Assembly: GCA_964036045.1 (NCBI GenBank)
Contig: OZ038381.1
Coordinates: 160,212,283 to 160,276,282 of the forward strand
DNA: 64,000 bases
Source: Eutreptiella sp. 'Long Island Sound 2002'
Taxonomy: Eukaryota > Euglenozoa > Euglenophyceae > Eutreptiales > Eutreptiaceae
Direction: 5' to 3'
The notes under the pieces were generated by a model. That model saw nothing but the letters and a program-made list of their open reading frames with translations, made no database searches and had not been told where the DNA came from. A program made the position numbers and the translations under genes. Below, one piece after another: positions 1-64,000 of this stretch (positions are counted from its first letter, which is position 1; each line of letters opens with the position of its first letter).

Positions 1-406
1 ATGTCATCCAAGCATTTCAAAGGGTTTGCTGGGCCCCCTGTTTGCTTTTGGAAGCTAGCAATAAGATTGTATATGGGTTGCATATAGTGGGCCAAAAAGG
101 CCAACTGTGCCAAAAAGGCCAATTGTGTTTTTATAACCTTCATATTGTTGTCGGTCAACAAAGCAAGCAATTTCCCAACAGTTTCACGGGCATCGTCCAG
201 AGCCTTCACCATGTCCAGCAAAAACTGCTTGAAACGGACAAAACGACCTTTCCAATACATGTATGCCAGATATAGTGCTGCCTAGCGCACGTCAGTGGAA
301 TGCACAACACTCTTAATGGGCATGGGCTTTTCACTCTCATGGCGCTCTTTGGCATCCCGTGTTAACTGTTCGTGGACCTTGGTCCAATGTTCAATTGCTG
401 CATTCT
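1..406 (-). pseudogene. Degenerate transposon-type coding remnant
   Basis: Read on the minus strand from about 406 down to the window edge, one frame gives about 130 protein-like residues: it contains AAIEHWTKVHEQLTRDAKER, then WKGRFVRFKQFLLDMVKAL, and ends near YMQPIYNLIASFQKQ. It is interrupted by one in-frame TAG at 282-284, so it cannot be an intact gene here. The 12-residue duplication TQLAFLAQLAFLAHYMQ at about 85-125 looks like a small in-frame tandem duplication. Further upstream on the same strand, another frame carries KVNCNLCAV, which might be part of a zinc finger. The charged helical composition resembles hAT-like transposase tails in repeat-rich genomes, but I do not recognise the family with confidence. 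It is cut off by the window start. Confidence 0.4.
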
Positions 407-786
407 GAAATACACCACTTTGTACGCCAATATGGCGGTCTTGCGAACAAAAGTAGCACTAAACGATGAATTCCTTCACTTCAGTCAGGCACCCACTATC
501 ACCAAACAGCACAGAGATTGCAATTCACTTTCCCATTTTGTGACTCACCTTGGCTATGAGTCAGGCTGAGGTGGTCCCCAATACCTTCCCCAATGGCCCC
601 CTGCAAACAATCTACTGTACTCCACGTTGTCTCCTTGTTCCTTGTGGATTTTTGAGGCTCCTTCGACTCCTGTGATGCCTCGGTAGTTTGAGTATCCTTA
701 GGACTTCACATGGCAAAACAACACCAAAAAAGCGAAAATCCGTGCAACAATAGTGAAGAACTGACAGGCAAAAATTTGCCATTTCC

Positions 787-850
787 GGGAACGGAACCCA
801 GGAACCCTCAAACCGGGGTCCGCTACATTGACCACTCAGCTACCATCCAG
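787..850 (-). repeat. tRNA-like Pol III promoter remnant (possible SINE)
   Basis: On the minus strand a box-A-like sequence TAGCTGAGTGGTCAA (843-829) is followed about 30 bases later by a box-B-like GGGTTCCGTTCCC (799-787). This order and spacing is that of an internal RNA polymerase III promoter in a tRNA or tRNA-derived SINE. No convincing acceptor or anticodon stem was found, so it is not called a tRNA gene. Similar pieces occur at 30.92-30.98 kb and 39.24-39.31 kb. Confidence 0.35.
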
Positions 851-859
851 TTCTAAGAT

Positions 860-2290
860 ATCTTTGCAGCAAACGGTCCACAGGTTTGACGTGTTATGAA
901 AAAACAGTCCGCCATGTGAGAATTTTGGCTCGCTGCGGCATGCTGCGGCATGCTTCAAAACCCCCATCAACAGCTCCCAGAATCTAGCGCTGCAGCATCC
1001 TGCGGCATGCTGCTGCCGTTGGTGCTTGCACATGATGTTCAACTTGCAGTGCTTGCTGGTTATACGTTGCTCGTGGCTGCTGCCGAGTTTTGCAGATGGT
1101 CAAGTTATGCTCGCGTGGTTGGTGACCATGGTGGTTGTGGTGTTGTGGCATGGGTGGTTCTGTACTTGTGATTAGCAGACACTTTCTTGGATGGGGAATA
1201 GCGCACACTGTTGTTGACTATATGCACATGTCTTTGGTCTATGGGCGAAATATTGATAGCTTGAAGGTTGATTCTTGGATGGTCCTCACAAAGGAAGAAT
1301 GATCGACCAGGCATATGGTCGAGTAATGCCATATTGCACATAGATATGTACCATTGAACCACTTCATGTGAGGATATGGATGGCGTGATGTGCTACATAT
1401 AGGTATATGCATTGATCCCCCCCTTTGGGGGGGCAGCAGTCCTTTACCAAGTGTGAATCCATGAAATCAAATCGGAGCTAAAGCGAATGTCATTACACTT
1501 GTATGCATCAGCAGGTTCTGCATGATACATTGAGAAGGGGCCAGACCATCGAGCAAACCCGTGAAAGCATTGTTTGGATGGGATGAGCTGCACGTAGGCA
1601 TTGTTGTTTAATGGCATGTTTGACGTTTAACAAGGGGCACGGCTGGGGTCCAATGTGGATGTGTTTGAGCCAACTACACGTGAAGCATAAAGTAGGTGCT
1701 TTGTAGATGCCAAATTGTGTGCAACAATTATGTAGATGTGCGTTGAATTGTTTTGTGATTAACTTTTGCTTTCAGCCGAGTTGCTTGGTCATGCCAGGAA
1801 TATGTGAAGATTGAGCATTGTCGCTGCATGGGTGTTGAATGTAGCATGTTGATTGGATAAAAGTGACTTAGTCGTTGATTGTTGTGGTGGTCCATTCTGG
1901 TCTATTGAGACAATGGACTGCAAGGACAACAAGGGCCTTTTGGTCAGTGGACTGGAAGGCCTTTTACACAAGGAAATGGGTTTTGTTACACAGCAGACCG
2001 CACGTTCATAGTGGACACACGGGTTGACCAGACCCATTGTCCGACAAACACCAAAACTCAGGGCCACTTTTGACAAACCCATTTAGTCCGCAGCATGCGT
2101 GCAATGTAACGGCGGAGGCCTTTGCACTTTGGGCATGTGAAGCATGTTCATTGAGGGCCCTAGCCTCATTGCCCCTACACTGCCACAAAACGAGGTGATG
2201 TATGTGTCCTCCCGTGAGCAATGCAGCAGTCAGGCAGTCAGGCAAATACAATGTCTCCTGCCAATGGCGGGCGGGGCTTGGGGGGGGGGG
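860..2290. other. No recognisable gene
   Basis: About 1.4 kb with only short overlapping open frames on both strands, none with recognisable motifs or protein-like composition. There is a C7/G8 run near 1418-1432 and a long G run starting near 2281. Confidence 0.5.
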
Positions 2291-2309
2291 GGGGTGTGTC
2301 TCACGAAAA

Positions 2310-3262
2310 CCAACAGTTTGCTGACCCAAATGGTGTGTTGCAGGACAAACTCAAAATAATCCACTCTCCAACACAAGATGAAAATCTGCTATTGAACTCA
2401 TCTTGGTATCCAACGGCAAACTCCAATAGCCCACCACCTGACGAACACTTGACAAATGCCTGACAAACAAGTGTAGACGATACCCCACAAACCACCACTC
2501 TGCCGTCCGGCACCGCCAACAACCTGCGATCTGATAAAGCCCTACAGTCATGTCCCATCCAATTTGTTTGGGTCTTCGTTGAAGGTGGACCCGGAGCGCA
2601 ATGCATCAACCGTGGGTGGGTCTCCCACCCCAACCCATGGCAACGGACATTGCTTCGGTAGTGCCACAATTTTCCCCGCCATATGGGATGGGGTGGTAAT
2701 GCCCTCCACCGGATCCGCAAAGGCAAGTCCGGAATTGGTTGCCATACTCCGAACCGGAAAGGTGTCCATCTTGGAGGCCGGCAATACACGCTCCTTGTGA
2801 CCAATTGGGGCACTTCCAAAGGCACGACGTGCCATCTTCGAGGGGCTCGGCTTGGTGCTTGCGAAAACCACACAATCGTCCACATCCTCTCCAATCCAAT
2901 AACCCACATCCTCCTGGGCCCGACCGGTGCCTTTCCCTTGGCCTTGTCCTTCGGCTTTGGAACGTGCCGCAAGATCCCCGCAAGAAGGCTCGTGACGTCC
3001 GCACTATTGAGGTGGATCAAAACGGCCCGAAGTGTAGGATTGAGCATGAAGGTGGTGTGAACCAAGTCACTGACGAGCCCGGGCTCCATCTCTCCAAGAA
3101 CACTCCGCAGCGCCTCGATACCACCCAACGTAGTCCCCGGACTGAACTTGACCCTTGTGGGTAGCCCGTCGATACGGATGGTCTCCTCCACTTCGGTAGG
3201 GGCGGCGGCGATAAGACGGGTGCCCAAGCCATCATTGGCTTCACGCAACCAACGACCAATGA
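2310..3262 (-). pseudogene. Frameshifted hypothetical ORF, probably repeat-borne
   Basis: On the minus strand a protein-like stretch begins near 3260 (VIGRWLREANDGLGTRLIAA) and runs in one frame to about 2900 (LRHVPKPKDKAKGKAPVGP). It then continues in the next frame (MGYWIGEDVDDCVVFASTK, about 2907-2550) and perhaps in a third (about 2500-2350). The change of plausible frame without clear splice sites suggests frameshifts rather than an intact 356-residue protein, although that frame is open throughout. I recognise no domain. The first part is acidic and helical with a KPKDKAKGK basic tract. Being next to tandem repeats and transposon relics, it could be part of a mobile element, but an unknown split gene cannot be excluded. 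Confidence 0.35.
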
Positions 3263-3349
3263 CGGGGGGTGGGGGCATGAGGGTAACTAATGGACCAAAG
3301 GTGCAAAGGAGACGAAAGTGGACAAGCGATGGACACACACACCAAATCA

Positions 3350-3446
3350 GAAACCCCCCCCGAGAAGTCATTTTGGGAACCCCTTTCTGATCATGAACCC
3401 CCCCGAGAAGTCATTTTGAGAACCCCTTTTTGATCAGGGAGGTAAG
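3350..3446. repeat. Two tandem copies of a ~47-bp repeat
   Basis: The motif CCCCCCGAGAAGTCATTTT, then G(G/A)GAACCCCTTTYTGATCA, occurs twice in direct succession, and a decayed third copy (GAGAAGTCCC) follows. The next 200 bases (3450-3660) are C/G runs with no coding signal. Confidence 0.7.
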
Positions 3447-4067
3447 CCGAGAAGTCCCAAGAAGGTGTCCGAGAAGGGGTTCTCGGGTTTTCGGAAAACC
3501 GCCCCTATGTTGTTTTACCCTAAACCGAGGGACGCCCCCCCCCCTTAGTTTTCATCCCCCGAACCCCTCAAGTTGTTTTGGGCCCGCTATACCTTGATGG
3601 GGGGGGGGGTCCCCGGGAGGCCCGTTTTTGGGAGGGGGGGGGGGGGTTTCCGGTACTAGCTTCCCGGTTGCACCACATGAGGAATAACAATCAGAAAATC
3701 AGAATTGGAGTCTGACAATTCCTGGCCCCTCTTGGCGGCTGTATTTTTTTGCGGGGCTCCTTGTGACTTCAGAGCACGCACATGAGGCGCTTCAACGCGG
3801 GTTACAACAGTGCATCTCACACGACCAAACTTAAAGGGACGGGAACCAACAAACTTCCAGGAGTCACGGGTGGGCCGTCTCCTCGGTTTGGGTACGCGAC
3901 CCCCCCCCCCCCCTCCGGGCCCTCCGGGCCCACTTAGTTACCAAGGGTCAATGGCTACCGGCTCTACATATGGTGGCGCCAAAGGCGCCCGAAAATTTTT
4001 TTCATTCCCCTTGCCAACATAGCATCCCTCCCCGCCCTAATAGCATAGCAACCCTAGCCCTAATCAA

Positions 4068-5200
4068 GACTGAATATTGGGACCGAGCTGGTGGGGGACG
4101 GAACATTAGATATGAATGGTGAGGGACACCAATGAGTCACACATTGAAGGCCGTTGACAGAGTGGAATCAGCTTGCAAGTGATCCCCTGCACCACAAGGC
4201 CCACTTTCAAGGCTTTTGTGGACTTGTGAGGGGCCAAAATGCCCCAAAATGGGCTCAAAATGGGCTCATTTCATCCGTTTGTGCACCCCAAATGGTCTAG
4301 GATGAGTTTTGGAAAAATGCGTTTTTGACCCATTTTTGACCCATTTTTGGTCCCAAAACAGCGCATCTTCAAGGCATTTTGGGATTTTCGGAGGACCAAA
4401 ATGGGCCACCACCACCTCAAAACGGTCCAAAAACACTTGTTTTAGCATCACACATGGTCTAGGATCATTTTTGAGAAAAGTCATTTTTCTGCCCCTATTG
4501 GACCCTATTGACCCATTTGGGCACCCACCTGTTTGGGCTTGCCGTAGCCTACTGGGCCTGGGTACGGGGGTCTAGGCGTCCATTTGGGCAATTCTGAGGG
4601 GTGGAAACCACAAAAAGTGGGGGTAGCGGGTGGACTAGGTGCCCCCGGAATCGCATTTTGAGCCATGTAGCCAAAGATATGGCCTATTCTTGGTTTGTGG
4701 TTGTCGCCAGCCAATCTGCACAAAATTTGGGGCTTCTGGGGGCCTTTTTGGGCCGTTTCCGGGACATATGCCGGAGTTAGAGGGCCGCAAAGGGCTCGTT
4801 GACACAGGAAAGTCAAGCCGCACATAGAGTGTACCCACACTTTCCCTTTGTTTGGCCGTTTGGAATGGGTTCTAGGGCTGTTTTGGCCCAAAAATGGCTG
4901 TTTTTGGCCCTAAATTGCAGCTTTTGAAACTGAGGTCCGCCACTTGCGACACCCGTTCCCGGCCGCCACCGTTGAGTTTCTGGCTCATACTTTGTGTGGT
5001 TGTCCCTCACACCCATAGGTATCATCCACCAAAATTTCAGCCGAATCCGAAGCACCACGACGGAGTTTTGATTTTTTCCCATTTCGCGCGTCTTGCTTGC
5101 TGCTTGCTGCTTGCTGCTTGCTGCTAAACCTGGTAGGTCCACCCTAGACCCTAAAAAGGGTTATAAAACCAAGACTGGTTCCACCAGCTCGGTGACCCTA
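4068..5200 (-). repeat. ACCGAG element, copy A (inverted relative to the array)
   Basis: This ~1.13-kb copy belongs to the same family as the 1.61-kb array units at 45-64 kb but lies in the opposite orientation. Its left end GACTGAATATTGGGACCGAG is the reverse complement of the array unit 3' end. Its right end, with GGGTTATAAAACCAAGACTGG then TTCCACCAGCTCGGT, is the reverse complement of the unit 5' end. Internal hallmarks are the repeated GGGTCAAAAATG-type segment, a CACACCCATAGGTATCATCC block and a GCTTGCTGC microsatellite near 5095-5125. It is shorter than the array units because it has fewer ~162-bp internal repeats. Confidence 0.85.
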
Positions 5201-5217
5201 ACCCTACCCCTAATCAA

Positions 5218-6303
5218 GACTGAATATTGGGACCGAGCTGGTGGGGGAGGGAACATCAGCTATGACTGGTGAGGGACATCAAGAATGATTCACTCTTGAC
5301 AAAGTGAAATCAGCTTGCAAGTGAACCCCATCACCACGAGGCCCACTTTCAAGGCTTTTTGGACTTCTGAGGGGCCAAAATGCCCCAAAATGGGCTCAAA
5401 ATGGGCTCATTTCACCCGTTTGTGCACCCCAAATGGTCTAGGATGAGTTTTGGAAAAATGCGTTTTTGACCCATTTTTGACCCATTTTTGGTCCCAAAAC
5501 AGCCCATTTTAGGATTTCCGGAGGACCAAAATGGGCCACCACAAGCTCAAAACGGTCCAAAAACATTTGTTTTAGCGTCGGACATGGTCTATGATCATTT
5601 TTTGAGAAAAGTCAGTTTTTTGCCCCTACTGGACCCTGTTGACCCATTTGGGCACCCACCTGTTTGGGCTTGAGCTTGCACCTTGCCGCAGCCTAGTGGG
5701 CCTAGGCATTGGGTGTCCGTTTGGGCAATTCTGAGGGGTGGAAACCACAAAAAGTGGGGGGTTGCGGGTGGAGTAGGTGCCCTCGGAATCGCATTTTGAG
5801 CCGTGTAACCAAATATATGGCCTATTCTTGGTTTGTGGCTGTCGGCATTTGGAGCTTCTGGGGGCCTTTTTGGGGCGTTTTTGGGACATATCATGGAGTT
5901 AGAGGGCCGCAAGGAGCTCGTTGACACGGGGAAGTCAAGCGGCACGTGGAGTGTACCCACCGTTTCCCTTTGTTTGGCCGTTTTGAATGTGTTCCACGGC
6001 TTTTTTGGCCCAAAAATGGCTGTTTTTGGCCCTAAACTGCAGTTTTTGAAACTGAGGTCCGCCACTTGCGAATCCCGTTCCCGGCCGCCACCGTTGAGTT
6101 TCTCGCTCAAACTTTGTGTGATTGTACTTCACACCCATAGGTATCATCCACCAAAATTTCAGCTGAATCTGAAGCACCACGACGGAGTTCTGATTTTTTC
6201 CCATTTCGCGCGTGCTGCTTGCTTGCTGCTAAACCTGGTAGGTCCACCCTAGACACTAAAAAGGGTTATAAAACCAAGACTGGTTCCACCAGCTCGGTGA
6301 CCC
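5218..6303 (-). repeat. ACCGAG element, copy B (tandem to copy A)
   Basis: A second copy in the same orientation follows copy A after a 17-bp spacer of CCCTAACCC-type sequence, so A and B form a two-unit tandem. Ends and internal blocks match copy A, with small deletions. Its right end CCACCAGCTCGGTGACCCC abuts CCCTAGCTCTCACC. Confidence 0.85.
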
Positions 6304-6339
6304 CAGCCCTAGCTCTCACCCATGAGGGAGGGCAAGGGG

Positions 6340-6500
6340 AGGTAACGGGAGCCTATGCCCCCCCCCCCCCCCCCACTACCCCAAATTACCCCACCTGGAC
6401 CCCCCCCCCTGAACCCCCCCTCCAATTCCCCCCCCCCCCCCCCCCCCAGGGGCCTTCGGCCCACTTCTACTGGGGGGGGGGGGGGGGGTCGCGTCTAAAA
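6340..6500. repeat. C/G homopolymer cluster
   Basis: Consecutive runs of C (about 6359-6374, 6428-6447) and G (about 6471-6488) with short spacers. The flanking GGCAAGGGGAGGTAA at 6329 also occurs at 15618, in both cases beside an ACCGAG element. Confidence 0.8.
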
Positions 6501-6544
6501 GCGAGGGGACGGCCCACCCGTGCCAGGAGTAGTGCAAAGGCACC

Positions 6545-7650
6545 TTGAAGCCGGGTTCCTTCACAAGCAGCCACAACAAACAACCCTCACAAACACCTAA
6601 TGTGCAAATACGTGGCACATGTGCAAGCCTCACATGTGACACGGTGAACCCTCAAGAAGTCCACAAACTGGGGCCATGTGACACGACCTCCGTTAGAGAT
6701 GGTGGCCAAAGTCTTCTTCCACTCGACCACTTGCATGCCATCAATGGGGGGGTACTCCAGGACAAGCTTGCCGTTGGCACCCCGCTTTCGTGATGCGACA
6801 CCTTGATGGAAGAAGATTTCATCTCCATCATCGAATAAGATTGCATCATGAAATATGCATAGGGCCTCTTGCCACATCCAGGGAGCAGGCTGCATAGCTC
6901 TACCCCCTAGTTGTTCGCGGCCTTTGGTCCATTGTTCACCCATTCGAGGCACAACCTCTTGCACAATCTCACGCAACCTGTGCAACTTGTGCCGACTAAG
7001 AAGTTTCATACAAAACACTCTTGACTCTGCCGGTATGCTATACGGGACACCGGGGTCGGAGTGGCCCACATGCCAAACTTGGCATTTGTCAATATATTCT
7101 TTTTGGGCATGCGCCAAATAATGGGGCATTGCCGCATAATGGTCACTTAACGCGACCCAACGGTGTGCTCCAACTGAGATGCACGTCCCGGATGGCTGCG
7201 TGGACTTCCTCCCGGGTGGAGCGGTCCGAGATAATCTTCTTCAAAGCCTTCAGCATTGCTCGTTGTGCGTGCCGGTAGCACGAAAGTCACACAATTGCAA
7301 CCCACACTCGCTTTGCTGCATTATACATGGCGGGGTCACCATCGCTCATGAATTTTTCCATGCTCCGAGTGAAGCTTGGATAGCGGGTGCAAATGGCACG
7401 GCTCATGCACTCCCGAATGAAGTGCAAAACATCAGTGTTCTCCTTTTCTGCAATACTAAAGGAAAAAAGTGCGGTGGTGTGGTTCATGGTAAGGCCCCCC
7501 AACAACAGAAAGCGGAGGCGTTGCCATATCACCTTGTCAGTACCGTCCAACCAACACCATGGCACCTGGCCTGATTGCTGGCATTTTTCAAAGATTAGCC
7601 TGGTGGTTTCCAAGAAAAAGGAGGGCTGAAATGCTACGTCACCCCTGCAT
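6545..7650 (-). pseudogene. MULE-type transposase pseudogene
   Basis: On the minus strand, residues CWLDGTDKVIWQRLRFLLLG, then TTALFSFSIAEKENTDVLHF and FMSDGDPAMYNAAKRVW, follow the pattern of Mutator-like (MULE) transposases: first catalytic Asp in an LDGT context, central Glu region, second Asp in SDGD. The frame breaks after 7287. It resumes in another frame (QRAMLKALKKIISDRSTREE, about 7280-7180) and again from about 7150 (WVALSDHYAAMPHYLAHAQK) to 6587. The C-terminal part has a KEPGFKVPLH tail and CEACTC...CEGC cysteines resembling a decayed SWIM zinc finger, itself split between two frames near 6620. At least three frame changes make it non-functional. The apparent N-terminal part of the 161-residue frame (7772-7650) is translated from the tandem repeat array, not transposase. 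Confidence 0.75.
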
Positions 7651-8035
7651 TCTCGGGGATCCCGAGAATAGGGGAACAAAATCTGAAGTGGTTGCCTCAC
7701 CCTTGCCTTCTCGGAGGCCCAAAAAAGGGTTGTAATGCTATGCCACCCCTGCATTCTCGGGGATCCCCCCAAGCACGGGGAGCAAAATCAAAAGTGGTCC
7801 CCAGCAAAGGGGAACAAAATCAGACGTGGTTGTCTCACCTCTGCCTTCTCGGGGGCCCAAACGAGGGCGGAAATGCAACGTCACTCTTGCATTCTCGGGG
7901 ATCCCCAACATAGGGGAACAAAATCTGAAGTGGCTGCCTCACCCCTGCATTCTCGGGGATCCCCAACATAGGGGAACAAAATCTGAAGAGGGTGCCTCAC
8001 TCCTGCCTTCTCGGGGGCTGGGGAGCCACACTGTT
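7621..8035. repeat. Degenerate ~50-60 bp tandem array abutting the MULE
   Basis: At least seven copies of a unit built on CCCTGCATTCTCGGGGATCC or its variant CCTTGCCTTCTCGGAGGCCC, then GGGGAACAAAATC and TGCCTCACC. Copies start near 7645, 7700, 7747, 7838, 7885, 7945 and 8002. The two variants tend to alternate. A single isolated copy is present at about 30.77-30.84 kb. The position beside the transposase relic suggests subterminal repeats of the same transposon (inference). Confidence 0.8.
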
Positions 8036-8039
8036 GCAC

Positions 8040-9410
8040 GTCAACCATGCCTCCTTGCTTTTTGTTTGAACATCCCCATGAGTTGGCATGGCAGATATGA
8101 CAGAAAATTGGTTAGGAAAGAAGAAGCAACAAAACGGCACATCAACAAGTGGCCCCTTTCCTTCCTCACAGTCAAACACGTGGTCATGGAAGCTGCAAAG
8201 CCCGGAGTTAAATATTCGACGGCCAACAGGGAATACCCATCATGTAAAAAAGAGCCCCCATCGTGTAAAAGAAGAGTGATAGACAAGCCGCCCTCTGGGC
8301 AGATGCCACAGGCACCCTCAAACATCCCTTGCAGGTGGCCTGTCGCCGCTGACGCGCGGGCACCGTGATACCCTAGTGGCAACGCAGCTCTACCTGAGAG
8401 TGCTGCACAAGGGCAAACCTATGTTGCCACCGGGGGACCCACCTGCATGAGGGTGGATGCTGTGGGGCTCAACATCTGGCGTCGGGCGTCGGGCATAAGG
8501 AAAACATGATGCCGCCCGTGTATCTCTGACGCCCCCCCCAACCTCTCTGACAATGACCACTCACTCACAAGCAAGCAAGCATGACTGACTGGAGGCCATA
8601 ACTAGAACTGGCCCACCGGACACACAAAAAAAACCCCAGAGCAAAGCAAACCATCAGTAGCATCTTCGAGAGCCGTCCCATCTCGGGCTGGGACAAGCAA
8701 GAACCAACTGTCAACCAACAAAACTGTGACTGTCACTGACAACCAACTGTAAACTAACAAAACTGTGACTGTCACTGCAACTGTCACTGTCTCTGTGACG
8801 TGCAATATACCATACAACATTTTCTGCAAAGGAAGCAAGGAGCAGAATGGGGCAGTATGGTGTGCATTCACACTGCATGCAACAGGCACAAAATTCATTA
8901 TACAGGCATTTTTCCTGCAGAAAAACTGAACACAGACAGTTTTTTCCTGCAACACACTACCCCCCACCCTGGTAGTGGACGGAATCCAAAACAACTTTCC
9001 GCCCCCCCCCCCCCCCGCCTGCACAAAACCCTGTTTACCAGCCGCTACCAGTCAAACAAACCCCTGGGTTCCACTGACCAATAAACCCCAACCGACGAGG
9101 CTAAAACGTCTGCCGTCCGACAAAGCCATACACCCACGAGACAACCATCCATGTGTCACCCCCAACGCTCTTCTGACCCCTTTGTTTGCTGACTACCAAG
9201 ACCTGACAATCCACCCTTAAGGCAGTTGTCTCAGGAGTCCTAGACCCAGGGCTCCTCGACAAAAGAAGTGTATTATGTACTTGTTAGTGAGTAGACCGTA
9301 GTCATACAACCACTACCGATACCCAACCCTTGCCTCAGCCTGCCCTTGGAACAGCATCTTCCTTTCAGTGGAATGGGATCACCACAGAGAGGAAACAACA
9401 GGTAGGAGCA
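8040..9410. other. No assigned exon; expected to hold the 3' end of the GH81 gene
   Basis: The last exon identified for the minus-strand GH81 gene ends with a GT donor at 9415, so at least one further coding exon and the 3' UTR should lie below it. I could not recognise the C-terminal ~50 residues of the family here. The stretch includes a two-copy 39-bp direct repeat (8702-8777, ACCAACTGT...CTGTGACTGTCACTG) and a C run near 9001-9016. Confidence 0.4.
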
Positions 9411-9414
9411 TGAC

Positions 9415-9495
9415 CTGGACCCAATATGGTGGGAACATCAGGTGCACGACTGGTGTAATGGGCAGCAGCTGGATACCATGGACAAAGAAACCGGC
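9415..9495 (-). CDS. GH81 gene exon 19
   Basis: Acceptor CTCCCATCAG, donor CAG|GTCATG, 27 codons, phase 0 to 0. It encodes AGFFVHGIQLLPITPVVHLM, the C-terminal HGI-x-LP-TP motif of GH81. It must splice to at least one more exon downstream. Confidence 0.85.
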
Positions 9496-12400
9496 CTGAT
9501 GGGAGATGCAGCAGGAAACAATCACATTCTAACATAGCCTGGATGCAGGTGTGGGGAACAAGAAAATGGAACTGCGAGTACAAACACTGGTGCTTGCAAA
9601 TAACCTTCTTTGCTGCATTTCACAAGTGAAGACAGGCGCTTATTTCAGGAAGCAAGCATGGCAACCTCCCACACTAAACATCACAGTGCACGCAGTCTGC
9701 AGCGGATGCCAACTCCCGCACTGCACAGTATGGGCAACCTACAGCAACCCTTCATGCCACAGTCCCTGAACCAGGTGCCAAGAGTACGCAAAATATCCTC
9801 CTTCACCTCTCCCACTAGCAATGGCTGTTGTTGGGTCTTGAATGGGAGGTTTTCAGAGGAGAATGGTGGGAAGCAAAAAGAGAGGATTGTGGAGTGGGGG
9901 AGGTCAGGGTGCTGGAATATCTTATTCGAAAATAATGCAATCATTGTTCCTGGTGTGGACATATTTACTTTTTTCGTGCTTGGAAATACACACTACTCAC
10001 CACACATTTTACGCATGGCACCGTACACTCTGGCCTTCCAAGGCATTATGGGATTTTTACGGGGAGAACAAGGTGGCAATTTGGTCGTCTCGTCCAAACA
10101 CACCCTCTGGGGGGCCCTTCAGTGCTGGACCAGCTGTCAACATTCGAAGCAGGTGTCAGCTGTCCCCAAATTTGGACCCATTATTGGTTCAATAATGGGC
10201 CATTTTCATGGCATTTTGGGGCTTTGCAAGGAGCCTCACGAGCCAATAGTTGGTGGTTGTGGATGGCCCACTAATGCGGTTTGCACCACCCCAAATCATG
10301 CTGAAAGAAAATCGCTTTCCACTGATTGCTGACCCCTTGTGCCCCCACCTAAGCACGTGCAACACACCACCCTTTGGTGCTAAAGGGCCGGTGAACGGTG
10401 TTTGTGGTGCATATAAAGCCTGCCAACGGTCCTAATCAGTGTGGTGCAGCAGCATGGGGCAATGCATGGGCACTGACCGAGGGCAAAAATAGTTGAATTG
10501 TGGAAAATTGGGCATCTTGAGTCACTTCCAAGGCCTGTGACAGCATTTTCGCGCCCACTTGTGCACATGCCATGGACAATCTACCCAAAACGGTCCGAAA
10601 ACGCCGTTTTTTGGCACCCAGTACCTCAGCTCGGGGCGCCCATAACTGGCCGCCACCATTCAGGTTTTCGCCCAAACTCTGTGCAATTCAACATCTGCCC
10701 ACGTATCATCCACCAAAATTTGGGCAAGCAGCGGCCCACCAGGCCTGAGTTCTCACGTTTGCCCCCACTTCGCGCTGCTGCTGCCAGAAACCCTTGTCGC
10801 ACCCACCCAACATCCTGAAAGGGGATATTAAACCTTCCTCGGCTGAGGTTCATGGGTTTGTTTGTGCACCTGGTCCCCCACTCCACACAGCGCAAAAATT
10901 CTACACGAATAAAATGGAAAACAGTCCCACAGCACACTTCATCTGTGTTGCATGGGGATAGGATTTTAGCAACGACGAAGGGCCCTTTGTGTACCGGAGG
11001 TCAGCAGCAGAGAAAGATGCCGTCCCTCACAGCATGCTCACTCTTGTTTGTGCTTGTGTGTAGTGGGGTCACAGTTTGAGCAGCAATGAAAAGTGTGCAC
11101 ACTCTTGAAACTGAAGGAGGCAGCACAGGATTCACGGCAGAACTGGCGCATACCGCTCCAAAATACGTTTGGAACTCAATGATCAAATCATGCAGAATCC
11201 CAACCATCAAATGATTGTACCCCTGAACACGAACGCACCGCACAATGCTGCACATGTGTGGCTTGCCCTCAAATGGTCAACCCCCTTGCCCCCCAACTGC
11301 TCGCACCTCCCGGGCGCGCACGCGCACATACACACACCCTGCAATGGCAACTCAAGTCCAAAGCACCAACTTCTAAGGGCAACCTCACCATGCCAAACAG
11401 CACATGAAGGATAGCAATCCGACCATGCAGGCCACACGCCGTTCTGTGCATGAAATGACAAAAGGCACTGCAATACTCCGCTGGAAGCGTAGATTTCCAA
11501 CTCTAGACACTTGAAACACCTGCACACACCATCATAGTCTGAGGCGGGGAACAATCACAAGCAGCCTTTGGTTTGCCGAGGTGACACGTAAAAGTGAAGA
11601 AGGGTGTGAAAACCTGAGCGCCCTTTTCCTGCCATTCCATTGGGATACTGGGTTTATTTTAGGAGGACAGCAACCGGCTTGCCAATAGCCTTGAGGGCGA
11701 TGCAACCGGCGGGCCAGGAGCCATTCATAGGCATGCGCAGCACAGACGAATGAAAGTTCATGGCTGCCAGATTTGTCCCGGAAATGAAGGGACATGCGCT
11801 CAGTTGATAGCAGCATTTCCACTCTTGCACTGCGCACTTCTGATAGCACAGTCAGCCGGCACGAAGCACATATCGAAAAAGGTGAGTGCATTGCACCATC
11901 GGTGACAGCAGCAAATGCACCAACTGAGTACGACTTGCTCGCCCTGGCCATGAAATACCCTGATTCCTTTCTCTGCGGTGATCAATGCTGATGACAAACT
12001 CATGTCCAACCCGCCGCAGCACCTTGAGGGCACGTCGGAAAGACCTTGGGATAGATCTCTATGTTTTGCGGCACATGCCAATAATAATTGGTGCTGTGCA
12101 CTTCCATCAGCAACAGCGTCTCTCCGATCGTTGACACAAGGCTCTGCTTCGTGGCCTGAGGACAGACACCGTCGCGAGAGCCAAGGGACACGCTCCCACG
12201 GCGCACTGTTGTACGGCGCCGAAACACTCCCCCGGTCCCATGGCGCACTGTCCTGGCGTGTGTTCGCACTGCCTCGCAGTGCCTCGGTGGCCCGTTGCAC
12301 TGGAGCGCACCGGAGCAGTGTGACGTGCGAGCGTCACTCGTCAGTCGAAGCCGAAATACCAGAAACCGCAAGCGGATGGCCCCGCGCACACAGAGCAGCG

Positions 12401-15400
12401 CGGACAGCGGCACAGGGGACACAGGGCACAGGGCAGCGCAGGGCACACAGCCGCACAGACCTGTGTACAGAGCACTGGATTGAGGGCACAAGGCAGCACA
12501 GATGGGTGCATGAGGCACAAAAGGCACGCATCGGGCGATGCACGTCGGCGCATTCGGCACCCACGTGGAACAGGGCACGGGGCACAGGGCTCTGACCTGT
12601 GCACAGAGCACAGAGGGCACAAGCATGTGCACGACGCACGGGGCAGACGGCGCAGGGCATACGGTGGAGGGCAGCACAGGGCAGAGAACACGGGGCCACA
12701 CAGACGGGGGCACAGATCGCAGGGCAGCTCCAATGTGTGGCACTGGCCCATGCAGCACAGCGCAGTGCAGCGATGTCTGCGGAAAGGCGCCCATCGCAGA
12801 AGGTCCGGCAAAATAGCACAAACTTGTGCATGGGAGGCGTCAGAACCAAAAAGGTGTGGATGATCATCGGATGACTGTGTGCAGGGCACAGAGGGCACGG
12901 CTGCACCGACCTGTGCAAGAAGCACACAAGGAGTACAACACCCCGTGGACCGGGCACAGGGCAGACCTGTCCGTACAGATACACACCGTACCACGCATTG
13001 ACCGCTTCACTCGTGGACTCTTGACCTTTGCCGTTGGGATCTGAGTAGATGCCTGAAAGAAGGGAGCACTGTCACCATGCAATGCCTGCGAATACCATGT
13101 GCGCACCGACATGCAGGCACCAGCACCTGCACTCGCACACGCAGCTGCATTTCGTGCACTTGCACTGGCACGCGGACAAGGAAAGGGGGGGGGGGGTATG
13201 GTTTTGTGCCGTGCAACACATGTCTTGTACCACATGACTGCATGCATGTCGTTTGATGTCGTTTTCACCGCTTGTATTATGCCGTCGCTCATTCAAATCA
13301 TGGTCTTACACACATACTGCAGGTTGACACACAGTGTTTGATCTGCTTTTTGTGTTTGTGTGCTTCTTTATGTGCCTCACGTGTCTTCATTTGCTTTTGT
13401 TTAGTGCATTTGGTAGCGTCTTCTTATGCAATCCCCATGCATCTGTTTGCCCACTCATTTGTGCCTAAATCTGTGAACCCCCCTCTGTGGACGTTTTCAT
13501 GTTGTGTTTAGATATGCACATCATATCATTATGATTGCCTGTGTGTGTGCGCGCACGTAAATGGCCAGATTTTGACGGGACCAGCGTCTCTGTGTTGCGT
13601 GGCCTTTTGGGGGCGGTTCGCGGACATATTGTGGAGTTAGGGGGCACTAGAGGGCCCTTTGGCACGGGGAAGTCTAGCTGCACGTGTAGAGTAGCCACTA
13701 TTTCCCTTCATTTGGCCGTTTTCAGCAGGTTCTAGGGTGGTTTTCTGCAAAAAAAAAAAAGGCTGATTTTGGCCCTAAATTGCAGCTTTTGAAATGGAGG
13801 TCCGGCACTTGCAACGCTCGTTCCCGGCCGCCAGCGTTGAGTTTGTGGCTCATACTTTGTGTGGTTGTCCCTCACACCCATAGGTAGCATCCACCAAAAT
13901 TTTGGCTGAATCCGAAGCACCACGACAGAGATGTGATTTTTCATCATTTCGCGCGTGCTTGCTTGCTTGCTACTTGGTGCTTGCTTGCTTGCTGCTTGCT
14001 TGCTTGCCTAACCTGTTAGGTCCACCCTAGACACTAAAGAGGGTTATAAAACCAAAACTGGTTCCACCAGCTGAGTGACTGTGACCCTAGCCTAGGGTGA
14101 GAGCTAGAGCTAGGGATAGGGCTAGGGTTCGGGTTAGGGTTACAGTCACCGAGCTGGTGGAACCAGTCTTGGTTTTATAACCTCTTTATCCCCACCCCCC
14201 CCCGTATCTGTTATATAGACCATGCGTGGTGGGGCACGCAAGCAACACAATTGGCCCCCGAAAGCTCCAGAATTTGCGCACATTGGCTGCCAACAGCCCC
14301 AAACCAAAAACAGACCATATCTTGGGCTATGTGGCTCAAAACGCGATTTCGAGCGCACCTGATCCACCCGCAACCACCCACTTCTGGTGGTTTCCACCCC
14401 TCAAAATTGCCCAAACCGACACCTAGACCCCCGTACCTACGCCCATTGGATTGCGGCAAGCTGCAAGAGGTAGCCCAAAGAGGTGGGTGCCCAAATGCGT
14501 CAACAAGGTCCACCGGGTGCAAAAAAAGGACTTTTGTCAAAAATGAGGCTGGACCACATAGAATGCCCAAACAAGTGTTTTTGGCGCGTTGTGAGCTCTT
14601 GGTGGCCTATTTTGGCCCCTCCAAAGTCACAAAATGCCTTGAAAAGGGGCTGTTTTGGGACAAAAAATGGGTCCAAAATGGGTCAAAAATGGGTTTTTCC
14701 AAAAATGATCCTAGACCATTTGGGGTGCACAAACAAGTGAAATGAGCCCGATTTGAGCCCATTGCAAGCCATTTTGGCCCCTCCAAAGTCACAAAATGAC
14801 TTGAAAAGGGGCTGTTTTGGGACATAAAATGGGTCCAAAATGGGTCAAAAATGGGTTTTTCCAAAAATGATCCTAAAACATTTGGGGTGCACAAACAAGT
14901 GAAATGAGCCCGATTTGAGCCCATTGCAAGCCATTTTGGCCCCTCCTAAAATCCCAAAATGCCTTGAAAATGGGCTGCTTTGGGACCAAAAATGGGTCAA
15001 AAATGGGTCAAAAATGTGTTTTTCCAAAAATGATCCCAGACCGTGAAATGAGCCCGATTTGAGCCCATTGCAAGCCAGTTTGGCCACTCCATGGTCACAA
15101 AATGCCTTGAAAATGGGCTGTTTCGGGACCAAAAATCAATCAAAAATGGATCAAAAATGTGTTGGTCCAAAGATGCTTTTGAACTATTTGGGGTGCACAA
15201 ACAAGTGGAATGAGCCCATTTTGAGCCCATGTTGAGCAATTTTGGCCCCTCTCAAGGCCGAGAGGGCCTTAAAAATGGGCCAATTTGGGTCCACAAATGG
15301 CTCAAAAACGGGTCAAAACCATGGTTTTCCAAAAATGATCAGAGTCCAGTTGTGGTGCCCAAACGGATGAATACGGCTCATTTTGAGCCCCTTTTGAGCC

Positions 15401-18400
15401 GCTCTCATCCACTTTCCAGTGCTTACCTCAGTTGTCGTTGAAGTCTCTTAGACGATGTTCCTTCCCCCACCAGCTCGGTCCCAATATTCAACCCTGGTTA
15501 GTGTTGGGGCCCAAATTGGAGAGCAATGATGTGGCAAAAGCAGCCATGAACGGAGTTTGGGGGATCTTGTTCAGCCAAATCAACATGGCTGGCATGGCTG
15601 AATAAAGTTTAGGGGATGGCAAGGGGAGGTAAGGCGAGCCTGTGCCCCCCTCCCAAAAAATGGGGCCAACAGCTAGTTGGCGTCCGGAACCGAGGAGTCC
15701 CTACTAGGTTTGGGAAGCAAGCAAGCAGCAAGCAAGCAGCAAGCAAGCAAGCACGCGCGAAATGATGAAAAATCACATCTCTGTCGTGGTGCTTCGGATT
15801 TGGCCAAATTTCTGGTGGATGCTACCTATGGGTGTGAGGAACCGCACAAAGTATGAGCCATAAACTCAACGCCGGCGGCCGGGAACGAGCGTTGCAAGTG
15901 CCGGACCTCCATTTCAAAAGCTGCAATTTAGGGCCAAAATCAGCCTTTTTTTTTGCAGAAAACCACCCTAGAACCTGCTGAAAATGGCCAAATGAAGGGA
16001 AATAGTGGCTACTCTACACGTGCAGCTAGACTTCCTCGTGCCAAAGGGCCCTCTAGTGCCACCTAACTCCACAATATGTCCGCGAACCGCCCCCAAAAGG
16101 CACCCAAAAGCCCCGGATTTTGTGCACATTGGCCGCCAACAGCCCCAAACCAAAAAAAGACCATTCCTTGGGCTACGTGGCTCAAAACGCAATTTCGAGC
16201 GCACCTAATCCACCCGCAACCACACTTTTGGTGGTTTCCACCCCTCAAAATTGCCCAAACCGACACCTAGACCCCCGTACCTACGCCCATTGGATTGCGG
16301 CAAGCTGCAAGAGGTAGCCCAAAGAGGTGGGTGCCCAAATGCGTCAACAAGGTCCACCGGGTGCAAAAAAAGGACTTTTTCCAAAAATGAGGCTGGACCA
16401 CATAGAATGCCCAAACAAGTGATTTTGGCGCGTTGTGAGCTCGTGGCGGCCCGTTTTGGCCCTCCTAAAATCCCAAAATGCCTTGGAAAAAAAATGGGTC
16501 CAAAATGGGTCAAAAATGGGTTTTTCCAAAAATGATCCTAGACCATTTGGGGTGCACAAACAAGTGAAATGAGCCCGATTTGAGCCCATTGCAAGCCAGT
16601 TTGGCCACTCCATGGTCACAAAATGCCTTGAAAATGGGCTGTTTCGGGACCAAAAATCAATCAAAAATGGATCAAAAATGTGTTGGTCCAAAGATGCTTT
16701 TGAACTATTTGGGGTGCACAAACAAGTGGAATGAGCCCATTTTGAGCCCATGTTGAGCAATTTTGGCCCCTCTCAAGGCCGAGAGGGCCTTAAAAATGGG
16801 CCAATTTGGGTCCACAAATGGCTCAAAAACGGGTCAAAACCATGGTTTTCCAAAAATGATCCTAGTCCAGTTGTGGTGCCCAAACGGATGAATACGGCTC
16901 ATTTTGAGCCCCTTTTGAGCCGCTCTCATCCACTTTCCAATGTGTACCTCAGTTGTCGTTGAAGTCTCCTTGACGATGTTCCTTCCCCCACCAGCTCGGT
17001 CCCAATATCCAATCCTGGTTAGGGTTAGATGTAGGGTCAGGAGTAGGCTGAGGGTTGGAGTGGGCGTTAGAGTCAAGGTTGGGTTTAAGGATAGTATTGG
17101 GGTGCAAAGTAGACAAATTTTTCCCAACGGCACCTTTGGTGTTCATGGTGCGTGGGGCGCCTTTGGCACCCATGGACGCCCGAGGGCGACACCTTTGGCA
17201 ACTAACTGTTGGCTGGAGGCCCCCTAGGGGGGGGTGGGGGGGAGGGGGGTAGTTGGCGTGCTAGGACCCGCGGAGTCGCCCCCCGGATGGTGCAATATTC
17301 TGAAAACCACGGGGCAAAAAAGATACAAATGCCATCATGGCCAAATAAGCTTCGCTGACAATAACCTGAACATCATGAACTCAATATTGAGGCATCACAC
17401 AGCACGCACAACACAAACTTGCACCAATTAAAAACGCACACTTCCAAAATCGGAGGGCAAAAATTTACGGAACTAACACCTGGTGTTGCTTGCACATAGG
17501 CACTGCACGGACGAAGGGGGGGCGGACGTGTGGAATGGCACCAACAACACACAAGCATAGCAAAGCGATGTTTGGAACAACAAGCCATGGAAACAAACAA
17601 GGGGCATGTGAAGTGGCGTCAAACAATTCGTGTGCATGGCCCTAAAATGCATTTGTAGAAGCAAAAGCTCAGGTGGCAGTGGGCAATGAGCACTTAAAAT
17701 GGCATTGCGACCCTTTGCAGCGTTGGTGGCCTCACACTGGCCCATGATCTCGCCGTACCACATGCTGTCGACAGCTACTGAGTGGCACCCCTCAAACGCT
17801 CGTGCGATGGTGAGTTCCAGCTGCCCCCACTTGGTGCTGACATTGATGTCAACGGTGAAAGCAAATATTGTGACCGGCACATGAGGACACCGTTTGGCCT
17901 GGACTGACATGATGAGGCCACAAACAAGCGAGTCAAGGAGGGGGAGGCAGGGACTGTGACCGCAGTCGATACTCCCTTTCCATTCATGATGGCGATGGCA
18001 TAATCAGGGAAAATACGAGCTATGGTCCTGCTTTCGGATGCACAGTGTGTGCACAGCACGTACTGTGCGACCTCACCAATACTCGCCAAAGAAGAACAAT
18101 AGCACAGGAAGTGGGAAAAATGGGCCGCCCAACGACTCAGCAACACTCACCAACGAAAAGGGAGGGGAGAGTACCAACTGCTGCCCACTCAGAAGGGGGA
18201 GTTTAGGCGCCTGGGAACGGGAGGGCAACACAGGCGGAAAAGCATGACATTCAAGCTGCATCACACCATGGGCACTGGCATACCGCATTGAACAGCAAAG
18301 CACCATCTCTGGGACGGCATGACACACCTAATGCCCATGAATGACCAACGAAGAAATCAAAATATCGGAAGGTCGTGAAGTAACGATCGTCAGGACTGTG

Positions 18401-21400
18401 CACAGATGCGCACCACAGAGGTGTATGATTTCAGAAACTTGGGCCATCGGGCACATGAGCCCTTGCAAAAGCAAAGACATGGGAAGGCGTACAGTATTCA
18501 CCTCACAAACCCCACGTCCCATACTCCCATGTCACATATCCTACTGCCAATGCGGGCGCACCGTGCGCTGTGCGAAAAGTCGGCTGTTTTTCACCACCGG
18601 TAGCCACGAGTCCCAGGGTCTTAGGCGGCCCAACTGGGGGTGCCTCCAAAAAGGGCACTGTCAGAATTCTGACAGTGAAAATGGAGTGGTGGAAACCCAT
18701 GTTTGTGGGCAGCGCGCCTTTGGGATGTAACACAAACCCCCTCACAGGCTACATTTTGGCATCTTTTGGCCCATGTATTGGCCGGCAAAAAAATATGAAA
18801 AAACGACTGTTTGAGGCAATGTTGACACCCAAATTGCACGGAACAGCCAGTTGCAGGCACACTGAAAAAGGCGCAGCATTGGCTAGGTGTGTGTACCAGT
18901 GTTTGCAGAGGGGTGGCAAGGGCGCAGTCACGTAACTAGGGTCCCAGGGACAGTTTTAATTCGGATGGGGGAGGACATGAAAAAACGCTGTCAAACAGCA
19001 AAATTCTGACAGATGTTTTTCTGCAAACCCTTGTTCCAGGACCTAACCGCCACAGGATAAAAAGGGTGCAGGTAGAGGAGGCACTTTGGACACTATGCAT
19101 GAAAGGCACGGGCCGGAGCAACGCATTTGTGGCAATCCTTGTCGTATGCAGATTCGCATAGCTGCGGACGGCAGTGCACATTACTACCAACAGTTTGGGT
19201 TGAAGCAACACAAGGTGTCACTGTCAGAATTCTGACAGTGAATATAACTGCGGAAGGCACAACTGGGAACATCCGTTCCGTAGCCGTGCTATTCGCAAGA
19301 AACGCTGTCAGAATTCTGACAGTGACACATTGTGTTGCTTCTACCCAAACTGTTTGTGGTATTGTGCAATGCTGTCCGCACCTATAAGAATCTGCATACG
19401 CGCACATGCGTTTCTCCGGCCCGTCCCTTTCATGCATAGTGTCCAACACGCGTTCTCTACCCGCACCCTGTGGCGGTTAGGTCACGGGACAAGGGTTCGC
19501 AGAAAAACAACGGTCCGGATGTTGCTGTTTGACAGTATTTTTCCCCATCCTATTTACAATCGTCCTTGGGACCCTGGTTATGTGACTGCCCCCTTTGCCA
19601 CCCTTCTACAAACACTGGTACACAGACCTGCGCTTTTTCAGCGTGCCTGCAACTGGCTGTTCCGTGCCATTTGGGTGTCAAAATCGCCTCAAACTGCCGT
19701 TTTTGCATGTTTTTTGCCTGCCAACAAATGGGCCAAAAGCTCCCAAAATGTAGCCCGTGAGGGGGTTTGCATTGCATTCCAAATATGCGCTGCCCACAAA
19801 CATGGGTTTCCACCACTCCATGCATGATTGCTGTCAGAATTTTTGTCGTCAGGGTTGCTGTCAGGGTTTTCCCCCAGATGGTTCTGCAACACACACCATG
19901 TGTCAGAGAGCATAAACAGAATGACGCATTTACACTATGTCCACCACACAACACACAACACACAGCATGTAACACACAATATGCAATACAACACATGGAA
20001 CACACCATATGGAACACACAACGTGCCACACATAACACGCCACACATGTCATGGAAAACACCTGGCATGGAAAAAAATGTACAAAGATGTGTCGCTAATG
20101 CAGCCACTGTAATAGGGGTGACTGGCAGACACAATGTACTGGAGGTGGTCAACTTGGGCACTGTCAGAATTCTGACAGTGCCTTTGCCTTTTACAGGGTA
20201 CGCTTCATGGAAGGGTGATCGGTCAGATGACTGGGGCTGAATGGTGCAAAACGTGGTGGTTTGCATTGTCCAGTTATGCCTGCCTGCATTCGCTACAGTG
20301 CCCAAGGCAGGCACACATCACTGGACAATGTAAACCACCAGAATTTGCATTGTTCAGCCCCAGTACTTTGTAGCCATGTGACCGATCACCCTTCCATGAA
20401 GCGTACTCTCTGAAAGGCAAAGGCACTGTCAGAATTCTGACAGTGCCCGGCTCAAACACCTCCGGAACACGGTGTCTGCGACCCTCCCCAATTACAGTGG
20501 GTGCAACATTGCTACAGAAAAGGGCTTCTGCAAACCCAAAAGAAAGGGGGCCAAAGGGGTGTTTTTTAGCACCCCCAGTTGGGCCGCCTAAGAGGGTCCT
20601 AAATTCTGCACCCTACAGCCTCTGCTGGTACACCAGGGATTTTTTGTTTTAGTCTGATGCTTGCCACGGGTCCCAGGGTCCTGAATTCTGCACCCCTGAT
20701 GCCGTCAGGGATGGATCTAACGGGGGGGTGGGTGTCCCTCCCCCCCCCCCCCTGTTGTGACGAGGCGTCATGATATGCGTCACAAAAAAACCCAGTCACA
20801 GATTGAGCCACGCAGGGTACCAGGAGGCAGGCAGCACACCCCTTCCAGAGAGGCATTCAATGCAAACCATTGCATAGTCCAACAAACAGTTTTTTTTTGT
20901 TTCTTGCTAGTGCACCAGGGTTCTTATTCACTGTCACTGTGCACCAGGATTCTTATTCACTGTCACTGTCACTGTCAGTACCACTTTCCTCGTCACTGAC
21001 TTTTGGGTGTCACAATATTTTCAGAAAAGCTGTTTTCCCACTATGGCCTATTGTATTTTTTGTGACATGTCACAATTCACTACCCCCCCCCCACCCCCAC
21101 CCCCACCCCCTGAGTGGCGCACAAATTAGATCCATCCCTGGTGATCCATCCATCATGCCGTTTTGAATGGATCATGCACGCTTCTGTAGGTGGGTGGCTT
21201 TCAGGGGTGTTCCCGGGACAAACAACGTAATAATTGGCGCTGTGCGAAAACGCCCCCAATGTCTCATACACCCCCCAGAGCAAAGGGTGTGGGCCCCGCA
21301 GATTGCATCGCAAGCCCATCAGGCCTCAGAGGTCTCAGATGTCAAAACAAAACCATCATAACAACCAGGGCGGTCCTTAACGGGAAAAAAAAAGTGTTCC

Positions 21401-24400
21401 GTTACACAGTTTTCCCAAAAAAGCCCGCAGGCACTCCATGTGTTCAACCATGGTTGGTGGCGGTTTGCGGTTGGCGGTTGGCGGCGATTGGCAGTTGGCA
21501 GTTGGCAACTGGCGGTTGGTGGCGGTTGGTGGTGGTTGGTGGCGGTTGGTGGTTGGTGATTGGTGGTTGGTGGTTGGTGGCGCTTGGTCGCCGCTGGCAG
21601 TTGGCGGCAGTTCGTGGCAGTTGGTGGTTGGTGGGAATTGGCGGTTAGCGGTTGCTGGTCCTTGGGGCGGTCCTTAAGGGCGGTCTTTAAGGAAAAAAAA
21701 TCTGGTTCCTTAAGGACCGCCCTGATAACAACAGCAAAACATCACCATGAGGTTCCACTAGGCAGGCACCCACAGCAGCAGACCTGGGGTTTGCGATATC
21801 ACGGACCAACATGAGGACCTTCTCATTGTACTTCTTTGCCCAGGCTGGGTCATATCTGGCTACAACCGCGGCGGTGTAGATAAAATACCTGCACCACGGA
21901 ATGCAGTGTGCAGTGCAGCAATCATTTCTCTGGGGCCCAACTGTGCATACCCACAAATCCAAAGCAAATGCTTCCAGTTGCTGCTGCTCCTTCATGCTCG
22001 CCACAGTCACGTGATGTGTGCTCTGCCTCGCCAGGTCCCTGATGGGGATGCCCCCATCAACACTGCCTCTGAGGGACTGCCCAGTGTAAGTCTGGGGTGG
22101 GGTGGGCTTGAGGACCTCATTACGGTCACTTGTATTTTGCCGTTTCACTTGGCCAATCCCATTGTCAGGTCTGTTGTTCTGTTCCTGAAAACCACTCGGA
22201 TTGCCGATGGAGGCATGGAAACGTTGCTGGGGCCTCACCAATGCATTATTCTTTCAAGCGATGGTCCGCCCTCCCCAAAACCCTGCCCCTAACCCCCTCT
22301 CGTCTTGGAGTCCCACTTGTAGTGGGTGGCCTGCCCCCTCTTCCTTCCACTGCGCTGGAAAGCTATACTGGCACAGAATCGAACGCCATGCGAGCATAAC
22401 AGTCGAGCGAGCACAAAGGAAACGGGGAAAAGGAATGCACGCCTCAGCCCCGCCCAGCCTCAGGGAGGATGACCCTGCCCCGTTGGTGTTCTTTGTAAGC
22501 CTGCAGTCATGTGTGCAAGGCTGCAACCAACTGACTGCTAACCAGGAGAGCCAAGTCTTCCATACGCCGTCTCTGCAGTACAAAGGGAATGGGGAGGGTC
22601 GACATCAGAAACATTTTGGGTGTCATGGAACATTTTGGCCTTGGGCCATCCTACCCCCAAAAACCGGGACTTGTGTACACAGGAGTACAGATGGCTGAGA
22701 CCCGAAAGGTTTGGGGAGAGGGCAGAGCAAATGGAATTCAAAGGGGTAGGCTTGTACCCTAAGACCCTTGCCCTCAGTCCCTCTGCACAGAGCGCCCTCC
22801 ATCGACCTGTAGATCACCAATCCAGACCCAAATCCGCATTTGAGGACACAAGCATTAACCCCCGGCAGCAGACTTGCCCCTGTTTGCCCCCCACCACACG
22901 TATCTCTACTTGTGTGCACTGGGCAGGGGAGGGTGCGACAGCTGTGAAAAGTGATCCCCCGCACGGCACACGTACCACTGTGATTGTGCAGTACGAGGCA
23001 GGGGTATGACAGCAACCACAGGTGATGCCCCCAGAGCACAGCCATCCCTCTTCGCGTGCGTGTCACAGGGATGTATTGCTGCTTGCTGCCACAAAACCCC
23101 GTCTCACCCGGACACAAAAAGGATGGTACGTTGACCCTGGAGGTCCAGCTCCCAAACTTGAGCCCTGTACCGTCCGTGAACCTGTTGTCCTCCGCTCGCA
23201 TGCGGTGGCAGATGTGCTGCAGTGTTATGCTTCTGTGGTACCACACTCCTCCCGCTGCTCCACTCAACATCCCAGCGACCTGGTTGAGGCGGGGGTTCTA
23301 CTCATGGCAACAAAGGCAGGGAGTTGATGCTGCAGCGCCCCCCCGAGAGTGTCCGGCACTCAAGGGCGGGATTCAATGTTGTTGCGGCGCCTGGTCTGGC
23401 ACTATCCGTGCGGGGACACGTACCCCACCCACCACCGGCCCAGAGGCTTGTCTGCTACCCTGCAGGTGGGGCGTCTGCTGCTGCCCCTGAAAGAGCCCCC
23501 ACCACTGGGGCAACAGTGCGCCCCCGCACGCTGGGAGAGCCCCGCTGACCACTGCCACCCGCAGTGGCGGGCTGTGAGATTGCATGAGATGGCCTTCTGC
23601 AGCACTTTGTGTGTCATCACCGCGAGCTGCACGCGCCCATACCCGTAGTGAAAGTGATGGTCGTTGTAGTATGCGTTGCCGAAGTCGAAATTGGGGTCTG
23701 CGAGTGTCGGGCACTCCAATTTGGTCTCGTCATTAGCACAGATCGGGTACCCGTGAGGCTCTGGCCATTCCTTCATGTCAATCCAGATGTATCTGCAGCC
23801 AGGGCATAGTGGCCGACGGAGGGTCGGAGCAGGGGACGGGGGGAATTGGGGTACGTGGCTGGTGAGGATCATATGGTCTCGGGAGTGAGGCTGTACACAG
23901 TGCAGGTTGGGGGTAGGCAATGGCGGGGACAGGTGCTGTCCACTGCACACGTTGGTGTGCGTGCTTTTTTGGGGGGTGGGGGTGTTGTGAAGTGGTGTGC
24001 CGGTGGTAAACGGGGCTAGGGACACAGGCTGCAGTGCACAAGGACAGGGCCACGGCTGGGCCTCACATGCCACTGGTGTCACCCACTTCCCCCAAGCTCA
24101 CATACAACCAGAGGCGGCTCCCATCCCAACAACTCCTCCGTCTGGTTGGCACTGAAAGATGGTGTTTGAACTGTTTTATCGCAAAAAATGCACGAAACCC
24201 CGGAAAACAGACCCCGCCCCCCTTTCTTCGGGACCCTCACCCCCTTACGCCGCGGGGGTCAGGATCCAGAAGCAAGCTGAACCCCCCCTCCCCCGGCCCT
24301 GGAGAACGGTTTCGATTGTGTGTACCCCGTGGGGAGGAAGCCGGTGCGAAATCTACCCGCCGCCCCCTGCATTGGTTGTCCCTGCCTAATAGGACGGGCT

Positions 24401-27400
24401 GTACCCTCTGTGTGTGCCCTGCCCCCCTCTTACCTCATGTGCTGCTGACTCACCATCGTCCGAATGTGTGGCAAATTCCGCACTGAACTGAAACGCCAAA
24501 CTTCCCACAACGAAATAGACCCATCGCGACGCCCCCCCCCCCCCCCTGCACGTGCTGTGGGGGAGCAACAAAAAGGAGGTGCACTGAGCACACGGCAGCA
24601 CTGCAGTGGAGGGCACTGAAAAGTGGAGCAGCAGAGGCCACAGCATGGGGCAGCACACCGACATCCGCAAGAGATCACGCCACCCCAAGTCGAGTCGTAG
24701 ATGAGCAAATTCTTCGTTGTGTGGTCCAGCCACCGCGAGAGACGGACCCGTGTCCTGCAGTAGCGAAGGGAGGTGCATCGATTGGAAAATTGTGACAGTT
24801 ACACAGGTGAGCACACAGAGACAGTCAAACTACACTGTGCAATTGTCCCACCAACCCACACCATGTGCTGCCCGCCCTCCTCGGCACAAAGGGGCCGAGC
24901 TCCCCATGGCTTGGGCAAAAAATTGACTGCAACCCAGAAAAGGCCCCTCTTGTGGGGGGGATACAGGACTTCCGTCGGGTACCCGTTAGCTATTCTCTGG
25001 AGGCGTCGAAATGGGGCTGCGATGAGCAGACAAATTTGCAAACTTCGCAATGCCCTGCGGGCCGCATATGAAGGAAGGCAGACTTTCAATTAGTGGGCAT
25101 CCCGTCAGCACGGGATACACGAAAAAAAAGCTTTGGGATACACGGGATACACTGGTTTTTTTTGGGGGGGGGGGGACAGTGGGATCTATGGGTAACGGTG
25201 TATTGCTGTCCAAGGAAAATGCGGGGCAATGGGGGAAAAGGATGGCAGAAGGGGTATGTTTAACGTTTGGCGGAGGGATGCGGTGGCTTAAGGCAGTGAG
25301 CATGTGGTTAAAAAAAACAGACCCTGCACTCCTGGATCGCAGCAAAATCAAAAAGAATGGCAACAGCTGTGCGGAAAATGGGTGGTGCATTGGGATACAC
25401 GGGGAGGGGGGGGGCACGGGGATACATGGGGAAAAGTTTTGGGACACACAGGATATGCATGAAACAAAAATTGGGATGCACACTGACTGAAAGTCCGACG
25501 AAAGGGGGAAGGGAGAAAGGCAATGACTGAGGGAGGGGCTGAAATGCATTGGACCGGGAGATGGTGCTGAGTTTCAGGAGGAGGGACTGTTGGTTGCAGG
25601 AGGAGAGCTGCCTCCCTGGCGTAAATGCGGTCGCCACAACGCTGAGGAGCCCCCAAAGCGGGGCAGCGGGGGGGGGTATGATGACGCGTAGGAGAAGGCA
25701 GCAGGGGTATTGGGAGGGCACACGGGCAGGTACGGGGGCAGCGGGAGTGTACCGGGGGCAGGCAGGGGAAGGGCACATGGGGCATGGGGCACAGCGGGGG
25801 GGGGGGGGGGTGTGGACCTGTTAAGAAGAATGTCACGAATATCTGGTTCGTCGAGCTGATCTGCGATCAGTGTCAGGCGACCCAACTTGGCCAACATTTT
25901 GCCGGCGTTATAAGGGTCGATCATGCCGTCCTTCATATCGTACCGCATGTCGTAGTGCATATCGGACAATTCCCCATTGCCCTAAGATGCGCAGAAGCAG
26001 AACGCTGAAGCAGTGACATGGCTGTGTGACAACATGTCCGAGCCTGGGCCTGCGGACCATTCATGCCCTGCATGGGCCATTCTTAGATGACCCAGACACC
26101 CGAGTTCCATAAGCCTGACCACTTGTGATTCGGCATTGTGCCACGAAGCTTTTACCATGTTTACGTGTGAATGGTGTCCGCAGGTGCCCCTCCACAAAGC
26201 CCCGGAGGAGGGAGTCTGCAACTCAAGGCAGTGGTCTCCGTAGCGTTTGTGAGTGCGTGAGTTGAGGGAGTGTATACATCGCCGTCCGATGTACACCTGC
26301 CATGTTTGAACCAGATGGCAATGGATGTGAGACTCAGGGACCAAACAGTGCACCATACTGTCCGCAAGGCATTGCCTGCCCCACCCCTCTTCAAACAACT
26401 TTGCATCCCAACCCCTGCCTGGGCCATGGTGTTTCCGGGCTGGCAAGGTAGGGGAAATGTCAGCACTGAGTTCTGTTGCAAGTGGATGGGGCAGAGATGG
26501 GGCTGTAGGGAGAACAGAAGGGGGGGACATGCATTAGTGGACACATAACATACATATATACATAAATGGAGGCACGAAGGCGGAGGGTATCCAATGACGA
26601 GGAATTCACACAATTTGCGGTCTTCTTTGCGACCACAATCTGCCCACGGATGGATGGCCACGGCCAATTTTGACGTCAATTTGACGTGAATTATAAAAAA
26701 AGAAAGCAGGTTTTCTGTGATTTCCCGCCCATTCCTCACACACAACATTCTCATCGTTCAGTGGCAAAGCTGCTCTTGCAGTCGTCCAGACCCCGTGCTG
26801 GTCTGCGCGGACCCCCCAATGCTCTCTGGTCTGGATCCGCCCAGACACCCCCTTTCATCTGCCGGCATACACCCCTTCCCGGGCCGCCATGGGACGGCAT
26901 GGCGTGAACGCCTGGCACAGACCTTCAGGAACTTCAATATCGTCGGGATCTTGTCCTTGTCGGGTTCACCCACCCAATCAATGTCGTACTCGGGGTACAC
27001 CAGCTCCCACTTGTGGCCCGCAGTCTGTGGTTTGTACAGTGACGGAGGCAATCAGAGATCACTAGGCCAGCAGCGTGGGGCTGTGCAATCGTGCAGCCAC
27101 AGGGGCACTTGCGGGGCGGCAGCGGGCAGTGCACTTGAGCAGGAGTGGGGGGCTGTGAACTTGGGCAGCAGCCGGGGGCCGTGCATGCAGGTGGCCGCTG
27201 GGGGCTGTGGGCAGTCGTGTGCAGCAGCACAGGGCTGTGCACTTGGGCAGCAGAAATGGCGCAGCGCATGGGGACGACAGGAGGGGCTGTGCCGCTGGGA
27301 GCCGTGAGACTGGGCAGCAGCAGGGGGTTGCGCACTTGGGCACTTGCGCACTTGGTCATACATGTTGGCAACAGGCATTGGGATTGGGAGGTATATGGCC

Positions 27401-30400
27401 ATGGCATGTCCCGGATTTGAACTGGCGAGAGTTGGAGTGGACACGTTTGGGTGGTGTACTAAACTCGAACCCAAACAACTCAAGGGCACGACTGATCGTC
27501 GTGGAAAACATTTGGCGCCACGCCTGACACGCCCACTGAAAACAATTGGACGGGCCTTTCCGCTGCAAAGTTTCCCCATTCCAGAAAACACGGCGGAACA
27601 GGGCCTTTGGGGCCATTGCTGTGGAGTTGGGGATTGGCTTGGGCGACTGGCTATACCCGATTCGACTGCTGCACTCACCGCCGGAGCATGCAATGCAGGC
27701 CTGCAACCGAAACAGCGGGGCACGTCGGAGCGTTGCCGCCGCATCCCGCCTCAAGCCATGGATTCGACCTCATAAATCCCGGTTGTGTGTTGAAAATTCG
27801 CGATTTTGGAGTCAGGTCTGAGTTGTCGTGCCGCACAGTGCAGACTCTCTCCCCCGGCCGTTGCGCAGGATGACACCATCCTGACAGGGTCCCCCAATTT
27901 CTATCCCGAGGATGGGGGGAGGCAGCGGTCGCAACAACTCAGAGCCGTGGGACGCTACGTGCCCCCAGTGCTCGCCACCCACCCGCTGGAGTACAGGACC
28001 TGGGCTTGGCTGGCCCTGGGGCGAGGTGCGTGGAGCCCCCACAGTGTGGGCGGCGCGGGGGTACTGGCGGACCAGGACCACAAGGCTGGGCTGCCACGCC
28101 TCCCTGTAATCAACCAAGGCCCTCCTGCTGAGGGGGGGGGGGGGGTCACGATGCAAGAGGCAGGTTCTGGTCTGTGGCGTGGGGTTTGGCAGTGGTGTGG
28201 CGTGGGGCTTATGGCAGAAGCATCACAAACACTGCTCTGCCTAAATAGTGGGGGCCGACTGGCCTGCTTTGGGTGAGTATGTGCCCTTCCCTGAGGAGAC
28301 AAAGGGGTACTTGTATTGTGGGGGCTCTAAAGGGGCGGAGGAAGTCCAGCGCACACGCACGACAACCCCTTCACCAACTGACCATTGACCGTAAGATGGC
28401 GATGTGCCAGGGCCGCTCTGTCAATGCACCAGTTCCCACATCGCCACTCACCCCTTCACCGCCCCTCAGCCATTGCGAACTGGAAACGGGGCCTGAGCTC
28501 TCGGTCTGGGCAAAGGCGCACTTCCTGCCGTACCACTGCAATCCATTTGCCTGAGAACAAGGGATAAACCTGGACCGCTAGCCCCAGCCCCCGCAGATTT
28601 CGGTGGCCGCCCGCCTGAACGACTTTGTAGTCCCCGTTGCACGGCGTGACCGCCAAATGATGCGGCAGCGCAATCATTGTCAAATACCCGTCCGGAAGCG
28701 AGTCCCAACATCGCACGTCTTTGTAGTGGTACGTGGTGCGCGTCCCTTGGGGAACCTGCAAAGTGGTCACATGGTGGAGTGGGGGGGGGGTGGGGGGGGG
28801 GGGGGGGGCAGGCACACACGAGGGAAGGGAGGATGCAACGATGTGTCCAAGGCCTGACGCACCTCCAGCAACTGCCGAGTGGCCCAATGGCCGAGTGTTG
28901 CGGCAGAGCACTGTGACCGTGTATCTGCAGGTCCTCAGGCTTCTCCCCTGCATTGTCCCGTTGGTTGAAGTGGCAACAATTAGGCCCTTGACGCATGGCG
29001 CCGTTTCATCTCAGACCACGCCTCGTTGTCACGGCACCTCCTGATACAGGGCGCTTCAAAGCGGTTTAGAATATTGCTGCCGCACTGGTCCGCACTTTGC
29101 GTGCAGGTGGTGCACCGGCTGGAGGGACTTACTTTTGCACATGAGGCCAAAACGATCTGCGTGTGCCACCCAGCGGTCGTCCACTTACCGCCGCAGGGAA
29201 GCTTCCACACAAACATTTCCTCTCCCCCCCGTCTCCCATGCACGTCTAATCTTCTACAGCCGAACAGGGGGGCAACGTGCGGGATGCGAGAGCGTCGCCC
29301 TGCAGGCAGCGGCTCCCAGACACGCACACCTTATCGATTGTGATGACCGAGCCTTCAGTGCAGACGTTACTTCCGTCGTCGATGGCCTGAGCAAACTCGT
29401 CAATGTAGGGGTCCGCCTCGGAGTTGGGGACGTTGGTGGCGGGGCAATGGGGCGAGACATTGTCTTTTCCGGTTGTGCAATTGTTGAGGAGGGCCAGCCG
29501 CACGTATCCTGAAAAGCCCTGCAAAAGGATGGTACATGGGCCGCGGGGTGATGGCACAGTGTCAGGCATCGCCAGCACACTCCAACACCCGACAGTGGCG
29601 TACCCATCCCCCCCTACACACACTCTCATGCACTTTCATCACGCACATGATATGCGCGTCAAACAGGCACATCAGACACAGAGACTTTGCATGTACACGC
29701 ACACGCATGCGCATACCGCTTTGAATCGCATGATAAAGGTAGACGGGCTGGCGAAGATGGTCACCTGCAATCAAAAACATGACAGAGATGACCCGACACG
29801 AAGGGCCAGCAACCACAAAGCACGATCACCAAAGGGGGCTTAGATAGATGCACCCCAAGATGTCATGGCCGTTTCAAGGAGGCTTGGATGCCCCCCCCCC
29901 CCCCCCCCCACACAGAAAACACCCACAGCACTTTAATTGCCTGAGCCTAAGCAGCATGGAGGACTCAAGGTGCATTGTTCTCCACCATTTTGCTATTGCT
30001 CAAAAAGATCCAATGGCCGCAGGGTCACCAAAATGCCTTTGGCACGCTCAGTACACCCCTGGGCCCTCAGATTCAAAGGCTTCACTTGTCCAATTGAGAG
30101 CGACACCCCATGTTTCCAGCATCCTCCTTTACTGTGTCAACACACAATGAGAGCAATAAACGCACCGCGCATTACACCGCGCGCCCGTTCTTCATTGCTT
30201 CTTTACGCACTTCTGACAGATTTTCAGGGTGGCAGGGACACGGTGGCCTCCTTGGTTGGCATACAACCACGGAGGCCTCCACTCTATCTCCTCACCAATG
30301 TCATGGTGGTTGTACCTGCCCACAATCCCGTTGGATGGGGGGGACATGTTTCGCGGTTCGAACCTCAAGGGTTGCGCATTCCTGGAAGGTGCCCCACAGG

Positions 30401-33400
30401 GTGCTGCCTATGTTCATGTCCCAATGTTCATGTCACTCAGTTGCAAGGGGGGGGGGGGGTGGTAGAAAAAAATTCCTGGTACCGGCGTACAGCTTTTTTT
30501 TTTTTCGGGGAGTACCCCCGGAGGAGGGGAGGGCGGGGTTACGAAAAAAAATTCGCGCAAAATTTTTTTCCGGACCCCAAAACCTGAAATTTCCTCAACT
30601 CTACCCACGTCTTTGGGTTTGGAAGGTGCAAAGAGGATAATTTTTAAGGTAACCATTGATCTTTCAGCCGATATGGGTGGTATTTGTGTTTTAGGGCACA
30701 AAGACCCCCGGTCTGTTCCGGCTGCAGTGCAGCGCCCACCCTGGCCTTGATCCCTAATCGGCAGGCCCAAAAGTGGGGGGGAATGCTACATAACCCTTGC
30801 ATTCTTGGGGGCCCCCAACAAAGGGGACAAAATCAAAGCTCAAAAAAGCAACAAAAACCAAAAATAAAAAATTTCCATTGTCTCCCACATCCTGCGTGTA
30901 AGCACGTAGATTGCCTGCCCCGGGAACTGAACCAGAGACCTGTCCGGCAGAGACCTGTCCGGCAGTGGCACTGTTTACCCGCTAGGGTACAGGCCATCTC
31001 TGACAGAAGTCTGCACAGCGATGGTATTGATATTTGGTCCGATATGGTTTTCATCCATTATTGAGTTTTCCTGAAAAAAATGAGTATTTTGAGTATAGAC
31101 ACATGGGGTGAAAACCCATTTTTTCACCCTCTGCAAGATGAAGCAAATTTTCCTTATGGCGCACAATGTAGCAAAGTGAAGGTTACATGCAAATCCTCCG
31201 TGCGAAAAAAATTCCTAAAGCGGGTGCTAGTTTTTTTTGGGGGGTATCCCCGGAGGGGGGGGGGGGGTACGAAAAAAAAATTCGCGCGAAATTTTTTCTG
31301 CCCCCCTCTCAGTTGGAGTCCTCCTCCTCATTCTCTGCATCATCCTCCTCAGCAGAAGTGAGGGACGAGCCCGAAGCTCACAACTCCACACCCATCATCG
31401 TCAGGGGCGACGGTCTCTAGATGTGCCTTCCCTTGCCAAAGGAGGTGGGTGATAGCAAATTGTCAATCATGCTGCCTTCCCACAAGCTCAACTGATGCTT
31501 GTGGGAGACTTGTGTTTGCAGCCCGCAGTGACTAAATGAAAAAATAGTGCATTCATAAAATAGTGCGCGCAAAACCGTGCACACCGCACATAGCACCGCG
31601 TGTTCATCTCTCTCAATGCCCTCCTCCTGCCCATCCCAACTTCTCCCAGCCCCATCTGCATTCCCAGCCCCAATCCCAGTCCACACAGGCCTAGCCCCGA
31701 ATACCAGGCCTCGGTCCCAGCCCCAGCCCCAGCCCCAGCCCAGCCCCACTCCCTCATCTTGGACTGGTACTCATCACTGTTGCGTGTGTGCAACACATCA
31801 GGTGATACGTCATCCCCCTCCCACAAGAGTAATCTACATGGTCAATGGAGTCCCATTATACTTTACAAGTGGTGGCGAGTACTGCTGTGTGGGCGGATGA
31901 CATGACAGTGAGCAGCACTCAGCGATCAAATGGGAGCACGCAACAACACATTGCTGACGACCATAGCATCTCAACATCAACAGTCGACGTGCGCAACTGG
32001 CCTTTCTTGGTGAGTGCAGATACTCCACCGAGTGCATTGTGTAGGGCCCCCAGCAGGACCATGCATTGACAGGGTTCTATCTCGCTATCTCTTTCTCCCT
32101 CTCTCTCTCCCCACCCCCTTCCCTCCCCCTCTGTGTGCCGCGATTCCAGTAAGGGGGGATCCGTAGCCGTCCAGAAAGGCCATCAAAATGACTGAGAGTG
32201 CTTCGGGTCACGCCATGACTCGTGATAAATGCACTGCCATCCCATCCCAGTCCCAGCCCCCGTCTCCAGGCCCGGTGCAGGCCCAGCCCTGGTCCAGTCC
32301 CAGCCAAGTTTTACTGCCGATGTCGGCGCACCCAGAAAGTGGATCACGTCCCCCACCCGAACCCATCCAATCCATTCCCATTCCGAATCCGAGCCCCTCC
32401 CCAGCCAGCCTGCATCACTCTTCAAATATCGTCTCTTCAGTAGAGACCATATTCAATGCCCAAGATCAAACGCAGCGGCCCTGCGTTGCCCCATGCCCCA
32501 GCACAGGACCACCCACACCACACCGTCGTCTTTGGTGGGATATACGCGGCCCAGTGCTCATCGCTGTCTCGCAGCACTGCACTGAACTTGTGGCCTGTGT
32601 ACTCAGCGCCGTCCGCCGGGGGGTCAGAGATCTCACTGTCGTCCAAGTAAAATGTGCGAATACCTGTGAAACAATCGAGTGAGGTCATGGAATGCATCAT
32701 GGTGGACATGTGAAGGCCAGACACAATCCTGCAACATGCTTAGGGCTTGGTGTCGGCAATCAGAAAGCAACGGCGGTCGTTAGAAGATAACTGACTGAAT
32801 TTTGGCGTCTTCAGTTCGTGTTTGCACATGGGTCTGGTGGAGGGTGGCGAAACGATGTGGGCTGGTGGTCAGCAGCTGAGTGGCTGCCGATTGGCTTTTG
32901 ACAGTTGATGAGGAACACGGTAAAGCATTGAAGACAGCTGGACCATACTTCTGCAGCAGAGCAACAGAAACATTTCGTGTCGAAACAAATTTGGTGCAGT
33001 ACTGATCGGGTAGTTATTAGAACATGGAGGCGCGTGCAGTGATGCGAGCCCAAGCATTGAGAATGAAGAAAGATGGATGCCTGGTTTGCTGCAATTACCC
33101 CATGCCTCGATGCCATCTCCACTAGTCTGCCCGAACTAGGGATTCAGGGAAGTGCTCTAGCTGCTGGTTTCCGTGGCAGCTCTGGTTCCAGCTCTGGCTC
33201 CCAAAGAGCCACCTGGTACTGCCCCCAATCGTGACACCCCATACATGTCACATACTGCCATGGATTCTGGTTGTGCAGCATCCATGATCCAATGCCCAGA
33301 AGCAGAGCACCATAAACAAAGAACCTTGCACAATGCACACGTTAAGCAAATGCACCTTGGGTTGTGCCAACAGCCGCAGCCGGAGCTTTATGGTATTTCA

Positions 33401-34037
33401 CAGTCACGAAGGGTGACCTGAAAGGAACGACAGCGGCGCGGTGGGATGAAGTCCGAAACATCCATTCATCCAACTTGAGGGTTTAGGGCTCAATTCGGCA
33501 GGACATGGGTGGTATGCAAGTCAAAAAGGTGACGATACCCTGAAAAGTATGTCTTTGATCATGTGCATGCGATGGACAATTCGGTGCAAGAAACTCAGGA
33601 TCAGTTTTGCAAAAAACGCTTTCGGGGCTCATATTTGACCCCCTTGTTGGTCTATTGTTGCCAGTTTCAGAGTGTTGATGGCACAGGGAGTTCCTACAAT
33701 CTGTTTTTGACTCTCCGTGTACTTTCTGCCCCAAAATGGGGGAGCTAGGCCTCAAGGAGGGTGGAGGGTCCAACACTCTCGCTCCCTGTGTTTAGAGGCT
33801 TTTGGAAAGCAATGCGTCAGAAAAAGATCAAAATGGCTCACAAACATCCATTTCTGCATCCCGAGGGGTCTTGCTTAGGTCACCATGGGAAAGCCACGTT
33901 TTTTTCCACCCAGCTGCTTTTGCTCCCAAAGTAGTCCACTTTCAGGGCTCTACGGGACCTTTGGCCAGGCCAAAAATGGGTCAACACATGATGAAATTCC
34001 TAGTATCCATATTGTCCTCCATGGGGAGCTGCGCGAG

Positions 34038-34080
<43 letters not shown>

Positions 34081-37000
34081 GAATTGCATAATGCAGGCAA
34101 CTTGCTAAAATGGTGAAGCAATGACAAGCCAGACAAGCCTTAAGAGGCAGTTAGTCTAGTGTGCATTGGGTGGGAAACTGAGATACCCACGAACCAGGGT
34201 AGACTCCATGTGATCACCCCAGACAAATGTGGCCGTGAGCTCATCAGCACGTTTGACACAATTCTTCGTGTTCTTGCCACCAGGCTCCATGTACCAGTGG
34301 CGATTGATGATATTCTGTAAAACAGGGGTAGAAAAAATGGGGCATGTGGCAGGGATCCGAGAGCAGCAGGGAGGCGAGCAACGAAAAAGGTATGACGAGT
34401 GCCAAATGCCACGGGATCCCAACCTCAGTAGGTCTATACATTACCATTTCCAGTATCCTGGGCCTAGTATGCCCAGAGGGAGGGGGGCTGGGGGTCAGCT
34501 GCGGGCCTAGAGAAGCCAGTGAGGGGAGGGCTAGGTTTGGGGGGGGAGGGGGGATTGATGAGAGCAAAAAACTGGCGCTGTGATCACAGCGTTGAAAACA
34601 CTTATTACAACCCCTTTTTTTTCACCACTTTCACCCCTATTGCACACGTTGAAACTTCGAAAACCCCCAATTCGAAGCACTAAACTTGGATATCTGACCG
34701 AAATTTCTGTCTGCAAACCTCTGAGTTCATAAACCAAACGTCGTGAGGAACATGCAACAATAGGCAAGGGGTGGCTCTCCCCTTTATGAATCACTGTCCA
34801 CATTACCTGATGACATTTTTGGAGCGGAAGGAAAACAAGAAAGTGTCTTGCACATTGAAAGTTGCCCACACCAGGAATTGAATTTGGTCAGCATGGACTC
34901 AGGACCTGCTTGCAGTAGCATTGGGCGTGTAGTAATACCCACGTGCAGTGAGCCACCTGCAGTCAGCCACATTTGCACCAGCATCTACCTGCTCCAGGCC
35001 ACCTTCAGCCATCTGCAGCCCCCCCCCCCCCCCCCCCCCCCCCCGGCAACTAGACCAACAGTTCAGCTAGTGGCAGTGCATGTCACCGTTGCGCTCACGA
35101 GAGCATCAGCCCACCACTCCATCCGGCGTCTTGCTACTGACTGCGCATGCTCACAAGCCCTAGTTAGCCTCCCCTAGGTTGTTGCACCAATTGAGTTCAT
35201 ATCAGATGCAGTCCATGTGACCTCAAGGCAGCATCCTGCACCTGTTCTGACAGTGCAATCCAGCAGGTACCAGCCTAAGGGTTTTCATACTGGTTCCATG
35301 TCACCAGATGGGGTGGGCGGGGGTGAGGGCCTTGGGTTGACTGAGCCGTGGATCCCCTGGCCACATGCCTTTTCCCAGTGCCAGCATATCAATACAACAC
35401 AACACAACACAACACAACACAACACAACACAACACAACATGATCCACCACAACACAACACAACACAACACAACACAACACAACACAACACAACACAACAC
35501 AACACAACACAACACAACACAACACAACACAACACAGCACAACACAACACAATACAACACAACACAACGCAACACAACGCAACGCAACGCAACGCAACGC
35601 AACGCAACGCAACACAACACAACACAACACAACATGATCCACCACAACACAACACAACACAACACAACACAACACAACACAACACAACACAACACAACAC
35701 AACACAACACAACGCAACGCAACACAACACAACACAACACAACACAACACAACACAACACAACACAACACAACGCAACGCAATGGGGGAACATTTGCCCG
35801 GCGCGCTACCTTTGTATTAAGTATCTTATCTCTAGCCCTAGGTTTATCCTCACCTTGGGAAGTCCCCCAAGTAGACCGCACTAGACCGCAAACCTTCCCT
35901 GCAAGGCACCTTGCATAAGCCGACATATGAGAATTCAACAACATAAAATGTCACTCCCACCACTTCCAACCACCACCCTTGGGGCGGAACTGCACAGCGC
36001 GCGCACGGCACGGCTATTGCAGGGGGAAATTGGGGGTTTTCATTACTACTGCTCATATTTTTGTCTTTATATACCATTCTAGAGCACCACAATGGTGCAC
36101 AATGTGATGTTTCACCCCAACCCCCCCTGCCCAAGCCACCCAAGGCCCCACATTGCATCCTCAACGGCACCTTACAACAGAATGAGAAGCACATGCACAA
36201 TGAACACATCTGAAGTGAAATTATTCGAAATACGCAGTTTTTCTTAATGTCTGAACGTAAGAAACAGTACAATATCACTACGGCTCATCATGTGGCAAGT
36301 CACACGAGTGATCAGCCATGCATTTATTGCACAAAAACGGATGGCATTGGCAGCACTCTGAAGTCTCCTTGCGTGCACACAATTGGCATAAATACGCATC
36401 ATCCGAGTCAGGCTCCAAAGGAGGGGCTTCCCTTGTCGCGCCAAATGGAAGAAGGGAAATGCTCCCAAGGTCCGTAGGGTTGATACACCTTCTACCGACG
36501 GAGCTGAAATTGGGTAAAGTGCAAAAGAATGCATGTATTGGCATGTAGGTCACGGAACCCATCCAAATGTCTCGAATGACCTTCCAATGCCATAGACGGG
36601 CAAAGAGGTGCTCAACACGAGCACGATAATAACCATGCACATTAGTATACTCTCTTTCACGTTTGGTGAGAACCTTGCGGCTGATGAAGGGAGTATGCGA
36701 ATGCATGCGGCCTTTATATGCCCCATCATGATTCCCCACCTCAAAATCCTTGAATAGACCCAACTTCCTTGATGGACCATATTTGTCCCACATTATAACA
36801 TCCGGTGCCGTGCCGGGCATGAGTGGACCTATACAAACAATATTCCCCAAGTGGTCAACCGCTTCCATATATGGCCGGCACACTTCGGATAAACAAGACA
36901 TCCGACAATGCACCACCTATCGAGCTAATGGGCATAGAGTCCGTGAAATGGGTCACAAGGTAGGGGAAATGAGGGCTGTGATTATAAGGGTTGAGGCAGT

Positions 37001-40000
37001 CGGACCATCGAACCTCGTCCACGACCATGTTGAGGTATTCGCGAACTTTTTTGACGGTTTCCTCAACCACACACAAACCACACACAAATGCAACAAAAAT
37101 GAGGGCTAGGCACGCAAGGAACTCATATAAATGCACAACAAGGCTAATTGTCATTGGTACTAAACAGTGCTATGTAGGTTGGGTACGTTCTTGTACAAAC
37201 TTTGTGCACAGCGTGCAACACAACACAACACAACACAACACAACATAACACAACACAACGCAACGCAACGCAACGCAACGCAACGCAACACAACACAGCA
37301 CAACACAGCACAGCACAAAACACCGATCCGAAGCGTAACAAAACAGCATGACAAAACACAACACAGGATTTGAAGGAGGGCCCATCGATGCTCAGCACGA
37401 AAAATTGCACTGGATCAAGTGAAAAAGCCATCATTCCATGGAACAACATCACTTAGGAAATTCTGCAATGCGGCCTTCCACATCTCATTCACAGTACATG
37501 ACAACTTGAGTCTCCCGTAACTAGACCCTCAATAAACGCTGATGTATTCAGAAATATGAATCATCCACCTGTGCCAAAACGCTCCTGATTGTGTTGTTGA
37601 CTGTGAAGGAAGGGTGTTTGTGTCTGGGCTATTGTACTTTCCTTCCTCCAAATTTCGTGCTGGTACTCCAAACAGAAAGATTTTTCGTACCTCCGAAATT
37701 TCACGAAAAATCCGGTTCCTGTCTGTTGACAACCAAATTCGGCTTGGAACTACAGTAAGGAGGTAATGCAGCCGTCAGGCATGCGGCCTGCAGGTTCAGA
37801 CCTGGACTACGTGGCCTTGAGGCATGAGCCATGGATATGAAATCTCCAATCCACCTTGTTCCACAGCCAAGACATACGGGAGCTCTGTGAGGTAGTTCTT
37901 GCCTCGAGCGTTGGGCCCCAGTGTCCCTGGTACCCACCAGTGATTTGTGGCCAACGGCTTGCGGCCGTCCTCAAAGCACAGCTTCTCATACAATGGTATA
38001 GCAGATGCGATACCCCTGTGTGAACAGCCAGAGGCAGAGGCGATAGGGAACAAGCAGGGTTCTTCAAATGCATCAGCGCAACATGCTGCATCATATGCAT
38101 AGAGAGGCCAAAACCGCTTATGAGCAAACAGCCCTGCAGGGCACCATCTCTGCATCCAGCTCGCATCTGGCGATTCCTGACTGGACCTGTTGAAACCTGA
38201 ATGGACCTGTTTGTCTGCCGAAGGCCAATCACACGTGCGGGAGCAGCCCTGCAAGGGGAAACCGCTCAAATGATCTCAGCATGGCAACCCAGAAGGACCT
38301 GATAGGACCTGATTGGATACACCCGAACCAAAGAGAAACACAGAGGAGAGCCTATTGGGGATGGAAAGTACAGAGTCTAGTGCTGAATGCATGCGCATAG
38401 TAACTGGGGGGGGGGGGGGGTCGGTCTTGCAGACTGAGCCCCATTTACCAGGATGCCCTGTTGCTGGTGCAACATAATTAAGAGCGAACCGAAGCTTGTG
38501 GGCACATGTTGTTCACAAGATGAGAATCAAGAAAACCCGAGGCATACTGCTTTGCCTCGAAGTGGTGCTTGGAATCTTGCCTGAGCTGCAGTTGCACGTA
38601 CAGCCCGATTGGGTTCGAAAGGGCTCCACGGTCCAGAAACACCAGTCTTCACCTTCGAGGGACGGGTCCCTCAGCACTCTGCAAAACATCCTTCTCGGCC
38701 GACCAGTGGCCCTGTTTTTGTCGTAAGATGCAGTTTTGAAAGCATTTTGAGCCTGCATAACAGGACCCAATGGTGTTCACCGTCACAACAGATGGTTCCT
38801 CTTTGCAAAGCAATGCTTGGCTGGTTTGCCGCCAGCTTTTTCCAGGCGTAGCCATGATGAACTGAAAAAGTTCCACTGGAAAAACTGACAGTCATCAGTC
38901 AAGTGGAATGCTTGCCCATCATCTTAACAGCAGGTTCAAATCTTTGGCATCTACCAGGAATTGACACGGACATTCAGACGTGAAAATTTCTTTCTCCACA
39001 CGGGAATCAGTTATTTTTGTGACTGGATCGAAAATTCCCTTCAAATCAACAACGTCAGAAGGGCACTTTTTCCACCGCCCCCAAAGACCAGACCCTACAA
39101 TGCAGTCTCCACCACTACCGGAGGGGGGGGGAAATGGTGTGGGCATATTTTGGTCAGGCAAAATTGGGTGAGGGGAAAATTTGGTACAAAATGTTAAATA
39201 CCATGGGAAAATGTGGTACAAATTTTCCAAACAGTGGAACATCTGGGAATTGAACCGGGGACTTCCATTTTCAAAGTGTAGTACTTCTACAACTCAACTC
39301 TACAACTTAGCTAACTGCTTTCCTGGGTGGTTGTAGTAATTTCCTGGTGCATTTTGGATGGTTGCTGTTATTTTCTGGTGTACTCTGGATGGCTGCTGTT
39401 ATTTCTGGGTGTACTCTGGATGGTTGCTGTTATTTCCTGGTGGACCCTGGATGGTTGCTGTCATTTCCTGGTCCTCCCATAACCTGCCCATGATCGTGGT
39501 CCCCAACAGAGCATGAAGTCCGACAATTCAGACATTTGGAACCTTGTAATGGAGAGGAAATGCGCATAGATTTGGTAAAGGCAAGAACGTGGCTTCAGTC
39601 CTGAAATACCACGGCAAAATGTGGTACAATTTTGCTGTGCCACATTTCGCCGTTCCAAATTTCGCACCTGCCAAATTTCCCCCCCTCCAGTACAAAATGG
39701 ATAGTAACCGACAAAGAGCAAGGCCCCGAACATTTGAAGCCCGAGACAGCCAAGACTGTAAAAAACCCCGAGAGGCGCTTTGCCGTCCCCACAGAAGGGA
39801 GTTTGGCAACAAAGAATCAGGAACCTCTGAAAGTTATGAGTTCTTGACTGCGGGTCAGAAGAACAATCGGTTCGCCATATCCGCTCTTTGTGGAGGATTC
39901 GAAGGATTCATGATATGGAACGCCTTCCTCCCTTCCTCCCTTCCTCAATCCTCATCGAGCACAACGAACACTGGAGGCTGCTGCACAGCACTGCTAATGG

Positions 40001-41845
40001 CCCGCGTGACGCTCAAGGTCCTCTGCAGGGGGGCATACCCATGGCGGTCCACATGCCGGTAGCCCTCCTTCGCAGGGTCTCGGTTCGAAATAGTGTCGAA
40101 ATGGTCAGGAACTGATGTGGGCCGCTGTGCACGCGGCGGCCTGTTGTGCGGCCGCACCGGAGGTGTAGGCTTCGGGGATTGTCCCGCAGTCTTGTCCCAA
40201 ACGCAGGTCATGGTCCCAGGGATTTTGCTCTTTGTGCTGACAGCCTGAGAGCATCAGTCCACGGGGCAAAAGTCGTTACATGCCACTGGGGGGCCCAGAC
40301 CCAACCTGCTCCTTATGGATGAGTCTCAAGGGGTCAATCCACGAAAACCTACCCGCAGAATGCTGTCAGCACAAACCTCATCCGTGGCGGAGCACCCTCA
40401 CACACTCTGCGTGTGCTTCATGCCCTGAAGGGCGAGAAGGAAAAAGCAACTCTCGATGATAGATACAGCGGCATTCATGTTTCCTGTGGGGCTTGGGCCT
40501 TGTGCAAAATGCATTGTGGGTGTTACTAGGTGTGTTGGAACACCGCAGATGTACCAGACTTAGGGGAAGTTCTTGCACTGCGTGCACACTGCATGGGCAC
40601 TGCGTGGGCACTGCGTGCATACTGCACACGCAGAGGCTGGGATACTCACCCAAGTAATACGGTTGGTGGTGACCGTCTTATTTCCTTGGAATCCATTTCA
40701 GAAAAATGAACAATCCAAAAATATGTGACTATTTATGGAAGCATTTTTCCTTTATATGAAACCAAGGGCACAGGATCAATGTTCTGCCACCAAAAGGTAG
40801 CTAGGGTGCGAGTATTTGCCGACATCCAAAACTTCGCACTGCGTGCATGGCATTCCCTTACCACCAGCATCCCCCGGATTGCACATGGTCAGGAGAGAGG
40901 GCTCCAGCCTTTTGAGCTCACTGGAGGCAGCAGCCCCAGGGGTGCAAAGCACGGTTCCGAACCTGAGGGTGTTTTTTTTTTGGCATCCTGGAGCCCCACA
41001 CGTCTCGTGTGCACACATGACTCCTGGTCAGGATAAACAACTCATCCTCACAGGATGTGTGTGTTTCAGGCTGAAAAGTCTGATGAGAATCCACCTAGTC
41101 TGTTCTCTCATGGGATGAGAAATCAGTATTCATTGGGTGGTTTGCTGGAACATGAGCAACATCTTCAACCTGATCAAGCTTCAAACCACCAGGGAATAGG
41201 GCACGCAACAGAGCTGTCTGCAAATCTTTATCGGAAGCGTTCTCCCAAGCATCCCTACCTGCCTGAATATTCGTCCTGCATGCATCAATTGTAATCTAAC
41301 ATGCATCAAAATTCGTCCTACATGCTCAGTTTATGTCCTACAGCCACTACAACTCATCCCCTCACAATGAAAAACAATTCTGTCAAGTAGTGCAAGAAAA
41401 GCGCTGTTTGACCCGGGGGTAGTTGCTGTGCAAGGCGCTCATTCCGAAACGCAGCCTGTGCTGAAGAACAAAATCAGCAGAAAGGAACTAAAGAGACAGG
41501 ACTATCAAGAATTCACAAGGACACGTGCTGAACCTGCTTGCCAGAAATAGCAGCAAACCTGAGAATCCAGGGCTACAAAGAAGTGCTTACAGAACAATAG
41601 AAATGATGCAGAAATCACACCTTTGATCCCATCAGGCGGCACAGCTTACCGAAGGTTGCATCGGGTTGCACAACTGCATATTTGCAGCCCCCAGTCGTCA
41701 CACATAGCCCACAACACTGCGTTTCATCGTTGACTGGAAATGATGTCAAATTGTGGCCTTCATATGTGACCCCCTGCTGGCAAACGCATTTTCCTTGCCC
41801 ATGGACCAAAGTCACAAATAGAAGGAAAAGCCAAAGCAACCACAT
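9415..41845 (-). CDS. Secreted PAN-GH81 endo-1,3-beta-glucanase, 19+ exon gene
   Basis: This is a family GH81 endo-beta-1,3-glucanase (laminarinase), which hydrolyses internal beta-1,3 links of glucans such as laminarin, chrysolaminarin or callose by an inverting mechanism. Nineteen minus-strand exons join with GT-AG borders and consistent phases to about 780 residues. Exon 1 gives a signal peptide (MWLLWLFLLFVTLVHG). Exons 1-2 give a cysteine-rich PAN/Apple-like module and a proline-rich linker. Exons 3-9 give the GH81 N-terminal beta-sandwich (KPLATNHWW, LPYVLA, STLVRGSPFVTV, GFSGYVRLA, MIALPHH). Exons 10-18 give the catalytic helical domain (DPYNAGKMLAKLGRL, IYDSTWGGV, DFGNAYYNDHHFHYGYF, YFDFFVGHSWALG, GKGQESTSEAVNAWYG). 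Exon 19 gives FVHGIQLLPITP. The Asp before GHSWA and the Glu residues of QESTSE, implicated in catalysis in this family, are intact, and no stop or frameshift was found. The C-terminal exon(s) were not located. The start at 41845 (not 41866) puts the Met directly before the hydrophobic core. Confidence 0.9.
10160..10840 (-). repeat. Diverged relative of the ACCGAG element
   Basis: This intronic stretch shares ordered blocks with copies A and B: CGGTCCGAAAACGCCG, GGCCGCCACCATTCAGGTTT, GTATCATCCACCAAAATTT (10701-10719), CCCCACTTCGCGCTGCTG and GGGGATATTAAACC in place of GGGTTATAAAACC. Between blocks it is strongly diverged, so it looks like an old or separate subfamily member. Its outer ends are unclear. 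Confidence 0.6.
11154..11222 (-). CDS. GH81 gene exon 18
   Basis: Acceptor CGTGTTCAG, donor GCG|GTATGC, 23 codons, phase 0 to 0. It encodes GYNHLMVGILHDLIIEFQTY followed by FGA, matching the family segment NKMVGV...TWFG just before the HGI motif. Confidence 0.85.
12045..12155 (-). CDS. GH81 gene exon 17
   Basis: Acceptor GTCCTCAG, donor AAG|GTCTTT, 37 codons, phase 0 to 0. It encodes ATKQSLVSTIGETLLLMEVH and then STNYYWHVPQNIEIYPK, matching the late helical segment LLAMEI..A..YW...IYP of GH81. Confidence 0.9.
12190..12960. repeat. Degenerate GGGCACAG-type minisatellite inside the GH81 gene
   Basis: About 750 bases rich in variants of GGGCACAGGGCA and CACAGAGCACAGAGGGCAC on the plus strand. 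It fills the intron between exons 17 and 16. The long cysteine-rich frames read from its minus strand are products of the repeat, not genes. Confidence 0.7.
12967..13052 (-). CDS. GH81 gene exon 16 (catalytic Glu exon)
   Basis: Acceptor TTCTTTCAG, donor CAG|GTCTGC, 86 bp, entering with two bases that complete the Gly split from exon 15 and ending in phase 0. It encodes IYSDPNGKGQESTSEAVNAW and YGVYLYGQ. QESTSEAVNA is the family signature carrying the glutamates implicated in catalysis. Confidence 0.93.
13565..14086 (-). repeat. ACCGAG element, partial copy C
   Basis: A truncated copy of about 520 bp in the inverted orientation. It keeps the unit 5' half: GTCCCTCACACCCATAGG, the GCTTGCTT microsatellite (13966-14008) and GGGTTATAAAACCAAAACTGG, ending in CCACCAGCTGAGTGACTG. 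It faces copy D head to head across a telomere-like spacer. Confidence 0.85.
14087..14146. repeat. Degenerate telomere-like CTAGGG/TTAGGG repeats
   Basis: The spacer between two head-to-head ACCGAG elements is made of variants of CTAGGG, GCTAGGGATAGGGCTAGGG and GGGTTAGGGTTACAG. Similar short AGGGT/CCCTA runs sit at element ends at 4040-4065, 5195-5215, 17018-17090 and 44935-44962. Confidence 0.7.
14147..15495 (+). repeat. ACCGAG element, copy D
   Basis: Plus-oriented copy starting CACCGAGCTGGTGGAACCAG and ending CCACCAGCTCGGTCCCAATA. About 400 bp of the unit 5' body is missing after 14190. It contains extra ~163-bp internal repeats (CCAAAAATGATCC at about 14699, 14862, 15026 and 15329). Confidence 0.85.
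15505..15615. repeat. Element-flanking sequence, inverted partner at 44.83-44.93 kb
   Basis: This ~100-bp segment (GGAGAGCAATGATGTGGCAA, AAAGCAGCCATGAACG, GATCTTGTTCAGCC) matches the reverse complement of 44830-44930 (GGAGAGAAATGATGTCACCA, AAAGCAGCCATGAACG). Both copies directly adjoin an ACCGAG element end. Confidence 0.75.
15695..17017 (+). repeat. ACCGAG element, copy E (5' terminus missing)
   Basis: Plus-oriented copy that begins inside the unit at CTACTAGGTTTGGGAAGCAAG, so it lacks the CACCGAGCTGGTGG terminus. It ends normally at CCACCAGCTCGGTCCCAATA. Its 3' 450 bp is almost identical to copy D, showing recent homogenisation or duplication. Copies C, D and E all lie in the 5.3-kb intron between GH81 exons 15 and 16. 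Confidence 0.85.
18328..18395 (-). CDS. GH81 gene exon 15 (catalytic Asp exon)
   Basis: Acceptor CTGTGCACAG, donor TTAG|GTGTGTC, 68 bp, entering with one base and leaving in phase 1. It encodes PDDRYFTTFRYFDFFVGHSW followed by AL; the FD..GHSWA.G motif carries the Asp implicated as the general acid. It joins IANPS from exon 14 to the GIYSDPNGKG start of exon 16. Confidence 0.92.
18656..19850. mobile_element. Large foldback element with palindromic termini
   Basis: Two arms of about 545-590 bp (18656-19240 and 19303-19850) are imperfect reverse complements around a ~60-bp centre. The left arm reads GGAAACCCATGTTTGTGGGC, and the right arm repeats it inverted at 19790-19812. A perfect 22-bp palindrome, CACTGTCAGAA plus its reverse complement, lies at 18656-18677 and 19219-19240, with a near copy at 19303-19324 and a decayed one at 19833-19850. 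There is no coding capacity. It is a MITE/foldback-like element in the intron between GH81 exons 14 and 15. Confidence 0.85.
20156..20448. mobile_element. Second foldback element, same 22-bp terminal palindrome
   Basis: About 293 bp. Both ends are the palindrome CACTGTCAGAA plus its reverse complement (20159-20180, 20424-20445), followed inward by CCTTTGCCTTT and TACGCTTCATGGAAGGGTGA on the left and the inverted counterpart on the right. The arms are about 130 bp and strongly matched, the loop is about 30 bp near 20284-20312, and no ORF is present. Shared termini tie it to the 18.66-19.85 kb foldback although the arm sequences differ. Confidence 0.88.
20704..21150. repeat. Inverted-repeat pair ending in CAGGGATGGATCTAA
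   Basis: CAGGGATGGATCTAACGGGG at about 20708 is repeated inverted near 21126-21140 (TTAGATCCATCCCTG). Each is followed inward by G/C runs and a TGTGAC/GTCACA segment. This may be a further nonautonomous element. The centre holds a CACTGTCACTGTCACTGTC microsatellite (about 20932-20978). Confidence 0.6.
21366..21724. mobile_element. hAT-type MITE with perfect TIRs and 8-bp target duplication
   Basis: The 359-bp element has perfectly matched 15-bp terminal inverted repeats, CAGGGCGGTCCTTAA and its complement, and is flanked by the identical 8-bp direct repeat ATAACAAC at 21358-21365 and 21725-21732. A TIR beginning CAGGG plus an 8-bp target duplication is typical of the hAT superfamily. GGGCGGTCYTTAA is repeated subterminally near 21665 and 21679, also a hAT habit. 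The interior (about 21440-21655) is a GGCGGTTGGT-type minisatellite. It has no coding capacity and lies in the intron after GH81 exon 14. Confidence 0.93.
21784..21888 (-). CDS. GH81 gene exon 14
   Basis: Acceptor GTGGTGCAG, donor CCCAG|GTCTGC, 105 bp, entering with one base and leaving in phase 2. It encodes YFIYTAAVVARYDPAWAKKY and then NEKVLMLVRDIANP, a highly typical GH81 stretch directly following NDHHFHYG of exon 13. Confidence 0.93.
21890..23642. other. Intron 13 of the GH81 gene
   Basis: About 1.75 kb between exons 14 and 13. Several open frames on both strands are short and without motifs. No mobile element was recognised. Confidence 0.6.
23643..23697 (-). CDS. GH81 gene exon 13
   Basis: Acceptor ACTCGCAG, donor TACGG|GTATGG, 55 bp, phase 1 in and phase 2 out. 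It encodes PNFDFGNAYYNDHHFHY, the GH81 signature DFGN.YYNDHHFHYGY. A longer version starting at an acceptor near 23803 is also phase-compatible, with a different exon 12 donor. The short one gives the better family match. Confidence 0.85.
24663..24754 (-). CDS. GH81 gene exon 12
   Basis: Acceptor GCTACTGCAG, donor GGAT|GTCGGT, 92 bp, phase 2 in and phase 1 out. It encodes TRVRLSRWLDHTTKNLLIYD and STWGGVISCG, matching the YD..WGG.v motif of the catalytic domain. Confidence 0.9.
25818..25981 (-). CDS. GH81 gene exon 11
   Basis: Acceptor GCGCATCTTAG, donor AACAG|GTCCAC, 164 bp, phase 0 in and phase 2 out. It encodes a Met/Asp-rich start (SDMHYDMRYDMKDGMIDPYN) and AGKMLAKLGRLTLIADQL, the first helices of the GH81 catalytic barrel. 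Confidence 0.9.
26923..27024 (-). CDS. GH81 gene exon 10
   Basis: Acceptor CAAACCACAG, donor AAG|GTCTGT, 34 codons in phase 0. It encodes TAGHKWELVYPEYDIDWVGE and PDKDKIPTILKFLK, the W-x-L-x-Y...i-x-W segment that links the two GH81 domains. Confidence 0.88.
28570..28755 (-). CDS. GH81 gene exon 9
   Basis: Acceptor CACTTTGCAG, donor CAG|GTTTAT, 62 codons in phase 0. It encodes VPQGTRTTYHYKDVRCWDSL then PDGYLTMIALPHHLAV; LTMIALPHH matches the conserved LxMLALPHH motif of GH81. Long G and C runs fill the neighbouring introns (for example 28784-28808). Confidence 0.9.
29189..29245 (-). CDS. GH81 gene exon 8
   Basis: A 19-codon exon, phase 0 to 0, donor GCG|GTAAGT (the best consensus donor in the gene) and a weaker acceptor GAAGATTAG. 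It encodes TCMGDGGERKCLCGSFPAA, where GSFPAA fits the family's G.YP... position. The acceptor choice is the least certain in the model: an alternative at 29253 would break phase. Confidence 0.7.
29330..29518 (-). CDS. GH81 gene exon 7
   Basis: Acceptor CATCCTTTTGCAG, donor AAG|GTGTGC, 63 codons in phase 0. It begins GFSGYVRLALLNNC, the conserved F-S-G-x-x-R-x-A motif, and continues through a Cys/Asp-rich loop to VCTEGSVITIDK. Confidence 0.9.
30465..30575. repeat. Direct repeat, left copy (partner at 31.20 kb)
   Basis: About 105 bp: GAAAAAAATTCCT, a T run, CCCCCGGAGG, a G-rich stretch, then TACGAAAAAAAATTCGCGC and AAATTTTTTTCC. The same order recurs in direct orientation at 31203-31303, about 735 bp away. 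Confidence 0.8.
30770..30842. repeat. Single copy of the 7.6-8.0 kb tandem unit
   Basis: GAATGCTACATAACCCTTGC, ATTCTTGGGGGCCCCC, then AAAGGGGACAAAATCAAA, matches the unit of the array beside the MULE pseudogene (ATGCTACGTCACCCCTGC, ATTCTCGGGG, GGGGAACAAAATC). It lies between the paired direct repeats at 30.47 and 31.20 kb. Confidence 0.75.
30922..30984 (-). repeat. tRNA-like Pol III promoter remnant (possible SINE)
   Basis: Minus strand: box-A-like TAGCGGGTAAACAG (30984-30971) and box-B-like GGTTCAGTTCCC (30933-30922). Between them GAGACCTGTCCGGCA (plus-strand reading) is tandemly duplicated, which lengthens the spacing. Not an intact tRNA. Confidence 0.4.
31203..31303. repeat. Direct repeat, right copy
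   Basis: Second copy of the 30465-30575 repeat. Its distal end contains the palindrome TTCGCGCGAA within A- and T-runs, giving a strong hairpin potential. Confidence 0.8.
31620..31750. repeat. CCCCAGC-rich simple repeat
   Basis: Variants of CCCAGCCCCAGCCCCAGC on the plus strand. A similar tract lies at about 32240-32420. Both are intronic, and the proline-rich or glycine-rich frames across them are artefacts of the repeat. Confidence 0.7.
32524..32663 (-). CDS. GH81 gene exon 6
   Basis: Acceptor GATTGTTTCACAG, donor ACG|GTGTGG, 140 bp, entering with two bases and ending in phase 0. It encodes IRTFYLDDSEISDPPADGAE and YTGHKFSAVLRDSDEHWAAY. K-F-x-x-x-L-x-D...W matches the family's substrate-domain strand pair. 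Confidence 0.9.
33356..33417 (-). CDS. GH81 gene exon 5
   Basis: Acceptor GTTCCTTTCAG, donor CAAG|GTGCAT, 62 bp (one base, 20 codons, one base). It encodes SPFVTVKYHKAPAAAVGTTQ, completing the VRGSP(Y/F)VT motif begun in exon 4. A decoy frame at about 33490-33534 reads GIVTFLTC but does not fit the phases. Confidence 0.9.
34041..34077. repeat. (CA)n microsatellite
   Basis: A GCGC-led run of about 16 CA dinucleotides in intron 4 of the GH81 gene. Confidence 0.9.
34187..34314 (-). CDS. GH81 gene exon 4
   Basis: Acceptor CCCTGTTTTACAG, donor CGTGG|GTATCT, 128 bp, phase 0 in and 2 out. It encodes NIINRHWYMEPGGKNTKNCV and ends WGDHMESTLVR, the W.D.....LVRG segment of GH81. Confidence 0.9.
35019..35044. 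repeat. 26-base C homopolymer
   Basis: The longest uninterrupted C run in the window, in intron 3 of the GH81 gene. Confidence 0.9.
35390..35780. repeat. (AACAC)n pentanucleotide satellite, 390 bp
   Basis: About 75 copies of AACAC with blocks of the AACGC variant (35568-35610, 35712-35720, 35770-35780). An interruption CATGATCCACCAC occurs twice, at 35438 and 35633, exactly 195 bp apart, so a 195-bp block was duplicated. The minus strand reads as repeating Cys-Val-Val-Leu frames, which are not genes. Confidence 0.95.
36278..37154 (-). pseudogene. PIF/Harbinger transposase pseudogene with Cys-rich tail
   Basis: Minus strand. The first frame (37154-36870) has VREYLNMVVDEVRWSDCLNP and HFTDSMPIS, where the Asp fits the first catalytic residue. 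The frame then shifts near 36870-36900 into MEAVDHLGNIVCIGPLMPGT, APDVIMWDKYGPS (second Asp region), VGNHDGAYKG (third Asp) and LTKREREYTNVHGYYRARVE, HLFARLWHWKVIRD. This is the DDE_Tnp_4 (HARBI1-like) endonuclease pattern. The protein ends with a cysteine/histidine cluster CQLCARKETSECCQCHPFLC, NKCMADHSC that should bind zinc and is not part of the core family. The frameshift and missing N-terminus make it a relic. It sits in intron 3 of the GH81 gene, in the same orientation. Confidence 0.82.
37214..37316. repeat. Second (AACAC)n/(AACGC)n satellite
   Basis: About 20 pentanucleotides of the same type as at 35.4 kb, including an AACGC block (37256-37285) and AGCAC variants. The two loci flank the Harbinger pseudogene. 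Confidence 0.93.
37802..38015 (-). CDS. GH81 gene exon 3
   Basis: Acceptor GTTCACACAG, donor CCAG|GTCTGA, 214 bp, entering with one base and ending in phase 0. It encodes GIASAIPLYEKLCFEDGRKP, LATNHWWVPGTLG, ELPYVLAVEQGGLEISYPW. The P-L-x-T-N-x-W/F...LPY......ISYP pattern marks the start of the GH81 domain. Confidence 0.92.
38407..38420. repeat. G homopolymer
   Basis: A 14-base G run in intron 2. Otherwise 38.02-39.23 kb shows only intron sequence with no motif-bearing frame. Confidence 0.8.
39244..39314 (-). repeat. tRNA-like Pol III promoter remnant (possible SINE)
   Basis: Minus strand: box-A-like TTAGCTAAGTTGTAGAGTTG (from 39314) and box-B-like GGTTCAATTCCCAG (39257-39244) at tRNA-like spacing. 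The stems do not pair well enough for a functional tRNA. Confidence 0.45.
39325..39480. repeat. 31-bp minisatellite, five copies
   Basis: Unit close to TGGATGGTTGCTGTTATTTC then CTGGTGTACTC, repeated five times with a few substitutions, immediately beside the tRNA-like piece in intron 2. Confidence 0.88.
40039..40244 (-). CDS. GH81 gene exon 2 (end of PAN-like module and linker)
   Basis: Acceptor TGCTCTCAG, donor CATGG|GTATGC, 206 bp, phase 0 in and 2 out. It begins AVSTKSKIPGTMTCVWDKTA, closing the cysteine-rich module, then has a proline-rich linker (SPKPTPPVRPHNRPPRAQRP) and HFDTISNRDPAKEGYRHVDR leading into the GH81 domain. Confidence 0.8.
41621..41845 (-). CDS. GH81 gene exon 1 (signal peptide and PAN/Apple-like module)
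   Basis: From Met at 41845 (a further in-frame Met lies at 41866) to donor AAG|GTGTGA, 75 codons, phase 0 out. The first 18 residues are a typical secretory signal (MWLLWLFLLFVTLVHGQG). Next comes KCVCQQGVTYEGHNLTSF, then CCGLCVTTGGCKYAVV and KLCRLMGSK, with cysteine spacing of PAN/Apple modules that bind carbohydrate or protein. Linkage to the GH81 exons rests on strand, position and matching phase across a 1.4-kb intron. No promoter element was recognised upstream. Confidence 0.75.
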
Positions 41846-41869
41846 CCTGTAAGCGACAACCAACAAATG

Positions 41870-42880
41870 GGTACTACATCAAAGTGCTGTGGGGCTGCCA
41901 AAGGATCGACCATTTAATACGCATGCAGAGTGCGCATCCTCACAAGAAGACAGGAATCAAACGCTGCATCAACCCTCAACACCATGGGCACCAGAGCAGC
42001 CATGCTAGTGATTGCAGTCCTGCTGCCTATCTGTTGGCTTTACTGCGGGGCTAATGGAATGTGCTTTCTTCTGCTAGACTTAAGCTCATTTTTGAAAATG
42101 ATTGTGCTGGGCCTCGTTGGCCTCCTGCTGTTTCTAGCCTCATCCCCAACACTGCCCAACATCTCAGGCATTTCATGGACTTTCAACAACATAACGCTGT
42201 GCAGGAGGCAAATAATTTCTCCAATGAAATATACTAATTGGATAATATAATCTGCTTGCCATCAAATTGTGTACTGGTTCAAAATTATCTAGTGTCTGTT
42301 ATCTATTCTAACCAGAGTTTGAGATCGCCTTTCAGCTGCAGCTTTCAGCATTCAAACTTGCTTTTGGGACTCAACAATCGGGGTAACGCATCGTTGTAGT
42401 GCCTGAGCACATGGTGGTTGCACATGATCGTGGACTTTGGTGATCACCCAGCACCAGAATTTTTTTTTCTGTTGTTCCTCCGCCAGTCTTGAGTTGGATC
42501 CTAGTGCGGGGGGCGGAATCATTGCAACACCATGGTCCGTAATGGTGTTAAGTGCCGGTCTGTCCAGGGTATTTTTTTTGTTGCTGACACCAGACTGAGT
42601 TCAGGCCATCCGGCCTACGGCGTGCGTGGGCACTCAGGCCCAGAGAGTACGTACAGCATGAATTGGGTAACCTACACCTTCATGCGGGCGAGGCATGTCT
42701 CCGTGCTGGGGACGTTGTGGGGGGGGGGGGGGGGGCAATTTGTAGCTACCGCACACGTTCTGCAGTGGTGTAGGCTGCCACGGCTTTGTCAAGCCCACCA
42801 AATTCAGATCAGAGGAGTTGTACACAGGGGGAGACTTCGTGTGGGGGACGGGGCAGGGGCTTGGTTTCTGGAAGGGAGCG
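41870..42880. other. No recognisable gene; 5' flank of the GH81 gene
   Basis: The upstream region of the GH81 gene. A plus-strand frame at 41930-42250 is hydrophobic but lacks any motif and is not called. A G run lies at 42718-42736. Confidence 0.5.
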
Positions 42881-42899
42881 CCGATAAGCACACATCCTC

Positions 42900-43619
42900 A
42901 GGCGGTAGAGTCGGGCTAACTATCCACACCGGCATCGTCCCATCGGATGGGAGACCTAGTAAGTTGGATGCCGTCAGTGAAGTGAAGAGTTTGTTGCACT
43001 GTGGACCCTGTGAGTTGCACTGCACAAGTGTCCCCCTGGGGATTGGTGCATGGGCGTTTGCCACGCACGCCCCCAGGCGAGGGGACACGTTTGCGTTTCA
43101 GGAGGAGGCAGCGGACGATGTCGGACTCCGTGGCCAGGTGGTGTTCCTTCTGAGACCAAGCATCCGTTAACCAGTGGTCTGAGAGTGTCTCCAACCGCAC
43201 CGCTTGGTTCTCTAAGTGTCGCTGGACACTCGTGGAGGCGCGCAGGAGAAGAGGGACTGTTTCTCGCTCCTTGCCCGGGTGTAGTTGTGGTGGCACCACT
43301 CCCGCATTTTTCGGTCATATTCCCCACAAAAACTTCCAGAGACCTTGCGGAAGGAAACCAAGTACGCCTCTTCCACTCCTTGGCAGGCCATGCGCAGCCA
43401 CTCATTGTGTGCGCGCATGTAATGTGTCACCATGGTGGCCCAGTTCAAGTATTTTTGGTGGGCCATCGCTACATGGTGTAGTGTGGCCCCAGTGATAGTC
43501 CGCACTTCCCTGATATAGACCTCGAACAATTGCCCATGGAGGGAGAGCGTGGGGAGGCACGAGTGGGCATAGGAGTGGAGCTGCAGGAGGGGGCATGCCA
43601 GTTGCGCCTTCAAGGCCAA
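42900..43619 (-). pseudogene. Frameshifted unknown helical coding stretch
   Basis: On the minus strand a protein-like, helix-rich sequence runs from about 43560 (QLFEVYIREVRTITGATLHH, MVTHYMRAHNEWLRMACQGV, KVSGSFCGEYDRKMREWCHH). It then continues in another frame from about 43250 (RHLENQAVRLETLSDHWLTD, ATESDIVRCLLLKRKRVP). One frameshift near 43240-43260 separates the parts, with no clear splice sites. The family is not recognised. It could be a transposon or retroelement accessory protein or a broken cellular gene. Confidence 0.4.
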
Positions 43620-43959
43620 TGTATTTTACAAAACATGCCCCGAATTCACAGTAGAGGTATGCACAACCATCAGGGTATGCCCTCAAGCACACACATCTGC
43701 TTGCAGACACGTATTCATTCCGACTCAGTTATCGACACTCCTCACCATGTACATCTACTTCCGCTGCGTCGATAACTACTCTGGTGTATGCTCTCTTGTA
43801 CTGCTGACCGTATCCAAAGTTGACCTCACCCTTGCCCTACTTTACCTGTTCCTGCTCACTTCTCCTTCAGTAAGCCTGCCCATGGTCACAGTATCTACTC
43901 TTACCCTTATGTCCCCCACCGTTGGCACATCTTACCTCCGCCCCCTTGTCCACCCCCCC

Positions 43960-44770
43960 CCTCCAAGGGATGAGCCCCCCCCCCCCCCCCCCCCCATCCC
44001 GAGGGGCATTGTTGCCAAGTGCCGGTTCCCCCCAAGGGGGGGTGGACACCACCGCACACCAAACTTATTGGCCCATATGGTGCAGAATTCACGGCGAGTC
44101 ACTTGGTTGCTGTTGGTTGCCAAAGGCTTTTGGATACACACTAACATGCATAGATGCTCACAGTGTGGGGGACATGATGTAAAGAAGCAGAATTCTGAAT
44201 GCACTGCATCCATCCATCAATTTCGTGGTTGCCCCTACTACTCAACAGGGACAGGCTAAAACTTCCTCTTACGGTCCCAGAGACCGTTGGACTGCTGCAC
44301 ATATTCCCCCATTAGCAACAGGGATGTGCAAGCTGGCTGTGGCAGCTCCATTACAGGCCGGGTTCCACGGTTGGGTGCAGGTATGGTGCAGGTATTGGTG
44401 CCACTAGGTTTTTGGGGATCCACTTTTCCTCCGGATGTCCCGGGTAAAAGACAACTTCTCCCAAAAGGTGTTGCCTAACCCTCAGGTTGTCTGCGCAGAT
44501 TTCGCCAGAACCACGTCATGGCAACATAGCACACCATGGGGGAAGCGACTCCTTGGATCTGGGCGCGAACTGCTTCCCCAACTAATCGTTGGCCGCAGGC
44601 CCCCTTGGTCGGGGGGTTGGGGGGGATGGGGTTGGGAGGGGGGTTTTGGGAGGGGCGAAGGGGGGGGGGTCGGGGGGGGGCGCTTTTGCTTGGGGGGGGG
44701 GGGGGGTCCGGGAGGGTTGGTTGGTTGGTTGGGGGGTTCAGGTGGGGCGACTTGGGGGGTACATGCCCCC
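43960..44770. repeat. C/G-rich low-complexity tract
   Basis: C runs at about 43976-43994 and G-rich DNA from 44600 to 44760, including GGTTGGTTGGTTGGGGGGTT. Frames across it are glycine/proline-rich artefacts. Confidence 0.7.
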
Positions 44771-44829
44771 AAGGCCAAGCGTTGGTCCATCGTAGGCTCC
44801 CTTTACCTCCTCTTGCCCTCCGCTAACCA

Positions 44830-44932
44830 CGGTACCATGTTGATCAGGTTGAACAAGATCCCGCAATTTTCGTTCATGGCTGCTTTGGTGACATCATTTC
44901 TCTCCATTTTGGACCCAAACAATAACTCTTAC
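44830..44932. repeat. Inverted partner of the 15.5-kb element-flanking sequence
   Basis: Reverse complement match to 15505-15610, directly before a CCCTAGCGCAGGG/CTAGGG run and the first array unit. Confidence 0.75.
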
Positions 44933-46249
44933 CCTAGCGCAGGGTTCAAGCTAGGGCTAGGGTCACCGAGTTGATGGAACCAGTCTTGGTTTTATAACCC
45001 TTCTTAGTGTCTTCGGTGGACCTGACAGGTTTGGCAAGCAAGCAAGCAGCAAGCAGCAAGCAAGCAGCAAGCACGCGCAAATGGGGGAAAATCACATCTC
45101 CGTCGTGGTGCTTCGGATTCGGCCAAAAATTTGGTGGATGCTACCTATAGGTGTGAGGGACAACCACACAAAGTATGAGCCAGAAACTCAACGCCGGCGG
45201 CCAGGAACGGGCGTTGCAACCTCCGTTTCAAATTCTGCAGTTTAGGGCCAAAATCAGCCTTTTTTTGCCCAAAATCGCCCTAGAAACTGCTGATAACGGC
45301 CAAAGGAAGGGAGGCAGTGGCTACTCTACACGTGCAGCTAGACTTCCCCGTGCCAAAGGGCCCTCTAGGGCCCCCTAAATCCACAATATGTCTGCGAACC
45401 GCCCCCAAAAGGCACCCAAAAGTCCCGGATTTTGTGCACATTGGCCGCCGACAGCCCCAAACCAAAAACAGACCATATCTTGGGCGATGTGGCTCAAAAC
45501 GCGGTTTCGAGCGCACCTAATCCACCAGCAACCACCCACTTTTGGTGGTTTCCACCCCTCAAAATTGCCCAAACCGACGCCTAGACCCCCGTACCTAGGC
45601 CCAGTGGGCTGTAGCAAGCTGCAAGAGGTAGCCCAAAGAGGTGGGTGCCCAAATGGGTCAACAAGGTCCACCGGGTACAAAAAAAAGACTTTTGTCAAAA
45701 ATGATCTTGGACCACATGGAATGCCCAAACAAGTGTTTTGGGCGCGTTTTGAGCTCGTGGTGGTCCGTCTTGGCCCCTCCTAAAATCCCAAAATGACTTG
45801 AAAATGGGCTGTTTTGGGACAAAAAATGGGTCAAAAATGGGTCAAAAATGGGGGTTTCCAAAAATGATCCTAGACCATTCGGGGTATACAAACAAGTGAA
45901 ATGAGCCCATTTTGAGCCCATTGCAAGCCATTTTGGCCCTCCAAAGTGACAAAATGCCTTGAAAAAGTGTTGTTTTGGGACAAAAAATGGGTCAGAAGTG
46001 AGTCAAAAAATGTGTTTTTCCAAAAATGATCCTAAACCATTTTGGATGCGAAAACCAAGTGAAATGAGCCCTTTTTGAGCCCATTGCAAGCCAGTTTGGC
46101 GACTCCAAAGTCACAATATGCCTTGAAAATGGGTTGTTTTGGGACCAAAAATCAATCAAAAATGGATCAAAAATGTGTTTTTCCAAAGATACTTCGGACT
46201 ATCTGGGGTGCACAAACAAGTGGAATGAGCCCATGTTGAGCAATTTTGG

Positions 46250-46345
46250 CTCCTGTGAAGGCCGAAAGGGCCTTGAAAATGGGCCAATTTGGGACCACAA
46301 CTGTGAAGGCCGAAAGGGCCTTGAAAATGGGCCAATTTGGGACCA
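46250..46345. repeat. 48-bp internal tandem duplication (example in unit 1)
   Basis: CTGTGAAGGCCGAAAGGGCC followed by TTGAAAATGGGCCAATTTGG and GACCACAA occurs twice in direct succession. The duplication is in every array unit but absent from dispersed copies D and E, where a single version is seen, so it arose before the array amplified. It contains the palindrome GGCCNNNNGGCC. Confidence 0.9.
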
Positions 46346-49300
46346 CAAATGGCTCAAAAACGGGTCAAAACCATGGTTCTCCAAAAATGATCCCGGTCCA
46401 GTTGTGGTGCCCAATCGGATGAATACAAGTCATTTTGAACCCCTCTTGAGCCGTGCTCATCCACTTTCCCTTACGAACTTCATTTGTTGTTCAAACCTCC
46501 TAGATGATGTTCCTTGCCCCACCAGCTCGGTCCCAATATTCAATCCTGGTTTGGGCTAGGGTCACCGAGCTGGTGGAACAGTCTTGGTTTTATAACCCTT
46601 TTTAGTGTCTAGGGTGGACCCACTAGGTTCAGCAAGCAAGCTGCAACCAAGCAAGCAGGCAAGCAGCAAGCAGCACGCAGGCGCGAAATGGGGGAAAATC
46701 ACAGCTCCAGCATGGTGCTTCAGATTCGGCCAAAAATTTGGTGGATGCTACCTATGGGTGTGAGGGACAACCACACAAAGTATGAGCCAGAAACTGAACG
46801 GTGGCGGCCAGGAACGGGCGTTGCAAGTGCCGGACCTCCATTTTAAAATCTGCAGTTTAGGGCCAAAATCAGCCTTTTGTTTTTTTTTTGCCTAAAACCA
46901 CCCCGGAACCTGCTAAAACGGCAAAATGAAAAGAAATAGTGGCAACTCTACACATGCAGCTCGACTTCCTTGTGCCAAAGGGCCCTCTAAATCCACAATT
47001 TGCCCGCGAACCGCCCCCAAAAGGCACCCAAAAGTCCCGGATTTTGTGCACATTGGCCGCCGACAGCCCCAAACCAAAAACAGACCATATCTTGGGCGAC
47101 GTGGCTCAAAACGCGGTTTCGAGCGCACCTAATCCACCAGCAACCACCCACTTTTGGTGGTTTCCACCCCTCAAAATTGCCCAAACCGACGCCTAGACCC
47201 CCGTACCTAGGCCCAGTGGGCTGTAGCAAGCTGCAAGAGGTAGCCCAAAGAGGTGGGTGCCCAAATGGGTCAACAAGGTCCACCGGGTACAAAAAAAAGA
47301 CTTTTGTCAAAAATGATCTTGGACCACATGGAATGCCCAAACAAGTGTTTTGGGCGCGTTTTGAGCTCGCGGTGGTCCGTCTTGGCCCCTCCTAAAATCC
47401 CAAAATGACTTGAAAATGGGCTGTTTTGGGACAAAAAATGGGTCAAAAATGGGTCAAAAATGGGGGTTTCCAAAAATGATCCTAGACCATTCGGGGTATA
47501 CAAACAAGTGAAATGAGCCCATTTTGAGCCCATTGCAAGCCATTTTGGCCCTCCAAAGTGACAAAATGCCTTGAAAAAGTGTTGTTTTGGGACAAAAAAT
47601 GGGTCAGAAGTGAGTCAAAAAATGTGTTTTTCCAAAAATGATCCTAAACCATTTTGGATGCGAAAACCAAGTGAAATGAGCCCTTTTTGAGCCCATTGCA
47701 AGCCAGTTTGGCGACTCCAAAGTCACAATATGCCTTGAAAATGGGTTGTTTTGGGACCAAAAATCAATCAAAAATGGATCAAAAATGTGTTTTTCCAAAG
47801 ATACTTCGGACTATCTGGGGTGCACAAACAAGTGGAATGAGCCCATGTTGAGCAATTTTGGCTCCTGTGAAGGCCGAAAGGGCCTTGAAAATGGGCCAAT
47901 TTGGGACCACAACTGTGAAGGCCGAAAGGGCCTTGAAAATGGGCCAATTTGGGACCACAAATGGCTCAAAAACGGGTCAAAACCATGGTTCTCCAAAAAT
48001 GATCCCGGTCCAGTTGTGGTGCCCAATCGGATGAATACAAGTCATTTTGAACCCCTCTTGAGCCGTGCTCATCCACTTTCCCTTACGAACTTCATTTGTT
48101 GTTCAAACCTCCTAGATGATGTTCCTTGCCCCACCAGCTCGGTCCCAATATTCAATCCTGGTTTGGGCTAGGGTCACCGAGCTGGTGGAACAGTCTTGGT
48201 TTTATAACCCTTTTTAGTGTCTAGGGTGGACCCACTAGGTTCAGCAAGCAAGCTGCAACCAAGCAAGCAGGCAAGCAGCAAGCAGCACGCAGGCGCGAAA
48301 TGGGGAAAAATCACAGCTCCAGCATGGTGCTTCAGATTCGGCCAAAAATTTGGTGGATGCTACCTATGGGTGTGAGGGACAACCACACAAAGTATGAGCC
48401 AGAAACTGAACGGTGGCGGCCAGGAACGGGCGTTGCAAGTGCCGGACCTCCATTTTAAAATCTGCAATTTAGGGCCAAAATCAGCCTTTTGTTTTTTTTT
48501 TGCCTAAAACCACCCCGGAACCTGCTAAAACGGCAAAATGAAAAGAAATAGTGGCAACTCTACACATGCAGCTCGACTTCCTTGTGCCAAAGGGCCCTCT
48601 AAATCCACAATTTGCCCGCGAACCGCCCCCAAAAGGCACCCAAAAGTCCCGGATTTTGTGCACATTGGCCGCCGACAGCCCCAAACCAAAAACAGACCAT
48701 ATCTTGGGCGACGTGGCTCAAAACGCGGTTTCGAGCGCACCTAATCCACCAGCAACCACCCACTTTTGGTGGTTTCCACCCCTCAAAATTGCCCAAACCG
48801 ACGCCTAGACCCCCGTACCTAGGCCCAGTGGGCTGTAGCAAGCTGCAAGAGGTAGCCCAAAGAGGTGGGTGCCCAAATGGGTCAACAAGGTCCACCGGGT
48901 ACAAAAAAAAGACTTTTGTCAAAAATGATCTTGGACCACATGGAATGCCCAAACAAGTGTTTTGGGCGCGTTTTGAGCTCGCGGTGGTCCGTCTTGGCCC
49001 CTCCTAAAATCCCAAAATGACTTGAAAATGGGCTGTTTTGGGACAAAAAATGGGTCAAAAATGGGTCAAAAATGGGGGTTTCCAAAAATGATCCTAGACC
49101 ATTCGGGGTATACAAACAAGTGAAATGAGCCCATTTTGAGCCCATTGCAAGCCATTTTGGCCCTCCAAAGTGACAAAATGCCTTGAAAAAGTGTTGTTTT
49201 GGGACAAAAAATGGGTCTGAAGTGAGTCAAAAAATGTGTTTTTCCAAAAATGATCCTAAACCATTTTGGATGCGAAAACCAAGTGAAATGAGCCCTTTTT

Positions 49301-52300
49301 GAGCCCATTGCAAGCCAGTTTGGCGACTCCAAAGTCACAATATGCCTTGAAAATGGGTTGTTTTGGGACCAAAAATCAATCAAAAATGGATCAAAAATGT
49401 GTTTTTCCAAAGATACTTCGGACTATCTGGGGTGCACAAACAAGTGGAATGAGCCCATGTTGAGCAATTTTGGCTCCTGTGAAGGCCGAAAGGGCCTTGA
49501 AAATGGGCCAATTTGGGACCACAACTGTGAAGGCCGAAAGGGCCTTGAAAATGGGCCAATTTGGGACCACAAATGGCTCAAAAACGGGTCAAAACCATGG
49601 TTCTCCAAAAATGATCCCGGTCCAGTTGTGGTGCCCAATCGGATGAATACAAGTCATTTTGAACCCCTCTTGAGCCGTGCTCATCCACTTTCCCTTACGA
49701 ACTTCATTTGTTGTTCAAACCTCCTAGATGATGTTCCTTGCCCCACCAGCTCGGTCCCAATATTCAATCCTGGTTTGGGCTAGGGTCACCGAGCTGGTGG
49801 AACAGTCTTGGTTTTATAACCCTTTTTAGTGTCTAGGGTGGACCCACTAGGTTCAGCAAGCAAGCTGCAACCAAGCAAGCAGGCAAGCAGCAAGCAGCAC
49901 GCAGGCGCGAAATGGGGAAAAATCACAGCTCCAGCATGGTGCTTCAGATTCGGCCAAAAATTTGGTGGATGCTACCTATGGGTGTGAGGGACAACCACAC
50001 AAAGTATGAGCCAGAAACTGAACGGTGGCGGCCAGGAACGGGCGTTGCAAGTGCCGGACCTCCATTTTAAAATCTGCAATTTAGGGCCAAAATCAGCCTT
50101 TTGTTTTTTTTTTGCCTAAAACCACCCCGGAACCTGCTAAAACGGCAAAATGAAAAGAAATAGTGGCAACTCTACACATGCAGCTCGACTTCCTTGTGCC
50201 AAAGGGCCCTCTAAATCCACAATTTGCCCGCGAACCGCCCCCAAAAGGCACCCAAAAGTCCCGGATTTTGTGCACATTGGCCGCCGACAGCCCCAAACCA
50301 AAAACAGGCCATATCTTGGGCGATGTGGCTCAAAACGCGGTTTCGAGCGCACCTAATCCACCAGCAACCACCCACTTTTGGTGGTTTCCACCCCTCAAAA
50401 TTGCCCAAACCGACGCCTAGACCCCCGTACCTAGGCCCAGTGGGCTGTAGCAAGCTGCAAGAGGTAGCCCAAAGAGGTGGGTGCCCAAATGGGTCAACAA
50501 GGTCCACCGGGTACAAAAAAAAGACTTTTGTCAAAAATGATCTTGGACCACATGGAATGCCCAAACAAGTGTTTTGGGCGCGTTTTGAGCTCGTGGTGGT
50601 CCGTCTTGGCCCCTCCTAAAATCCCAAAATGACTTGAAAATGGGCTGTTTTGGGACAAAAAATGGGTCAAAAATGGGTCAAAAATGGGGGTTTCCAAAAA
50701 TGATCCTAGACCATTCGGGGTATACAAACAAGTGAAATGAGCCCATTTTGAGCCCATTGCAAGCCATTTTGGCCCTCCAAAGTGACAAAATGCCTTGAAA
50801 AAGTGTTGTTTTGGGACAAAAAATGGGTCAGAAGTGAGTCAAAAAATGTGTTTTTCCAAAAATGATCCTAAACCATTTTGGATGCGAAAACCAAGTGAAA
50901 TGAGCCCTTTTTGAGCCCATTGCAAGCCAGTTTGGCGACTCCAAAGTCACAATATGCCTTGAAAATGGGTTGTTTTGGGACCAAAAATCAATCAAAAATG
51001 GATCAAAAATGTGTTTTTCCAAAGATACTTCGGACTATCTGGGGTGCACAAACAAGTGGAATGAGCCCATGTTGAGCAATTTTGGCTCCTGTGAAGGCCG
51101 AAAGGGCCTTGAAAATGGGCCAATTTGGGACCACAACTGTGAAGGCCGAAAGGGCCTTGAAAATGGGCCAATTTGGGACCACAAATGGCTCAAAAACGGG
51201 TCAAAACCATGGTTCTCCAAAAATGATCCCGGTCCAGTTGTGGTGCCCAATCGGATGAATACAAGTCATTTTGAACCCCTCTTGAGCCGTGCTCATCCAC
51301 TTTCCCTTACGAACTTCATTTGTTGTTCAAACCTCCTAGATGATGTTCCTTGCCCCACCAGCTCGGTCCCAATATTCAATCCTGGTTTGGGCTAGGGTCA
51401 CCGAGCTGGTGGAACAGTCTTGGTTTTATAACCCTTTTTAGTGTCTAGGGTGGACCCACTAGGTTCAGCAAGCAAGCTGCAACCAAGCAAGCAGGCAAGC
51501 AGCAAGCAGCACGCAGGCGCGAAATGGGGGAAAATCACAGGTCCAGCATGGTGCTTCAGATTCGGCCAAAAATTTGGTGGATGCTACCTATGGGTGTGAG
51601 GGACAACCACACAAAGTATGAGCCAGAAACTGAACGGTGGCGGCCAGGAACGGGCGTTGCAAGTGCCGGACCTCCATTTTAAAATCTGCAATTTAGGGCC
51701 AAAATCAGCCTTTTGTTTTTTTTTTGCCTAAAACCACCCCGGAACCTGCTAAAACGGCAAAATGAAAAGAAATAGTGGCAACTCTACACATGCAGCTCGA
51801 CTTCCTTGTGCCAAAGGGCCCTCTAAATCCACAATTTGCCCGCGAACCGCCCCCAAAAGGCACCCAAAAGTCCCGGATTTTGTGCACATTGGCCGCCGAC
51901 AGCCCCAAACCAAAAACAGACCATATCTTGGGCGATGTGGCTCAAAACGCGGTTTCGAGCGCACCTAATCCACCAGCAACCACCCACTTTTGGTGGTTTC
52001 CACCCCTCAAAATTGCCCAAACCGACGCCTAGACCCCCGTACCTAGGCCCAGTGGGCTGTAGCAAGCTGCAAGAGGTAGCCCAAAGAGGTGGGTGCCCAA
52101 ATGGGTCAACAAGGTCCACCGGGTACAAAAAAAAGACTTTTGTCAAAAATGATCTTGGACCACATGGAATGCCCAAACAAGTGTTTTGGGCGCGTTTTGA
52201 GCTCGTGGTGGTCCGTCTTGGCCCCTCCTAAAATCCCAAAATGACTTGAAAATGGGCTGTTTTGGGACAAAAAATGGGTCAAAAATGGGTCAAAAATGGG

Positions 52301-55300
52301 GGTTTCCAAAAATGATCCTAGACCATTCGGGGTATACAAACAAGTGAAATGAGCCCATTTTGAGCCCATTGCAAGCCATTTTGGCCCTCCAAAGTGACAA
52401 AATGCCTTGAAAAAGTGTTGTTTTGGGACAAAAAATGGGTCAGAAGTGAGTCAAAAAATGTGTTTTTCCAAAAATGATCCTAAACCATTTTGGATGCGAA
52501 AACCAAGTGAAATGAGCCCTTTTTGAGCCCATTGCAAGCCAGTTTGGCGACTCCAAAGTCACAATATGCCTTGAAAATGAGTTGTTTTGGGACCAAAAAT
52601 CAATCAAAAATGGATCAAAAATGTGTTTTTCCAAAGATACTTCGGACTATCTGGGGTGCACAAACAAGTGGAATGAGCCCATGTTGAGCAATTTTGGCTC
52701 CTGTGAAGGCCGAAAGGGCCTTGAAAATGGGCCAATTTGGGACCACAACTGTGAAGGCCGAAAGGGCCTTGAAAATGGGCCAATTTGGGACCACAAATGG
52801 CTCAAAAACGGGTCAAAACCATGGTTCTCCAAAAATGATCCCGGTCCAGTTGTGGTGCCCAATCGGATGAATACAAGTCATTTTGAACCCCTCTTGAGCC
52901 GTGCTCATCCACTTTCCCTTACGAACTTCATTTGTTGTTCAAACCTCCTAGATGATGTTCCTTGCCCCACCAGCTCGGTCCCAATATTCAATCCTGGTTT
53001 GGGCTAGGGTCACCGAGCTGGTGGAACAGTCTTGGTTTTATAACCCTTTTTAGTGTCTAGGGTGGACCCACTAGGTTCAGCAAGCAAGCTGCAACCAAGC
53101 AAGCAGGCAAGCAGCAAGCAGCACGCAGGCGCGAAATGGGGAAAAATCACAGCTCCAGCATGGTGCTTCAGATTCGGCCAAAATTTTGGTGGATGCTACC
53201 TATGGGTGTGAGGGACAACCACACAAAGTATGAGCCAGAAACTGAACGGTGGCGGCCAGGAACGGGCGTTGCAAGTGCCGGACCTCCATTTTAAAATCTG
53301 CAATTTAGGGCCAAAATCAGCCTTTTGTTTTTTTTTTGCCTAAAACCACCCCGGAACCTGCTAAAACGGCAAAATGAAAAGAAATAGTGGCAACTCTACA
53401 CATGCAGCTCGACTTCCTTGTGCCAAAGGGCCCTCTAAATCCACAATTTGCCCGCGAACCGCCCCCAAAAGGCACCCAAAAGTCCCGGATTTTGTGCACA
53501 TTGGCCGCCGACAGCCCCAAACCAAAAACAGACCATATCTTGGGCGATGTGGCTCAAAACGCGGTTTCGAGCGCACCTAATCCACCAGCAACCACCCACT
53601 TTTGGTGGTTTCCACCCCTCAAAATTGCCCAAACCGACGCCTAGACCCCCGTACCTAGGCCCAGTGGGCTGTAGCAAGCTGCAAGAGGTAGCCCAAAGAG
53701 GTGGGTGCCCAAATGGGTCAACAAGGTCCACCGGGTACAAAAAAAAGACTTTTGTCAAAAATGATCTTGGACCACATGGAATGCCCAGACAAGTGTTTTG
53801 GGCGCGTTTTGAGCTCGTGGTGGTCCGTCTTGGCCCCTCCTAAAATCCCAAAATGACTTGAAAATGGGCTGTTTTGGGACAAAAAATGGGTCAAAAATGG
53901 GTCAAAAATGGGGGTTTCCAAAAATGATCCTACACCATTCGGGGTATACAAACAAGTGAAATGAGCCCATTTTGAGCCCATTGCAAGCCATTTTGGCCCT
54001 CCAAAGTGACAAAATGCCTTGAAAAAGTGTTGTTTTGGGACAAAAAATGGGTCAGAAGTGAGTCAAAAAATGTGTTTTTCCAAAAATGATCCTAAACCAT
54101 TTTGGATGCGAAAACCAAGTGAAATGAGCCCTTTTTGAGCCCATTGCAAGCCAGTTTGGCGACTCCAAAGTCACAATATGCCTTGAAAATGGGTTGTTTT
54201 GGGACCAAAAATCAATCAAAAATGGATCAAAAATGTGTTTTTCCAAAGATACTTCGGACTATCTGGGGTGCACAAACAAGTGGAATGAGCCCATGTTGAG
54301 CAATTTTGGCTCCTGTGAAGGCCGAAAGGGCCTTGAAAATGGGCCAATTTGGGACCACAACTGTGAAGGCCGAAAGGGCCTTGAAAATGGGCCAATTTGG
54401 GACCACAAATGGCTCAAAAACGGGTCAAAACCATGGTTCTCCAAAAATGATCCCGGTCCAGTTGTGGTGCCCAATCGGATGAATACAAGTCATTTTGAAC
54501 CCCTCTTGAGCCGTGCTCATCCACTTTCCCTTACAAACTTCATTTGTTGTTCAAACCTCCTAGATGATGTTCCTTGCCCCACCAGCTCGGTCCCAATATT
54601 CAATCCTGGTTTGGGCTAGGGTCACCGAGCTGGTGGAACAGTCTTGGTTTTATAACCCTTTTTAGTGTCTAGGGTGGACCCACTAGGTTCAGCAAGCAAG
54701 CTGCAACCAAGCAAGCAGGCAAGCAGCAAGCAGCACGCACGCGCGAAATGGGGAAAAATCACAGCTCCAGCATGGTGCTTCAGATTCGGCCAAAAATTTG
54801 GTGGATGCTACCTATGGGTGTGAGGGACAACCACACAAAGTATGAGCCAGAAAATGAACGGTGGCGGCCAGGAACGGGCGTTGCAAGTGCCGGACCTCCA
54901 TTTTAAAATCTGCAATTTAGGGCCAAAATCAGCCTTTTGTTTTTTTTTTGCCTAAAACCACCCCGGAACCTGCTAAAACGGCAAAATGAAAAGAAATAGT
55001 GGCAACTCTACACATGCAGCTCGACTTCCTTGTGCCAAAGGGCCCTCTAAATCCACAATTTGCCCGCGAACCGCCCCCAAAAGGCACCCAAAAGTCCCGG
55101 ATTTTGTGCACATTGGCCGCCGACAGCCCCAAACCAAAAACAGACCATATCTTGGGCGATGTGGCTCAAAACGCGGTTTCGAGCGCACCTAATCCACCAG
55201 CAACCACCCACTTTTGGTGGTTTCCACCCCTCAAAATTGCCCAAACCGACGCCTAGACCCCCGTACCTAGGCCCAGTGGGCTGTAGCAAGCTGCAAGAGG

Positions 55301-58300
55301 TAGCCCAAAGAGGTGGGTGCCCAAATGGGTCAACAAGGTCCACCGGGTACAAAAAAAAGACTTTTGTCAAAAATGATCTTGGACCACATGGAATGCCCAA
55401 ACAAGTGTTTTGGGCGCGTTTTGAGCTCGTGGTGGTCCGTCTTGGCCCCTCCTAAAATCCCAAAATGACTTGAAAATGGGCTGTTTTGGGACAAAAAATG
55501 GGTCAAAAATGGGTCAAAAATGGGGGTTTCCAAAAATGATCCTAGACCATTCGGGGTATACAAACAAGTGAAATGAGCCCATTTTGAGCCCATTGCAAGC
55601 CATTTTGGCCCTCCAAAGTGACAAAATGCCTTGAAAAAGTGTTGTTTTGGGACAAAAAATGGGTCAGAAGTGAGTCAAAAAATGTGTTTTTCCAAAAATG
55701 ATCCTAAACCATTTTGGATGCGAAAACCAAGTGAAATGAGCCCTTTTTGAGCCCATTGCAAGCCAGTTTGGCGACTCCAAAGTCACAATATGCCTTGAAA
55801 ATGGGTTGTTTTGGGACCAAAAATCAATCAAAAATGGATCAAAAATGTGTTTTTCCAAAGATACTTCGGACTATCTGGGGTGCACAAACAAGTGGAATGA
55901 GCCCATGTTGAGCAATTTTGGCTCCTGTGAAGGCCGAAAGGGCCTTGAAAATGGGCCAATTTGGGACCACAACTGTGAAGGCCGAAAGGGCCTTGAAAAT
56001 GGGCCAATTTGGGACCACAAATGGCTCAAAAACGGGTCAAAACCATGGTTCTCCAAAAATGATCCCGGTCCAGATGTGGTGCCCAATCGGATGAATACAA
56101 GTCATTTTGAACCCCTCTTGAGCCGTGCTCATCCACTTTCCCTTACGAACTTCATTTGTTGTTCAAACCTCCTAGATGATGTTCCTTGCCCCACCAGCTC
56201 GGTCCCAATATTCAATCCTGGTTTGGGCTAGGGTCACCGAGCTGGTGGAACAGTCTTGGTTTTATAACCCTTTTTAGTGTCTAGGGTGGACCCACTAGGT
56301 TCAGCAAGCAAGCTGCAACCAAGCAAGCAGGCAAGCAGCAAGCAGCACGCAGGCGCGAAATGGGGAAAAATCACAGCTCCAGCATGGTGCTTCAGATTCG
56401 GCCAAAAATTTGGTGGATGCTACCTATGGGTGTGAGGGACAACCACACAAAGTATGAGCCAGAAACTGAACGGTGGCGGCCAGGAACGGGCGTTGCAAGT
56501 GCCGGACCTCCATTTTAAAATCTGCAATTTAGGGCCAAAATCAGCCTTTTGTTTTTTTTGCCTAAAACCACCCCGGAACCTGCTAAAACGGCAAAATGAA
56601 AAGAAATAGTGGCAACTCTACACATGCAGCTCGACTTCCTTGTGCCAAAGGGCCCTCTAAATCCACAATTTGCCCGCGAACCGCCCCCAAAAGGCACCCA
56701 AAAGTCCCGGATTTTGTGCACATTGGCCGCCGACAGCCCCAAACCAAAAACAGACCATATCTTGGGCGATGTGGCTCAAAACGCGGTTTCGAGCGCACCT
56801 AATCCACCAGCAACCACCCACTTTTGGTGGTTTCCACCCCTCAAAATTGCCCAAACCGACGCCTAGACCCCCGTACCTAGGCCCAGTGGGCTGTAGCAAG
56901 CTGCAAGAGGTAGCCCAAAGAGGTGGGTGCCCAAATGGGTCAACAAGGTCCACCGGGTACAAAAAAAAGACTTTTGTCAAAAATGATCTTGGACCACATG
57001 GAATGCCCAAACAAGTGTTTTGGGCGCGTTTTGAGCTCGTGGTGGTCCGTCTTGGCCCCTCCTAAAATCCCAAAATGACTTGAAAATGGGCTGTTTTGGG
57101 ACAAAAAATGGGTCAAAAATGGGTCAAAAATGGGGGTTTCCAAAAATGATCCTAGACCATTCGGGGTATACAAACAAGTGAAATGAGCCCATTTTGAGCC
57201 CATTGCAAGCCATTTTGGCCCTCCAAAGTGACAAAATGCCTTGAAAAAGTGTTGTTTTGGGACAAAAAATGGGTCAGAAGTGAGTCAAAAAATGTGTTTT
57301 TCCAAAAATGATCCTAAACCATTTTGGATGCGAAAACCAAGTGAAATGAGCCCTTTTTGAGCCCATTGCAAGCCAGTTTGGCGACTCCAAAGTCACAATA
57401 TGCCTTGAAAATGGGTTGTTTTGGGACCAAAAATCAATCAAAAATGGATCAAAAATGTGTTTTTCCAAAGATACTTCGGACTATCTGGGGTGCACAAACA
57501 AGTGGAATGAGCCCATGTTGAGCAATTTTGGCTCCTGTGAAGGCCGAAAGGGCCTTGAAAATGGGCCAATTTGGGACCACAACTGTGAAGGCCGAAAGGG
57601 CCTTGAAAATGGGCCAATTTGGGACCACAAATGGCTCAAAAACGGGTCAAAACCATGGTTCTCCAAAAATGATCCCGGTCCAGTTGTGGTGCCCAATCGG
57701 ATGAATACAAGTCATTTTGAACCCCTCTTGAGCCGTGCTCATCCACTTTCCCTTACGAACTTCATTTGTTGTTCAAACCTCCTAGATGATGTTCCTTGCC
57801 CCACCAGCTCGGTCCCAATATTCAATCCTGGTTTGGGCTAGGGTCACCGAGCTGGTGGAACAGTCTTGGTTTTATAACCCTTTTTAGTGTCTAGGGTGGA
57901 CCCACTAGGTTCAGCAAGCAAGCTGCAACCAAGCAAGCAGGCAAGCAGCAAGCAGCACGCAGGCGCGAAATGGGGAAAAATCACAGCTCCAGCATGGTGC
58001 TTCAGATTCGGCCAAAAATTTGGTGGATGCTACCTATGGGTGTGAGGGACAACCACACAAAGTATGAGCCAGAAACTGAACGGTGGCGGCCAGGAACGGG
58101 CGTTGCAAGTGCCGGACCTCCATTTTAAAATCTGCAATTTAGGGCCAAAATCAGCCTTTTGTTTTTTTTTGCCTAAAACCACCCCGGAACCTGCTAAAAC
58201 GGCAAAATGAAAAGAAATAGTGGCAACTCTACACATGCAGCTCGACTTCCTTGTGCCAAAGGGCCCTCTAAATCCACAATTTGCCCGCGAACCGCCCCCA

Positions 58301-61300
58301 AAAGGCACCCAAAAGTCCCGGATTTTGTGCACATTGGCCGCCGACAGCCCCAAACCAAAAACAGACCATATCTTGGGCGATGTGGCTCAAAACGCGGTTT
58401 CGAGCGCACCTAATCCACCAGCAACCACCCACTTTTGGTGGTTTCCACCCCTCAAAATTGCCCAAACCGACGCCTAGACCCCCGTACCTAGGCCCAGTGG
58501 GCTGTAGCAAGCTGCAAGAGGTAGCCCAAAGAGGTGGGTGCCCAAATGGGTCAACAAGGTCCACCGGGTACAAAAAAAAGACTTTTGTCAAAAATGATCT
58601 TGGACCACATGGAATGCCCAGACAAGTGTTTTGGGCGCGTTTTGAGCTCGTGGTGGTCCGTCTTGGCCCCTCCTAAAATCCCAAAATGACTTGAAAATGG
58701 GCTGTTTTGGGACAAAAAATGGGTCAAAAATGGGTCAAAAATGGGGGTTTCCAAAAATGATCCTAGACCATTCGGGGTATACAAACAAGTGAAATGAGCC
58801 CATTTTGAGCCCATTGCAAGCCATTTTGGCCCTCCAAAGTGACAAAATGCCTTGAAAAAGTGTTGTTTTGGGACAAAAAATGGGTCAGAAGTGAGTCAAA
58901 AAATGTGTTTTTCCAAAAATGATCCTAAACCATTTTGGATGCGAAAACCAAGTGAAATGAGCCCTTTTTGAGCCCATTGCAAGCCAGTTTGGCGACTCCA
59001 AAGTCACAATATGCCTTGAAAATGGGTTGTTTTGGGACCAAAAATCAATCAAAAATGGATCAAAAATGTGTTTTTCCAAAGATACTTCGGACTATCTGGG
59101 GTGCACAAACAAGTGGAATGAGCCCATGTTGAGCAATTTTGGCTCCTGTGAAGGCCGAAAGGGCCTTGAAAATGGGCCAATTTGGGACCACAACTGTGAA
59201 GGCCGAAAGGGCCTTGAAAATGGGCCAATTTGGGACCACAAATGGCTCAAAAACGGGTCAAAACCATGGTTCTCCAAAAATGATCCCGGTCCAGTTGTGG
59301 TGCCCAATCGGATGAATACAAGTCATTTTGAACCCCTCTTGAGCCGTGCTCATCCACTTTCCCTTACGAACTTCATTTGTTGTTCAAACCTCCTAGATGA
59401 TGTTCCTTGCCCCACCAGCTCGGTCCCAATATTCAATCCTGGTTTGGGCTAGGGTCACCGAGCTGGTGGAACAGTCTTGGTTTTATAACCCTTTTTAGTG
59501 TCTAGGGTGGACCCACTAGGTTCAGCAAGCAAGCTGCAACCAAGCAAGCAGGCAAGCAGCAAGCAGCACGCAGGCGCGAAATGGGGAAAAATCACAGCTC
59601 CAGCATGGTGCTTCAGATTCGGCCAAAAATTTGGTGGATGCTACCTATGGGTGTGAGGGACAACCACACAAAGTATGAGCCAGAAAATGAACGGTGGCGG
59701 CCAGGAACGGGCGTTGCAAGTGCCGGACCTCCATTTTAAAATCTGCAATTTAGGGCCAAAATCAGCCTTTTGTTTTTTTTTGCCTAAAACCACCCCGGAA
59801 CCTGCTAAAACGGCAAAATGAAAAGAAATAGTGGCAACTCTACACATGCAGCTCGACTTCCTTGTGCCAAAGGGCCCTCTAAATCCACAATTTGCCCGCG
59901 AACCGCCCCCAAAAGGCACCCAAAAGTCCCGGATTTTGTGCACATTGGCCGCCGACAGCCCCAAACCAAAAACAGACCATATCTTGGGCGATGTGGCTCA
60001 AAACGCGGTTTCGAGCGCACCTAATCCACCAGCAACCACCCACTTTTGGTGGTTTCCACCCCTCAAAATTGCCCAAACCGACGCCTAGACCCCCGTACCT
60101 AGGCCCAGTGGGCTGTAGCAAGCTGCAAGAGGTAGCCCAAAGAGGTGGGTGCCCAAATGGGTCAACAAGGTCCACCGGGTACAAAAAAAAGACTTTTGTC
60201 AAAAATGATCTTGGACCACATGGAATGCCCAAACAAGTGTTTTGGGCGCGTTTTGAGCTCGTGGTGGTCCGTCTTGGCCCCTCCTAAAATCCCAAAATGA
60301 CTTGAAAATGGGCTGTTTTGGGACAAAAAATGGGTCAAAAATGGGTCAAAAATGGGGGTTTCCAAAAATGATCCTAGACCATTCGGGGTATACAAACAAG
60401 TGAAATGAGCCCATTTTGAGCCCATTGCAAGCCATTTTGGCCCTCCAAAGTGACAAAATGCCTTGAAAAAGTGTTGTTTTGGGACAAAAAATGGGTCAGA
60501 AGTGAGTCAAAAAATGTGTTTTTCCAAAAATGATCCTAAACCATTTTGGATGCGAAAACCAAGTGAAATGAGCCCTTTTTGAGCCCATTGCAAGCCAGTT
60601 TGGCGACTCCAAAGTCACAATATGCCTTGAAAATGGGTTGTTTTGGGACCAAAAATCAATCAAAAATGGATCAAAAATGTGTTTTTCCAAAGATACTTCG
60701 GACTATCTGGGGTGCACAAACAAGTGGAATGAGCCCATGTTGAGCAATTTTGGCTCCTGTGAAGGCCGAAAGGGCCTTGAAAATGGGCCAATTTGGGACC
60801 ACAACTGTGAAGGCCGAAAGGGCCTTGAAAATGGGCCAATTTGGGACCACAAATGGCTCAAAAACGGGTCAAAACCATGGTTCTCCAAAAATGATCCCGG
60901 TCCAGTTGTGGTGCCCAATCGGATGAATACAAGTCATTTTGAACCCCTCTTGAGCCGTGCTCATCCACTTTCCCTTACGAACTTCATTTGTTGTTCAAAC
61001 CTCCTAGATGATGTTCCTTGCCCCACCAGCTCGGTCCCAATATTCAATCCTGGTTTGGGCTAGGGTCACCGAGCTGGTGGAACAGTCTTGGTTTTATAAC
61101 CCTTTTTAGTGTCTAGGGTGGACCCACTAGGTTCAGCAAGCAAGCTGCAACCAAGCAAGCAGGCAAGCAGCAAGCAGCACGCAGGCGCGAAATGGGGAAA
61201 AATCACAGCTCCAGCATGGTGCTTCAGATTCGGCCAAAAATTTGGTGGATGCTACCTATGGGTGTGAGGGACAACCACACAAAGTATGAGCCAGAAACTG

Positions 61301-63479
61301 AACGGTGGCGGCCAGGAACGGGCGTTGCAAGTGCCGGACCTCCATTTTAAAATCTGCAATTTAGGGCCAAAATCAGCCTTTTGTTTTTTTTTGCCTAAAA
61401 CCACCCCGGAACCTGCTAAAACGGCAAAATGAAAAGAAATAGTGGCAACTCTACACATGCAGCTCGACTTCCTTGTGCCAAAGGGCCCTCTAAATCCACA
61501 ATTTGCCCGCGAACCGCCCCCAAAAGGCACCCAAAAGTCCCGGATTTTGTGCACATTGGCCGCCGACAGCCCCAAACCAAAAACAGACCATATCTTGGGC
61601 GATGTGGCTCAAAACGCGGTTTCGAGCGCACCTAATCCACCAGCAACCACCCACTTTTGGTGGTTTCCACCCCTCAAAATTGCCCAAACCGACGCCTAGA
61701 CCCCCGTACCTAGGCCCAGTGGGCTGTAGCAAGCTGCAAGAGGTAGCCCAAAGAGGTGGGTGCCCAAATGGGTCAACAAGGTCCACCGGGTACAAAAAAA
61801 AGACTTTTGTCAAAAATGATCTTGGACCACATGGAATGCCCAAACAAGTGTTTTGGGCGCGTTTTGAGCTCGTGGTGGTCCGTCTTGGCCCCTCCTAAAA
61901 TCCCAAAATGACTTGAAAATGGGCTGTTTTGGGACAAAAAATGGGTCAAAAATGGGTCAAAAATGGGGGTTTCCAAAAATGATCCTAGACCATTCGGGGT
62001 ATACAAACAAGTGAAATGAGCCCATTTTGAGCCCATTGCAAGCCATTTTGGCCCTCCAAAGTGACAAAATGCCTTGAAAAAGTGTTGTTTTGGGACAAAA
62101 AATGGGTCTGAAGTGAGTCAAAAAATGTGTTTTTCCAAAAATGATCCTAAACCATTTTGGATGCGAAAACCAAGTGAGGTGAGCCCTTTTTGAGCCCATT
62201 GCAAGCCAGTTTGGCGACTCCAAAGTCACAATATGCCTTGAAAATGGGTTGTTTTGGGACCAAAAATCAATCAAAAATGGATCAAAAATGTGTTTTTCCA
62301 AAGATACTTCGGACTATCTGGGGTGCACAAACAAGTGGAATGAGCCCATGTTGAGCAATTTTGGCTCCTGTGAAGGCCGAAAGGGCCTTGAAAATGGGCC
62401 AATTTGGGACCACAACTGTGAAGGCCGAAAGGGCCTTGAAAATGGGCCAATTTGGGACCACAAATGGCTCAAAAACGGGTCAAAACCATGGTTCTCCAAA
62501 AATGATCCCGGTCCAGTTGTGGTGCCCAATCGGATGAATACAAGTCATTTTGAACCCCTCTTGAGCCGTGCTCATCCACTTTCCCTTACGAACTTCATTT
62601 GTTGTTCAAACCTCCTAGATGATGTTCCTTGCCCCACCAGCTCGGTCCCAATATTCAATCCTGGTTTGGGCTAGGGTCACCGAGCTGGTGGAACAGTCTT
62701 GGTTTTATAACCCTTTTTAGTGTCTAGGGTGGACCCACTAGGTTCAGCAAGCAAGCTGCAACCAAGCAAGCAGGCAAGCAGCAAGCAGCACGCACGCGCG
62801 AAATGGGGAAAAATCACAGCTCCAGCATGGTGCTTCAGATTCGGCCAAAAATTTGGTGGATGCTACCTATGGGTGTGAGGGACAACCACACAAAGTATGA
62901 GCCAGAAACTGAACGGTGGCGGCCAGGAACGGGCGTTGCAAGTGCCGGACCTCCATTTTAAAATCTGCAATTTAGGGCCAAAATCAGCCTTTTGTTTTTT
63001 TTTTGCCTAAAACCACCCCGGAACCTGCTAAAACGGCAAAATGAAAAGAAATAGTGGCAACTCTACACATGCAGCTCGACTTCCTTGTGCCAAAGGGCCC
63101 TCTAAATCCACAATTTGCCCGCGAACCGCCCCCAAAAGGCACCCAAAAGTCCCGGATTTTGTGCACATTGGCCGCCGACAGCCCCAAACCAAAAACAGAC
63201 CATATCTTGGGCGATGTGGCTCAAAACGCGGTTTCGAGCGCACCTAATCCACCAGCAACCACCCACTTTTGGTGGTTTCCACCCCTCAAAATTGCCCAAA
63301 CCGACGCCTAGACCCCCGTACCTAGGCCCAGTGGGCTGTAGCAAGCCGCAAGAGGTAGCCCAAAGAGGTGGGTGCCCAAATGGGTCAACAAGGTCCACTG
63401 GGTACAAAAAAAAGACTTTTGTCAAAAATGATCTTGGATCACATGGAATGCCCAAACAAGTGTTTTGGGCGCGTTTTTG

Positions 63480-64000
63480 AGCTCGTGGTGGCCCGTTGTG
63501 GCCCTCCTAAAATCCCAAAATGACTTGAAAATGGGCCATTTGGGGACAAAAAATGGGTGAAAATAGGGTCAAAAATGGGGGTTTCCAAAAATGATCCTAC
63601 ACCATTCGGGGTGCCAAAAAAAAAGTGAAATGAGACCATTTTGAGCGCAGTGCAAGCCATTTTGGCCCCTCCAAAGTCACAAAATGCCTTGAAAATGGGC
63701 TGTTTTGGGACAAAAAAATGGGTCAAAAATGGGCAAAAATGGGTCAAAAATGGGTCAAAAATGGGTTTTTCCAAAAATGATCCTAAAACTTTTGGGGTGC
63801 CAAAACAAGTGAAATGAGACCATTTTGAGCCCATTGCAAGCCATTTTGGCCCCTCCAAAGTGACAAAATGCCTTGAAAATGGGCTGTTTTGGATCAAAAA
63901 ATGGGTCAAAAAAGGGTCAAAAATGTGTTTTTCCAAAAATGATCGTGAAACATTTGGGGTGCCAAAACAAGTGAAATGAGCCCATTTTGAGCCCATTGCA
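63480..64000. repeat. Diverged array edge with extra ~162-180 bp subrepeats
   Basis: After about 63480 the twelfth unit departs from the array consensus (GGCCCGTTGTGGCCC, GTGCCAAAAAAAAAGTGAAA, then extra GGGTCAAAAATG copies). It continues with CCAAAAATGATC at about 63587, 63770 and 63935, showing a different number and type of internal repeats from units 1-11. Confidence 0.8.

Follow-up and report, generated by a model that had tools for sequence, protein, structure and literature searches.

The window analysed here, a 64,000-nucleotide stretch of DNA, carries on its minus strand a predicted GH81 beta-1,3-glucanase gene that reads from 41845 to 9415. The gene spans 32431 bp, with 2238 bp exonic and 93.1% intron, in agreement with a first-pass annotation that had placed a minus-strand GH81 gene of about 93% intron over 32 kb. 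That annotation had counted at least 19 exons, whereas the present model has 18, 17 of them well supported and one (E2) uncertain. At 62-225 bp each, the exons share the upper bound of the 55-225 bp range given earlier, but the shortest has 62 bp and not 55. The introns average about 1.8 kb (median 1063 bp), and the largest, at 5275 bp, corresponds to the 5.3 kb first noted. As had also been claimed, splice sites and phases are correct: all 17 introns have GT-AG borders and the joined exons form a single open frame of 746 codons with 0 stops. The exons, in order of transcription, are:

41621..41845, minus strand: E1, start codon, signal-peptide-like stretch and Cys-rich PAN-like segment; 75 codons
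38187..38248, minus strand: E2 (uncertain), 62 bp; best phase-compatible candidate, 17.7 versus 15.3 for the next
37802..38015, minus strand: E3, KPLATNHWWVPG; GH81 N-domain begins; profile 12.1 bits
34187..34314, minus strand: E4, DELTATFVWGDHMESTLVRG; borders assigned in the model
33356..33417, minus strand: E5, SPFVTVKY; top of its gap by splice/phase/codon score
32524..32663, minus strand: E6, YTGHKFSAVLRDSDEHWAAYIPP; found by eye
29330..29518, minus strand: E7, GFSGYVRLALLNN
28570..28755, minus strand: E8, DGYLTMIALPHH
26923..27024, minus strand: E9, TAGHKWELVYPEYDIDWVG
25818..25981, minus strand: E10, DPYNAGKMLAKLGRLTLIADQL; GH81 C-domain begins; profile 27.3 bits
24659..24754, minus strand: E11, NLLIYDSTWGGVIS; top of its gap; profile 16.2 bits
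23643..23792, minus strand: E12, YYNDHHFHYG plus about 30 extra residues; profile 28.8 bits
21784..21888, minus strand: E13, YFIYTAAVVARYDPAW; profile 41.0 bits
18328..18395, minus strand: E14, FDFFVGHSWALG, including FDFFVGHSWA; profile 27.1 bits
12967..13052, minus strand: E15, GQESTSEAVNAWYG; profile 28.9 bits
12045..12155, minus strand: E16, LLLMEVHSTNYYWHVP; profile 15.4 bits
11154..11222, minus strand: E17, HLMVGILHDLIIEFQTYFGA; profile 4.1 bits
9415..9495, minus strand: E18, FFVHGIQLLPITP; last exon found, GT donor at its end, no stop; profile 12.9 bits

Open stretches with 30 or more codons on the minus strand were inspected by eye over about 9-43.5 kb, and the GH81-like pieces lay in the order that a minus-strand gene demands. 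The majority of the exons were initially picked in this way, with borders set for fourteen; E6 was also found by eye. The initial 572-residue draft hit Glyco_hydro81C in Pfam with an E-value of 1.1e-53, but Glyco_hydro_81 only with 0.1. To keep phase, the model needed one exon in the E4-E6 gap and another, ending in phase 2, in the E1-E3 gap. E10 and E12 could be joined directly in phase, yet their junction lacked the GH81 motif YD..WGG. A gap search that combined splice-site matrices, codon use and phase placed the SPFVTVKY stretch at the top of the E4-E6 gap (12.2 versus 7.4) and the NLLIYDSTWGGVIS stretch at the top of the E10-E12 gap (18.9 versus 11.8). Both E5 (SPFVT) and E11 (YDSTWGG) had been overlooked by eye, and both carry motifs that GH81 proteins have at those places. 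The lead of E2 in the E1-E3 gap is narrow, so this exon is kept as uncertain and weighs against the interpretation preferred below. Directly before the start codon, a good acceptor at 41846-41868 (tttgttggttgtcgcttacag/g) could end an intron of the 5' UTR or serve for the addition of a spliced leader.

The spliced model matched PF17652 (Glyco_hydro81C; 9.4e-75, 252.5 bits, cut-off 25.6), up to profile position 291 of 349, and PF03639 (Glyco_hydro_81, N-terminal; 3.6e-11, 43.3 bits, cut-off 25.6), splicing having improved both matches over the draft values. The best solved chain was PDB 4k35 (9.8e-37). Both domains are shared with known GH81 proteins (PDB 4k35/4k3a, 5xbz, 6fop and BH0236 5t49/5upi), as are the NDHHFHYGYF and QES.SEA blocks and FD..GHSWA. 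The reported retention of FD..GHSWA and GQESTSEAVNAWYG was thus borne out, by FDFFVGHSWA in E14 and by E15, respectively. In a four-sequence alignment D567 and E646 are invariant and E642 is found in three of four (Ala in 6fop); we take Asp567 to be the likely acid and a Glu of ESTSEA (642 or 646) the likely base. A hydrophobic, signal-peptide-like start in E1, recognised by eye, together with the two Pfam domains agrees with the initial description of a spliced, secreted-type glucanase. Unlike known GH81 proteins, the model has a Cys-rich E1 segment that resembles PAN_4 (PF14295) below the cut-off (17.8 versus 27 bits), which we count against the preferred interpretation. The same applies to about 30 residues in E12 (23680-23790, minus; YIWIDMKEWPEPHGYPICANDETKLECPT and its neighbours), which stand before NDHHFHYG, are absent from the 20 relatives shown and represent either an insertion particular to this lineage or an exon border that was set wrongly.

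As most exons were first selected by eye, the chain might be a chance pick of GH81-like peptides. A control profile was built with the model left out. It drew on 85 GH81 proteins of bacteria and viruses, 80 of them from the best of 580 confirmed genome stretches and 5 from among 177 viral ones; its column range was taken from the model, and the loci of the 85 relatives had been located with an alignment that included the model. Among 2590 stop-to-stop segments with 12 or more residues (1280 minus, 1310 plus), the top ten matches, scoring from 41.0 down to 4.1 bits, all lie on the minus strand and all hold modelled exons (E3 and E10-E18), with profile positions rising as coordinates fall, in GH81 order; the best plus-strand match scored 2.8 bits. 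A chance pick is thereby already refuted for these ten exons. For the chain as a whole it is scarcely credible, given also that two exons topped the splice and phase ranking before their motif fit was known and that the N-domain E-value fell from 0.1 to 3.6e-11 upon splicing. E4-E9, which cover the variable N-terminal domain, were not singled out segment-wise by the control profile, a further point against the preferred interpretation; their support comes from the Pfam N-domain match, the phases and the splice sites.

Conservation was assessed against the same 85 relatives (best 80 of 580 plus 5 viral), and the model keeps 37/38 of the columns conserved at 97%, 61/67 at 90% and 78/102 at 80%, where leave-one-out analysis of 23 relatives gave 0.88-1.0, 0.80-1.0 and 0.69-1.0, respectively. 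A check for frame disruptions likewise found the GH81 frame open throughout its 746 codons, with both Pfam GH81 domains above cut-off. Over its readable part the catalytic domain thus seems undamaged, and to this extent the earlier view of an apparently intact enzyme gene stands, although the last ~60 residues were not found in the window. A quick 36-row tree combined the model with 32 of the 85 relatives and parts of 3 PDB chains, no algal GH81 among them. The model has a long end branch (1.71) and, within its 18-row set, where the fungal chain also falls, groups with none of the sub-groups; a recent transfer from bacteria was considered but is not favoured by this sampling. The C-domain had no match in phage records.

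Repeats and a transposase match occur in the introns and flanks of the gene, with three features inside introns:

36281..36916, minus strand: DDE_Tnp_4 transposase match in an open stretch, E3-E4 intron; PF13359 1e-06, 28.9 bits, cut-off 24.8
18651..20505, no strand assigned: nested fold-back repeats, E13-E14 intron; they share the palindromic core GTCAGAATTCTGAC, which occurs five times in 1.9 kb
13602..16930, no strand assigned: two inverted copies of a dispersed repeat family, E14-E15 intron; the family also forms the 45-64 kb array

Ten open stretches were tested against Pfam and the DDE_Tnp_4 stretch alone matched; it is the one protein-coding element type verified above cut-off. The fold-back nest, whose CACTG...CAGTG ends presumably recall CACTA-type ends, and the dispersed copies of the neighbouring repeat family lend further substance to the claim of mobile elements in the introns. 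The four types first reported were not reached, as the MULE-like piece (7290-7787, minus) is a sub-threshold transposase match (15.6 bits, cut-off 27.6) located below 9.4 kb. The E3-E4 intron also holds (CAACA)n arrays at 35390-35782 (about 79 units) and 37216-37322 (about 21 units). An introner origin was rejected on one test: when the two terminal 45-nt stretches of each of the 17 introns were compared, no inverted repeat exceeded 7 bp.

Upstream, a tandem array begins about 3 kb from the gene and reaches the window edge (about 45000-63940), with a ~1.61-kb unit in 11 near-identical copies starting at 45770-61885 (TRF). Neighbouring copies are 99.6-99.8% identical in five in-register comparisons, and an identical plus-strand open stretch of 163 codons, which has no Pfam match, recurs in each. 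Pieces of one repeat family are dispersed over 4200-6320 (below the gene), 13600-17000 and 45000-63940, and the satellite array looks like an amplified dispersed element. Two host-repeat patterns had zero exact matches in viral contigs, and no RNA genes were found in the window at Rfam gathering scores or by ARAGORN.

Relatives such as L006 and L012 extend 61-64 residues past E18, and the first-pass annotation had looked to C-terminal exon(s) below 9.4 kb. The expected C-terminal block, W.GF..MAHA..DP..A...DDGNS.TNTLYW, was sought on the minus strand of 1-9414 by pattern scan, profile and ungapped scans and was not found. The ungapped scans covered five overlapping blocks, and their positive-control block, which crossed the E16-E17 border, also found nothing. 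One candidate for block D, YPQGSSSVRGLRWVVSRR at minus 3163, ranked first of 75646 windows (4.7 versus -0.6 for the next) and also tops block C. It stays a doubtful candidate and was not accepted, being weakened by the fact that the region makes up about 7% of the space searched and that five blocks were tried; it also overlaps, in a different frame, an open stretch of 369 codons (2304-3410, minus) that itself has no Pfam match. With the largest intron elsewhere at 5.3 kb, the lack of both a stop codon and the C-terminal block in the 9.4 kb below E18 counts against the preferred interpretation, and the gene either runs past the window edge or has lost its end. The second case would imply a recently dead GH81 gene, which lost its C-terminal exon, or had it shifted away, through insertions below 9.4 kb while the rest has not yet decayed. 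Such a history would fit the undetectable block and the repeats and MULE-like piece present below 9.4 kb, but it is unlikely in the face of 746 codons without a stop or frame break, 17 intact GT-AG introns and 37 of 38 near-invariant columns kept, and the window simply ends.

We consider it very probable, from the sequence features described, that this is a nuclear gene of an intron-rich protist that encodes a secreted-type GH81 endo-beta-1,3-glucanase. The gene itself is real and probably functional. The spliceosome would remove at least 17 introns, in which mobile elements may have accumulated while the exons were spared, and the C-terminal ~60 residues would be encoded on a further exon, probably past the window edge. 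The predicted enzyme would enter the secretory path and cut beta-1,3-glucan (laminarin, chrysolaminarin or wall glucan) by the inverting mechanism of its family; the GH81 enzyme of B. halodurans is described as an inverting (alpha/alpha)6 enzyme (PMC8949617).

The first-pass annotation had called the intron load striking, an assessment that comparison with other protists does not support. PMC10666404 gives averages of 24,462 bp per gene, 2798 bp of CDS and 4709 bp per intron for P. cordatum, and 26,201 bp, 1193 bp and 3732 bp for A. gibbosum; like the present gene, genes of these dinoflagellates extend over tens of kb, are over 85% intron and hold mobile elements in their introns. As published averages have the same gene shape, mobile elements included, the intron load is ordinary for large protist genomes. 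In kelp, mean gene and intron lengths are 9587 and 1057 bp and GH81 is among the families discussed (PMC4421812), and PMC7965971 also reports GH81 from stramenopiles, haptophytes and Cercozoa.

A dinoflagellate host, where such genes are common (means of 24-26 kb in the two species above), would account for this architecture, but the splice sites make it rather improbable. GT donors account for 24.7% in P. cordatum and 74.9% in A. gibbosum, and AGG acceptors for 79.7% and 93.2% (PMC10666404), whereas the GH81 gene, a single gene, has GT at 17/17 donors, without the large GC and GA share of a typical photosynthetic dinoflagellate gene, and AGG at 13/17 acceptors. Unlike the introns of those two species, its 17 introns lack end-to-end inverted repeats longer than 7 bp. 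No dinoflagellate spliced leader was found in the window within 3 mismatches, a weak argument because a stretch of 64 kb need not contain one. In Amoebophrya AT5 99.98% of introns are GT-AG, but the mean intron length in Amoebophrya is only about 340 bp (PMC11453091).

The donors follow a pattern of their own. At 18 donors, position -1 is G in 18/18, +3 is C or G in 14/18 and A in just 3/18, +4 is T in 14/18 and +5 is G in 11/18. GTNTG occurs at 11/18, whereas 10.5% of the remaining GT sites within the introns read so (binomial 2.6e-7), and GTRAG at 0/18 (background 2.1%); these figures describe one gene, in which a matrix trained on the model's other donors served to rank those of E2, E5 and E11 and the remainder were picked by eye. 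Three diplonemids have the 5' splice site (G)/GTATG, according to PMC12621601. Comparison with D. papillatum, L. lanifica, D. japonicum and R. humris (PMC12621601 and PMC10161547) showed shared GT-AG borders, donor +4 T and +5 G, pyrimidine tracts that prefer C in most of the species, long introns with transposable elements, tandem arrays next to genes and predicted laminarin digestion. D. papillatum, which is predicted to digest laminarin, has a 72-kb intron and a 186-kb gene with transposable elements inside introns (PMC10161547). Three points speak against kinship. Unlike the GH81 donors, diplonemid donors have A at +3 (PMC12621601). Diplonemid intron medians are 41-107 nt in four canonical species, where long introns were perhaps missed, and D. 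papillatum has a median below 1 kb and introns in only 41% of its genes. The 17 introns found here would also come close to the highest number given for a D. papillatum gene, 20 (PMC12621601 and PMC10161547).

The diplonemid resemblance is thus a lead and not a placement. Tentatively, the host may be a protist with a large genome that has not been sampled before, is possibly related to diplonemids and uses G/GTNTG donors instead of GTRAG; we hold this to be possible but doubtful. If true, it would mean an altered pairing of U1 with the 5' splice site in a lineage with a PAN-like/GH81 enzyme for algal glucan digestion, and the donor-site pattern is the one lead here that might tell something new about the host.

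Both the GH81 family and the intron-rich gene shape are already known, and this gene is a further member. With exons of 62-225 bp it would, as first proposed, escape ORF-based annotation: ORF calling on eukaryotic contigs would leave such an enzyme invisible, and because it is blind to genes of this kind, the ability of protists with large genomes to degrade glucan may be underestimated.
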